DNA from: Cephalotus follicularis | Taxonomy: Eukaryota; Streptophyta; Magnoliopsida; Oxalidales; Cephalotaceae | Length of the DNA: 64,000 nucleotides | Direction of reading: 5' to 3' | Assembly (NCBI GenBank): GCA_001972305.1 | Contig: BDDD01000352.1 | Location: 62,001-126,000 of the forward strand | In this document: positions 1 to 64,000 of the stretch, in pieces | How the letters are laid out: each line of letters opens with the position of its first letter | How positions within the stretch are numbered: position 1 is the first letter of the stretch | Program-made: the position numbers and the translations under genes | The notes under the pieces: generated by a model | Databases searched by the model: none | What the model was told of the DNA's origin: nothing | What the model saw: only the letters and a program-made list of their open reading frames with translations

Positions 1-120
1 GTACATAAAAGATCTAAAACAACATCATCCAATTCGGAAAGCCATCTTTTATTAATTCCACAATTCAAATATACAATTACATTGTGAAATTACAATACAG
101 GAAAAATCTCGGGTGTTACA
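1..120 (+). mobile_element. End of an LTR nested in the copia A 3' LTR
   Basis: The first 120 bases have no counterpart in the matching copia A LTR at 11.2-12.7 kb, and they stop abruptly at GGGTGTTACA. Homology to the other LTR resumes right after position 120. Several gypsy-type LTRs in this window end in GGGTGTNACA, so this is most likely the right-hand end of a plus-oriented gypsy LTR inserted into copia A. The rest lies left of the window, so I cannot tell whether it is a solo LTR or a full element, and the target duplication cannot be checked. Confidence 0.6.
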
Positions 121-1566
121 CGCACCCACGACGCTTTCTCTCTCTCCCGTGCGCACTGACCTGAGCGCATGAAGAAGAAAAATAGGCATAAGTAAAAAAA
201 TGTTTTCTTTTCTAATTTTATCAAAAAAATGTCTCATATTTAATTTGATTTAAAATTATTTCTCCCTTTATAATTAAAGACTCTCCCTTTAATTTGATTT
301 AATTAAATTAAATCTTGCTCCATCTTTAAATCTCTTTATATATCAAGGTGGCTATTAGTAGAATTAGAAACAAACCACTAATGTTAAAATAATATATACT
401 AGTTAAAAACTAGATTTACCATCAAGCGAGCAGGTGTGCAGCATGTGCCACTTTTCCAATAATCATGCAGGACCCGAAAGCCCGGTGGAATTTTGGTACG
501 ATGATAAATTTCCCAGAACATCCCAAAGTCTTGGTGCGACTATCCATCTAATAGACCCGATGTGATCTATAATCACCCCCAGATCCGTGGACCACAAAGT
601 ACAACGTCTATCATTCGTTAGCCGGTTCCCCAGTGCTTTATCACTGTCATCTATTTGTGTGCCGCGTATCCTTCATCATCTCGGCTCAGACCGCAGACTA
701 GGGTTTGGATAAATGTCACCCCTAGGTAAAACCGCGATAACTATAATTCTATGAATGAACTGAGACTATGGGAGATATCCCCGTAAACCTCTTGTTCCCA
801 ATCTCCCAGTGCCCGGCTGGGACTTTAACTCTTCAACCGTCACAGATGTTATAGAGCCTATAACCCTCAACACGGGTATGATGATCCGATCTTGCGCACT
901 CACTCATACATCTCAATGAAGCTCCCACAATGCCCAAAGACAACCCTTTTGCCAGCACATGGCTAGTGCTGGGGAAGGCAAAAATCAAAGCCAAGCAGTT
1001 ACTACACAAGGTATGCCAACTGCTCAGGTCTAACGATACAACGTAAATCACGTATGATCAACTAGTCCTCTTTGACTAAGCACTACCGCGATAATAGGAA
1101 CTCTATTGACAGAGGTGTTGACTCTCCAAATAGATAACCTAAGGTAGGTCGGTTCAGTGTCGTGCCTCTGCACACACCCCGCATCAACTTTAGGGTAAAC
1201 CCAAATGGCAATGAGATAATCCATCCCCCTTTACCATTCGGAGCAAGCATAACATGGCAAGTCTTTGCGGTTCATCAATTCCCTTAAGAGAGTGAACCTA
1301 TGACTTGGAACTTTTGTCACAAGGGAGTAAGGATCTCATTCTTATAACCTCTCGATAGGGCGCTATATGTGTATTCAGTTGACATGGTGATCAACTGATC
1401 TGCTGAGACGGTTTGGGATAATACATATAGCAAAATGCCAATCTTTATTAAATATGCACAATAGAACACGAATGGAACTAAGAATGTATGATTCAAGAGT
1501 GTGGCATATGTAAAATACATATGTCTGCAGTCTCCTCGTGGCTTGCAGGGACACCCTAATCTAATA
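121..1566 (-). repeat. Copia A 3' LTR (partial)
   Basis: This segment aligns along its length with about 11235-12686, for example the shared blocks around 720-800 and 11800-11880 and around 1440-1520 and 12540-12620. The copies stop matching after CTAATA (1561-1566 and 12681-12686), which marks the outer LTR edge. It is followed on the minus-strand upstream side by a purine tract (plus strand ATCTCCCACTTGG, 1567-1579), as expected for a polypurine tract next to a 3' LTR. The left part is interrupted by another LTR and leaves the window. Confidence 0.85.
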
Positions 1567-2457
1567 ATCTCCCACTTGGCTCTCCAGCCATGAAGACCTA
1601 AAACCTAAGCATATCGCACTCTAGCACTGCTCATGGCCTTGGTCAGTGGGTATACTAAGTTCGCTTCCCACGCGACTCTCTCTATGGTGACATCTACTCT
1701 TCTGATGTCTCATATATTTCCTCAATAACATCTCTTTCGAGATGTTACATTCTTCTATGATCTCTACAATCAAATGATACCGTCGCTGCATATGTTTGGG
1801 CGGTAATGAGACCTGGGTTCCTTGGTTTGTGCAAAGCCCCATCATCGTCCTTATGCTGCACAACTAGACAAACGATGGATGGAACCACATAAAGTTCCGC
1901 AATGAACTTCCGCTACCAAACCAGCTACCATATTGGTATCATAGGTTGCAACATACTTTTATTCTCTGGTGGAGTCTGCAGTCCTCGATTACCACATACC
2001 CCTCCCACTCACACAACACTTTCATTCAGGACCAACACATATCCTGAAATGGATTTGTGATCATCCGGATCACAATTGAAATTAGAGTTAAGCTAACTCT
2101 TACGTCTCAATTCACTATCTTCTCCATGTGTCAAGAAATAATCCTGAATCTTTCACAGGCATTATGTCCTCTTGACAATGTTCCAATGTCTCTTACAGGG
2201 ACTGGACTGAAACCGACTAGCTAGACCCTTAGGCATATCAACATCAAGGCTAGTATGAAGTATGGCATACATGATGGAGCCTATTGCCGAAGCATAAGGT
2301 TGCCCATTCATGTGTGTCCTCTCCTCATAAGTCTTAGAAGACATCATCTTGGAAAGGTGAATTCCTTGGCTAATTGGCAGTAAGCCATATGTGGAATTCG
2401 TTTCCATACTATTTCAGCACTCTGCTGATGTACTGTCTTTGAATAAGTTCGAACAAC
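1567..2457 (-). pseudogene. Copia A RT C-terminal / RNase H remnant
   Basis: The minus-strand translation between about 2407 and 2162 resembles the end of copia reverse transcriptase, including PYASAIGSIMYA, close to the common PYASAVGSLMYA block, and a poor match to the following RPDI region. RNase H-like sequence follows towards 1567 (KYMRHQKSRCHH near 1700). It sits directly upstream of the purine tract and 3' LTR, the normal place for RNase H in copia. It is broken and has no coding capacity today. Confidence 0.75.
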
Positions 2458-2462
2458 CTACT
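2458..2462. repeat. Target site duplication CTACT, left copy
   Basis: The five bases CTACT directly precede the TG of the gag-only element and recur as CTACT at 6335-6339 directly after its terminal CA. A perfect 5-bp match is what copia and gypsy integrases generate. Confidence 0.9.
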
Positions 2463-3718
2463 TGTAGGAAGTCTAGAGGGGGGAGTGAATAGACTTTTAA
2501 AAATTAACTAGCAAATATACTAGAAACAATTCACACACAATCACACCAATGCGGAAATTTAAAGAGTGTAGGGTTGAGAGAGTTGCAAACAAATGTATAG
2601 TGGTTCGGCAAACCTCCTACGTCCACTCCCCGAGGCCTCCCCTTGAGTATTTCACTATGTATGACCCAATCCGGGCATGAAACTCCAACCGAGCTTCAAC
2701 GACTTTCGCTTCAACCAAGCGAATACAAGTTTGCTCCAACCGAGCAATACAAGAGACAACCTTTCTTGTTTATATGTAAATGTAGTGTTTAAAGGATTTA
2801 CAAATTCACAACGAATTTGTTTACAATTTAGGCTCAAAACTCACAAAGCTCTTAGTGATAGAAAATGTAAAATTGTAAAGGCTTTGTAATTGTGTGGGAT
2901 TGCTTTGATATGATCTCTTATGGTGTTCTGGGTGCTTAGAAGTTAGCTTGATGTTCGTTGATTGTATTTTCACTTTGATTGCAAGATATTCTTTGAAGAA
3001 TGCTCGACTTTGGCTTATAAACCAGTGCTCCAACGGATCTATTTTTGAATTTCTGGCACAATCCAGTCGGCTGGATTTCCTGGGCAGTCAGCTAGAGTTG
3101 ATGGTGCGTATTTCAAATATAGCCGTTGGTGAAGGACAGTCGGCTGCTTCCTCTGGACAGTCAGCTGGTGGAGCCTGGCAGTCGGCTGGTGCTCTGTTCC
3201 AGTCGACTGGTTGAGGTAAATTGGACTTTTGAAAACCTACTGCCAAATGTTGCACAATTGGTGACAGTCGACTGGTGGCCCCTGGCAGTCGACTGGTGCC
3301 CTGCTTTAGTCGGCTGGATGAGGTGTTGTGAAGTTCCAAAAGCTACTGCCTAAATTTTGCACCCTTGGCAGTCGACTGGACCTCCTTGGCAGTCGGCTGT
3401 CTTGTCCTGGCAGTCGACTGCTCCCCTGTGGCAGTCGGCTGGATGACGTGTACCTGCAGTTCCTGGAGCTCCTTCAAGAACCAGTCGGCTGTTTAATAAA
3501 AACAGTCGACTAGACAACCATGGCAGTCGGCTGCCCAACCTAGGCAGTCGGCTGGATTGCCCTGTATCTGCAGAAATAGCCTTTTGCACACTTTAGACAT
3601 AAAATCAAGTGAGTATATGAATTGATAGTTTAGAGAATTATGCATACAAGTATTATATGTTTGTTAATCATCGAAATAACACATGTTGAGACAGTTAACG
3701 GGGTGGCAAAGGCCAACA
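2463..3718 (-). repeat. 3' LTR of the gag-only element (1256 bp)
   Basis: It begins TGTAGGAAGTCTAGAG and ends GGCAAAGGCCAACA, and both ends match the LTR at 5565-6334. The outer parts are nearly identical between the copies. The longer length here is due to the extra section at about 2990-3475, which is rich in CAGTCGGCTG motifs. The small frames that can be translated across this stretch on both strands are by-products of the repeat. Confidence 0.92.
3064..3554. repeat. Array of CAGTCGRCTG palindromes at 21-bp spacing
   Basis: Seventeen copies of a 10-bp motif, CAGTCGGCTG or the perfect palindrome CAGTCGACTG (a few with one or two changes), start at 3064, 3085, 3137, 3158, 3179, 3200, 3265, 3286, 3307, 3369, 3390, 3411, 3432, 3482, 3503, 3524 and 3545. 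Within each cluster the spacing is exactly 21 bp, about two turns of the helix. The 11-bp spacers differ from unit to unit while the core is kept. Between clusters the steps are 50-65 bp. The array lies inside the LTR, where promoter and enhancer sequences usually sit. I infer a binding-site array; no function is proven. Confidence 0.85.
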
Positions 3719-3733
3719 ATCTCCACCTTTTTT
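3719..3733 (-). other. Polypurine tract of the gag-only element
   Basis: Plus-strand ATCTCCACCTTTTTT reads AAAAAAGGTGGAGAT on the element's own strand, directly before the TG of its 3' LTR. A purine run in this position primes second-strand DNA synthesis in LTR retrotransposons. Confidence 0.85.
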
Positions 3734-4187
3734 ATGATTGACAAAACATACACATTTTTGCATAATTTTTGACAAACACAACACTTTTAACCTCCAAAGT
3801 TCAATATTATCACCTCTGTCATAACCATTGCATAGCATAGGGCATATTGCAATACACTTGCACATCACTAGAAATCATGAAAGTTCATTTCTATTCATAA
3901 ACATTATGCAATGCAACTATTCCAACATTCATAAACATCTTGCAATGCAGCAACTTACATCTATCCCCCTTTTTGTCAAACAACAAAAAGTTAAACGGAA
4001 GCTCTCCCTCAACCAAAGCATGTGATTGAAGAGCTCCCCTCAACATATGCATACATATTTAATTAAACGGAAGTGAATAGCAATAATGTACAAGCAATAA
4101 CACATAAGCTGAACACATTTTCATTTAACAAAAAAAGTGGCAATTACATTCATAAACCAACTTAAATTGTCTTTTGCAAACCACATC

Positions 4188-5333
4188 TCATAAACAACCG
4201 AAGAAGTACATTACATATTCAATGTTCAAAAATACAAGAAAACATGTAATGGAGCAATGTAGCTCAAGATGATCCGGGAGGAGGATTTTGAGGAAAAGCA
4301 TCTTTTCAATATTAGTCATATTTTTCTTTAGTGATGAACATTGAGAGCATTTCTTTTTAAATTCTACAAGTAATTCATCAAAGGCAAATTGTAATTCACC
4401 AAAAGTATAGGAATTATCTATCTCATTGTCGCTTTCCTCATCGTTACTCAATGCCATGAAGAAAAGGTTTGCAACTTGCTCGGTGACTTCATCATCGGAA
4501 GATTCATCATCACTTAGGTGCCATGCTTTGAGAGCTTTCTTCTTGAAGAGCTTCTTCTTCTTTAATTGAGGACAATCCACCTTGATATGTCCCGGTTTGT
4601 TGCATTCAAAGCATGTGGGAGGATCCATTTTGCTTCCCTCCCCCTTGTTGAGGTTCTTCTTTTGAAATCTTCTAGCTTTATTCATCCTTGCAAATTTTGT
4701 GAATCGTTTCGCAAAGAGAACATGGTCTTCTTCTTCTAGCTCCTCCTCACTTGAGATTTCTTCTTTATGAGTGCTTTTGAGAGCAATGCCCTTCCTTCTT
4801 TCTTCTTGCAGCTTTTTCTCCACAAGGTTGATGGATCTCTTGTTTAGCTTTACCTCATGAGTCATGAGGGAGCCAAGTAATTCTTCAATTTCCATAGCCT
4901 TTAGGTCTTTCGACTCTTCGATTGCCATGACCTTTGGTTCCCATTCATCGTTGAGACACCCTAGTAATTTCCTAACAAGTTCATCCTTTCCAAAGACCTT
5001 GCCAAGACCAAGTAGAGCATTAGTAATATCAAGCAACCGGTTATATAAATTCTTGATAGATTCATTAGGTTGCATTTTAAACAATTCATAGTCTTTATTG
5101 AACAAGGCAAGTTTGGCATTTTTGACTTGCTCGGTACCCTCATGGGTGAGGATGAGCAATTTCCACACATCATTTGCGGAGGTGCATATCCTAACGAGAT
5201 TGTATTCGGTCTTATGTAAAGACACAAGCAATATATTTAGAGCCTTATTATCTATGGTCAATTTCTTAAAATCGTCATCATCCCATTCGTCTTCCGATTT
5301 GGCAACACATTCATTTTTATCATTGATTTTCAT
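4188..5333 (-). CDS. Gag-like protein of the gag-only retrotransposon
   Basis: A 381-codon open frame on the element's coding strand. The first half (about residues 25-180) resembles the copia-type gag family (UBN2/DUF4219-like): helical, with the family-typical pattern of a VWKLL block followed by a NESIKNLYNRL segment and a LVRKLLGCL segment. A lysine-rich linker and an acidic stretch follow. Near residue 240 is a CCHC zinc knuckle, CFECNKPGHIKVDC, which binds nucleic acid in such proteins. Two acidic runs (SDDESSDDE, SNDEESDNE) and a short tail come last. No protease or polymerase motifs occur. The start is the first ATG, about 220 bp inside the primer site. The capsid-like product would package the element RNA; whether it is expressed is unknown. 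Confidence 0.8.
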   Translation of the reverse strand: MKINDKNECVAKSEDEWDDDDFKKLTIDNKALNILLVSLHKTEYNLVRICTSANDVWKLLILTHEGTEQVKNAKLALFNKDYELFKMQPNESIKNLYNRLLDITNALLGLGKVFGKDELVRKLLGCLNDEWEPKVMAIEESKDLKAMEIEELLGSLMTHEVKLNKRSINLVEKKLQEERRKGIALKSTHKEEISSEEELEEEDHVLFAKRFTKFARMNKARRFQKKNLNKGEGSKMDPPTCFECNKPGHIKVDCPQLKKKKLFKKKALKAWHLSDDESSDDEVTEQVANLFFMALSNDEESDNEIDNSYTFGELQFAFDELLVEFKKKCSQCSSLKKNMTNIEKMLFLKILLPDHLELHCSITCFLVFLNIEYVMYFFGCL

Positions 5334-5550
5334 GGGGATGTGAGGGCCATTTTTTACACTAAGCCAATTCTAAAAGTCTCTAGACTTAAGGTAAATTTCC
5401 ATACGACTTTTCCAATAGGGAAAATCGTCACCACTAAAAAATGGTACCTTAAATTCCGAGACATCGTCATGGTTTCTAGTTTGGTTGTTTATGCTAGTGG
5501 ATGCCATGATCTGTTACTCAAGATGTTAATCTTCTAAAATGAGCACACAA

Positions 5551-5562
5551 GCTTTGATACCA
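5551..5562 (-). other. Primer binding site of the gag-only element
   Basis: Plus-strand GCTTTGATACCA is TGGTATCAAAGC on the minus strand. It differs by one base from TGGTATCAGAGC, the usual complement of plant initiator methionine tRNA. It lies two bases inside the 5' LTR. Confidence 0.88.
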
Positions 5563-5564
5563 AT

Positions 5565-6334
5565 TGTAGGAAGTCTAGGGGGGGGGGGTGAATAGACTTT
5601 TAAAAATTAACTAGCAAATATACTAGAAACAATTCACACACAATCACACCAATGCGAAAATTTAAAGAGTGTAGGGTTGAGAGAGTTGCAAACAAATGTA
5701 TAGTGGTTTGGCAAACCGCCTACGTCCACTCCCCAAGGCCTCCCCTTGAGTATTTCACTATGTATTCCCCAATCCGGGCTTGAAACTCCAACCGAGCTTC
5801 AAAGACTTTCGCTCCAACCAAGCGAATACAAGTTTGCTCCAACCGAGCAATACAAGAGACAACCTCTCTTGTTTATATGTAAATGTAGTGTTTAAAGGAT
5901 TTACAAATTCACAACGAATTTGTTTACAATTTAGGCTCAAAACTCACAAAGCTCTTAGTGATAGAAAATGTAAAATTGTAAAGGCTTTGTAATTGTGTGG
6001 GATTGCTTTGATATGATCTCTTATGGTGTTTTGGATGCTTAGAAGTTAGCTTGATGTGCCTTGAATGTATTTTCACTTTGATTGCAAGATATCGAACCAG
6101 TCGGCTGTTTAATAAAAACAGTCGACTGCACAACCATGGCAGTCGGCTGCCCAACCTAGGCAGTCGGCTGGATTGCCCTGTATCTGCAGAAATAGCCTTT
6201 TGCACACTTTGGACATAAAATCAAGTGAGTATATGAATTGATAGTTCATAGAATTATGCATACAAGTATTATATGTTTGTTAATCATCGAAATAACACAT
6301 GTTGAGACAATTAACGGGGAGGCAAAGGCCAACA
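5565..6334 (-). repeat. 5' LTR of the gag-only element (770 bp)
   Basis: It begins TGTAGGAAGTCTAGGG and ends AAAGGCCAACA, matching the LTR at 2463-3718. Only four CAGTCGRCTG motifs are present (6098, 6119, 6140 and 6161, again exactly 21 bp apart), against seventeen in the partner. The array therefore differs in copy number between LTRs that were identical at insertion. Confidence 0.92.
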
Positions 6335-6339
6335 CTACT
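6335..6339. repeat. Target site duplication CTACT, right copy
   Basis: Identical to 2458-2462. It abuts the terminal CA of the gag-only element. Confidence 0.9.
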
Positions 6340-8695
6340 TAATCTACCACTTATAAATCTTCATTCTCAAAATGTAGGAAGCCCTTCCTAAATCCTTTAT
6401 GGAGAAGTTCTTGGTTAACTGTACTTCAATATACCTACAACATTCCCTATGTGTAATACGTCTTCTACATACAGTGTCAAGAAAGTGATTTCTAGGCTAT
6501 CCTATTTCCGGTAGACATTAGGTTTATCCATATCTTTGATGAAATAAAAATGGATATTTCAGCTATTAGATGCTTGCTTAAAGTCATAGACCTTTGGAGC
6601 TTGCACCTCTTGTGCTAATCCTCATTGGATGTAAACCCCTCGGGTTTGGGACATTAAAGTTGTCCTCTTCAAGATAGTCACTCCAGTAGACTCTCTTGAC
6701 ATCCATTTGCCATAGCTTATTATTACAATGAACGGCAAATAGCAAACATAATTTGAATGGACTTAAGGATTGCAACTAGTGAGAAAGCTTCGGTATAATC
6801 TACCTCTTATATTAATCTATACCCTTTCGTGACCAATTGCACTTTAAAGGTTTTTAACCTTTTCCGTTAACGTCAATCTTCTTCTTGAAGATCTACTAGC
6901 ATCCAATAGGTTTTTAAGCCTTCGGGTGCGTATACCAAGTACCTCATTTGGTAGGCGTACATGGAGCCTTTTTCAGATTTCATGATCTCTTACCATGTCC
7001 TGGAATCAGTGCTATTCACTGTTTCCTCATAGCTGATAGGCTCGTCATCTCACTGACGTTAGGTTCGTCAGTGCCTTAATGAGAAAACCTTATTTCTTAG
7101 TCGTTGTAAAAAACCTTTGCGTGATCTCCTCGCTAGAGTAGTGCCTTACCGAGACTCTATCTCAGATTGTGGTCCTTTGCCAATTATGTCTTTAGAGGAA
7201 TAAACCTCTAGTTCCTTATTGTCCTGTGGGTTTCTACTTGGTGGAAACTCTCTTTGTTTCACCTAACTCCCACCACTTCCCGCAACCAGGTATTCCGTCT
7301 CTAGGATTTTTGCAGTACGCGAAACAAAACCATATTTGCTCGATATCTTAAGCACTCCTTAGGATATCTCACAAATCGGCAACGTCTCGATCGTGCCTCT
7401 AGCTTAGAAGTTTTCTACCTTCTTATATAAACCGGACATCCCTAACCTTCGAACGATTTAGGCTGGGTTTCCTCCATTTAAAAATCTCACTAGATATGGA
7501 GGGGATGAATTTCAAAGGAATCCGGATTAGGATATGCTCTGCTAGTTGCAGTGCATAACCCCAGAATAAGATTTAGAAGATGTATAAAAGACATAATGGA
7601 CCTTACCATTATCTACTTCTTGTCATAAATCCATGACTCTTTCGTAGGATTTTAGACTTGTGTCTCGCCTGAAACACTTACCCAAACTGTGAAAAATCAT
7701 CGGTGAAGGTGAAGTAGTGAAAACCTCATTTCTCAGAGTCTTTTATCATGTAGTTCCTTGAATTTTTAATGTAATGTTATGGTAATTATATAAGATGTAG
7801 ATCTCTTTAGTCCACGTGCCTCTTGCACTAACTAGAACATTGTAATATTCTTTATATACAGAGATCATGTCTTAAATACATATCCATATATAAAATTTAC
7901 AATTCATAAACGCCAACACCATTGGTGTGAATTCTCTATTCATCATGATGGTGTCAGTCCTTAGCTTTACCATCTCTCTCAGCTATCTAGCATCTCTTAG
8001 CTACTGCAAAGAGTTATAAATGTTAGTCTCACAGCCTGGGTTCTCTACCCAAGTTGAACTTACATTGTGAGCTTGATAAAGTATATGGAAATACCCAACA
8101 CAAGGTATTTATTGCTTTGGACTTAGGAACAAACTATATCTCTTCCAATTTCCTTAGCTTCCCACAATAGAAGTAGGCAAACTCCTTTAAAAAAACTTTT
8201 AGATCCTTTCTAGAATGGAATCCCTTTTTTACTAACTGCCTCTTCCTTGGGTTTTCACCCTTGGAACTTAGATTCACTTGATCTATCTCCCCTAGAGATT
8301 ATTCAAGTAGGAAATCAAGGCATCACAGACGATATCGACCTCTCTAGGTCAAAATCTACCTTTACAGTCCTCGACTGGGTGTCATACAACTCCTCGAGTT
8401 GTGTAAGCATGACACACAAGGTCTGTGAGTGCATAACCCGATCATGCGGAATTGTGGCAGCATGCCTACAATTGATAGGGTACGAGCTCGATAATCATCG
8501 TTCCACCATTTAGCCCCTATGGCCTTGTGATGGTCGGATACATCGTTCACTAGCTCGGGGTTATCTCAGTCATAACATCAACAACTCTCATGCTCGTCAG
8601 AATTGTTACTCTAAACGCATTTCCATTCAGTGAAAATTGGATGTTCAAGTTTAGGAGTTCCAAATGTGTTTGAATTGTTCGTGCTGTCTGCCATT
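6340..8695 (-). pseudogene. Copia A RT, integrase and gag remnants
   Basis: On the minus strand, 6780-6600 contains the copia RT block around QMDVKRVYW and YLEEDNF (family consensus QMDVKTAFLNG..LEE). At about 7690-7735 the strand still spells the integrase core pattern HYFTFTDDFS. Around 8695 a gag start reads MADSTNNSN, the usual amino end of copia gag in plants, with gag-like sequence down to about 8250. The order gag, integrase, RT on the minus strand is that of Ty1/copia. Large parts are too decayed to assign. It is a broken fossil. Confidence 0.7.
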
Positions 8696-10165
8696 TGAGT
8701 ATATGTCGAGTATGTTAAAACTAGAAACCTATATGAAGAAATAGGGAGAGAATATTAACAGATCATTCCATTTATGTTATTACCTTAATCCTTGGTCTTT
8801 TGTAATTATGGCTCCTCCCACTATTCTAATCGTATCCCACACCTCCAATGTGGAACTTGAGAAGCCTCTTGCTTCCTAGTGGGGATCGGAATTTATCCGC
8901 TCTATCATGGTCTCAGCTGTGGCATGAAAAACCACAATACCAAATAGTTAGGCTTAAAGAATCATATTTGCATTAGGGCCTCGCCCTTGAAATGCAAGAT
9001 CCGATACAAGTTCCGGCCTGCCGACCCATATAGTCCCACTTACAATGTACTGACAATATGGTCCCGGTATAAGTCAAACCCACAATCCTCAAAGAAATTG
9101 ACATGTTTTTAACACCCACACGTGTTCGTGTCCTGATGCCAAAACAATGCCATTTCCTTCCAGTGCAACCACTGTACTAAAATAGAACAGAAATGGTTAT
9201 ACGGAGGAACTCTGCTGTAGCAGTGCATTCCCCAATATGTCCACACCATTCAACGAAAATAATGGAAGGCCAACGAAGGGGCAGCCTTATGTCCCATCGC
9301 TTATGGACTTATTATTTCACAAGTTGGAGGAATTTGGTCTCATCTAATTTTATATTTTACCAAAGCCGTTTTAGATAATTTTAATTATCTTCCAATCCAT
9401 TTGGGCGGCTTTGCATGCTTGACGTGTTTGGATTGTTTGCAAAAAAGAAAACATCCATCTCATGCAACCTATTTCCCACTTAAAAATAAATATGGTCTGG
9501 CCGGGGACTAAATCTATAAGCGATCACATGAGCCAATGTGATCACTCGATCTCCTAGGTGAACTATTTAAAACTACTTTATTAAAAATGCTCTATGCATA
9601 CATGGCCTTCACTTGGTATTGTAACTTCCTTGATCTTCCTCTACATGCTCCTTTGTAATTCTTCTCTTCTTTGTTTACAAATTGAAATTTCTCATATACA
9701 TTTAAAAAATAAAGAATAGAATACAAAATGGAGGGAGAGAGAGAATAATACAAATAAGGAATCAATGGTGCACGCAAGCAACCTTATTTACAGACCAAAT
9801 AAAACATGAGTTAATAAAGCACATTAAACCATCCACAAAAGAAATAAAAAGCTAGGTCCAGTCCCATAGCCAACCATCATGCATAAGACATTTAAATTCT
9901 ACATCCACTATAGACTTTAAATAAACACAAGCAATTTCAATTTCCGATGGCCAATCGAAATAATTCCACAAGTTCGCCGATATTCCAGCAAACCTCCCAC
10001 TAGATTATTTAAAACCTAGTTTCCCGAAAAATATATTTTATTTTATAAAACAACCAAGGGAAGGGAATTAAACTAGAATTTCAACTACTTTAATTATTCC
10101 AAAATAGTCACCAAAACAGAAATTAAAGTCCAATTGAAATTAAAACGGACGTCTATGATACCACT
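8696..10165 (-). other. Copia A untranslated leader with primer site
   Basis: About 1.45 kb between the 5' LTR and the gag start, with no coding signal on either strand. At its LTR-proximal end, plus-strand GTCTATGATACCA (10151-10163) is TGGTATCATAGAC on the element strand. This is a one-mismatch version of the initiator methionine tRNA primer site, two bases from the LTR. Confidence 0.75.
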
Positions 10166-12686
10166 TGTTGGAAACCTGGCAAGGGTTCCCGATCAATTTT
10201 GGGTCTAGGACGCTAGTGTGTATAATTTTAATTTTTCAAAAACACCAAGACAACAAGTCAAGGTACACACTAACATCTTAGTACCAAATCAAAAAGCCTA
10301 GGATCACCATTTTATATTCAATCGAACTAAAACAAATAATCAAGCATGCATACAAACATTAACCGAAAGCACATTGGTAAACGTAAATACAAATGGGAAG
10401 CAACATTCCAACGTTGGAGGCTCCACCACTTTGCCGCTACACGCTTGCAGTAGCCACCGCCCTTCACCGGACCCACTGCCCATCACCGGACCCACTACTC
10501 GGAATCCGGAAAACTTACTAGGAACCAGCCAAGACACCATTGGACTCCAAATGCGCAGATCTACCCACTGGTGGCGGAGACCCGGAGAGAAGCACCGTGA
10601 ATCGCCAGACGCAGCTGGCAGTGGCGGTGACTCAATAAGTTGGACTCAGCGAGTTCCGATCCGACGCCCAATGGACCGGCCGCGCCATATCTAGTCTCCA
10701 AATCCTCCGATCTTCACAATGGTGGCTGAGACTCGTTGTGCCTCGCCATGGAAAGGGCGGTCATAGCGAATCAGTAAGTCAGACTCACTTAGTCGACTCA
10801 CCCGACTAAACCAGGGCCGACAATTTTAGCCTCGCGCCATAGACCACAAGATCTAAGCGCCAGCAACCAAGACTCGCTGTGACTCGGTGCAAAATGCCAA
10901 GTCACAGCGGCCGGTGCGTCAACTCGACGAGTTGACTCACATCGCACAAACACCGGCCAAAACTCACGGGAAATGCAAGACAATGATCAAAATGGATAGA
11001 GCCATTGATTGGTTCCACCCATAGTGATTGTCAACGGCGAAAAGAGACGCCGGCAGTAAGAAACGGCAAAAAACGCAAACTGCCATAAGGGAGAAATGGG
11101 GGAGAAAGAGGGAGAGAGAGAGAGAGAGGAGGAGGAGGAGGCATACCAGGGAAGGACGGACGGCACCAAACCGGCCACCGGCCCAAAGCGCCGGTCTTCT
11201 TCTCCGGCTGAACACGCTCCCCAAGCGTTAGCGCACTCACGGTGCTTTCTTTCTCACCCGTGCGCAGGAAGAAGAAAAATAGGCATAAGTAAAAAAATGT
11301 TTTCTTTTCTCCTTTTATCAAAAAATGTCTCACATTTAATTTTATTTAAAATTGTTTCTCCCTTTATAATTAAAGACTCTCTCTTTAATTTGATTTAATT
11401 AAATTAAATCATGCTCTGGGTTTAAATCTCTTTATATATCAAGATGACTATTAGTGGAATGAGAAACAAACCACTAATGTCAAAATAATATATACTAGTT
11501 AAAAACTAGATTTACCACCAAGCGAGCATGGGTGCAGCATGCCCCACTTTTCCAATAATCGGGCGGGACCTAAAAGCCTGGTGGAATTCTGGTACGACGA
11601 TAAATTTCCAAGAACATCCCAAAGTTCTGGTCCGACTATCCAGATAATAGCCCCAATGTGATCTATAATCATCCCCGGATCCGTGGACCACAAAGTACCA
11701 CGTCTATCATTCGTTAGTTGATTCCGCAGTGCTTTATCATTGTCATCGGTTTGTGTGCCGCATATCCTTCATATCTCGGCTCTGATCGTGGACTAGGGTT
11801 TGGATAAATGTCACCCCTAGGTAAAACCGCGATAACTATAATTCTATGAATGCACTGAGACTATGGGAGATATCCCCAGAAACCTCTTGTTCCCAATCTC
11901 CCTGTGCCCGGTTGGGACTTTAAGTCTTCAATAGTCACAGATGTTGTAGAGACTATAATCCTCAACACGGGTGTGACAATCCCATATTGCACACTCGCCC
12001 ATACATATCAAGGCAGCTCCCACAATGCCTAAAGGCAACCCTTTTGCCAGCACGTGGCTAGTGCTGGGGAAGGCAAAAATCAAAGCCAAGCAGTTACTAC
12101 ATAACGTATGCCAGTTGCTCGGGTCTAACGATACAACGTAAATCATGTATGATCAACTAGTCCTCTTTGACTAAGCACTATCGCGACAATAGGAACTCTA
12201 TTGACAGAGGTGTTGACTCTCCAAATAGATAACCTATGGTTGGTCGGTTCAGTGTTGTGCCTATGCACGCACCCTGCATCAACTTTAGGGTAAAACACAA
12301 ATGGTAATGAGATAATCCACCCCCATTTACCATTCAGAGAAAGCATAACATGGCAAGTCTTTGCGGTTCATCAATTTCCCTAAGAGAGTGAACCTATGAC
12401 TTGGAACTTTTGTCACAAGGGAGTAAGGATTTCATTCTCATAACCTCACAGGCACGAGATCCAACCCTTTATGGACAGGGCGCTATATGTGTATTTTGTT
12501 AACATGGTGATCAATTTATCCGTTGAGAGGGTTTGGGATAATACATATAGCAAAATGCCAGTCTTTATTAAATATGCACAATAGAACACGAATGGAACTA
12601 AGAATGTATGATTCAAGAGTGTGTCATATGTAAAATACATACGTCTGCAGCCGCATCGTGGCTTGCAGGGACACCGTAATCTAATA
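10166..12686 (-). repeat. Copia A 5' LTR (2521 bp)
   Basis: The inner edge is TGTTGGAAACC next to the primer site; the outer edge is set by where the match to the other LTR stops (CTAATA, 12681-12686). The first kilobase (10166-11230) has no partner in the window because the other LTR leaves the window on that side. Open frames at 10374-10694 and 11096-11398 are chance frames in the LTR; the second translates a GA microsatellite. The length is typical of large plant copia families. Confidence 0.82.
11112..11129. repeat. (GA)n microsatellite in the copia A LTR
   Basis: A short GA run followed by GGA repeats. It explains the Arg/Glu-rich chance translations of this region. Confidence 0.85.
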
Positions 12687-14338
12687 GGCATAGCATAGTC
12701 TTGAAGTTTCAAATTCACTGGTGTTAAACGATTGAATGTAGTAATAAAGGAAAATGATATTAAGGCAGCTTGGATCATGGGTGGGCTGCTGCTTGATCTA
12801 CTGACTTGCCTGAGATTGAATCCATGTCTTCTTACTAATAGGCATTACCGAGAGTATAAGGTCAGTCAAGCATAGCATGGTAATCTCGTGTATTCGAATG
12901 CTTTCACCTATTGAATAGGACCCCATTCTCAACTCATATGGATTTCGTTTTGGTGATCAGCTTTACTGGCTTTTATTTATCTCACAGATGTGCTATCATA
13001 AGCAACTGCAAAAAAACATGTAGGGTTTCCTTTGGTAGTCATTTTGAGGGCTTCAAGCAAAGAAAGTGAGATTGGAAAACATGAACAAATTGGGTTCCAC
13101 AGCATCCCCTACATTTAGGAAAATTCTTCACGCACAAACGTTTTTTTGTATTCCTGCAACATGCCTTATTGTATCCGTGGTAAGTCCCAGGTCACTCCTT
13201 TCTAGGTCTAGTGGGAACCATTCTAGTGCTTCACTTCCCCCAGCTACTTTGTTTGGGGTAGATTCCAATGGCTCCTTAGTCAACTGCTAGAAAAAGGCTT
13301 TTCTCGCTATCAAAGAAAGGTATTTTACTTGCTTACTTGTTAAGGATTGCGAATAGAGATTTAGATTTCCCAAAGTATTATGATAATATAGAGAATGAGT
13401 GTCATATGCAAGACATTAGAATAAGCAGTTAGTAGCTTTCGCTCTCAACCCCCTTACCCATCCTACCTCTCCGGATTTTCTAAGCCCCCATGGGATATAG
13501 CTTCCCTTACCAGTTGTACAAGCGCATAATCCCTAACTTTTTGGTAGCATTTTGACCGAGGCAATCGATAAGCAAAAATTGAGTCTCATACCCAAGACAT
13601 TAGAATAAGCACTTAGTAGCTTCTACTCTCGACCCCTTACCAATCCTTATCTCTGACTTTTCTAAGACTCCGTGGGATATAGCTTCCCTTACTGGTTGTA
13701 CAAGCACATAATCCTTGCCTTTTTGGTTAATTTAATTAGCCTTCTCTAATAGGCAATCAATTCATAAAAAAGATATGATTATACTCAATTTTCTTTTGAC
13801 AAAAATCAATAAAAAACAAGAAATATTTGAATCGAATTACATTTCATCCAAATGTTAGTAGTATAAGAGTGTGCATTTTTTGTTGGGGATTTCCTAGAAA
13901 AAATCATCGCATCTTCCAACGATTTCTTATGAAAGACCAATTATTCAAGATAAAGCTAAAGATTTTGGAACAAAAAAATACCCCTTTCAATTGTCTCAAC
14001 AACTAGATCAGAATGAAGAATCAAAATACATTCTAAAAAGGAGAATAGATAAGGTGGATTAGAGACTACTCAATAAATAAAATGCATATAGGTTTTTGTT
14101 TGAGCTATTTAAGAGTTATCCAACTTGAGCTAGGAGGTAAAAATGATTTTTTTTTTCCGGGAAATCTATCAAAAGAGTTTTTGTGATTGTTCAAGAAGAA
14201 ATTAAACAAAATATAAGGTAGAGCTAGGACAATAATTGTATAAGGTCTACCCAATGCAAGATGCAGAGGCGCATTTATACTAAAGATTTCATTTCAAATG
14301 GAATTTGGTTATTCAATATGTACGAGGATCCCAACAAA
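12687..14338. other. Organelle-like and unassigned non-coding DNA
   Basis: AT-rich sequence between copia A and the recognisable plastid fragments. The part just before 14339 looks like the plastid spacer that normally precedes trnI-CAU, so plastid DNA probably starts upstream of the tRNA. I could not assign the remainder; some may be mitochondrial or plastid. It contains an imperfect duplication (13397-13546 and 13581-13728). No convincing protein-coding frame is seen. Confidence 0.45.
13397..13728 (+). repeat. Imperfect direct duplication of about 150 bp
   Basis: 13397-13546 and 13581-13728 share long blocks, including AAGACATTAGAATAAGCA, GGGATATAGCTTCCCTTAC and GGTTGTACAAGC-type segments, at a step of about 184 bp. 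The copies have diverged by more than ten per cent by eye. The origin is unknown; there are no LTR-type ends. Confidence 0.8.
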
Positions 14339-14412
14339 GCATACATGGATGAATGGTTAAAGTGCCCAACTAATAATTGGCTAAACGAAGTCATAGGCAT
14401 GTAGGTTCAAAG
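14339..14412 (+). pseudogene. trnI-CAU: Decayed plastid trnI-CAU copy
   Basis: The sequence from GCATACATGGATGAATGG through GCCCAACTAATAATTGGC is recognisably plastid tRNA-Ile(CAU), whose usual form begins GCATCCATGGCTGAATGG. The anticodon-loop triplet CAT of the plastid gene reads AAT here. An insertion of about 10 bases follows the anticodon arm, and the 3' acceptor half cannot pair. It is therefore a dead nuclear copy of plastid DNA and not a working tRNA. The upstream spacer also resembles the plastid trnI upstream region. Confidence 0.8.
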
Positions 14413-14531
14413 CAAAATCAACTACTCCGAGAGCACTCATCCATAAACCGGTTACTGGTAAAAATAACATAAAGAAATGTAACCAATGTTTATTGGAAAA
14501 AGCAACCCAAAAGATTTCGGACCAAAGCGCT
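14413..14531. other. Spacer between plastid fragments
   Basis: No assignable content. It joins a trnI-CAU copy to a 16S rRNA piece. These lie kilobases apart in a typical plastid genome, so the junction is a rearrangement. Confidence 0.5.
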
Positions 14532-14638
14532 TAGACTCCTACGGGAGGCAGTAGTGGGGAATTTTTCGCAAATGGCGAAATCCTGGCGAAGCAATGCCGC
14601 TTGGAGGCAGAAGGCCTATGGGTCGTGAACTTCTTTTA
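14532..14638 (+). pseudogene. rrn16: Plastid 16S rRNA fragment
   Basis: About 107 bp match the conserved region of bacterial-type 16S rRNA that contains the universal site ACTCCTACGGGAGGCAG. The match continues through GTGGGGAATTTTTCGCAA, GCAATGCCGC and GGTCGTGAACTTCTTTT, which is the plastid variant. It carries many substitutions and is cut off at both sides, so it is a nuclear relic and not an rRNA gene. Confidence 0.9.
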
Positions 14639-14670
14639 GTGGTATTATCACTCAATTCATAGGGTCCTAA

Positions 14671-14781
14671 TAAGAACTGTTGTATTATCACTTATTCAAT
14701 TTCAATGAATAGATATAATGACTAAAAATCCAAAGAAACCTTTGTACTTTAATCAAAATAAGCATAAATGGGAGTTTAAAT
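14671..14781 (+). repeat. Duplicated segment, copy 1
   Basis: About 111 bp that recur at 18158-18271, from TAAGAACTGTTGTATTATC to AAATGGGAGTTTAAATG. The copies match at roughly nine bases in ten. A partial third start lies at 14643-14660. In copy 2 the segment touches the ccsA fragment, so it probably belongs to the same plastid-derived material. Confidence 0.8.
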
Positions 14782-15063
14782 GAAAAAATCATTGGATTTA
14801 TAACTTCTAACTCTTTGAAAAAATTTTGAAGTCCGGCTACGAGGTCTGAATATTAAGTATGAATCATAGTTTTAGAGACAATAGTTTTAAATGAGGAACT
14901 ACTAAACTCAATCACTTGCTGCCATTTGTAATATCCTGTCCTTGCCTACGTGTTTACCGTTTTATATTATGTTTATGTGATCTGTTATATGTATTGTTTT
15001 TGGACCGTTAAATTTTGAAATTTGAAATTGCCTTCTTTATTATTTTTGAATTTGGGTATAAAG

Positions 15064-15670
15064 CGCTGACGCCTTCATCAGAAACGTCGACGCTTTGGCA
15101 GTGTAGTGGGACACGTGGACGCCTAAACGTGTGACATCGACACGTTTTATTTTAAAAGGTTTAACCGTCGACGCTTTTTGCTAACTGTCGACTCTTTAGT
15201 CAGCTTTCCTATTCTGTTTGGACGGCGACATGCTTATGGAAAATGAGACTTTTGCCATTTTGTTGATCCGATTTTTCCTTCTTTGTCTGGACTCGTATCT
15301 GCATGAAAGGAAAATATTGGTTACACGATTTTTGTCATTACTTCACACGTTTTCTGGCTTTTTAAAACTAAATATTACACTTTGAGAAAACCATCTGGAT
15401 TTTTATCAAACCAGAGCAACAACTTTGTCAGCCTTGTTCTTGATCGAATTTGGCGTCTTTTGAAGGTATTTTCTAAACGAAATTTATAGTTTTGACTGCG
15501 TAGTTTCGATATCAATCTTTAATTTGTATTAAAAACGGTTAGAATTTATATTTGAGTATGATTTTAGAGGCCTATTTGAAATAAAATTCTACTGTTTTAA
15601 ATTTGTTCATCTATGTGATTATTTATATGCATATTTCGTTATACTAGTATTTAAATCAAAGGATTTATGT

Positions 15671-15703
<33 letters not shown>

Positions 15704-16122
15704 GTATGTATGTATGTAACTATTTTATGATGTATGCAAAGAAAATCAGATGGTAGTTTTTAATCTATTTTGTAAACTGCTAATATATCAGAATTTATGT
15801 TCCAAAATTGTTCATACATGTGTTTTGCATTTTGAATGTAATCATATGTATATACTGATGTTTTTAAACTTATAAATCATGATTTAGAATCTGCATGTTG
15901 TTGTTTATGATTTGTGTTTGTAAGAAAATCATATTTGTTCATAATCTTCAACTGATTTTCTGCTACTGGCATTCTGTCTTCGACGCCAACCGTCGACGCT
16001 TATTTCTTGAGCGTCGTCGCTTTACACTGTTAAATGCTATGTGTTAGTCGACGCTTTGCTAAGCGCTTTGTTCCATCATTAATTGAAACCATTGACGCCT
16101 ATAGTTTAACTGTCGACGCTTT
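15064..16122. repeat. Paired GTCGACGCTTT-type motifs in the solo LTR
   Basis: Motifs with the core GTCGACGC (and variants such as CTGACGCC or GTGGACGCC) occur in pairs. By core position these are 15066/15087, 15116/15137, 15168/15188, 15993/16014 and 16092/16113, giving spacings of 20-21 bp. GCGTCGACGC-like cores are palindromic. The sequence between the pairs is unrelated. Confidence 0.7.
15670..15717. repeat. (TA)n/(TATG)n microsatellite
   Basis: A pure TA run (about 28 bp) grading into TATG/GTAT repeats, inside the solo LTR. Confidence 0.9.
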
Positions 16123-17478
16123 CTCTGACAGTTTTGATATTTGTGTCTTTTTATGTTATGTGATGTTTGGGCTTAAATGTTTAGGTCCTCGTATCATCTT
16201 TGGTGGAGATTAGAGTACTCCTTGTTTGTTTTTGATTCGCTATTCGGGTTTATTTAGTTTTTGAACGGCTAAGGTACGAATATTCTTATTCGTGGCTACT
16301 CTTTGATTTTATTAAAATGGACTTTTCATTTCTCAGATATTCGATTTTAATTGAATAAAAATTTGTTTTATTACTGATTTTATATTCTATGCATGATTTT
16401 CACTATCAAAAATATGTTATTTTTGGACATGGCTTTCACTTTCGGAAGTATGCTCAACTTTCAGATACAGATAAGATTATGATTTCAGATATGTCTTTTA
16501 TGAAAGTATGTTGGTGATTCTTATTAAATAATTTCAGATATGTCTGGAGACAGTATACTTACGTATGTTTTAGATTGTTTTAGAATAAAACAATGTTTTA
16601 GCGTAATAACATAAAGAGAAAAACCTACCTATGAGGTATCATAGGCATGTTCCTTTGGCACAGAGGACATGACACTTACCGTAGTAGTGTTATCGGTCTA
16701 CTCCGTCTCTCTTTATATGTATCTTGAGGGTAGGGTATGGATCCTTTTGAGGCGTATGGGTATACTCTAGTTATTGTCAGATTCAGAAATTCAGATTCAA
16801 AGGATTGATTGTGTAGTGCCGTACACGTCCCTTCCGTCAGAGCATATGGGCTTCGCGAACCCCTTGCGCCTATATATTTATGTATATATCAAATTCTCTG
16901 TTATGAGATTATGAAATCAGATAAAGATTTGAATTATGATTTATGATACTATGCTTTACAGAAGGTTATGAAGATTTTTATAACTTTTTATTTAAATATT
17001 CTGTTTTACATTATAAAGAATATTTAATCATATTAATTGTTGATTTTAAAGTTTAGATAGTTGTTTATCCTTTAAATGTCTATTTACTGTTTTACTTTCC
17101 TTATCCGTACTGAGGTTTGCTCAGCCGCTTTTTGTTTCTATGCGGTAGGTTTTCAGGAGCACCATAGGAATGTGTGAGAGAAATGTTACCCTTGTTGGAT
17201 AATCACTTAGGAGTTTGATCTAGTTATGTTTTCAATGGTGTTGTGGCCATGTTTAGGCCAGTCTTATGAACAATGTTATGTTTTCAGTTTATGTTTTCAG
17301 ATTATGGTTTTGAAATTGATTAAGTAAATACATCACACTATGTTTTTAGATTCATACTCTAGTTTAGAATCAGTTATGTTATGTTTAGACCACCACTTTT
17401 GTTTTGAATAAAGCTCAGTGTTTATGTTTAAGTTCTGTTATTGTACCTGTAAGGGCTCCCACCTTCGGGGGTGTTACA

Positions 17479-17749
17479 CCATTAATCTTCAGTTTCTGTT
17501 GAGGTCTATCATGTAGAGTTACTCAAATTGGATCAGTGATCGATTTCTAGGTTTCGACGTAAACCTATCTGGTTTCTTCCAATTACATAAATCAATAGTT
17601 CAAACCGCACTCAAAGGTAGGGCTTTTCCCATTTTTATAAGAACTTCTGCACCATAAACAATGATATCTCCAATTATAGTCCTTCTGGAATATAAAATAT
17701 ATCTCTTCTCACCATTTCCATTGTGTTTGAGATGAATGAATGCATTTTG
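17479..17749. other. Unassigned segment beside the ccsA copy
   Basis: Between the solo LTR and the ccsA fragment. It can be translated on the minus strand through [15 protein letters not shown], which I do not recognise. It may be another organelle-derived piece joined to ccsA, since the ccsA resemblance ends near 17755. Confidence 0.45.
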
Positions 17750-18157
17750 ATTAGCCCAAACCACTATCAGAAGAATCCCTAGGGTTACAAAGATGAAACC
17801 TATACTAATAATATGATAACCCCAATGATCTAATTCTTGAATCAATTGAAATATTTAAAATTTTCTAGAATAAATAAAAAGGGTGGTTATTAAAACATTG
17901 CCCCTTTCGTTCTTGTATTTTCTCTTACCAAAGGAAAACCACTTATTCAGTAATTTTTTTCTTTTATTAAAAATCTTTATGAATTTTTGAAATGTAATGA
18001 CTAAAAGAGCTATTGATAATAACGATCCACATAAAAGAGCTGCATAGCCCAATACCATAATAATTACGTGCATCATTAACCACTAGGATTGGAGAGCAGT
18101 TACTAGAACCATGATGATTCAAGAAAACCTTCAAACTAAGTCCAAAGATTCCTTGCG
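17750..18157 (-). pseudogene. ccsA: Plastid ccsA (cytochrome c biogenesis) fragment
   Basis: The minus strand carries the central part of plastid CcsA, a thylakoid membrane protein for haem attachment to c-type cytochromes. At 18076-17855 it reads [20 protein letters not shown] followed by SIALLVITF, a lysine-rich loop and [10 protein letters not shown]. At about 17845-17755 it continues in another frame with [16 protein letters not shown] and ILLIVVWAN, close to the conserved QLDHWSYRVISLGF...GAVWANEAWG. The WANEAWG haem-handling motif is lost where the resemblance stops. Upstream, VLVTALQS-like sequence is also visible. Roughly 40 per cent of the gene is present, with a frame change and internal stops: a dead nuclear plastid copy. 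Confidence 0.82.
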
Positions 18158-18271
18158 TAAGAACCGTTGTATTATCACTAATTCAATTTCAATGAATAGA
18201 TATAATGACTAAAAATCCAATGAAACTTTTGTCCTTTAATCAATAATAAGCATAAATGGGAGTTTTAAATG
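18158..18271 (+). repeat. Duplicated segment, copy 2
   Basis: Partner of 14671-14781. It ends almost exactly where Tat-type polymerase sequence begins, so one edge of the repeat coincides with a breakpoint. Confidence 0.8.
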
Positions 18272-18275
18272 GTTG

Positions 18276-19300
18276 AGTGGATGCTCTTAATCGGTTCATA
18301 TCCAAGTCAGCAGACCAATGCCTGCCCTTCTTCAAAAATCTATAATCCAGGAAGAATTTTGAGTGGAATACTGATTGTGAATAGGCGTTTGATGAGTTGA
18401 AGACCTATCTCGCTATTCCACCTCTGATTAGCAAGTCCAATCTCGAAGAAACACTACTCTTATATCTATCAACCTCGGATACCGCTGTGAGCTCGGCATT
18501 AATCCAAGAGGAAGACAAGGTGCAAAAGCCAGTTTATTATGTGAACAATCCTACTAACCAAAAGCTGGATTACACACTGGTGATTTTTTGAGAAAACTCC
18601 GACCTTATTTCTAAGCTCATACCATCCATGTTATTACTGTCCAACCCCCGAGGCAAGTATTTTAGAAGACTAAGACATCTAGAATGATTGTCAAATTTTC
18701 TATGGAGTTGGGAGAGTTTGATGAGCATTTTAAGCAAAGATCGACTTTGAAATCTCAAATCATATCGGACTTCCTTGTTGAGTGCACGAGTCCAATGGAG
18801 GACGAAGAAGTGGCGAAGGGAGCCATGATTCTCTCTGAATTATGGTGTCTACATGTTGATGGTTCCACATCTCAGCAAGGGTCCGTTGCTGGTATCATCC
18901 CTACTAGCCCAGATTGGTGGACACTTGAATATGCCCTTCGTTTCAACTTCACGGTGACTAACAATGCTGCGAAATATGGAGCTTTGACATCAGGTTTGAA
19001 GCTTTCTACACATTTGCAGGTAAATAAGCTAATGATTTACAAAGATTCCTAACCGGTGGCCAATAAGGTTTAGGGGTTTTTTGAAGCCAAAGAGATGACC
19101 ATGATGTCTTACCTTAGAGAAGTATGAAACTTTGTAATAAGTTCCTTTATCTCGAGGTCACGCTAATACCTAGAGAGGACAACATCAAGGCAGATGCATT
19201 GTCCAAATTGGGCACATTGGAGAGTTTTGAAGTACATTGGATAGTTTTCCTGGAGACTCTGACGCTATCAAGCATATCTTAAACATTAGTGGTTAATTCT
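18276..19300 (+). pseudogene. Tat RT-end and RNase H remnants
   Basis: 18397-18591 reads LKTYLAIPP-like sequence, then LYLSTSDTAVSSALIQEED and PVYYV, the RNase H entry region of Tat polymerases (consensus LYLAVS..AVSSALI.E). 18840-19052 carries a second RNase H-like domain: LHVDGSTSQQGSVAGII, then EYALRFNFTVTNNAAKYGAL and a GLKLS segment. This is typical of the additional archaeal-like RNase H of Tat elements. It is broken. Confidence 0.78.
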
Positions 19301-19399
19301 GTAGAGATAGAAGAAAATTGGATGGATCCGATAGTGGTCTGGCTGAGAGACTCGCAATTACCAGAGACTCACTCAGAAGCTTGGAGAATCCGAAATAAA

Positions 19400-20560
19400 T
19401 CGTCTTGAAATATGCTACGAGAAGGTCAACTCTATATATAAATTCATTCACGCAACCCTTTCTTAGGTGCCTCCAACCTATAGAAGCTAAGTATGTGTTG
19501 GGTGACATACACGATAGGTCTTGTGGCAATCATCTCGCGGGAAGATCTCTGGCACAGAAAGCGCTTATGCAAGGATACTATTTGCCTACGATGGTCTGAG
19601 AAAAATTGGAATTGGTAAGGATATGTGACCAACATCAAAGTTTTGCATCCATTCCCTATCAATCTGCAGAAGAACTCACTTCAACAGTGTCACCCTGACC
19701 TTTCTCCCAATGGGGGATTGATATTTTGGGACCTTTCCCACCTACCCCCAGGACAAAGGAAATTCATCCTGGTGGCGGTTGATAACTTCACTAAGTTGGT
19801 GGAGACAGAGGCCCTTGCTAAAATCATCGAGCATAACACAAGGAAGTTCATTTGGAAGAACATTATTTATCGGTTTGGAATCCTCTGAGTTCTTATTACC
19901 TACAATGACACTCAGTTTGACAATGCCAGATTCGAGGAATATTACAAAGAAATGGGGATAAGGAAAAATATCACCTCGGTGGCTCATCGATAATGCAAAT
20001 GGGCAAACTGAGGTCATTAATTGGATAATCGTGCAAGCTTTGAAGAAAAAGCTAGAGGAGGTAAAGGCTTACATGCAAAAGAGTTACTCGGCATACTATG
20101 GGGATATCGAACTACATCGACATCCACCTCATGTGAAACCCAATTCACCATAGCTTATGGGTCAAAAACAGTGGTCCCTGTTGAGACAGAAGTCCTTTCT
20201 TCGATGATCAAATAATTTCGAGAAGAGCATAATGAAGAAGGTCTTAGAGCTAACATGGAATTCATCAATGAGCACTGACAACAATCTACATAGAGAGTTT
20301 CTTCCCATCAATAGCGAACTCGATGGTACTACAACTGTATGGTGAGCAACCGAGAGTTCCAAGTTGGCGATTTGGTCCTGAGGAAGACCTCAGTATCAAT
20401 GCTTGAGTTGCCAAAGGGAATGTTAGCACCAAACTCGGAAGGCCTTTATACAGTAACATATGTTTTGGGAAAAGGAACTTGCAAGTTTGAAGGCTTGAGG
20501 GGAAGAGCCATACCGAGAACATGGAACTCAGTACACCTTAAGAAATACTTCCAATAGATA
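19400..20560 (+). pseudogene. Tat integrase remnant
   Basis: The integrase zinc-binding entry region lies near 19500-19640. The core begins near 19690: LGPFPP-like sequence, then GQRKFILVAVDNFTKLVE and AKIIEHNT. The carboxyl part at 20339-20557 shows FQVGDLVLRKTSV and LAPNSEGLYTVTYVL, the usual integrase tail preceding WNSVHLKKYF. It is broken. Confidence 0.78.
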
Positions 20561-20852
20561 GCTAGGTTTTCAATTTGTAACCTTGCCATCATTAAATAAA
20601 CTTGTATGTTTTGAGAATTTTGCTGTTTTTACTTTGAGTTTGTTCTTTAATATTAATTATGATTGAAAGAATCTCGATTTAACCAAGTTGTCTTCATGAT
20701 TTTCCATTACACTGTTGGATTTGTCAAAATCATCAATTCATAGTCAGTTCAAACACCATCCTAGGAGAGCAACCTCCAAGGCTGGAAGATATCTCAGAAA
20801 ATTGAACTTCGAGATACGACCACTGCAAATCCAAATATCGGAAAGATGTTAC

Positions 20853-21190
20853 TTCGAGATCTCATTTTTGTTCGATGTTGTTTTTGTGGTTTTAGAGTGC
20901 TCAATTCGGCTTGCTAAGTTCCTAACACCGAGAAATTGGAGTTTGTCAAAAATGGTAGTTATGGAGGACCTCGTTCTTAATCTCGTTTTTTTTCAAGTTG
21001 CTTTTGTGGTTTTATAGTGCTCGGTTAAGCTTGCTAAGATCCTAAAATTGAGAGATTGGAGTTAGTAAAAAATGGTGGTTACAGAGGACCACGTTCTTAA
21101 TCTCACTTTTGTTCGAGTTGTATTTATGGTTTTACAGTGCTCAGTTCAGCTTGCTAAGGTCCTAAAATAGAGAAATTGGAGTTATCCAAA
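20853..21190 (+). repeat. Tandem repeat (about 122-bp unit, nearly 3 copies) behind Tat pol
   Basis: Three successive imperfect units, each with a TCT-CATTTTTGTTCGA-like start, a GTGGTTTTA...GTGCTC segment, CTTGCTAAG.TCCTAA, AGAAATTGGAGTT, and an end in GGACC.CGTTCTTAA. Tandem repeats between pol and the 3' LTR are a known trait of Tat/Ogre elements. Confidence 0.82.
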
Positions 21191-21383
21191 ATAAAGAAAA
21201 AGAAAAAGACAAAATTAAGAAAGTGCATTTCGTTGATTGGAAAATTCATACATTGGGGGGAACCTCGACCGAGTTATATCACAAAAGGAGAAACACAAGA
21301 AAAGACCGCCTAAGAAGAAGAAGATGGGGGAGCTCGAGGGGCGATGAGCTGACCACTCTCATCCATGACATCCTGAACAATCA

Positions 21384-22540
21384 TCACATCGAGAGGATCC
21401 TCGATGCCAAGATCTTTCTTCGGAAGATTAGTGTCTCCCGTCTTGGAGTCTTCAAAGATGGTCTTCTCATTGCCGAATTCGTCCTTTTCTTCATGAACAA
21501 CTGGATAGTGGCCACCCGGTTAATACCACCCAAGTCTATGCGAGGATGTTTCTGTTCAATTAGTTCAAGAGTCAGTGCGACCACATCATCGAAGAAAGAA
21601 CACCTGTGCTATTGACCTTATCCCTGAAGTCCTTGGATTCTAGGTACTTGTCTAGGGCACCCTCTACCTCGGCCATCATATATCTTCTCACCATCTCAGT
21701 CAACTCGGTTGGCTTCTACCAAGTTGCCTCCTTGTCCTTCAAGATCAAGTCTCTTTGGGCATGGAGGAACTCAGACTTTTGGGTTGCTTTCTCGAGTTTG
21801 GCAACCGTCAAAGTCTCGACATCTCGAACCTCGATCAGCTCAACCCAAGTCTTCTCCAACTCAGATCTTACTTTCTCCAACTCGGACACAGCCTCAGTCT
21901 TCCCCTCCACTGCCTCCTGGCACCTCTGCACAAGCCTCTTAAATTCGACTCAAACAACAACCGAATGCTGAGTAGCCTAAACAAAAGGAACCAAGGTTAG
22001 AAGGGAAGATAATAGAAAATACTCAAAAAGTTTCTAAGGACAGAAACCTACCACGAAGGAGTGTTGAACCAGACCTCTCCAGAACTAGGAGATGTTGCAT
22101 TGCTCCATATAGACTCGGTAGAACTTGGAGAGGAGAATCCTCTTGGCAAGATTGGTAGTCATCCCAGTCTTGGAGAGGGCCAATTCTTATGTCATCACCC
22201 GGTTTGTGGTCGCCATGAAGATGACCCCGGAATGACTTCATCGTTGAGGGCAAATGGAGATCTCTTTTCAAGGGGCTCGATATCCTCCCCGAAATAGGCC
22301 AACTGAGCTCATCTCTTCTTTGCTGGTCTTTCAACCTGAGCCCTCTCTTTTGTTACCCAAGGTAGAAGGGTCCTTAGGAAGGTTTGTCCCATAAACCAAG
22401 GTGTAGGAAACCTGAGAGGATTCTCTTTGGGGCTGAGGAGGGTGGGGGGAATTGAACTCTTCTTGGTCTTCTTAGTGTTAGGTAAAGGTTGCACATGGTG
22501 AGCAAATATAAAACTTGAAAATACAAGTAAATCATTCAAC
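21384..22540 (-). pseudogene. Antisense coiled-coil frame of the Tat element
   Basis: Minus-strand frames opposite to pol. The clearest (21931-21716) is rich in Glu, Lys and Ala with a heptad-like pattern (EAVSELEKVRSELEKTWVEL), which predicts a coiled coil. An LELIEQKHPRIDLGG segment is at 21570-21520 and a Pro/Lys-rich part at about 22540-22310. Tat elements such as maize Grande carry an extra antisense ORF between pol and the 3' LTR; position and direction match. Its function is unknown in any family. It is broken here. Confidence 0.6.
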
Positions 22541-22574
22541 TTTATGCATCATTAACCATCCCAAGATCAATTTA

Positions 22575-24200
22575 GTGTTATTGGTTCAAGTATACAAAAC
22601 AAACTCATGGATCAAAAAAAGTAAAGCTACTTAAAAGATCAAGATAATCAACTAGAAGAAAAGATCAATTGGTCCAAGGTAGATGTGCTTTTAGCCTTCT
22701 ACCCTCAAAAGATTCAACACCAAGATGAATACGGATCGTTCTCTTTTGCTCTCTCCTCAATTCGGTCAAGCCTTAGAGAATTAGATGAATTACTAGCTCA
22801 TTTAATCCTATATCTCATATAAATATCTAGATCTTTTAGCAACTTTCTCAAAATTGTAAAGGTCTTAAACTTTTGTTAATTAAATAACCACCAAGAAACT
22901 TTCACTGATTTAATAAGTGGAAAGTAACTTTAGTTTATTTATATATAAGGCAAGAAATTTTAAAGTATTTACAAAAGTGTCGAAATTTTATAAAGTTATT
23001 TTCAATTAGGACCCTCCTAATTCAAATGGCACTTTAATACTTTCATTAGGAGCATTGGAATCCTTTTCGAACTTGTTATGTGTATGAATGTCTAGGACCA
23101 TAATTAAGCTGGCAGTGGGACATGTTTCGTGCCCCGTGTGATTATTTATTAGACTCCTCTGATATTCATCTCAAACTAAATCCCATTTAATTCATCCGAC
23201 TTCCCCTTACCGAGATTAATTCATTCTTTGAGAACGTAATTAATCTCAGGGAGTTCCCAAAGATCAACATTGACATATAGCAATCTATATTGATCCCCAG
23301 ATAATATGGTTTATCTCTGGACCTTTTCATATACAATTTTTCGTACAATATAATCCTTTACACTTTCCGCGCTCCAATTAAGCCTAGGGTATGGATTAAC
23401 CTGTCAAACCCTACTAGCTTAATTCTATACTCATTATATCTAGTGTTATTAACTCAAGTGATATAACTAAAAATTATCTCTAATTATTCAGTCTTCAAAT
23501 CAGGAACCCTTCCTAATATACAATTGACATGGCCAAGTACTTCAAAGTTAATACTAAGAAAGATCGTATAGAGCAATCACTCTTTTTACTAGGAGAGGTG
23601 AATCCCTTGTATAATCACATGTCTTCGCATGTAAAATAATATGCCCAATGAATACGTGTAACATCCCATATTTCAAGGACACTGTAATTATCATTTAAAC
23701 ATAAAAGGTTACATGCAAGTCATATTGATTACCTCAGGTCTAAGGACCAATGTACAACTGCAACATAGAACTCTGCTTGACAGAGTAAGTAAAACTCCAT
23801 ACAGGGGAATTTGGAAGTCATCACAATGTCCTCATTATTAATGAGCACCCACATAACAGACATAAGACTACCCAATCTTAGTGACCATGAGTCAGTCACC
23901 CTTTTCTACGAGCTGACGTATTACATGCTAGTTTATCTGGATTACTAATGTCTTGTTACAGTAATCCTATGACTAGGAGTAGTTTAAGATTATAGTCTAC
24001 CATGGTGTATGAGTCTCACTGAATCCCTCCCTGATTCAGCTCATTCCCCTAACTCTAATCCATGTACATACAATTACATAATAAAGGTATACATTGTCAT
24101 TGAGTTATGCGATTATAAATAAATAAGATTGTTTATATCTATATAAGAAACGTTCATTATTACAACATATGTAATTGGATTGCCGTGCACAACTCTAAAA
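22575..24200 (-). repeat. Copia B 3' LTR (left edge approximate)
   Basis: The right edge is set by the purine tract: plus-strand ATCTCCCACTTGC from 24201, the same arrangement as in copia A. The left edge is my best guess at TGTTATTGG (22575), because the 5' partner is outside the window. There is no coding signal inside; it is AT-rich with several short internal repeats. Confidence 0.6.
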
Positions 24201-25128
24201 ATCTCCCACTTGCACTAGAGCCAACTACCCATGTGTCTAAAACCCATACAAAAGAGATGGCGCTCAAAGCCGCTCCGTGGCAGTGCTTTAGTCAGCGGAT
24301 CTGCTATATTGTCATGACCTGGAACTCTCTCCATATTTATATCCCCTCTACCAACTATCTCTCTGATCATGTGGTAACACCTCAGGATGTGCTTGGACTT
24401 TTGATATGATCGGGGTTCCTTAGCCTGAGCTGTTGCTCCATTATTTTCACAGTACAAAGTCACTGGATCAATAATGGAGGGAACCACCTCTAAATCTTGG
24501 ATTAACTTGTTCATCCTGACACCACTTTTGTGGCCTCAGATGCAACAATATACTCAGCCTCAGTGACTAAGTCGGCGATAGTTTCCATCTTTGAACTTTT
24601 CCAGCTAATAGCACCACCGTTAAGCATATGGACAAACCCATACTGACAGATGGATTCATCAAGGTCCTTTCATAAATTAGAGTATGTATAGCCCTCTAAT
24701 TTTAGATCATTTCCTCCAAAAAAGTGAAACATCTCTTGAGTCCTTCGTAGGTACTTTAGGATGTTCTTTACAGCTATCCAGCGAAACTCACGTGGATCTC
24801 CCTGAAATCTTCTTGTAACGCTCACAGCGTAAGCGATATCAGGCCTGGTACATACCGTAGCATACATGAGGCTCCCTACTATTGAAGCATAAGGGATGCG
24901 CATCATACTCTTCTTTCCTTCAACAGTCTGAGGAGATTGTATCTTGGAAAGCCTTATTCCTTCAATAAAGGGAATGTTCCCACTCTGGGAATTAGTCATG
25001 GTAAATCTCTTTAGCGCTTTAGCTATGTATACAGCTTGGGATAAGCCAAGCATCCTCCTAGATCTATCTTTATAGATCTTTATTCCCAGAACATAGGATG
25101 CTTACCCCAGGTCTTTCATGGAGAAAAC
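24201..25128 (-). pseudogene. Copia B RT end and RNase H
   Basis: 25053-24670 reads LGLSQAVYIAKALKRF, then PYASIVGSLMYA, TRPDIAYAVS and ILKYLRRTQ, the classic end of copia RT. 24514-24215 reads VTLYCENNGATAQAKEPR, SKHILRCYHMIREIV and NIADPLTKALP, the copia RNase H with its HI..R and ADPLTK blocks. The family assignment is secure. It is cut at 25128 by the solo LTR and is broken. Confidence 0.9.
25123..25128. repeat. Target duplication GAAAAC of the solo LTR, left copy
   Basis: GAAAAC here and at 44055-44060. Integration would give 5 bp; the match extends to six. Confidence 0.65.
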
Positions 25129-26069
25129 TGTTACGCCTTGAACCACTAGGAGGACCCCACGGTCCGATACGTGATATGTCGTCCATACAATCCCTTCATC
25201 ATCATTCAAAATATGCTATAAATTTAAAACTTCCATACAATATCATGCATGCGGAACAACCACTCATAGTCTTACGTGGATAACCCAAAATATATACATC
25301 ACTTATTATGTCTCAAGCACTGCCATAAGTCGGCAGGTCACATATAATTGGAATACAATCATTCTTATACATCAAGTCTCTTATACAAGGTAGGTATAAA
25401 CAGGAGGAACTGCAGTGCTAACAAAGCCTTGCTCTGCACTTCGGCGCATCTGGTCACTTCGGTACATCACCTGTACTTGCCCCTAATTGTTGTGACCATA
25501 TCGAGAAAGGAGTCAACGAAACACAACCATCTACAGATATTTCAGAGCATTCCTTAATCATCTAGGAACACATAACCTCATGGGTTATAGGCAGAGGAGT
25601 CAATGTCCATAAGCATTCCTTAGCCTCCTAGGCTTGAGGTAGCAGAGAAGCATCCCTTGGCCTTCTTAGCTCGAGGTAGGATCACCATCGTCTACGCACT
25701 ACTAGTGTCACCGTGGATGGAGACGAGATAACGCTAGTCTGATCGACTTTCCCCTCAATGCTAGTCTATTTAGGACTGCAGCATACTGGGTGGTCTGTGT
25801 TATTCGGAGTTACACGGGGTCCTCACAGTTCTCTCACAATTGGTGTCCCTCGGTTTCATCCATAAAGTGGGCCCTGCAAGTTAACCTCTGTCAGACTAAG
25901 TAGCTACCTCCATAATCCCCATGACATAATGGAGATTGGGAGTGGGTTAGCTCGTCGGAGCTCAACAAGGTCAAACATAAACTATGGCCTTATTTGAGAA
26001 TACAAGAGTTCAGGGGAGAAACATTGTGTTTTACTAAAAATAGGGTGCTAAGCGCTGATGTCTGACCAC

Positions 26070-26151
26070 TACCTCTGAGGACTGCCTTCTAGTACGAGGT
26101 CTGCCTTCCAATACGAGGTCCACCATCTAGTATGAGGTCTGCCTCTAGTAC
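26070..26151. repeat. Left part of the TACGAGGTCTGCC tandem array
   Basis: Four units of about 19 bp (TACGAGGTCTGCCTTCCAA-like) running up to the CACTA end. The array resumes at 32531. Confidence 0.85.
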
Positions 26152-26530
26152 CACTACTAAAAAATAGGTCAACGGTGAGGGCACTGCCCCTTGCCTTCCC
26201 CTTGCTGTCGACTCAACGGTGAGGGCATGGCGAGGGGAAAAACCCCTCACCAAATTCTTCCTCGTCGTCCACTTAGCGAGGTTACGGAGAGAGGTAGGTC
26301 CCCTCACTGTATATTGCCCAAGCCACTGCGAGGGCAGGCTCCCCCTCCTTGCCATGCCCTCACCATGGCAAGGGTATAGCTAGGGTTTAGGGTTTAGGGT
26401 AGCTAGGGCAGGTTCCCCTCGCCATTATGTACTCGTACATGCCTATACCCTCGCCAACCCTCGCCGTGTATATTTGCTACAGAATGGCGAGGGCATTACC
26501 CTTACCATGCCCTCGCAATTCTGCAATTTC
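26152..26530. repeat. CACTA left terminus and subterminal repeats
   Basis: After the CACTACT end, motifs such as GGTGAGGGCA, GGCGAGGGCA, CCCTCGCCA and CCCTCACCA recur on both strands to about 26515. They match the motifs at the other end. A telomere-like stretch lies at 26382-26400. Confidence 0.85.
26382..26400 (+). repeat. Short telomere-like repeat
   Basis: AGGGTTTAGGGTTTAGGGT, over two and a half units of the plant telomere repeat TTTAGGG, inside the subterminal region of the CACTA element. It is probably a chance expansion of the G-rich subterminal sequence. Confidence 0.8.
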
Positions 26531-26789
26531 TGCTGGTGCTTATATCAGCAGAATCCATTTCTATATCCAAGCAAAACCTGCAATTCATTTCAGCAGCAGC
26601 CACAATAACAGTTTATATTTCACAATTGTGTAATTGACTCCATTCATAACTACTAAACGACACATTTCATTCACATTAAACTAACAAAACAATGTACATG
26701 AGCTTTATAATATATTTATAAAAAGTGTAATACGTTTATAAACAATCATAAAATGTGTCAAACTCAACAAACTATGACTCATCATCACT

Positions 26790-28362
26790 ATTGTCCGAGT
26801 CTATAGATGGCTGGAAGGGGGGTGTCGAGTCCGCGGTGAACTCTGATCAGATGGTGTGCGTCTGGACTGAGACCCCATCATCTGCATCATTTGAGCCATA
26901 AAAGTCTCCATCGTTGTCTGCAGCTGGTCAACCTGCTGGGAAATCTATGAGGCCTCGCCAACACCAGCGTCCGTCCCTGGGGTGGGCACTGATGGTTGTG
27001 AAGTGAATGGGCTACTCAACTCCCCACTGCTGGCTGAGTACCTCGAAGTGCTTGTGGTAGCATCTTTGTGAAAGTCATGTAGTTTCCCAATGCACAGATC
27101 TTGCCCTTCCGCGGACCTCCAGTAGCCTCTGTCCATGCCACGATGTCGAAGGGAGCTGGCGTGCTAGTACTGTCGGGCCCCTCCACAGTATCTGGCCCGG
27201 CAGCAGTCCGGTACTTCTCCTATAAAAAAATACAAGATTAATCAGTTAAGTGATTGACATATAAAGGGTAATTGACATATTCATTTCAGTTTGTGACTCA
27301 CCATCCTCTCCATTATAATAGGAGGTGGAAGAGTATCATTCCCCACCCTCCGATGGGTGTCGTAAAATACATCCACAGTAGGTTTCCCCTTGGCCTCCTG
27401 CAAGTCAAATGCAATTTCAAATCAGTTTGTAACACAAATTAAGTTTATTAAGCACCGTAATTATAAATTAAGTCTATTACTTACCTCAATCTGAAGTTGT
27501 CTTTCCATCGTGTAACTACCGCCAGTGTAGGTGGTGTGTGCTTCGTTCGTCCTATTGGTAGGATTTGTTCTTGCCCTCTTCTGAAAATCCTCGGACATCC
27601 ACCTGTTCACCATTTCATCCCACACTGGCTGTGGTATCTCTGTAGGGCCATACTGCCGGTACTCAGGGCTCATCTGCTGCACACCAGCGCCCGTCATTGC
27701 CTTCCTCCTATAGTTACACATCCACTTTGGGTAATTCTCATGCACGTAACTATAGAATGAAAGCCTGCTGTGTGCATTAGATGGCAAAAAGTGGAAGTAG
27801 TCCTACAAAACATCAGTGTCAAACAACGAGATTAAAAAATATCCTAAATAATATTGATTGTTAACTGCAACAGTTTTACCCACCAATAGCTTCTCCCACA
27901 GTAGTTCCTTCTTTGAATCGGGCCACTGGCTCGACGTGGTCCATGGTTGTAGTATTCTTCTCTTGATGATGGACGCTATGGTGTTCTTCACATCTATCTC
28001 CTCAAAACATCTGCAATTAAACAAATATTAGCACCAACATCATAGGTTAGTTTTAAAAAAATGTACTTGAATTACTAGTTACTTACCCATTGGCACTGAT
28101 ATGCATGGGAACCCGATTCAAAAACATGGTTACGTTTCACTGTAAACATATATAACAAAATATAACAAAAAAGCTTCGACAATACGAAAAACAATTTAAG
28201 GTCAAATATCGTGACATAACAAATTTCCTTACTAGCACTGGGAACATCGGTATCCTGCTCCCGTCTATCTAACTCCATGGAGTCAGTCTCAGGTTATGTA
28301 GATCCGGATGCTGTGGTGGAATCTCCAGGAATAGACGAACGCGTGACTCTACGAGGCATATC
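26790..28362 (-). pseudogene. TNPA-like protein gene of the CACTA element
   Basis: A multi-exon frame on the minus strand starting with MPRRVTRSSIPGDSTTASGS at 28362. Later parts read VKNTIASIIKRRIL and SKKELLWEKL (about 28010-27880). The most conserved part (27787-27461) reads YVHENYPKWMCNYRRKAM, then IPQPVWDEMVNRW and ARTNPTNRTNEA with HTTYTGGS, the signature of the plant En/Spm transposase_24 family. Further exons carry KPTVDVFYDTHRR (about 27390) and a region around GPRKGKICALGNYMTF (about 27110-27060). Such proteins bind the subterminal repeats and assist the TNP2 transposase. GT/AG-like junctions occur between parts. The last exon has lost its frame, so it is probably non-functional. 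Confidence 0.72.
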
Positions 28363-28664
28363 TGCAAGAACTCACCGTATTTAAAAACGATACAAACTAC
28401 ATACAGTTGTCCTACTATATATTATCAAATTACAATGTCATGCCATAACAAATTAGAAGATTAAGAATACTATTGTAAACAGTATTTACTACATATACTA
28501 CACTATTAACTTACAGTTTAATCTATGCTATCAATATCCATGTCGTCTTGACTATTGGAATCATATTTCATCACTCCGTCCTCCTCATCCGTGTAAGAAA
28601 CATTGTCTTCCCATTCATCTTCCTCGTCATTCGTATTGCCATGGTCTGACGTAGGATCTCTTAT

Positions 28665-31600
28665 TCAAACATTTGGAGGCAATACTACCTCCTCCCATTC
28701 CCCATCGCCTCGAAGGGAATCTTCACTTCCAGGTCTTAAATCAGCTGCAAATGATCGCAGTGGACCGGTGGTGACATCTTCTTGCAATGTCATATCCATA
28801 CCCAAATCGTCACCATCTTGTTCTTCATAATTAGGAAGGGTGTAGGCATTTCTTGGTTTCATTTTTATCACAGTCACCCACCCTTTGTATCTATGATCGT
28901 TGGAAACACTGGGTGCGTAGAACACCTGCACAGCTTGACATGCTAGCATGAACGGCTCGTATGTGGGGAGTTCCTTTTCAAGGTTCAGACAAACAATCCC
29001 AAACTCATCCACTCTGGTAACTCTCTCCGAAGTGTCAACCCAATCACACTTGAATAAAATAACTTTGTTGTCTTTTTCGTAGAAATCGTGCTCCACAACG
29101 TCGACCAAGGCTCCGTAGAAGTCACTACAACAATCATTCCAAGTGCTTACCTTAATCATTACACCCCAATTTTGAGTTGTGAGGTCCTCGATGCATCTTT
29201 AGTGTGAAACTTGTACCCGTTGACGACATACCCCTTCCACGACCTCACTTTTGTTGCAGGCGCACTTGCTAAATGTCGTAGATAGGCGTCATTTTCGTTG
29301 TCATTCTTAACCTATTAAGTGTGCAATGTACACACGTAACATAGAAATCAACATCAACAATTAAAAATCATGAAACTTATAAATGCTTTGTAGACATATT
29401 ATGGCATTACTTACACCGCTTTGAAACCATTTCACAAAGTGTGCATCGCGTACTTCTTCAATTTGTTTGGGGGTAATGTTCGGTTTTAATTCCATGACTA
29501 GTTGTTTGTACTCACTACAACAAAGAATATAAGTGAGATACATTCAAATTGCACAATTCATATAAATAGAGTATAAACTTAGTACAAGATATATGTGTAC
29601 TTACTCAACCAGAGGGCTGACTTCATCGTAATTCAGAAAGATGTACAAATATGCAGCCTCGTATTCTTGGTCTGTCATATGTCTATTCTCTGTCTTGCTC
29701 ATTGCTTTATCGGCATGAGTAAATATGGATAGCAATCCATTACTAGCAATGACGCCCCTATCCCAGTTTCTCTCAGGTCTATTCTACCTCGTCAGGACAT
29801 CAGATTCGAAATAATATGAACAAAACGTTGTCAACTCGCGAACGATGTATGCCTTGGAGATCGACCCTTCCACACGAGCTTTGTTCTTGACCATTTTATT
29901 AGATCAAACAACTCTCTGAAATTAAATATGTAATTAAAATGCATGACAAAGAGATGAACATTTTAAGAAAGAGAAACAACGAGTAACTGTACCTCTCAAT
30001 GGGATACATCCATGTATTCTGAACCGGCTCACATACTTTCTTTTCATAAGTTAGGTGGACGAGAAGATGTTCCATCGAATCAAAAAACGATGGAGGAAAT
30101 ATCTTCTCCATTTTGTAAATTGTTTGCACAATGTTACTCTGGAGCAAATCCATCTTTGCAGCACTATTGGATGTTGAGCATATATTCCAAAAAAAATCAC
30201 TGACCTCGGCCAACACCTCCATGATATTTCTTGGCAGGAACTCAGAAAATGCAATTGGAAGAAGCCTATGCATGAAGACATGGCAATCATGGCTCTTCAA
30301 TCCCTTTCACACACCGACATATGTTTGAGGCGTATCCATCCGGAAACCTAATCTTTGTCATCCATTCACAAACTTGTTTGACCTGTTCATTGTTCAGTGA
30401 ATATTTTGCTGGTTGCAATATGAACCACCCATCCACCTCTTCTGCATGCAGTTCAGGTCTTATTCTCAACTCTTTCAGATCAAGTCGAGCTTGTACGTGG
30501 TCCTCGGAAAGTCACTAATCGTCCACATTAAAGCTGCTCATATCTGAAAGTTTTTCTTGCGCAATGCATCATAGGTTTCAACTCCAGTTTCCCACAACAT
30601 CTTCAACTCGTCAACGAGTGGATGCAGAAACACATCAATATCTTTCCCTGGGCTTTTTGGTCCAGGTATAATCAAGGATAAGAACATGAATGGCTTTGTC
30701 ACACACAACCAAGGTGGAAGATTGTATGGGAAAACAAAAACAGGCCAGCAGGAGTAAACACTATTACTCACCCCAAAAGGACAAAACTCGTCCGTTGCTA
30801 TTCCTATTCTAACATTGCCAACCTCTACAGCAAAAGATGGAAAAGTAATATCAAAGTGCTTCCAAGCTTCACCATCAACCGGGTGTACCATTCCCACTTT
30901 GACACCGTCGTTATCCTTCCTCTTCTTACTATGCCACCTCATATCAGTAGATGTTTTGTCTGATTGAAACAACCTCTGAAGTCTTGGTGCCACTGGAAAC
31001 TGACGCAAAACCTTGTAAGGTACTTGTTTTTTTCTCTTTCTGCCACCGCTAGGTTTGAATCTAGGACGATTACATGTTGGACACTCTGTAGCACACTTGT
31101 GTTGATCCCCATAATACAACATACAATCATTGACACATGCATATATCTTTTTGTAGCCTAATCCCAATGTCTTCATAATTTGTTTCACCTTGTAATAACA
31201 CTCCGGCAACTTCTCATCCTCAGGCATTCCACTCTTAACGATCTGAAGAATTTCCTCGGCCCCTTCATTAGGAATCCCATACTTGAACTTGACATTCATG
31301 ATTCGCGTCATCATAGACAGCTTGGTGTGTTTTTTATAGCCATTCCACAACTGTTCATCCGCATCCTTAAGCAGGTCATAGAACTTCTTTGCATTGGGAT
31401 TCAGAAGTTCATCGGCCGTCTCATCATGTTCATGAGTATCAAACTCGAACCCCCAAGCATCCATTACGAGATCAAAAAAAGGATTGCTCACACCCAAGGG
31501 GTCTGGCTGCTCCACTACAGCCTGACGGCGTTCCCTCCTTTCCCCATGTTGATCCCACAACGTGTGATGGGGGTTGAAACCGTTCTTCAACAAATGTAAC

Positions 31601-31788
31601 CGCACTTCAGATCGAGTTCCAAATGCCCTTAACTTGCAACGACTACAAGGACATTTTATCGTACTATTCCAGACAAACTATTCATTTGAGAATTCAAAAT
31701 CTAAGAAAGCGAGCACACCCCTGTTAAATTCCTCCGTTAGTAAACCCCAGACAACCCGCCTACTCATCCAACTTCTGTCCACATACAT
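28665..31788 (-). pseudogene. TNP2-type CACTA transposase gene, degraded
   Basis: Read on the minus strand. The transposase-associated zinc domain starts at 31788 (MYVDRSWMSRRV, then CPCSRCKLRAFGTRSEV); one in-frame TAG lies at 31680-31678. The frame then stays open to 30538: a VMDAWGFEF linker, the Tnp2 core (GYKKIYACVNDCMLYYGDQ, ATECPTCNRPRF) and DGEAWKHFDITFPSFA through FGVSNSVYSCWPVFVFPYNL to LKMLWETGVETYDA. The middle of the usual protein after this point is missing. The C-terminal part resumes with AKYSLNNEQVKQVCEWM and the DUF4218 block SHDCHVFMHRLLPIAF and IFPPSFFDSMEHLLVHL (30300-29990). Then come exons to a DUF4216 domain (29159-28800: VILFKCDWVDT). The exon at 29543-29400 ends in a good donor (GTAAGT). 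It belongs to the RNase H-fold DDE transposases. Internal loss and stops make it inactive. Confidence 0.85.
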
Positions 31789-32263
31789 TTTTTCCACAAG
31801 TAGGATAAAAGATTGTTAGATTCAAGTATTCTTTTGTCAAAATGCATTGACTGAAGTGTATCTTACCACCTAACTCTAAAAGGTATGGCCTTATCCCATT
31901 GCCGACTATGTACCTCCACTAATATCGTTATCCCACGTGCAGAGTTCACTCCAAGAAAATTTCGGCAGCATCTCCCCACGGTTCCTCAAACACACGAATT
32001 AAACTGAATTAATCGGTTTAATTATGCATCTGAGGAACATGTTTAAGGAGTGTAACCAAAACTTTCTTGAAGAAAACTATGCACAAAAGATAACGATATA
32101 TCCTACAGTGGACATACGTAAGCGAGAACTGTCCGAACTGGACAATTCATGATTCACTCCTATTGAACGAATCATGAACGCGAATCTAAGGTTTCTCTCA
32201 AATTTGTATGTAACTAAACTATATCTATATATACCGAAACTTTCTTGAAGAAAACTATGTACA

Positions 32264-32288
32264 GAGAGAGAGAGAGAGAGAGAGAGAG
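32264..32288. repeat. (GA)n microsatellite
   Basis: An uninterrupted AG/GA run of about 25 bp upstream of the TNP2 gene, inside the CACTA element. Confidence 0.9.
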
Positions 32289-32359
32289 CGGCGGTGAGGA
32301 AGAGTGAAGAGAGAAAAGAGTAAGAAGAAAAAAAGAAAGTACCGGGTCTAGGTATAGGG

Positions 32360-32528
32360 CTTGGCGAGGGCAATTATTGCCCTCGCCATGTATTTTTAAT
32401 ATTTCGAGGGCATGGTGAGGGTAAGATTTCCCTCACCATGCCTTTTTAATTAAAAAAAAGCTGATCAACGATGAGGGGATTCGAGTGCCCTCGCCATGCC
32501 CTCGTCGTTAGCTGTTTTTCTTGTAGTG
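32360..32528. repeat. CACTA right terminus and subterminal repeats
   Basis: TTGGCGAGGGCAATT, CCCTCGCCATG, GAGGGCATGGTGAGGG and CCCTCGCCATGCCCTCG motifs lie here on both strands, followed by the terminal GCTGTTTTTCTTGTAGTG. These mirror the left end. Confidence 0.88.
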
Positions 32529-32530
32529 CA

Positions 32531-32755
32531 CGTTCTAGTACGAGGTCTGTCATCCAGTACAAGGTTCGCCATTTAGTACGAGGTATGCCTTCTAGTACGA
32601 GGTCTGCCCTAGTACGAGGACCGCCAGCTAGTACGCGGTCTGCCTTTGAGTACGAGTCTGCCTTCCTGTACGAGGTCCGCCTTCTAGTACAAGGTCTGTC
32701 TTCTAGTATGAGGTCTACCTTCCAGTACAAGATCTGCCTTCTAGTACGAGGTCCG
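32531..32755. repeat. Right part of the TACGAGGTCTGCC tandem array
   Basis: About eleven imperfect units of 18-21 bp built on CTAGTACGAGGTCTGCCTT. It is the continuation of the array at 26070-26151. The CACTA element landed inside this array of the solo LTR. Confidence 0.88.
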
Positions 32756-33388
32756 CAGTCAAAAATTGTTCTAGGCGTTGATTGCTACCTCCTAAACAAA
32801 GCACCAACGCTCTAATTGGAGGCGTCGATGGTTTAAAGACTTAGGAGATCGGCAAATATGGCTGTCCACCAGCTCATAAACAACTCAAACCAATAAACCA
32901 ATCCAACACTCGACCCAAAGGAGCTATAAGCCCCAGTGGTCGGTTACAACTCAGAAACCACTTTAACACTAACATCCATACTTGTGGATCTAGATCAGCA
33001 GAAAGAAGAGATTAAGCTCGGATCTCTATTTCATTCAATCATTCATCGGGTCAATCACCATAACTCATGCATATAGTCCCGGCCTAGTAGTTCATAACAG
33101 TATATTTTATTCAAGGAAGAAATATGCATGAGTTCAAAGCACATATGTAGAGCCTACCTTGATAACGGTTGGGTTTGCATATCTAAGAGAACTGGTTGTT
33201 GAAATAGTTGCAGATTTGGAAGAATCTTGTACTAAACTGGATATTGGCTCTTCCTTTAGGCTCTACACACTGCTACGAGTCCAACGACTTCTTCTTCGCT
33301 CCAATCCGAGATTTCTCTCTCTAACTCACCCTCTCACTGTCTATCTCTAGATCAGGAGGTAAGAATGAATGAGTGAATGGGAGATGAG

Positions 33389-33393
33389 AGATT
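33389..33393. repeat. Target duplication GAGAT, left copy
   Basis: GAGAT precedes the TG of the chromovirus and recurs at 43906-43910 after its terminal CA. Confidence 0.88.
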
Positions 33394-34049
33394 GTAATAA
33401 CAGCAACTTCAATTCATGTATTTTGTATCCAACGATGAATAAAATATACCTTTTGAGATATTATGTTGGTTATCTTTTGAATAGAATGATGTTGGAATAA
33501 ATTCTTAGATAAAAAGCTAAAGAAATAATTTCTGGTGCCAAACCACTGACGCCTAAAGTCAAACCGTCAACGCTTTGCGCGGTGTTAGGAATGTGACACA
33601 CGCCTGTTAGAACAGAGCAGCGATGCCAAATGGTTTTCCTTGCAAGCTAAGTGTCCAGAGACGTGTCAATCATGAAAGGAAACGTTTCCAGCTGTAGATA
33701 GTGCCAGACTAAAGTGTCTTGCATGCCTCTTTTCACCTGCAACCGGCAAAAACACAGCTGAAAGGGATAATAGGAAACAAAGAGAGGATGCATGCATGAG
33801 GGAGAGAGAAATGTGCATTAAAAGTTAAACCAACTGTAGGATGAAAGGCACGAATTTGAGCACTTATATCAGCTGATACTTGAGCTGAGAGTTGAAAAAC
33901 ACAGAGAAGAGGAGAATTGCTGGAGGATTGTGGAAGCTTGCATTTGAGGATTAGAGTGTCAAGAGACTTGGAAGCTTGTTTTCCCGGTAAGTTCCTAATC
34001 CGAATCCGTCGTCATGATTATAAGAATGAGTGTTAAGTTACTGAATCTA

Positions 34050-35868
34050 TGTAACACCCCGCGCCCGCAGGGCGGACACGTGATATTACTCTCAATCAAA
34101 AACACACAACAATGGTCGGGACTAGCAATATAAAAATGCGAAAAACTTAAAACTTTGCAATATATAACACTTGCGGAAGATACAATACAAATCCATCCAT
34201 GCAGTACAATGCAAATCTTTTACAATACAGTCGTTTACAATACATAACAAAACAATCCTCTCACTACAAAGTCTCAATCAGCTCTGCGATGCCCAAGCAG
34301 TCGTGCGATCGAATCGAGTCTTCAATCCTTCTGTTCGCTGCTACCTGCCGCCCTACCTATGCCGCACACAAAGGTACAACACAGCCGCACCCCGAAGGAT
34401 GGGGTTAGCCACACTGGCTAAGCAGAAACCCCATGCAGCATGTATGCATGTACAATGTGCAATATTAGTGACAATCTATACAATATCAATGTGCAGTGTA
34501 CAATATCAATGCATGACATGGAAAATGCATGTGTACAGTTGGCGATCAAACTACCCGTATGACAATGGCCCAACAGAGCATATGGGTAGGATCTATAACA
34601 ATCAATCAATCAATAGCAAACATTCGATGGCGGTGTATAAAACAGCCAATCAATCAATCAATATCCTATAGAGCATGCGACCGGGTCAATACAATGTTAA
34701 TCGGTTAGCGGTGATCAATCCCACGGAAGGTAGTCCTTCAAAAGGATGGGAGATCTATCTACGGTTTCCAGATTGATCAGGTTTGGGACTCATAGATCTT
34801 CCAGCCTATGGCTGGGTCAATACGGTCTCGATGAGCTACAACCGAGGGAGCTACTGATACCGTTAGGGAGCTACGGCCTCAAGGGAGCATCAATCGACAA
34901 TCAATCGGTACCGCTCGTCATCGAGTCAATACAATACAATAAATGAAACGATCGGTGGAATAGGTGGACAGAGTCAACGACCTAACATGCCGACACGAAT
35001 CATAAGGTCTCTCTATTGGATCCATACAATGCAATCAATCAATCAATCGAGTCAATACAATATTGGGTAAAGTCAATAAGTGGTGGTGTCTAATGGAGAA
35101 ATGGGAACGTGCGTCCACCGTACCGACTTAGGCTCGCAACAACACTCACGACTCAAGCAATCGATCGATGTATCAATACAACGTCGAAGCAAGGCCAATA
35201 AGTGGTGGTGCCTAATGGAGGGATGGGAACGTGCATCCATTTTACCGACTTAGACTCATAACAACACTGATGATTCAAGCAATCAATCAATCAGTACAAT
35301 CATTAAAACTGTTTTCAAACACTTGGACACCTCAAGTGAGGCCCTAACCAAGTGGCACTGTGAAAAGAAGTTGAAACTAGCTTTAAAACAGTTAAAAACT
35401 CCTTTCAGTACAATAGGCATCGATGTCTTTGGTGAAAGACATCGACTCCTCTTTAAAACGGTGGAAAGACATCGATGTATTTGAAAGACGTCGATGTCTT
35501 TCCCTATTTATGTAGAGAACTGGACAAAGACGTCGACGTCCTTGGAGAAAGGCGTCGACGCTTTTCAATAAAAACAGCCTGAGAATGCGCATCGATGTCT
35601 TTCCAGGGGAGAGACATCTCGAGGCAAAGACGTCGACGTCTTTGAAAGACGTCGATGTCTTTGCTGCAGAATCAAGGATAAAGCACTCAGATGAAAAAGA
35701 CATCGACGTCTTTGGGCTAAGGGTCGATGTCTTTCCTGGGCAGAGTCGATTTTTAGGCAGAAAATGGGGCCAATCTCAAGTCAAAATCCAATTTAAAGCC
35801 ATTCTTTGAAAACCAATGTTTAAAATCAATCATTTGAGGTTAGTAAGACTAGTTACAACCTTTCAAAT
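34050..35868 (-). repeat. LTR-derived part of the truncated gypsy element
   Basis: About 1.8 kb without coding signal. It is rich in CAATCAATCAAT and AATACAATAC short repeats (34600-35300), with a near-duplicate block GGCACGTGCNTCCA-like at 35085-35140 and 35205-35260, and it holds the AAAGACGTCGACGTCTTT array. Its inner edge against the integrase remnant is not sharply defined. Confidence 0.65.
35415..35750. repeat. Array of AAAGACGTCGACGTCTTT palindromes
   Basis: About a dozen copies or half-copies of an 18-bp perfect palindrome, with TCGA centres at 35420, 35442, 35472, 35491, 35533, 35555, 35592, 35619, 35633, 35652, 35703, 35724 and 35746. Most neighbouring steps are 19-22 bp. Each full unit contains two GACGTC hexamers, the C-box recognised by plant bZIP factors. 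The spacers are unrelated to one another. Confidence 0.8.
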
Positions 35869-38490
35869 TCACAAACCATCTGTTTGGGGATGAAAAGCAG
35901 TGCTGAAACTCAATTCTATACCCATAGCTACCTGTAACTTCCTCCAAAACCCGGAAGTGAAGCGAGAGTCTCGTTCTGAAACAATGCTGACAGGAGCTCC
36001 ATGTGCTTTAACAATCTCTTTCATGAACAATCTAGACAACTTCTCTCTAGAATAAGTCATCCGAATCGGTAGAAAGTGGGTCGACTTCATGAGTCGATCG
36101 ACCACAACCCATAGACCATCATATCTGTCACGAGTCAGAGGCAACCCAGACACGAAATCCATGGTAATATGCTCCCATTTCCACTCAGAAATGAGCAAAG
36201 GCTGAAGCAAGCCTGCCGGTCTCTGGTGCTCTGCCTTAACTTGCTAACAAGTGAGGCATCTCGATACAAACTCTGCGATTTCTCTCTTCATGTCAATCCA
36301 CCAATAGCTAAGTTTTAGGTCACGATACATCTTCTTACTCCCTAGATGGACAGAGAGACGAGATTTATGAGCTTGGGAAAGAAGCTCTTCCTTCAAGTCG
36401 CTATCGGCTGGAATGCAAATTTTGTTCCTGTATCTCAATAACCCATCTGTAGAAAGAGAGAAATCGGGTTTCAATCCTTCATCAATAGCAGTAGCCACTT
36501 TCTGTAAATCAATATCCGCTATCTGTGCATCTCGAATCCGGGCAAGCAATGCAGGTTGCACCTGAATATGGGAAAGAGTCATACAAGATAGCTTGCGACT
36601 CAATGCATCTGCAACGACATTTGCTTTTCCAGGATGGTATTCAATGTCACAATCATAGTCATTAAGAAGCTCAAACCACCTTCTCTGTCTCATATTCAAT
36701 TCCTTCTGTGAAAAGAGATATCTCAAACTATTATGATCAGTGAAAACTGTAAATTTGGTCCCATAAAGGTAGTGGCGCCATTTTCTAAGAGCAAAGACAA
36801 TGGCCGCTAGCTCCAAGTCATACACTGGGTAGTTTTCTTCATGTGGTTTGATCTTCCTCGATGCATATGCAATCACTTTGCCATATTGCATAAGAACATA
36901 ACCAAGCCCATTTCCAAAAGCACCGGTGTATACAACAAAGTCTTCGTTCCCGTCTGGCAAGGCTAGGACAGGAGCGGAAATCAATCTGTCTTTCAACTCT
37001 TGAAAACTTCTTTCACAAAACTATCCCATACAAAGGCAGCGTTCTTCTCTGTCAATCTGGTCAACGGTGTTGCAATACGGGAAAATCCCTCAACGAACCG
37101 ACGATAATACCCTTTCTAAACCCAAGAAGCTGCGAACTTCGGAAGCATTCGTCGGTCGTTTCCAATCTTTCACTGCCTCTACTTTCGATGGATCCAATGA
37201 TAAACCGTCACCAGAAACAATATGTCCTAGAAAATCAACCTCCGATAGCCAAAACTCGCACTTGTCGAATTTGGCATACAGTCGATGATCCCTCAAGGTT
37301 TGCAATACAATGTAGAGGTGTTGGGCATGCTCCTCGTCGGTCCTGGAATAGACCAAGAGGTCATCAATGAACACTACAATGAACTGATCCAAATACTGTC
37401 TGAACACTCAGTTCATCAGGTCCATGAAAGCCACAGGAGCATTAGTCACACCAAAAGGCATAACTAAGAACTCATAATGGCCATATCTCGATCTGAAAGC
37501 CGTCTTCGGAATATCCTCTGGTCTGAATTTCAACTGGTGGTAGCCCGATCTCAAGTCGAGCTTAGAAAACACTGTCGCTCCTCTAAGCTGGTCGAACAGC
37601 TCGTCAATGTGCGGTAGAGGGTACTTATTCTTCACTGTAACTTTATTGAGCTGTCGGTAGTCAATACACATACGGAGCGATCTATCTTTCTTCTTGACAA
37701 AAAGAACCGGTGCTCCCCAGGGTGAAGCACTAGGTCTTATAAAACCTTTGTCCAAAAGATTCTGTAACTGTATCTTTAACTCTTTCAATTCTATCGGTGC
37801 CATCCGGTACGGTGCTCGAGAAATCGGTGCAGTTCCTGGTATCAAAACAATCACAAATTCTATCTGTTGGTCTGGAGCCAACAACGTCAAATCCTGAAGA
37901 AAAACATCTCCGAACTCGCAAACCACTGGAATATCTTCCAGTTCCGGTCGCCATCTGTTAGTATCGAGCACATGTGCCAGAAACCCCTGGCATCCCTGTC
38001 GTAACAATCTGTCAGCATGCAAAGCCGAAATCATCGGAACAAACAAAGGCTCTAAGGTACCAAGAAACTGAAAACGTGGTCGTCCCGGAGGACTGAAAAC
38101 CACTACTTTCCGATGATAATCCACCTGAGCAAAGCTAGCAGACAACCAATCTATGCCAAGAATCACATCTAGGAAATCCATCGGTAAAACAATAAGATCG
38201 GCTAATAAGCAACGATCATCAATCTCAACAATACAATCTCTACACACTCGATCGGTGGTCGCTGACTCACCGAGAGGTGTGGATACCTCCATAAAGAAAG
38301 GAAGGTACTCGGGTATCAACCCAACATGGGAGACAAAATGCAATGCAATGAATGAATGCGATGAACCCAGATCAATAAGAACCCCCGTTGGAAGCTGAAA
38401 GAGTCGAATGGTACCTCCAATCACAACATCTGACCCTGCTGCAGCACTCGGTTCCATATCAAACACTCTAGCCTGAATTGTCGGAGCAGA
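35869..38490 (-). pseudogene. Protease, RT, RNase H and integrase of the truncated gypsy element
   Basis: 38466-37408 shows a retropepsin-like region ([14 protein letters not shown], then [10 protein letters not shown]) and RT blocks [45 protein letters not shown] and [13 protein letters not shown]. 37407-37090 continues RT with [13 protein letters not shown], the catalytic YxDD-type box in its FIDD form. 36996-36244 holds RNase H ([31 protein letters not shown]). 36210-35869 is integrase (WEHITMDFVSGLP, FHPQTDG). It is broken and lacks gag. Confidence 0.85.
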
Positions 38491-38980
38491 ATGTCATACA
38501 GACTGTTATTTTCCTCTTAATAGAGGCACTGCTACTGTTTAGTTCTCACAAGAGAACCACTGACTGAACTGTTATGTTTTCTAAAAATGAAAACTTTTGT
38601 AATATTGCATATTATGCTATGTGTAATATTGTCACTGAATTGAATGAATTAATTGTCTATGCTATTGCCGTTAGTCGACTGATAGGAGACATCACTGGCT
38701 ACGGAGGTGGTCCTATGTGCCAGGAGTTGGCTAGAGTATCCACCCAAACTGTCAGCAATGCAGAACTTGATTGTTAAACTTCCCACTAATGCCGGTAGTA
38801 ACTGACCTGATCTATCATCTTTGAGTGTAGGGTGATAGATAGGTGGTGCACAGTTGGTGCTAGGGGTTAGCGACATGTGACACCCAAACCACTGTACTGA
38901 TTGATTGTACCCTTGTGCGGTATTCTAGCATTGTACTGTCTATGGCCACTTGGCATGATTGCGTATATATTGGAATACCA

Positions 38981-39000
38981 TATATATATATATATATATA
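38981..39000. repeat. (TA)n microsatellite in the Tekay 5' LTR
   Basis: A 20-bp TA run. The 3' LTR carries the matching run at 43464-43485 with a slightly different length. Confidence 0.9.
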
Positions 39001-39424
39001 AGTCATTCATTTAAACTGTCATGCATATTTACATTTATAGATTCAATTACATGCTTTATCTACCTACTAGCCAAGTGAGGACAACGACTAACCCCTACAA
39101 TTTCATATTAAGCGAAGACATACGGGAAGTGTTGCTGAAGCTTGGAGGTTTTATCTACTTAAGGATGTTATTCTTTTGATGTACTGTATTTGTATTGAAC
39201 GGTTCGCACTCCGTTACTGTTGTACTTTCCTTATGCATAAGGATATTGTTGGATTGTGCCTGCACGTAGTATGGGCTGCGTGCGGATGACTTGTACTTTA
39301 TAATCCATATATGAATGCTTCCGCTTATGTTATTGAATTGTTGAATGAGAATGCTGGATTATATTTATTCTGATATCACCACATATGCTTGTCTAATGTA
39401 ATTGAATAACGGGGTGTGACAGCA

Positions 39425-39436
39425 TGGTATCAGAGC
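39425..39436 (+). other. Primer binding site of the Tekay element
   Basis: TGGTATCAGAGC, three bases inside the 5' LTR, perfectly complementary to the usual 3' end of plant initiator methionine tRNA. Confidence 0.92.
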
Positions 39437-39526
39437 ATATTCCATATATGCTAGCTGGGATAAGTTTCTCAGAAAATTAAGTAAAATTGTTTCCTAATGA
39501 TTAAGTCATTCCATATAGGAAACTGA

Positions 39527-40620
39527 ATGGATCTACAAAGAGGAAGAAGAGGAAGGCGTAGAGTCGACGAAGGAGTCAATGCACCGCCAGTGCACGAACA
39601 TAATCCACCAGCGAATGAAGGAGTGAATATTTCCCCAGTACAAGACGAGAGGAGTAACTTTGACCGCATGGCTGATCTTTTCCAAAAGCAGATGCAAGCT
39701 GATGCGGCGAACATGGAACAGATTTGGCAATTGTACGAGGCTAACCGGGCCTATCATCAAGCTCCTGGAGCTTGTCATACTGTGGATTTGGCCGAGATCT
39801 GGAGCGGTTCATGAGATAGAATCCTCCGACATTCAACGGTGAACTGAATGCCACTTTTGCCGAGCAATGGATTAGAGATTTGCAGAAAATATTTGCGCCC
39901 CTGGAGTGTACTAATGACCAGAAACTCAACTTTGCTGTGTACCGCTTATGGGGCGAGACTACTTATTGGTGGGAAAGGACTGAAGCAAAGTGGGAATCTC
40001 GTGGACTTGATAGGACTTGGAACAGATTTCAGTCTAAGTTCCTTCAAACTTATGTGCCACAGATAGAACGTGACCGGAGGGAGACCGAACTGATGGAGTT
40101 ACGTCAAGGGGATATGACGGTAGCTCAGTACCATACCAGATTTGTGGAGCTAGCAAGACATACACCTTATCTTATGGAGGGTAGTTCACGGATGATCCGA
40201 AGGTTCCTAAAAGGCCTTTGACCTAACATCAGATCTAAACTGTTGATGTTACAGCTAACCTCTTTTGTAGATGTTGCTGAGAGGGCGATGATTCTGGAAG
40301 CAGATGCGAATGAAAGGAGAGCAGAACGGTCTCGTACTAATCAATCGAGGGTCGCACAGTCACAGGGGCAAGGAAGTAATAATCCTGCTAAGTCAACAAA
40401 TTCTGACAACAGAAGTCAAGGAGGTTCTCGACGCAGAAATTCATGATCAAGGACACCCAGCCGAAACAGTCAACAAAATGCGGGTGGATGTACTTTCTGT
40501 GGTCGCCAGAATCATGATGAGACCGAATGCTAGAAGAATATGGGAAAGTGCTTGAGATGTGGTTCACAGGAACATATACTGAACAGTTGTCCTATGATGA
40601 GGGATCAAGCACGCGGCCAA
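39527..40620 (+). pseudogene. Tekay gag remnant
   Basis: Starts MDLQRGRRGRRRVDEGV near 39527. The retrotransposon gag domain is at about 39830-40240 (ERDRRETELMELRQGDMTVAQYHTRFVELARH, of which I quote the QGDMTVAQY hallmark). CCHC zinc-knuckle remnants follow at about 40490-40580 (CLRCGSQEHILNSCP). It forms the capsid/nucleocapsid in intact members. It is broken. Confidence 0.82.
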
Positions 40621-40679
40621 CAGGGAAGTGCGGGTGCAAGTGGTAGTGTTGCGGCTGCTCAACCGCGGAAGGATACCGG

Positions 40680-42690
40680 GAAAGGGATTTTGAAAGGTAG
40701 GGTCTACACCTTATCTAAAGATGATGTGACAGAATCTACTACTGTTGTGGGAGGTACTATCTATATATCTGGCATACTAGCTCATGTATTGATTGACCCT
40801 GGTGCGACACATTCATTCATTGCATCTGAATTTTCTCGCAAATTACATGGTATTACTTCTAGACTACCTTATGTACTGGAGGTGAGTACTCCTGCGGGTA
40901 CTTGTCTTCTATCTGACACCATAATGAAAGATTGTGAGATCATGGTAGCTGGAATCCAGTTATCTGCTGACTTGATAGTGTTAACAATCCGGGATTTTAA
41001 TGAGATTTTGGGGATGGACTAGCTGTACGCTCATCATGCTTGTGTTGATTGCTATAACAAGATGATGACCTTTTATCTTCAAGATGGGACTGAGTACAAG
41101 TTTATCGGGGAGAAGAATATTTCTGCTCCGATCATTTCACATACTCGAGCACAGAAGTATCTCAGGCAAGGATGCGAGGGCTATTTGGCGTATGTGATTG
41201 ATCATACAAAAGGTACGCCTAGTATTGAACAAGTGCCTGTTGTATGTGAATTTCCTGATGTGTTCCCAAATGAACTCACGTCGTTGCACCTGAGAGAGAT
41301 ATAGAGTTCAGTATTGAACTATTGCCTGGGACTGCTCCTATATCTAAATCCTCGTACCGAATGGCTCCTACTGAGCTGAAGGAGTTGAAGATCCAATTGC
41401 AGGATTATCTTGACAAGGGATTTATCAGACCGAGTGTATCACCTTGGGGAGCACCGGTCCTATTTGCGAAAAAGAAGGATGGATCAATGCGATTATGCAT
41501 TGATTACAGGCTGTTAAATCAGGTAACGGTGAAGAACAAGTATCCTCTGCCACATATTGAGGAGTTGTTCGACCAATTGGAAGGCTCAACTGTATTCTCC
41601 AAACTTGACCTAAGAACAGGTTATCATCAGTTGAGGATCAGAGAAGGTGATGTGGAGAAGACCGCATTTCGAACCAGATATTGGCATTATGAATTTCTGA
41701 TACTGCCGTTTGGTTTGACAAATGCTCCTGTAGCCTTTATGTGTCTGATGAACAAAGTGTTCCAACCTTAGCTTGACCAGTTTGTCATTATATTCCTAGA
41801 TGACATCCTGATTTATTCGAAGAGCATTGAGGAACACATGCAGCACTTGAGAATTGTATTGCAGACACTACGGAAGGAACAGTTATACGCCAAATTCAAC
41901 AAGTGCAAATTTTGGCTGGATCATGTGACTTTCCTAGGTCACATTGTGTCGAGTGCATGATTGTCAGTGGATCCTTGCATGATTGATTTTGCTGGGAGTT
42001 GGGAGGATCATCTGGGACTGATTGAGTTCTCCTACAACAACAGTTTTCACACCAGCATTGGAATGGCTCCCTATGAAGCTTTGTATGAGAGAAAGTGCAG
42101 ATCACCTATTTGCTGGGATGAAGTAGGTGAGAGACAAGTGCTGGGACCAGACTTGGTACAAGAGACCACTGATAAAGTGGAAATAATCAAGAAGAGACTG
42201 ATAGCTGCACAAATTCGGCAGAAGAGTTACGCTGATAGCAAAAGGAGAAAGCTCGAATTCGAGAAGGGGGATCATGATTTCCTGAAGATCCCGCCTTCAA
42301 AAGGGATACACCGTTTTGGCCTCAAAGGGAAGTTGGCTCCAAGGTATATTAGACCTTACGAGATACTGGAGAGAGTGGGGGAGGTAGCATATCAGATTGC
42401 TCTACTGCCTAGTTTGTTGGATGTGCATAACGTATTTCATGTTTCAATATTATGGAAATACGTACCCGACCCATCTCACATTTTGAGCTACGATCCTGGA
42501 TTCATTAGCCCTAGATTGACTTATGAGGAAAGGCCGATGAGGATAGTGGACCGAATGGAAAAGGTGATGAGGAATAAGACTATTCCTATGGTAAAAGTAC
42601 TGTGGCTGTTTCACTGAGCAGAGGAAGCTACGTGGGAGCGCGAGGACGAAATGATGGAGACATTCCCTCACTTGTTCAGAATGTAAGGGC
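40680..42690 (+). pseudogene. Tekay protease, RT and integrase/chromodomain-like remnants
   Basis: 40690-41022 is retropepsin-like (VLIDPGATHSFIASEF, then NEILGMD). 41322-41950 is RT ([54 protein letters not shown]-type box). 41961-42690 carries the end of integrase (SYNNSFHTSIGMAPYEALY, YADSKRRKLEFEKGD, DVHNVFHVS) and the Tekay chromodomain-like tail (MRIVDRMEKVMRNKTIP). The coding part is shorter than in intact family members. It is broken. Confidence 0.85.
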
Positions 42691-42727
42691 TAAATTCGAG
42701 GACGAATTTTCTTTAAGGAGGGGGGAA

Positions 42728-43905
42728 TGTAATAACCGCAACTTAAATTCATGTATTTTGTATCCAACGATGAATAAAATATACCTTTTGAGATATTATA
42801 TTGGTTATCTTTTGAATAGAATGATGTTGGAATAAATTCTTAGATAAAAAACTAAAGAAATAATTTCTGGTGACAAACTGCCGACGACTAAAGTCAGACC
42901 GTCGATGCTTTGCGCGGTGTCAGGAATGTGACACACGCCTGTTAGAACAGAGCAGCGACGCCAAATGGTTTTCCTTGCAAGCTAACTGTCCAGAGACATG
43001 TCAATCATGCAAGGAAACGTTTCCAGCTGTTGATAGTGCCAGACTAAAGTGTCTTGCATGCCTCTTTTCACCTGCAACCTACAAAAACACAGCAGAAAGG
43101 GATAATAGGAAACAAAGAGAGGATGCATGCATGAGGGAGAGAGAAATGTGCATTAAAAGTTAAACCAACTGCGGGATGAAAAGCACGAATTTGAGCACTT
43201 ATATCAGCTGATACTTGAGCTGTTTGAGAGTTGAAAAACACTGAGAGAAGAGGAGAATTGCTGGAGGATTGTGGAAGCTTGCATTTGAGGATTAGAGTGT
43301 CAAGAGACTTGGAAGCTTGTTTTCCCGGTAAGTTCCTAATCCGAATCCGTCGTCATGATTATAAGAATGAGTGTTCTGTGACACCCAAACCACTGTACTG
43401 ATTGATTGTACCCTTGTGCGGTATTCTTGCATTGTACTATCTATGGCCACTTGGCATGATTGCGTATATATATATATATATATATGTCATTCATTTAAAC
43501 TGTCATGCATATTTACATTTATAGATTCAATTACATGCTTTATCTACCTACTAGCCAAGTGAGGACAACGGCTAACCCCTACAATTTCAGATTAAGCGAA
43601 GACATGCGGGAAGTGTTGCTGAAGCTTGGAGGGTTTATCTACTTAAGGTTGTTATTCTTTTGATGTACTGTATTTGTATTGAACGGTTTGCACTCCGTTA
43701 CTGTTGTACTTTCCTTATGCATAAGGATATTGTTGGATTGTGCCTGCACGTAGTATGGGCTGCATGCGGATGACTTGTATTTTATAATCCAGATATGAAT
43801 GCTTCCGCTTATGCTATTGAATTGTTGAATGAGAATGATGGATTATATTTATTCTGATATCACCGCATATGTTTGTCTAATGTAATTGAATAACGGGGTG
43901 TGACA
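42728..43905 (+). repeat. 3' LTR of the Tekay element (1178 bp)
   Basis: Begins TGTAATAACCGCAAC after the purine tract and ends ACGGGGTGTGACA, followed by the GAGAT duplication. It matches the two ends of the 5' LTR. A (TA)n run lies at 43464-43485 and a phased GTCGAYGC motif pair at about 42881/42902 (21 bp apart). Confidence 0.9.
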
Positions 43906-44054
43906 GAGATGAAGCATGCCTTAGTGGAAGGAAGCTTCTTAGAGAAGCTACTTGATTAATACTTGTTGAAGGACACTTGGCAAGAGATTATGGTGGACAC
44001 ATGTCATGTTACCATACAACATTGCACGTTATCATATAATACAAACAGTTTATA

Positions 44055-44254
44055 GAAAACCTGAGGCTTACAAAAATAGTCAATAACCATATCTTAGTCG
44101 GTGATAACATCTCTAGATCACTCCAAATAAGTAGGATGTCATCAACGTATAAGAAAAAGAATGTTATTGACTTGCTTGATCCTTTCGTGTACACGCATGA
44201 TTCGTCCTGATTTTGGATGAACCCAAACCCCTTGACCTCTCCGTCAAACCTAAG
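44055..44254 (-). pseudogene. Copia B RT middle segment between two insertions
   Basis: About 200 bp of copia RT on the minus strand: SCVYTKGSS-like sequence followed by FFFLYVDDILLIW, the catalytic YVDD box, and the segment after it. It lies between the solo LTR (ending 44054) and the gypsy element (starting 44255). It is a fragment of a broken element. Confidence 0.85.
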
Positions 44255-45359
44255 GTAAAAACCCTAAATATTATAATGTATTATTATTGGGCTTTAGAAT
44301 TCTTTTCTTTCCTATTGGGCTGGGCCATGATATTATAAAGAGTTTTATTGGGCCAAAATGGAATATAATTTATGACTTTAGACTTAAAAGAGTTATTCTT
44401 CCCTTTGGGCCGAATTGGATTACGACTTTTTGTCAAATTAGGCTCAAGTGAAGGAATGGAAGTGAAGCCCAAGAGAAGGGGACGGCCCAAGACGTTTCCT
44501 GTACCCATTGGAAACACCTAGTGGATTTTGGAACCTTCAGCTCATGTGTTTATATATTGAAAGGCTAATAGGAGACACGCTTTTGGCATTTTCCTTGCAC
44601 AATCCCATTGGAAGAATCAAGAGAAGTGAGGGGAGTGGAAAATGGGGCCAGATGCTGGCGGAAATGGAGAAAGCGACAATATGGGAGTTATGGTAGGAAT
44701 TCCCTACCTCCTACACTCCTACCTTTAAATACCCATTCCTTGGAAGCGAGGGAAATTGCGCAAGGAAGAAGGAAAGAAGTGAGCTAAAGCGTGTAACAGT
44801 CCTCGACAAGGAAGGAGCCCAGAACCAAGCAAGAAAGAAGACTTTCTCCATTTTCAACCATCATCGAGGTAGGTTGCTTCATGTCCGAGCGCCTACCAGC
44901 ATGTGTGTTTGTGTGTGTGTTGTTGTTGTTGTTTTTTTTAATTGTTTGAATGCGCATGTTACTGTGTGTTATTTTTGTGATTGTTTGTGTTTGTTAGACT
45001 AGGATTCTGCCCTTCTCTGTCAAAAATTGATACCCGACCATGCCTCAGTGGTTGGAAAGCACTTAGAAATGAAGTAAATGCCAGGGTACAAGGTGTCGAG
45101 GACACCAAAGTATGCGTCCAAGCACATCTGACCCTGTGTACAAGGATACCAAGGTATATGCCTGAGGAGCATATTGCCATATGAGCATAATGCCCAAGGA
45201 GCAGAGGTGCCCGGGGAGCATAATGACCAAGGACTACTGGTCCAACCAGTGCTTGCACGTCGTTGGAGGACTACATGTCCGACCAGTGCTTGCACGTCTG
45301 TGGAGGACTACATGTCCGACCAGTGCCAGTACGCCTGAGGTGGACTAAGTGTTCGAACA

Positions 45360-45640
45360 GTGCGAATCATATGCGTCTGAGGATCCAACCATGGCTTTCC
45401 TCTGCCACGTGTCCGAGGATCCCAAGGCATGCAGCTAAGGATCCCAAGGCATGCACCTAAGGACCCCAAAGCATACATCTGACGACCCTAAACTATGTGT
45501 CCGAGGGTCCAACCATGGCTCTCCTCTGCCATGTGTCCGAGGATCCAAAGGCATACGTCCGAGGACCCCAAAGTATGGGCCCGAGGATCCTAAAGTATGC
45601 ATTCGAGGATCCCAAAGTATGTATCCGAGGACAACTAAGC
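45360..45640 (+). repeat. Tandem array GTCCGAGGACCCCAAAGTATGC in the E LTR
   Basis: About a dozen imperfect units of 20-22 bp built on CCGAGGATCCCAAAGCATGC, broken twice by a longer block containing ATGGCTTTCCTCTGCCA. The matching array in the other LTR is at about 54300-54550. Copy number differs between the two LTRs. Confidence 0.85.
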
Positions 45641-45839
45641 CTATTCCAAGCATTCAGAGGATGTACATGAAGGATATGTATAAAGGCAAACCAAGTATAG
45701 GTATGGAAAGCAATGCCTAGTGCAAAGGGCACCGAGATGACGAAGGGTCAGAGCATTGTGAAGCAGAGGTCCTCCTCTGCCCAAGGGACCTGATAGGAGG
45801 ACGTCCTGTGATAGGTGAACTTAAGGAGTGAATCCACAT

Positions 45840-46090
45840 AGAGGTTGTCCTGAGCTGGTGAGCCCACTAAGCGGAGAATTCCGCCAAGCAGGTGAACCTA
45901 AGGGGGGAATACCGTTGGGTAGGTGATCCTTGGGCGAACCTACTTAATGGTGAACCTAATGGTGAATTCCGCAGTAAGTAGGTGATCTTAAGGGAGACTT
46001 CCGCGGGCAGGTGAGCAAAGGGTGAATTCCGCTCAGCAGGGGATCCCGAGAGTGAATTCCGTTGGCAGGTGAGCCTAATGGTGAACCATG
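45840..46090 (+). repeat. Second array (GGTGAATTCCGC...GCAGGTGA) in the E LTR
   Basis: Roughly eight imperfect units of about 28-35 bp built on GTGAATTCCGC and GCAGGTGAGC. The partner array lies at about 54760-55015. Confidence 0.8.
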
Positions 46091-46655
46091 TAGATGACCA
46101 GACCTTAGCATACCAGACTTGACTCCTCTGCATAATGTTTATGGATTGTATGGTTGAGTAAAGTAGTCCGAGGACCAGGGATGGATTATGTATTATGGTC
46201 TGCACTTATGTTATGGCATGCACCCATTTCCCTTTGTTTATTGGTTGTTCCTCTGGTATGTGCCTACGTGTGGCTTCCTACACAACCCCTTGGGTTGCTG
46301 ACCCATTCTCTGAATGGGACAGGTCTAGGTACAGGTCTAGGCATTGGCGGAGGATCCCAGTAGCAGCAAGGATAAAGAGAAGAGTAAGTCCTCCTCCTCG
46401 GTAGTGCGTTCCTGCAGTTGAATTTTACAAGAAATATTTATGTATTTTGTTTTAATAATCTGTGGGGTTGTTGCAGTGTATTTTTATATGTATTGTTTTG
46501 GAACTGAGTATATATCCTACACATTAAATAAATGGTTTTGTATTAAGTTTTTATTTTGATGGGTTTTGCATAATGGAAATGGATAAGGAAAAATGTACGG
46601 ATTGCCATGTGTAGGGTCGTGAGGCCTAACCCACGATTCGGGGCGTGACAAGCTT

Positions 46656-46667
46656 TGGTATCAGAGC
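46656..46667 (+). other. Primer binding site of gypsy element E
   Basis: TGGTATCAGAGC, five bases inside the 5' LTR, complementary to initiator methionine tRNA. Confidence 0.9.
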
Positions 46668-46756
46668 TGTACTATTCTGGGTATGCCAGGATAGGACCCT
46701 TGAAAAGTGGAGTTAAGAAGTATGTGTGGATATTGACCCGTTATTTTATGTGAATC

Positions 46757-48120
46757 AGTATGGAAGGATGATGCAGTGAAGCATATGAGGAGAGAGGTCC
46801 GAGCCGTCGTCTGGGCATACTCGTACAAATAGAAATGTCGAAGGGCAAGGAGAAGCAAATATACCTCAGGAAGTAGAATTGGCTGCCCCTGCAAGAGAGG
46901 ATAGAAAAGGATTTATGAGGACAATGTGTGCTATGATAAGTCAAATGCATGAATTTAAGCAATGGCAACCGAATGAGGATGAACAACCACCTGTTACTGT
47001 ACCAGCTGGGCGTGCAACAGAAGTACATGAACAGACATCAGCTGTTAAACCAGCCAGACGGGCTGAAGTTGCAAGAAAATCAGTTGATCAACCTTCACGA
47101 CGAGAGAACCCATTGATTGGATTCTTGAAGTTAAATCCTCCAGCCTTCACAGGAGATCCGATGGTATATTGGCTGAGAGATGGTTAATGCAATTGGATAA
47201 GATCTTCCGTGTCATGGATTGTTCTGACTCACAGAAGGTTGTGTTTGCAACGTATATGTTACAAGGCGAAGCGGAACACTGGTGGAAGATGATTGAGTCT
47301 TCTGGAGAGACATATTCTTGGGATGCTTTTAAGATAGAGTTTAATGACAGATTCTATCCCGAGGTGGATATTGATAAGAGAGAGGCCGGGTTCCTAGGCC
47401 TGACACAGGGAGACATGACAGTGGCCCAATATGAGGCCAAGTTCATCGAGTTATCAAGGATAGCTCCTTACATGGTGAACACTGAGTCAAGGAAGGATAA
47501 GAAGTTCCTTAGAGGACTACGACCTGATATCGAAGAGAAATTAGTGCCCCTATATTTACAACCCTTCTTTGAGTTTTCCAACAGAGCACGAGAGGTGGAA
47601 GCCTTGGCTCAGTGGTTTCAGAATCTGGAAATTCAGACAGGCAGTCGGAGACCAGCTCCTTTTGGAGAGCAACCAGGAAGAAGTTCTGGGAGTAGCAATA
47701 AATCCCGTAAGTCAGGATATAACAGCAGTCCAAGGCAGGGAGAATCTCCCTACAGTTTTGGTAGCCCAGTAGGACCCTCGAGGTTGGGAAGACAATCTCA
47801 TGGTTCTCAACAAAGAAGATCAGGTCGTGACTCACGACGGAGGCGACAGTGAAGGATGACTTCGCAAGGAGGTTCCTCTAAACCTATCGGTGATGAACAG
47901 GAGTCTGTTGAACCTTGTGAACATTGTGGACATACCAACCATGTTTCTGATGACTGCTGGTGGAAGAATGGTAGGTGTTGGACTTGTGGAGCTCCAGACC
48001 ATATAGCTGCCGAATGTCCCCAGAACCAATCCAACACACAAGGCCAAATGGGGCAAGGTTCGGATCGATCACAAGGAAGTTTCCAGCAAGGCCGTCCGAG
48101 TACTAGTTCATGAGGAAACC
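46757..48120 (+). pseudogene. Gag of gypsy element E
   Basis: Gag-type domain at about 47100-47560: PPAFTGDPMV, WLMQLDKIFRVMDCS, then LTQGDMTVAQYEAKFIEL. A Ser/Arg/Gly-rich linker follows, then two zinc-knuckle-like units (CEHCGHTNHVSDDC and CWTCGAPDHIAAEC, about 47915-48020). A protein of this class coats and packages the RNA. It is broken. Confidence 0.85.
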
Positions 48121-48159
48121 GTGGCAAACAGCCGATGGGGTCGGCGCCTATGGTACAAG

Positions 48160-51027
48160 GAAGAGTATATGCTATGGATCAGTGAGCTGCAGTTGGATCA
48201 CCCTCAGTGATTGGAGGTATGGTATATATATCTTAGCTTTTAGCACGAACTCTGATTGATCCAGGCTCATCCCATTCATATGTTGCTTCTCATTTTATAA
48301 GTCGTATGAATGTGGAGCCCGAGACTTTACCTTTTGTGATAGAGGTCAGCACACCGGTAAGAGAGTCGATTACCTCCCAGTGGGTGTGTAGATCTTGTGC
48401 ACTCAAGATTTGTGGACATGTTCTTCCGGCAGGCCTTATAGTGCTGCCGATTGGTGATCTAGACATGATTCTCAGTATGGATTGGCTGTTTGTACATTAT
48501 GCACATGTGGACTATAACAGGAAGGTTGTAACCTTCCATTTGCCAGGACAGTCTCTGTTTTATCGGGATATTAGAGTATCAGCCAATTCCTATGATCTCT
48601 GCTTTTAAGGCTGACAGACTCTTGAGACAGGGTTGTGCTGCTTACCTGGCACATGTTACGGATGACAGAAGATGGATACTGAAGCTGGAAGATGTTCCTC
48701 TGGTTTGTGAATACCCGGATGTGTTTCCGGACGAGTTAACATCCTTACCTCCCGAGAGAGATGTATAGTTTGCTATAGCCCCCATATCGACAGCTCCTTA
48801 CCAAATGGCCCCTCATGAGTTAAAGGAATTAAAGGTACAGCTGAAGGAGTTGGTGGATAAATGTTTCATCAGACCAAGTGTATCCCCGTGGGGAGCACCG
48901 GTCTTGTTTGTGAAGAAGAAAGACGGATCATTACGGATGTGTATCGATTATCGGCAGTTGAATAAAGTGACGGTTAAGAACAAGTATCCACTGCTGCATA
49001 TCGATGATTTTTTTGACCAGCTGAAGGGATCTTCAGTGTTTGCTAAATTGGATATGAGATCAAGATATCATCAGCTTAGAATAAAGGTAGAGGATATACC
49101 AAAGACTGCCTTTAGATCACGATATGGACACTACGAATTTGTGGTAATGCCTTTCGGGGTGACTAATGTCCCTGCTGCATTTATGAGCTTGATGAACAAG
49201 ATATTTAGTCCATATCTTGATCAGTTTATAGTGGTGTTTATTGATGACATCCTGATATATTCTAAGTCCATGGAAGAGCATGGAGAACATTTGCACTTGG
49301 CATTGCGAACTCTCAGAGACCACCAGTTGTATGCCAAGTTTAGCAAGTGTGAATTTTGGTTATCAGAGGTAACATTCCTTGGTCATGTTATATCCAGTGC
49401 AGGACTGTCAGTAGATCCTAAAAATATTGAAGCAGTGAAGAGCTAGAAGCGACCAACGCATGTGATGGAAGTCCGAAGCTTTCTCAGCTTGGCAGGATAC
49501 TACCGTCGATTTGTGGAAGGGTTTTCAAATATAGATACACCTCTGACTCGATTGACGCAGAAGAATGTAGCCTTTGTATGGGATGATGCTTGTGAGCAAG
49601 GTTTCCAAGAATTAAAGCATCGTCTAACTACTGCGCCAGTCTTAGCCTTACCAGAGGGCAATGAAGGTTTTGTTGTATACAGTGATGCATCAGACAGTGA
49701 CCTGGGATGTGTCCTTATGCACAATGGTAAAGTGATCGCCTACGCCTCAAGGAAGCTAAAGCCCCATAAGGAGAACTACCCAACTCATGATCTTGAGTCA
49801 GCTGCTATAGTGTTCGCACTGCGTAAATGGAGGCATTATCTATATGGTACAAAATTCGAGGTGTACACCAGTCACAGAAGCTTAAAGTACTTGTTCTCAC
49901 GGAAGGACCTGAATATGAGACAACGCAGATGGGTGGAGTTGCTCAATGATTATAACTGTGAAATACATTACTATCCAGGAAAAGCTAATGTGGTTGTAGA
50001 CGCCCTTAGCTGTCAATTAGATTGCCTAACCATTGCTCATATTCAGACACGTCCATTGTTAATAGACCAGGTCCATGAAGCTCAGAGCAATGATGGAGAT
50101 CTGCTCAGGATAGCTTTGAGCAAACATGGAGGATAGAATTAGGATTTCTCTGTACAAGGTGATGGATTGATCCGATATCAGGCAGAATATGTGTGCCTAA
50201 CAATAAAGAGCTGAAGAATGAACTGTTGACACAAGCACATCGCTCCCGTTTCTCCGTACATCCAGGGAGTACCAAGATGTACCGAAATCTAAAGTTGAGC
50301 TATTGGTGGAACAATATGAAAAGAGAGATAGCCGAGTATGTTGCTTCCCGTTTGACATGCCAACAGGGTAAAGCAGAACATCAAAGACTGGCAGGATTGT
50401 TACAACCATTGCCAGTGGCACAGTGGAAATGGGAACACATAACGATAGATTTTGTGGCAGGACTGCCCAGAACGAGAAATAGTCGTGATGCTATATGGAT
50501 GATTGTTGATCGCTTCACTAAATCAACCAATTTTCTTGCGATAAAGACAAATTATTGTCTCACACGACTAGAAAATCTGTATGTTGCTGAAATTTTAAGG
50601 CTCCATGGAGTACCAATCAGTGTGGTGTCTAACAGAGACCCTCGTTTTACATCGCGGTTTTGGAGAAAACTGCAAGAGGCTTTTGGTACTCAGCTGAACT
50701 TTAGCACAGCTTTCCATCCCCAGACTGATGGACAGTCTGAGAGGACCATTCTGACTCTGGAAGACATGCTACGAGCATGTGTTTTAGATTGGGTAGGTAG
50801 CTGGGAAGACCATCTACCATTAGTGGAGTTCTCGTATAACAACAGTTTTCATGCCAGTATTGGAATGGCACCGTTCGAGGCTCTCTATGGATAGAAATGC
50901 AGAATCCCAATTTGTTGGTTTGAAGTGGGTGAACAGAGTCTTTTGGGACCCAAGCTTGTGCAAGACACAACTGAGAAGGCCAAGGTTATCAAGGAAAGAC
51001 TTCTTCTAGCACAAAACAGACAGAAAA
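48160..51027 (+). pseudogene. Protease, RT, RNase H and integrase of gypsy element E
   Basis: Protease at about 48240-48500 (LIDPGSSHSYVAS-like, then DMILSMDWLF). RT at 48805-49446 ([48 protein letters not shown]). RNase H at 49560-49960 ([36 protein letters not shown]). Integrase at 50193-51020 (the H-H-C-C zinc region ending [56 protein letters not shown]). The order is that of Ty3/gypsy. It is broken. Confidence 0.87.
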
Positions 51028-52686
51028 TTGTTTAGCATAAAAATGTGTGGTTTTTAATGAGTTATTTGTTATATTTTTGTGCTTGGAATAGACTACTGTG
51101 GTTGTGTTTATTTGATTTTCAGGTATTATGTTAATTATTGTGGAAGAAGAGAAAATGAAGATAAAACACTAGTTTTCGAGTTAAAGTGGTTTGAAGTAAA
51201 AAATCGGTTCAAGAGTACACCCACTTAAGCGAGAGAAGTCAAAATTTAAAGCTCAAAAGATATTGAATATTGGACTCATTTTGTTCATAAAATTAGTTGG
51301 AGCACTTTTAATTCTTGGGCCGGTTTATTCTGAAGTTCCGATGAAGAGATATCATAAGAAAACATATGTTGAATCATTAAAGCCTATTGCTGACATCATG
51401 CTAATCTCATCCACGCATGCAACGAAGCCATTCAACTCTTAAGCGCACAAATTTTCATCTGCCGAATCCATGCGTATTATCCAGCCCATGCGTCACGCCA
51501 CCATGCAACTATCAAGCCGCAATTCAACATGCATAAGTCTTCAACCCAAAAGCATGCAACCACGAGTCCATGCGTCCATTCAGCATCCTCTCCATGCACT
51601 ACACGCCAACATGAGTCGATATATCAGCGCCAGCAACCCATGCATGCGCCCCATGACAATTCATGCACGCCTCAGATTGCAAAGTTTACATCGGCCCAAG
51701 TCTGTGATGCCCATACATGCATGCAATTCTGCCGCCAAAAGCTAATGACAGAATCAGCAAGGCAATTCCACATGCGCGCCAAAGAAAAGGAAAGAAAAAA
51801 AATTGCCGGCTTTGATTGCTTTTACAACTGGGACAATTATGCATTGCTTTATGTTTTAGTCAGTTAGCGGCTATATATATATATATTGCAGAAACAGTTG
51901 AGTAGAGAGAGTAGGCACAAAAGCAGGCAGCCGCCATATACGATTTTCTTTTTTTTTTCTTTGTTAGTTTTTATGTTAGTTTTCTTAATGTTTTGTAGCT
52001 AAACTATTTAAGGTTTTAGGGAAGAACAAAGACTAGATTGTTATTGTGTCAATTCTAGCAATAAAAATCCTTGAATATTTGATTTGCTCTTCAATATTTC
52101 TGCCTTCACACACACTTTGTCTATCTGACTAAAATCCATAAACATCTTATCGGTGAAGCTGAAAGTTGGTGAATAAGTGGTGCTTAACTCAATCAACGAA
52201 GTCTACTCATACTGTTTGTCACAACGAACACACTTCGTATAGACCTAGCATGACTACTCATACGTCTTGTCATCACCATCGCACTCTGTATCGACCTAGT
52301 TGTCGCTGGTTATCAAGGTATGATCGTTCAATTAAATGGAATGGTTCCATACAATCTACGGTGAGTTTCTATACCCTAAAACCGATTTTTAATTATATAT
52401 TTTCTTCACTTCTATTCATTATTTTGATTCGTTTTAAAATTGCATATTTTATTTCTTGGTATATTGAATTCAGTGTTTTTAACTCTCGAAGTCTTAATTT
52501 CCTGTTTTGATTATTTATTTTGCATAATTAGGAGTAGTTTTCATAATTAAACCTTGATTCTGCATACTTTGCTTAGGTTGAATAAATTACAACTAGTTTA
52601 ATGTTTCCCTGCGTTCGACCCGTTTCTGCATGATCCGTGCACTTGTGGCTATAAATTTTAAAACATCATTCTTTTGACAGTGAACA
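51028..52686 (+). mobile_element. Solo LTR (Athila/Tat-like) in the E integrase region
   Basis: A 1.66 kb non-coding block interrupts the integrase tail of element E, whose sequence stops at CAGAAAA and resumes with AAAAGCTATGC. The insert starts near TTGTTTAGCAT and ends near CAGTGAAC, flanked by AAAA on both sides. Near its right end CCCTGCGTTCGACCCG and CACTTGTGGCTATAAATTTTAAAACATCA resemble in layout the 3' LTR ends of Athila/Tat elements (I quote only the recognisable words). No coding frame belongs to it; the frames at 51470-51867 are chance. I cannot fix the exact ends. Confidence 0.68.
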
Positions 52687-53186
52687 AAAAGCTATGCAGA
52701 CCACCGCAGGCAAGAGTTGGAGTTCACTTGGCGATCATGTATTCCTTAAAGTCTCTCCGACTAAAGGAATTATGAGGTTCGTCAAGAAAGGGAAGTTAGC
52801 CCCTTGATTTATAGGACCTTTTGAGATCCTTGAGAGAGTGGGTGCTGTTGCTTATCGACTTGCCTTACCACCCAGCCTAACGGATGTACACGATTTGTTT
52901 CATGTTTCGATGCTGAGGAAGTATCATCCAAACCCATCTCATGTGTTACAATGCGAGCCATTGGAGTTTTGAACGGATATGAGTTTCGAGGAGATACCTA
53001 TCCAGATTCTCGACCGACGAATTAAGCAGCTAAGGAGCAAAACCATTCCATCAGTGAAAGTTTTATGGCAATACCACAGAGTGGAAGAATCTACCTTGGA
53101 ATGAGAAGATGATATGCAGACTAAATACTCCCACTTATTCACATCCAAGAAAATCTCGGAATGAGATTTCTGTAAGGAGGGGAGGA
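52687..53186 (+). pseudogene. Integrase tail, chromodomain-like end and purine tract of E
   Basis: Carries KSPTKGIMRFVKKGKLA-like sequence, [20 protein letters not shown] and QILDRRIKQLRSKTIPSVKV, the integrase C-terminus and chromodomain-like tail of this clade. The purine tract (AAGGAGGGGAGGA, 53174-53186) then abuts the 3' LTR. It is broken. Confidence 0.8.
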
Positions 53187-55349
53187 TGTAAGAGCCCTAA
53201 ATATTATAATGTATTAGTATTGGGCTTTAGAATTCTTTTCGTTCCTATTGGGCTGGGCCATGATATTATAAAGAGTTTTATTGGGCCAAAATAGAATATA
53301 ATTTATGACATGGGACTTAAAAGAGTTACTCTTCTCTTTGGGCCTAATTGGATTATGACTTTTTGTGGAATTAGGCTCAAGTGAAGGAATGGAAGTGATG
53401 CCCAAGGGAAGAGGACAGCCCAAGACATTGCCTGTACCTGTTGGAAATGCCGGGTGGATTCTGGAACCTTCAGCTCATGTGTTTATATATTGAAAGGATA
53501 ACAGGAGACACGCTTTTGGCATTTTCCTTGCACAATCCCACTGGAAGAATCGAGAGAAGTGAGGGGAGTGGGAAATGGGGCAAGATGCTGGCAGAAATGG
53601 AGAAGAAGACAATATGGGAGTTATTATAGGAGTTCCCTACCTCCTACACTCCTACCATTAAATACCCATTCCCTGGAAGCGAGGGAAATTGCGCAAGGAA
53701 GAAGGAAAGAAGCGAGCGGAAATGTGTAACAGTCCTCAGCAAGAAAGGAGCCCAGAACCAAGCGAGGAAGAAGCCTTTCTCCGTTTCCAACCATCATCTA
53801 GGTAGGTTGCTTCATGTCCGAGCGCCTACCAGCATGTGTGTTTGTGTGTGGAGTTGTTGTTTTGTTTGATTGTTTGAATGTGTATGTTGTTGTGTGTTAT
53901 TTTTGTGATTGTTTGTGTTTGTTAGACTAGGATTCTGCCCTTCTCTGTCAAAAATTGATGCCCGACCATGCCTCAGTGCTTGGAAAGCACTTAGAGATGA
54001 CGTAAATGCCAGAGTACAAGGTGTCGAGGACACCAAAGTATGCGTCCAAGCATATCTGACCCTGTGTAAGGATACCAAGGTATATGCCCGAGGAGCATAT
54101 TACCCGATGAGCATAATGCCCGGAGAGCATATTGCCCGAGGAGCATATTGCCCGATGAGCATAATGCCCGAGGAGAAAAGGTGCCCGAGGAGCATAATGA
54201 CCAAGGACTACTAGTCCAACTAGTGCTAGCACGTCCGTGGAGGACTACGTGTCCGACCAGTACTAGTACGCATGAGGTGGACTAAGTGTTCAAATAGTGC
54301 GAATCATATGCGTCCGAGGATCCAACCATGGCTTTCCTCTACCATGTGTCCGACGATCCCAAGTCATGCACCTAAGGACCCCAAAGCATACATCTGAGGA
54401 CCCTAAAGTATGAGTCCGAGGATCCAATTGTGGCTTTCCTCTGCCATGTGTCCGAGGATCCCAAGGCATACGTCCGAGGACCCCAAAGTATGCGCCCGAG
54501 GATCCTAAAGCATGCGTCCGAGGATCTCAAAGTATGTATCCGAGGACAACTAAGCCTATTCCGAGCATTCAGAGGATGTACATGAAGGATATGTATAAAG
54601 GCAAACCAAGTATAGGAATGGAAAGCAATGCCTAGCGCTAAGGGCGCCGAGCTGACGAAGGGTCAGAGCATTGCGGAGAAAAGGTCATCCTCGGCCCAAG
54701 GGACCTGATAAGAGGATTAGTAAGACGTCCTGTGATAGGTGAACTTAAGGAGTGAATCCACATAGAGACTGTTCTAAGCTGGTGAGCCCACTGAGGGGAG
54801 AATTCCGTCAAGCAGGTGAACCCAATGGGTGAATACAGCTAGGCAGGTGATACTCGGGCGAATCCACTTCATGGTGAACCTAATGGTGAATTCCGCCGTA
54901 AGCAGGTGATCTTAAGGGAGACTTCCGTTGGCAGGTGAGCAAATGGTGAATTTTTCTCAGCATGGGATCCCGAGAGTGAATTCCGCTGGCAAGTGAGCCT
55001 AATGGTGAACAATGTAGATGACCAGACCTTAGGATACTGGACTTGACTCCTCTACGTAATGTTTATGGATTGTATGGTTGAGTAAAGTAGTCCGAAGACC
55101 AGGGATGGCTTATTTATTATGGTCTGCACTTATGTTATGGCATGCACGCATTTCCCTTTGTTTATTGTTTGTTCCTCTGGTATGTGTCGTACATGTGGTT
55201 TCCTACACAATCCCTTGGGTTGCTGACCCATTCACTGAATGGGCCAAGTCCAGGCTTTGGCGGAGGATCCCAACAGCAACAAGTATAAAGAGAAGAGTAA
55301 GTCCTCCTCCTCGGTAGTGCGTCCTACAGTTAAATTTTACAAGCAATAT

Positions 55350-57872
55350 TGTCACACCCCGCTTCAATAACAATATGTAAGTCATGGCAATTAACATAAA
55401 TATGCAGCTTATGTAAATACGGTAAACTTTAAAACTTTAATACCATTAACATCTTGCGGAAGCATTTAATAAGCTGAATAAGTAAACGGAATCATGCGTC
55501 CCATACCACATGATTCTGATATCTAACATCATTAAGCCATTGTTAACTGCCCACAAACGGAGCACGATCAAAAGTCGATCAACATCATTAATACATTAAT
55601 ACAGTAATCCAAAATAAAACATGTTTTAATACATTGTTTTAACATTTAATCGAGTAGATAAAACTCCATCTCCCCTCTGATTCGGCCGCGCACGGTCGAT
55701 ATCTAAGTCCTTGCATCAATCTGTAATAGTAGGGGGTTAGCCTTTGTCCTCACTCAGCTAAGATATAAGTGTAATTTAGAGTCAATAATAATGAATGTCA
55801 TGTAATGAATGCATCCATGATGCAATACATAGTATATCACAATACATATATATATGTATACATATATGTATCTATTCCAATAGGTGCAACTATGCCAAGT
55901 AGCTACAACCATCAAATCATAATCATGTCTCAAAGGACAAATCAAATCAAATCAAATCGGTACGAAGAGCGCGCCATCTCCTGGCCCCGACGTCGTACTC
56001 TTACTCCGGCCCCCGACTACCGAGTCACGAAGCAAGGCAACAAATCAAACTCATGATGCTCGCACTCTGTGTTCAGCAATCATGGTAACCCGTTTTACTT
56101 GCGCTATGTGTCTAGTAACATTGTATTTTGGCGTCCCTAACCATCTCCTGGCCCCTAGGAGAACATCCCGCCACCAGCCATCAGCGACACTCTGTCACCC
56201 CAGCCAGTACGGCATCAATCACAATCAACAAATGAATTCAAATCTAATCGTTTCCATGTAATTTATAAAATACTGGAAATAATATATTTATTTTAAAATG
56301 TATTGCATCTTTGAAACCATGTTTCAATCCGTCTAAAACATACATTTATTAAAATATACATTTTCGTATCAAATAATGATTTGTATAAAATCATGTACAC
56401 ATTTCTAAAATGAATAAAACACTTTAGAATCATCCATATTCCAATCATCAATTCATTTCATGTCAATGCAATGCAAAAAATATGCTCAAAGTGTATGTTA
56501 GTCCCTCAACAGTCGGCTGTCCCTTCATGACAGTCAGTTGTTTCCTCATGACAGTTGGATGTTCCCTCTAATAGTCGGCTGTCCCAGATTTGGTAGTCGG
56601 CTGCCTCCCTTAACAGTTGACTGTCTCATGTTTGACAGTCGACTGCTCCCTTAACAGTCGGCTGTCTCCTGAAGACAGTTGGCTGTTTCATGAACAGTAC
56701 GCATCTTCTACATCGCCGCTGAACCCAACATTGCCATCTCAGCGAATCCGGGTAAAGTGACACATGGACAGTCGACTGTCATTCCAAACAGTTGGCTGTG
56801 CCATCTATAATCAGCTGCCTTCCTTTGGCAGTCGGCTAATCATACAGCAGGAGATAACCTCCATTAAAACGCATGAACAGTCGACTGGCTCTTTAGCACA
56901 GTCGGCTGTTTCCCTCGAGTAGTCGGCTATTCGCACTGAACAGTAGGCTGTCCTCTTTGGACAGTCGGCTGGTCTTGCGAGCAGTACACAAAAACAATAG
57001 AAAATACATGTAATTCTCAGCCCAATCCATTCAAATAGAGCATTCATCAACAAAAACACATTTCATGCTCATATTCACAGTCCATTGCATGCATTTCATC
57101 TATGAACATCTATTATAATTGAACTTAAATCACAATCAGAAAATCCCCTACCTTTGAATTCCAAGTTAGGAATTGCAATCCATCTCTTTAAGTTCCAAAT
57201 CCGAAGTTTCCAAGCTTCCAAATTCGTCCAGCAACTCAACCAAGCTCAGTTCTTTCCACTGGTTCTTGTCTCCAAATCCACAACTAAAAAACGGAGCACT
57301 TAGGCTTAACCACACACTCACTTCCTCCCCTTTTCTCTCCACTCTTTGATTCTCTCTTTCTTTCTCTGTGAAATGGTGAAGAATGGAGTGAAAGAACATG
57401 TGCTTTTATGGAGAAAACGTGTTTCTTTTTCTCCCTGCGGACATAACACATCAATCCCCTCTCTCTCTGTAGTGGCAGGTCTGGCATGCACTTATGCCAT
57501 CTGACGCATGACAGTCGACTGTTTTCCACGGTAGTCGGATGTCTCTCCCGACACTTCCATTCGGCTGTTTCTCCCAGCAGTCGGCTGGCTCCACTTAAGG
57601 GGGTCCAGTCGGCTGTCTCCTTCCGGTAGTTGGCTGCCCGCCCTGCTCAACACACTTTACACATCTTTTCATGCAAACTTTAACATACAAGATGAGAAAT
57701 TCATGATTCTCATTAATTCAAAGCATAATTTACATTGGAAATACAATATTACACTTAATGAAAATCCCGAGCGTGTCCTTTTTGTAAACATGCTAATGCC
57801 TTTTGTAACATCTTTTATTGATATATATTAACCAAATTGTTCCAAAAAAAAAAGAAAATCACGAGCGTGACA
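55350..57872 (-). mobile_element. Solo gypsy-type LTR (2523 bp), target duplication AATAT
   Basis: Starts TGTCACACCCCGC and ends CACGAGCGTGACA, flanked by AATAT at 55345-55349 and 57873-57877. The uninterrupted partner LTR at about 46430 carries the site only once. The CACACCCC start is the reverse of GGGGTGTG-type LTR ends, so its orientation is minus. It contains a large array of CAGTCGGCTG motifs. No coding region accompanies it. Confidence 0.92.
56510..57645. repeat. CAGTCGGCTG motif arrays in the solo LTR
   Basis: The same 10-bp motif as in the gag-only element's LTR, with variants CAGTTGGCTG, TAGTCGGCTG and the palindrome CAGTCGACTG. A run starts at 56510, 56531, 56552, 56572, 56594, 56614, 56636, 56655 and 56676 (steps 19-22 bp). 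Further copies lie at about 56768-56965 and 57510-57640. The intervening sequence is not conserved. Confidence 0.82.
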
Positions 57873-58090
57873 AATATTTATGTATTTGGTTTTAATAATT
57901 CTTCGGATTGTGGCAGTGTATTTTTATATGTATTATTTTTGAAGTGGGTATATATCCTACACATTAAATAAATGGTTTTGTATTAAGTTTTTATTTGGCT
58001 GGTTTTTGCATAATGGAAATGGATAAGGAAAAATGTACGGATTACCATGTGTTGGGTCGTGGGGCCCAACCCACAATTCGAGGCATGACA

Positions 58091-59640
58091 CTAATGTTCC
58101 AACTCCTGCTAGCTTGCTTCAATCCATAAATGGATTGCTGTGGCTTACGTACCTTATGTTCATTACTAGTGGATATGAAGCCCTCAGGTTATGACATGTA
58201 AAGATCTTCCTCAATGAAACCATTTCGGAAAGCTGTCTTTACATCCATCTGATAAATCTCTTAATCGTAGTATGATGCAATAGCAAGCATAATCCGAATG
58301 GACTTAATCATGGCTACTAGAAAGAAGGTTTCATCGTAATCAATACCCCTTCTCTACTTGTAGCCCTTAGCAACCAACCTTACATTGAAGGTGCTAACAT
58401 TTCCATCTTCTCCAATCCTCCTATTGAATATCCATTTGTATCCAATGAGTATTATACCGTCAGGTGCGTTGACCAAGTTCCATACCTAGTTGGAGTACAT
58501 GTAGTCCATTTAGGATACCATGGCTTCTTTCCATGTAATGGAGTCTACATCCGATATGGCCTGACCGTAGCTAGTGGGATCATCATCTAGAGATTTACCT
58601 CTTGGGTATCTTCAATGAGAAAACTGTTGTAGTATCTCTCAAGTGCCCTCGATATCCTACTATCCTACGAATGGGTTGTGTAACATTTGCTTCCATTGTG
58701 GGCTTTGGATCTTTGGTGGGTGGTTTGTGGTGCTTGTGATAGTTCATCAATCCCTAATTCGCTCCTACTATCTCCTATAAGGAGAAAATCATTCTCTAGG
58801 AATACGGCATTCGTTGCAACAAATGCCTTGTCGTCAACGGAATGGTAGAAGTAATATCCCTTAGTTTCTTTACGATATCCAACAAAACGACACTTTACTT
58901 AATCATTTCTCCAACTTGCCTTTAGTTGTCTACTTTACCTAACCAGGACAATCCCAAATCTTAATGTGATTAAGATTGGCTTACGACCCGTCCATATCCC
59001 ATATGTAGTCTCAGGGGCAGATGTAGTTGGAACCCTGTTCAGTAAATATGCGAAAGTCTCCATGGCATATCCCCAAAGTATAGTGGTAAATCAGTATGAG
59101 ACATCATACTATGCACCATATCAAAATGAGTCATGTTCCTCCTTTCGGATACACCGTTATGCTGCGGTGTTTCAGGAGGTGCCCATTGCAAGAGAATCTC
59201 ATTCTCTCATAGATAAGTAAGAAACTCAGTAGAAAGGTATTCGCCTCCTCGATCAGATCGAAGAGTCAGAATGCTTTTCCTTACCTGTTTTTCAACCCCA
59301 TTGCTGAATACTTAAATTTCACAAAGGCTTCATACTTTTACTTCAACAGGTAAAAGTACCCATATCGTGACAAGTCATCAGTGAAGGTGATGAAATGAGA
59401 ACAACCCCCTATAGCATTAACTGTTATAGGACCACATACATAAGAGTGTATTAGTCCTAATAGATCCGTAGCTTTTTCCCATTGTCCCACAAAAGGAGAT
59501 TTGGTCATTTTTCCCTTAGGACAAGGTTCGTAGGTTGGTAAATTAACGTACTGAGAGATATTTAAATATCCCTTAGCCACCATCCTACTTACTCGTTTAT
59601 CAGAGATATGACCGAGCCTATAGTGTCATAAGTATGAGTT
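58091..59640 (-). pseudogene. Copia B RT first part, integrase and pre-integrase remnants
   Basis: On the minus strand, about 58330-58100 reads IKSIRIMLAIASYYD, QMDVKTAF and GFIEEDLYM, the first RT blocks. The region around 58330-58560 holds the RT entry, and between it and 59337 lies the integrase C-terminal half. 59583-59338 reads VAKGYLNISQY, then KGKMTKSPF and CGPITVNAIGG with HFITFTDDLSRYGY, the GAG-pre-integrase to integrase-core transition. The order is that of copia. It is broken. Confidence 0.82.
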
Positions 59641-60051
59641 ATTTACTAGTTCCCTTTTCCTTTTAGTTCCATGGTCAATATTAGGTATGTGTTTGGGTTC
59701 ATCTAAAACATAAAATCCAGGTGTTAAAAAAACTATAAATACAAAACATCTTTATAATATATAGAACAACCCTTGTTCATTATCATAAAACGGTACCTTC
59801 TGCATCTAGTGCAAATACCGATATTGTGTTCTTAATTAATATAGGCACAAAATGTACAAAATTTAATTCAATAGTTCTATCAGCAGACAGTTTTAAAAAC
59901 CTAATCTTGTACCTAATGCAACCACAAAAGCTCCATTTCCCAGTCGTAGGTCAACTTCATCCCTCCCAAGGGTTGTACCTCATCGTGGCACATGCACATC
60001 ATTTACAATGTGAGACGGGCATCCGATGTCTAGCACCCAAGAAGTAGATAA
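59641..60051 (-). pseudogene. Copia B pre-integrase and protease remnants
   Basis: Near 60040-59980 the minus strand reads SWVLDIGCPSHIVNDV, the copia protease active-site region (consensus WVLDTGC.SHI). Weaker copia-like sequence follows to 59641. The LTR of the next element begins at 60052. It is broken. Confidence 0.75.
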
Positions 60052-62007
60052 TGTAATACTTATTTCAAGGGTACAATCAATCACTACACTGGGTGGGTGT
60101 CATCTAGTGCCACCTCCTAGCTCAATCGATACACCACTTGACTATCACCATGCACTCCGATGTGATAGACTAGGTAACACTTATTTCAAGCACTTGGCGG
60201 GCAATATAACACTCACTGTCTGCAATGCAGATAAATTTGGTGAATGAGCTAGAGCCAGCTCTTGGCACATCTGCTCACCTCTGTAGTCAATCGGAAACAC
60301 TTCAATCACAATCAATCACTGAAATTACATATATATAATATGTAAAATAACACTAGTTTTCGTTGAGAAAATGGTAAACACTTTCACTTAAAATCTCTTT
60401 TGAGGAAACAATAAAACACTTCACTGACTGTGACTCACTTGGAGGAAACAGTAAGACACTACACTAGGTTTCCCTTTTGAGGAAACAAAATAGTACATTT
60501 AGTTTTCCTTTAAAAGCAGTAATAGAAAACCATTTGGTTATGCATATAGCACCAATAGTAAAGCACTAAAAATCACTTGATAGATATATATAATATCTAT
60601 AACAATATATCACTTCAATAATATGCAATCACTCAGTCAATACAATCATTGGTGGTTCTAGGAATCAAACCACATAAATGCAAGCAAACATATGCTCAGA
60701 ATGTAAAATAGTCACTATAGGCGTCGAAGTGTATCTTAGGCGTCAACGTGCACTTATGCGTCAACATTTATCTTAGGCGTTAACGTCATCTATGCGTCAC
60801 TCTTTACCCACGTGTGTTAACGCATTAAGGAAGGACCTTAGGCGTCAACGTTCAATATTTGCGCCGACGAGTTAAGGTAGGAACCTTAAGCGTCAACGTT
60901 GTCCCTTTAGGCATTGATGTCCCGGGAACCAGAAGGCTTACGCGTCAATGTGAACTTAGGCGTCGACGTAAATCATCCCGACACTACGAAACATCAACTA
61001 ACTCCAATTATGGTGTTAACGTAAACCACTTAGGAGTTGACGAAAACCAACCTATCCTTACAAAATACCGCCTATTCCAGTTATGGTGTTAACGTCAATC
61101 ATTTAGGAGTCGACGTGAATCGAACGCAGAAAGACAATCGGTTAACAATCATTTCAATCAAACATGGATTCAACACTTGGAAATCAACATGCAAGCACTC
61201 ATAATCACCAACACAATATACAAGCCATATTTTCGTAAGCATGTCATAAACCCTACTACCTACCTCTGATTCCAAGTTTCGAAAGTCCACTTCTTTAAGC
61301 TTTAATCCGATCCTCAGCTTCTCCAAGCTTCAAGATCCGGTTCAATCACTCCACTTCCGAGTTCCAAGATCTGGTCCTCAACTCCTTCTCCCGGCACAAA
61401 ATGGCGGAACAACAACGCTCTCACTCACTCTCTCTTTCACTGGTGTGAGGTTTGGAGAAGAGGAGAGGAGCTTTAATGGAGTCACTCCTCCCTCTCCTTC
61501 CTCATGGCAGGTGACAAGACCTCCATCAATCACTCTTCTCTCACTTTTCATCAATGCAGAGCATGCGGAAGTGCAAAATCTCGCACTTTTGTCCCTCACA
61601 CGTCTTTTGTCCTTCCTTTAACGTATTATGCCGACACTTTAGGCATCAACGTCAATGCTGGGCGTCAACCCATTGACTCCCTGCCTTGGCGTTAACAAGA
61701 TCTTCTAGTCGCGTTAACGCCTATCCCCTTCCGTTCACCAGCAATGGACGTTAACGTCCTCGCATGGCATCAATGCCTTCAGGTAAAAGCCTTAAGCGTG
61801 TTTCAATGTTACTTGGCATCGACGTCAATGCATGGCATTGACGCACAAGTGCCCTGATTCCTTTACCCTCAACACTTAGACTTATCTTCCTTCAATACCC
61901 ATAACAATAAGCTAATTAAAGGACAATTAGCAAATAATCTCATATCAATGTATAATTTTATTCATGAATTATACAACATACATCAAAATGAAATTGCAGT
62001 CATTACA
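60052..62007 (-). repeat. 3' LTR of chromovirus F (1956 bp)
   Basis: In plus-strand reading it starts TGTAATACTTATTTCAAGG and ends TTGCAGTCATTACA. The minus-strand start TGTAATGACTGCAA follows the purine tract directly. The partner LTR is outside the window. It carries many GGCGTCAACG motifs (60720-61110 and 61620-61850). Confidence 0.82.
60720..61850. repeat. GGCGTCAACG/GGCGTCGACG motif clusters in the F LTR
   Basis: Some two dozen copies of a 10-bp motif, GGCGTCAACG with variants GGCGTTAACG, GGCATCAATG and GGCGTCGACG. The densest run (cores at 60724, 60743, 60761, 60780 and 60797) has steps of 17-19 bp. Later copies are looser. The cores GTTAAC and GTCGAC are palindromic. Confidence 0.75.
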
Positions 62008-64000
62008 TTCCCCCTTCCTTAAAGAAAATTCGCCCCCAAATTTAGCTTTACATTCCAAACAAGTGAGGGAACTTCTCTATCATATCAGCTTCACGTTCCC
62101 AAGTAGCTTCTTCAGCCCCGTGAAACTGCCACAATACCTTCACAATAGGAATAGTCTTATTCCTTAAAACTTTCTTCTTCCTGTCCAGAATCTGTACCGG
62201 CCGTTCTTCATACGACAGGTCATCACTGATAAAACCAGGGTCATAGCTCAATATATGAGAGGGGTCGGTACATATTTCCGTAGCATGGAAACATGGAATA
62301 CACTGTGTACATTCGATAAGTTGGGTGGCAACGCTATCTAGTATGCAACTTCCCCAACTCTGTCCAGTATCTCATATGGTCTAATATACCGTGGAGCTAA
62401 TTTCCCTCTCATCCCAAACCTACGTATACCTTTCAAAGGCGAGATTCTCAAAAACACATGATCTCCCTTCTCAAACTCCAACTTCCTTCTCCTTTTGTCG
62501 GCATAACTCTTTTGCCGACTCTGTGCAGTAATCAATCTCTTCCTGATAATTTCAACCTTATCAGTGGTCTCTTGGACAAGATCAGGTCCCAACACTTGTC
62601 TTTCACCCACTTCATCCCAGCATATTGGTGATCTACACTTCCTTCCATACAAGGGCCTCATAAGGAGCCATTCCAATGCTAGAATGATAGCTGTTGTTGT
62701 AAGAGACTTCAATGAGTGAAATATGATCCTCCCAACTCCCAGTAAAATCAACAATACAAGCCCGGAGCATATCCTCAAAAGTCTGAATAGTGCGCTCTGA
62801 CTGTCCATCAGTCTGGGGGTGAAATGTAGTACTGAAACTCAGAGTCGTTCCAATCGCTGCTTGAAACTTCTTCCAAAACCTGGAAGTAAACCTTGCATCA
62901 CGGTCACAAAAAATGCTGACCGAAACTTCATGTAACTTCACTATCTCCCGTATATATAATCGAGCCAACTTCTTGATGGAATAAGTCATGTTCATCGGAA
63001 GAAAGTGAGTAGACTTGGTGAGTATGTCCACGACAACCCACACTGCTTAATGTCCATTCTGTGACCTCGGTAGGCCCGATACAAAATCCATGGTCACATG
63101 CTCCCACTTCCACTCAACCACTGGAAATGACAGTAACAATCCAGTAGGCTTTTGATGTTCGGCCTTCACTCTCTGACAAGTCAGACACCTAGCCACATAC
63201 TCGGCAATGTCTCTCTTCATACCACTCCACCAGTAGTTCCTCTTCATGTCTTGCCACATCTTAGAACTCCCTGGATGAACACTATAATGTGATTTATGAG
63301 CTTGCTGTAGTAGCTCATTCCTTATGCCCTTATCATCCGGGACACATACTCTCCCTCAGAACCTCAGTATGCCATCTAAATGTACGGAGAATTCAGAATC
63401 TGAATCTAGGTTCTCCCGAACATTCCACAATTCAGTGTCACCATACTGGGCAGTCAGAATACGATCTAGAAGTTCCAGTTGCACTCTAAGATTAGCCACA
63501 ATAACCCCTTTGGAAACCATGAACGGATTCCATCTCTGAAAATCCTCCAATAGCAATCCATCGCATCAGCAACCATGGCCTTGCGACTCAGCGCATCAGC
63601 AACTACATTAGCCTTCCCTGGGTGGTATTGAATATTACAGTTGTAGTCATTAAAGAACTCCACCCACCTTCTCTATCTCATGTTCAGCTCCTTCTAAGAG
63701 AACAAATACTTCAAACTCTTGTGGTCTGTAAATATCTCAAATTGTGCACCATAGAGATAATGTCGCCACTTCTGCAAGGCAAACACTATGGCAGCCAACT
63801 CAAGCTCATGTACGGGATAATTCTCCTCATATGGTTTCAGTTTCCTTGATGCGTAGGTAATTACCCGACCACGCTGCATGAGAACACATCCCAAGCCTTT
63901 CCCAGAAGCATAACTATAAGCAGTAAAACCCACATTACCCTCAGGTAATGCCAACACTAGAGCCGAAATCAACAGACTCTTCAACTCTTGAAAACTTGTG
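62008..64000 (-). pseudogene. Purine tract, integrase, chromodomain-like tail and RNase H of F
   Basis: On the minus strand, RNase H at 63984-63694 ([50 protein letters not shown]). The integrase zinc region and core at 63259-62633 ([50 protein letters not shown]). The integrase tail at about 62640-62338 (YADKRRRKLEFEKGDHVFLR) and the chromodomain-like end at 62251-62048 (VQILDRKKKVLRNKTIP, EEATWEREADM). RT and everything upstream lie beyond the window. It is broken. Confidence 0.85.

Follow-up and report, generated by a model that had tools for sequence, protein, structure and literature searches.

Repeated-motif (RM) boxes in the LTRs of Sireviruses were described by Bousios et al. in 2010 as palindromic, high-copy motifs placed before the TATA box (PMC2829016). 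They number 8-32 copies per element, are concentrated in the upper half of the LTR and stay conserved as the LTRs diverge. They were reported to be Sirevirus-specific and absent from other (classic) Ty1/copia elements. A second system is found in VANDAL elements, where the targets of VANC are described as short motifs forming tandem repeats in non-coding parts; these vary between related families and occur also in the unrelated element AT9TSD1 (Hosaka et al. 2017, PMC5735166). Short tandem repeats in LTR retrotransposons are also a source of satellites, accounting for 9 of the 11 major satellites of Lathyrus sativus in work cited in PMC12477314. The arrays described here come from one window of one genome, a 64,000-nt stretch of Cephalotus follicularis contig BDDD01000352.1, and all array results refer to it.

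Arrays in copia and gypsy LTRs

Element A is a Sirevirus-like copia element whose only coding part found is a minus-strand gag ORF of copia type; CTACT, read by eye, flanks it on both sides. Its longer 3′ LTR (2462..3718, minus strand) is a direct repeat with the 5′ LTR (5564..6334, minus strand), which lacks the segment matching 2990-3477 and retains four boxes at 6098-6170. The array in the longer LTR (3064..3554, minus strand) holds 17 boxes of the sense form CAGYCGACTG (CAGYCGRCTG at no more than two mismatches), with steps mostly of 21 bp (12 of 16 exactly so) and a 107-bp higher-order duplication; 15 of the 17 read GYCGAC in sense. It starts about 165 bp into the LTR and spans 491 bp, against 200-400 and 300-500 bp in the Sirevirus RM definition, which asks for at least eight palindromic boxes; five of the 17 in this one LTR are exact palindromes. 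A TATA-like TATAAG lies at 3019, 45 bp past the last box and near the LTR middle, and fits the published Sirevirus TATA consensus weakly; further TATA-like matches lie at 2774 and 2500. All TATA and splice sites given here are pattern matches or by-eye readings. The 3′ LTR is preceded by AGGTGGAG, a 7/8 match to the Sirevirus PPT octamer AGGGGGAG, then AT, then TG, Sireviruses being defined by the octamer directly ahead of the 3′ LTR with an AT/TG attachment site; no exact octamer occurs in the 469 bp that separate the gag ORF from the LTR. An inverted repeat of the Sirevirus kind, one arm of which borders the PPT and the other of which lies in the LTR, scores 14 (attained by 24 of 1000 shuffles). 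The Sirevirus polyC-rich tract near the LTR end has a counterpart, seen by eye, in a run of C ahead of TAGACTTCCTACA in the 5′ LTR; the 3′ LTR has a shorter one.

Elements D, E, G and Dins carry Ty3/gypsy Pol of one clade, as judged by tblastn and alignment, G being in the window only from RNase H on. Pfam matches to RVP_2, RT, RNase H, H2C2 and SH3_Tf2-1 are spread over the four. A chromodomain-like AEEATWERE...FPHLF is seen by eye in D and G and is decayed in E, with no Pfam Chromo match; Dins is truncated. We call this group Tekay-like, after the name used in the preliminary description. D, a putative Tekay-like chromovirus, has a single site pair (33542-33574) in the left part of LTR1 (33393..34049, plus strand) and another (42877-42909) in LTR2 (42729..43906, plus strand). 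Earlier presented as Tekay LTR pairs at 33546/33567 and 42881/42902, these are indeed one site pair each, but both LTRs belong to one element. Dins is a Tekay-like insert (34050..35870, minus strand, right boundary approximate) with part of an LTR joined to a truncated integrase and an array of AAAGACRTCGAYGTCTTT at 35415..35733 (minus strand). G is a Tekay-like LTR truncated at its far end (60052..62007, minus strand) and homologous to D (77.6% over 827 bp across the U3 start with the end of pol; 70.7% over 225 bp of LTR). Its first array (61642..61845, minus strand) consists of ACGTYRACGCC sites upstream of ATTAAAG at 61477, and its second (60720..61117, minus strand) of 13 sites downstream of a putative leader; most sites of G are centred on GTTRAC- or GTCAAC-like sequence and are without CGAC. 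E is the negative member of the clade: its LTR1 (44255..46438, plus strand) has no GTCGAC pairs and carries other arrays, of 16-, 22- and 37-bp units with a CCGAGGA core, that end before TATAAAG at 45679.

Two solo LTRs complete the set. C (14927..17478, plus strand; TSD CCATT) terminates in GGGGTGTTACA and has (AAC)CGTCGACGCTTT and TGACGCC units in its first array (15062..15195, plus strand); in the region of its second (15976..16120, plus strand), 16086-16122 matches the D pair. F (55350..57872, minus strand; TSD AATAT) terminates in GGGGTGTGACA in sense. Six boxes form its first array (57512..57636, minus strand), upstream of a TATA-like CATAAAA at 57410, and 17 boxes ACAGYCGACTGT its second (56510..56971, minus strand), downstream of a putative leader. 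The TATA-like sites lie about 100 bp past array 1 in F and about 165 bp past it in G. Steps of 19-22 bp make up 16 of 22 among the 23 boxes of F, while steps of 18-23 bp make up 5 of 11 in C (12 sites), 5 of 9 in Dins (10 sites) and 11 of 20 in G (21 sites); the site lists behind the step counts of A, C, Dins, F and G were chosen by hand from motif matches.

Spacing and symmetry of the boxes

The phased palindrome-like arrays in the LTRs of this window are real. Core pairs, defined as two GTCGAC-like sites with at most one mismatch each and 19-22 bp apart, number 24 in five LTRs (A 9, C 3, Dins 4, F 6, G 2), and the second LTR of A has three. None was found in 11 other stretches totalling 45,001 bp, a set that leaves part of the window uncovered (e.g., 57873-59999). 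Among 300 dinucleotide shuffles per LTR none reaches the observed count, except for G (1/300). LTR2 of D has one core pair, attained by 2/300 shuffles, and LTR1 of D has none at this spacing and mismatch limit. A motif-free scan gives 24 phased palindrome pairs, 19 of them within LTRs of these elements, against a shuffle mean of 2.6 and a maximum of 7 (40 shuffles). Its other 6-bp distance classes, counted without a shuffle control, hold 12 (12-17 bp), 2 (24-29), 2 (30-35), 8 (36-41), 18 (42-47), 10 (48-53), 13 (54-59) and 19 (60-65) pairs; multiples of 21 account for some of these, not all. Exact GTCGAC forms the most 19-22 bp pairs among palindromic 6-mers, AT repeats aside, with only three (GGATCC has two). 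The 21-bp peak is sharp in A and looser in F, and G and Dins are a mixture of 18-22 bp; for steps outside 18-23 bp a helical (10.5-bp) register is not significant (p = 0.07). The recurrence of GTCGAC-like arrays at about 21 bp, as first proposed, is partly confirmed: most boxes are imperfect palindromes, and in G and Dins the steps vary.

Exact CAGTCGACTG occurs in 5 of 17 A boxes and 4 of 23 F boxes, and the quoted long motifs are found in three (CGTCGACGCTTT, one of the three in Dins), one (AAAGACGTCGACGTCTTT) and two (GGCGTCAACG) exact copies. Dyad pairing is kept at most core positions (A 0.82, 1.0, 1.0 and 0.88; F 0.78, 1.0, 0.83 and 0.70) and ranges over 0.5-1.0 across ten positions in Dins. 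At one inner dyad pair the symmetry holds in only 0.35 of A sites and 0.22 of F sites, and at the centre pair of G in 0.43 of sites. In A and F the spacer columns mostly carry less than 0.6 bit compared with 1-2 bits in the boxes, whose values are biased upward, the sites having been picked by their match to the motif.

Descent and the motif common to A and F

The preliminary description saw no shared ancestry in the flanking sequence. This does not hold for D, F, G and Dins, which are related by descent outside their arrays, nor for C and D, which have a dimer unit in common (83.8% over 37 bp). Phased boxes do occur in a copia and several gypsy LTRs. The gypsy LTRs are not independent but largely kin by descent, which reduces the proposed convergence across families to a single comparison, that of copia A with the Tekay-like group. 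None of the arrays in C, F, G and Dins has a Sirevirus host. G and Dins have Ty3/gypsy Pol; F is placed in the Tekay-like group by flank homology, as it aligns to D and G; and C would be tied to the group only by its LTR termini and the unit in common with D. Within this group the design was probably inherited, with the motif diverging by family.

F and A have one motif in common, CAGYCGACTG, in the same sense orientation in both LTRs. This would best be explained if both answer one factor; alternatively, the elements may have exchanged sequence in the past. F might owe its boxes to recombination or template switching with a Sirevirus like A, and the identical 10-bp motif, its orientation and a local A/F match of 76% over 80 bp (E 1e-6) fit such a capture. 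However, the match is confined to the arrays, spacers compared apart show no detectable similarity (p = 0.087, suggestive at most) and array-free A and F segments are unmatched (z -0.6), which leaves capture a doubtful, if conceivable, origin.

A candidate regulatory role and its alternatives

We favour, at a probability of roughly 0.55, the reading that the arrays are cis-regulatory, made up of dyad-like sites in tandem to which a dimeric protein, probably encoded by the host, binds to drive LTR transcription. They would be repeated-motif boxes, the copia array of A corresponding to the known Sirevirus boxes. Adjacent sites are about two helical turns apart and would therefore place the dimers on the same DNA face. 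They lie upstream of the putative LTR TATA box and may act in the promoter, and the second cluster of F and G, after the putative leader, is probably inside a 5′ intron. The arrays may expand by tandem duplication, after which spacers drift and the box is kept; as tandem duplication predicts, the spacers of A resemble one another, as do those of F (0 of 2000 shuffles attain either similarity). Box decay appears to proceed mainly through the C-to-T changes characteristic of methylated DNA: of the box changes from consensus, 11/11 in A, 19/23 in F, 35/50 in G, 7/13 in C and 11/19 in Dins are C>T or G>A. That the motif differs between relatives (F versus C, D, Dins and G, with none in E) is unexpected if one conserved host factor is at work.

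The kinship of spacers, the higher-order duplication in A, the arrays of E, without GTCGAC pairs in the same clade, and the known contribution of short tandem repeats within such elements to plant satellites (PMC12477314) would suit neutral minisatellites, slippage-duplicated short units whose palindromes are incidental or favoured only by repeat formation. Such an origin is unlikely given one core common to five LTRs, with exact GTCGAC narrowly ahead of the other palindromic 6-mers bar AT repeats, the strong box versus spacer contrast in A and F, and a box common to A and F without detectable spacer similarity.

A function at the RNA level, in which self-complementary boxes form transcript hairpins that feed or evade small-RNA silencing, was reportedly proposed for maize Sireviruses by Bousios in 2016. 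In the five arrays folded, the sense strands do fold better than dinucleotide shuffles (z -11.4 in Dins, -3.4 in A, -2.7 in G array 2, -2.5 in F array 2 and -2.2 in C array 1). Modest z-scores are, however, expected from the DNA pattern alone because palindromes by their nature do not survive shuffling. An array that precedes the TATA box would be transcribed only at the RNA 3′ end, and hairpins do not need a regular two-turn spacing, making this function improbable.

DREB/CBF factors have the core RYCGAC, so that CAGCCGACTG arrays of the A and F type could be stress elements in which the palindrome is secondary. GYCGAC in nearly all A boxes agrees with this, as does an association of the DREB1 motif with LTRs reported in the relevant part of a study of 75 plant species (PMC11656987). 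Yet the outer CAG and CTG are conserved about as well as the centre while lying outside the core, and most G sites lack CGAC; the reading is accordingly quite improbable. Least credible is that an anti-silencing protein of the VANC type, encoded by a transposon, targets the boxes and coevolves with their motif, which unrelated elements would have borrowed: the pattern resembles VANC targets as described in PMC5735166, but a Pfam scan of all 16 stop-to-stop ORFs of at least 150 aa in the window finds none VANC-like (13 have retroelement or CACTA-type domains and three, 34168-34671, 36894-37370 and 51394-51867, no match), although the elements are broken and the gene may be lost.

The cis-regulatory reading carries wider consequences. 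Rows of near-palindromes about 21 bases apart in both groups suggest possible regulation through the same kind of DNA-binding protein. If the boxes are a switch common to copia and gypsy, a single protein of the host would account for much of a plant genome being activated or silenced together. Only tentatively can one go further, to a single dyad-binding factor with a TCGA-centred site controlling LTRs of two superfamilies in this plant; Sirevirus-type boxes would then be a general LTR regulatory currency, Tekay-like chromoviruses included. The flanks specific to each family would evolve in an arms race like that of VANC, and F, at the least, would be a gypsy family that converged on the copia motif or captured it. 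The pages on the boxes in the 2010 paper name no factor behind them (PMC2829016). With a common switch, such a factor would become a tractable target, a protein binding both CAGTCGACTG and CGTCGACG arrays.

Relation to known systems

The Tnt1 promoter has repeated, partly symmetrical activator boxes in its LTR, like the arrays here, and differs in its few copies and in sequence; the symmetry of box I is mentioned in PMC2829016. The satellite-source repeats are likewise short tandem arrays inside plant LTR retrotransposons, but the passage in PMC12477314, unlike the arrays here, has nothing on palindromes, promoter placement or common motifs. VANC targets are similar in being tandem, short, non-coding, variable by family and present in an unrelated element. 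Their motifs YAGTATTAY and AGTTGTCC/AGTTGTAC, as given in the source's text, are not dyads, unlike the boxes here, and VANDALs encode VANC, whereas no such gene is seen among the ORFs of these broken elements. CACTA (En/Spm) elements have subterminal repeats that are phased short transposase-binding arrays; they are phased like those here and belong to non-LTR elements with another motif. The window also holds 19-bp phased repeats beside a tnp2 gene.

The closest likeness is that of A to the Sirevirus RM boxes, which the arrays here resemble in placement and dyad design. The Vitis box CGGTCGACCG is two transitions from CAGTCGACTG of A, and a TCGA centre is common to both and to Tnd-1 ACAATCGATTGT. 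Unlike Sirevirus RM boxes, those of A (CAGYCGRCTG) are without the dyad CGG-CCG signature, and the array is not CpG-rich, with no CpG island over it (CpG o/e 0.49, GC 0.54); Tnd-1, a published Sirevirus RM box, also lacks the signature (PMC2829016). The arrays had been called possibly undescribed, which for the copia part was anticipated in 2010; the gypsy part may be new, since the word Tekay does not occur in PMC2829016. Boxes reported as Sirevirus-specific among Ty1/copia elements are found here also in Tekay-like Ty3/gypsy LTRs, and C, F and G differ further from the Sirevirus report in carrying a second cluster.

Elements and their LTRs

The window consists of nested plant transposable elements. 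The copia element A (minus strand) has LTRs at 5564-6334 and 2462-3718, with CTACT on both flanks; between them lies a 393-aa gag ORF (element span 2462-6334) and no pol was found there, an arrangement that resembles that of gag-only (TR-GAG) elements. The 5′ LTR of A is without about 490 bp spanning most of its array of boxes and the TATA-like site. A 1.4-kb direct repeat (156-1566 and 11253-12686; 89.7%), possibly an LTR pair or a duplication, encloses A and about 5 kb more; to the eye its ends are unlike typical LTR termini. C (14927-17478; TSD CCATT) and F (55350-57872; TSD AATAT) are solo LTRs. A 114-bp direct repeat (14671-14782 and 18158-18271; 93.9%) flanks C together with about 700 bp, organelle-like to the eye.

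Ty3/gypsy Pol or Gag domains are found in D, whose first LTR is interrupted by an insertion (second LTR 42729-43906), in the insert itself, Dins (from 34050, minus strand), in E (LTRs 44255-46438 and 53188-55349) and in G (LTR 60052-62007, minus strand). In the reverse transcriptase pieces, identity to E is 79% for Dins and 70% for D; G, which is in the window only from RNase H onward, matches Dins and E by tblastn, and chromodomain-like C-terminal sequence was read by eye in D, E and G. Judged from these sequences, the four are taken as one chromovirus clade. Its name, Tekay, is the label of the preliminary description and appears apt. At 35840-35900 the integrase sequence of Dins passes straight into the LTR array; everything between mid-integrase and the start of the LTR thus appears to be absent. 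A 219-bp stretch after the first LTR of E (46432-46650) recurs after the second, past F (57872-58090; 90.9%); E may thus be a tandem LTR-internal-LTR-internal structure, F having inserted at the edge of the LTR. Elsewhere, 19-bp GAGGTCTGCCTTCTAGTAC-like repeats at 26077-26151 and 32533-32753, flanking tnp2 transposase and DUF4216 ORFs (28665-31677, minus strand), are likely the subterminal repeats of a CACTA element. Searches for reverse transcriptase relatives confirmed none of the candidate stretches in viral contigs (0/5 and 0/226) or genome contigs (0/23), and a pattern scan of viral contigs gave nine stretches, presumably chance matches.

Phased GTCGAC-like boxes

All array results concern this one window and its sequence. 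In element sense, A carries 17 CAGYCGACTG boxes, with 12 of the 16 steps exactly 21 bp; F has 23 boxes (ACAGYCGACTGT) and G 21 sites (ACGTYRACGCC), each in two clusters. C alternates AACCGTCGACGCTTT with TGACGCC, the Dins box is AAAGACRTCGAYGTCTTT, and D has a single pair of sites in each LTR. The perfect palindrome CAGTCGACTG is in the minority (5/17 in A, 4/23 in F), and the inner dyad pair, asymmetrical in GCCGAC, is kept in just 0.35 of A and 0.22 of F sites. Because sites were picked by eye among mismatch-tolerant matches, box columns are biased towards conservation and spacer columns are unbiased. The counts leave out an F match at 57078 and C matches at 15221 and 16818; sites added by hand are the Dins one at 35720 and, for each pair in D, its first member. 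Spacer columns mostly fall below 0.6 bit in A and F, and the C and G boxes are themselves looser. Spacers within A and within F are more alike than shuffled ones (0/2000 shuffles reach either value), a likeness within each family that is read as a trace of tandem duplication. Changes inside boxes are C>T or G>A in 11/11 cases in A, 19/23 in F, 35/50 in G, 11/19 in Dins and 7/13 in C, the direction depending on the consensus chosen. CpG observed/expected is high (1.33-1.88) in the arrays of C and Dins and in the second G cluster, 1.08 in the first G cluster, 0.49 in A, 0.65 and 0.84 in F, and 0.62 over the whole window.

The phasing of GTCGAC-like cores at about 21 bp, proposed in the preliminary description, exceeds chance. 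With at most one mismatch to GTCGAC and a distance of 19-22 bp, there are nine pairs in A, three in its other LTR, three in C, four in Dins, six in F, two in G and one in the second LTR of D; both parts of the first D LTR have none. In 300 dinucleotide shuffles per LTR the observed count is never reached, except for G (1/300) and the second D LTR (2/300). No such pair occurs in 45,001 bp from 11 further stretches, among them both E LTRs and both copies of repeat B. When A, C, F, G and Dins are pooled, 4, 2, 14 and 4 pairs lie at 19, 20, 21 and 22 bp, with a second peak of 11 pairs at 42 bp. A strict 10.5-bp register of all steps was rejected (p = 0.07). A motif-free scan for any like palindromic 8-mers 18-23 bp apart gives 24 pairs against a shuffle mean of 2.6 and maximum of 7 (40 shuffles); 19 fall within A (both LTRs), C, Dins, F and G, the other five elsewhere. 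Other distances also yield pairs (12 at 12-17 bp, 18 at 42-47 and 19 at 60-65), with only two at 24-29 bp and two at 30-35 bp. GTCGAC leads the exact palindromic 6-mers by a narrow margin (three pairs, against two for GGATCC); CAGTCG, with 14 pairs, ranks first among all 6-mers.

Descent of the arrays

Array-free segments were compared against 100 dinucleotide shuffles each, the leader and the far part of the LTR separately. Leader z-scores are 11.1 (F-G), 5.0 (F-D), 2.8 (D-E), 2.0 (F-C) and 1.5 (G-D); in the far part they are 39.8 (G-D), 15.2 (F-D), 5.6 (D-Dins), 4.4 (F-Dins), 4.0 (F-G), 2.5 (D-E) and 2.4 (G-Dins). The earlier view that the flanks lack shared ancestry is contradicted by D, F, G and Dins, alike at far-part z 2.4-39.8. 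C has no clear likeness in either part (z at most 2.0 against F, G and D; −2.0 against Dins); it has in common with D a 37-bp stretch (83.8%) holding the paired sites. Independent origin of all six LTRs is rejected by the shared array-free flanks and the C/D stretch. These data suggest that the arrays of the gypsy LTRs go back for the most part to a single inherited design, which leaves A against the gypsy group as the sole cross-superfamily case. A, compared in the leader only, resembles no LTR there (highest z 1.1), and no A/F homology was detected outside the arrays, in spacers or array-free segments. On sequence grounds the likeness is sharpest for F, whose motif equals that of A. Convergence across copia and gypsy families, as first proposed, is thus narrowed to A against the gypsy group and falls among the gypsy LTRs themselves.

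Predicted role and known counterparts

The array of A begins some 165 bp from the LTR start and ends 45 bp short of TATA-like TATAAG (3019), with weaker matches at 2774 and 2500. The first array of F lies about 100 bp upstream of CATAAAA (57410) and that of G about 165 bp upstream of ATTAAAG (61477; second match 61306). In both, the order is array 1, TATA-like site, putative purine-rich leader, a common AACTTGGAAT...AGGTAGG stretch (84.6% over 26 bp) that looks like a splice donor, and array 2. C has two clusters, with TATA-like matches only in an AT repeat and beyond, none of which is taken as its TATA box, and Dins has one remaining cluster, joined to the broken integrase. The LTRs of E carry dense tandem arrays of 16-, 22-, 37- and 29-bp units (45150-45640, 45949-46085 and 54080-54560), the first and last with a CCGAGGA core; that at 45150-45640, with 22-bp steps, ends about 50 bp before TATAAAG (45679) and is a further promoter-proximal array of this clade, built from another unit.

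In the simplest reading the arrays would be dimer sites for a regulatory protein, spaced for same-face binding near the promoter, the CAGTCGACTG and CGTCGACG arrays being candidate sites for host factors. The probability of this reading is put at roughly 0.55, slightly lowered since imperfect palindromes make up most of the boxes and other distance classes also give pairs. All five arrays tested fold more strongly as RNA than their shuffles do, extremely so in Dins (z −11.4), so a hairpin role is a less probable possibility.

Predicted protein-binding arrays of this kind have a published copia counterpart. According to the available part of Bousios et al. 2010 (PMC2829016), 13 Sirevirus elements have palindromic repeated motifs (RM boxes), 8-32 copies per element with 3-14 in the 3′ LTR, mostly in its upper half; the TATA box lies on average 37 bp past the CpG island that they form. 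That text calls the motif Sirevirus-specific, with classic Ty1/copia as the comparison group, and reports no common binding factor identified. The novelty first suggested therefore does not extend to the copia array; for gypsy LTRs, judged from open-access papers, palindrome arrays may be unreported so far. Among the open-access papers listed by literature searches none describes such arrays in its title or opening abstract lines, no searched paper joins GTCGAC with LTR, retrotransposon and palindromes, and among the matches listed for the literal box motif no title concerns LTR boxes; the accessible parts of PMC12786077 and PMC10794571 do not mention them.

The box CAGTCGACTG of A differs by two transitions from the Vitis Sirevirus box CGGTCGACCG and likewise by two from the middle of the Tnd-1 box, ACAATCGATTGT, as given in the available part of PMC2829016. 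A also has an AT/TG junction, a PPT that differs from the Sirevirus PPT at one base, a polyC tract close to the LTR terminus and, as in Sireviruses, an inverted repeat (24/1000 shuffles reach its score). It is without multiple PPTs, the CGG-CCG dyad and CpG enrichment. Since these traits are mixed, A is called Sirevirus-like and not filed as a strict member, its array by analogy presumably working like RM boxes. A second comparison is the anti-silencing VANC system of VANDAL transposons (PMC8756742, PMC12859917); no VANC-like match turned up among the 16 ORFs scanned in the window. There, according to the available part of PMC5735166, related transposons can diverge in their arrayed motifs, and an unrelated element can share one.
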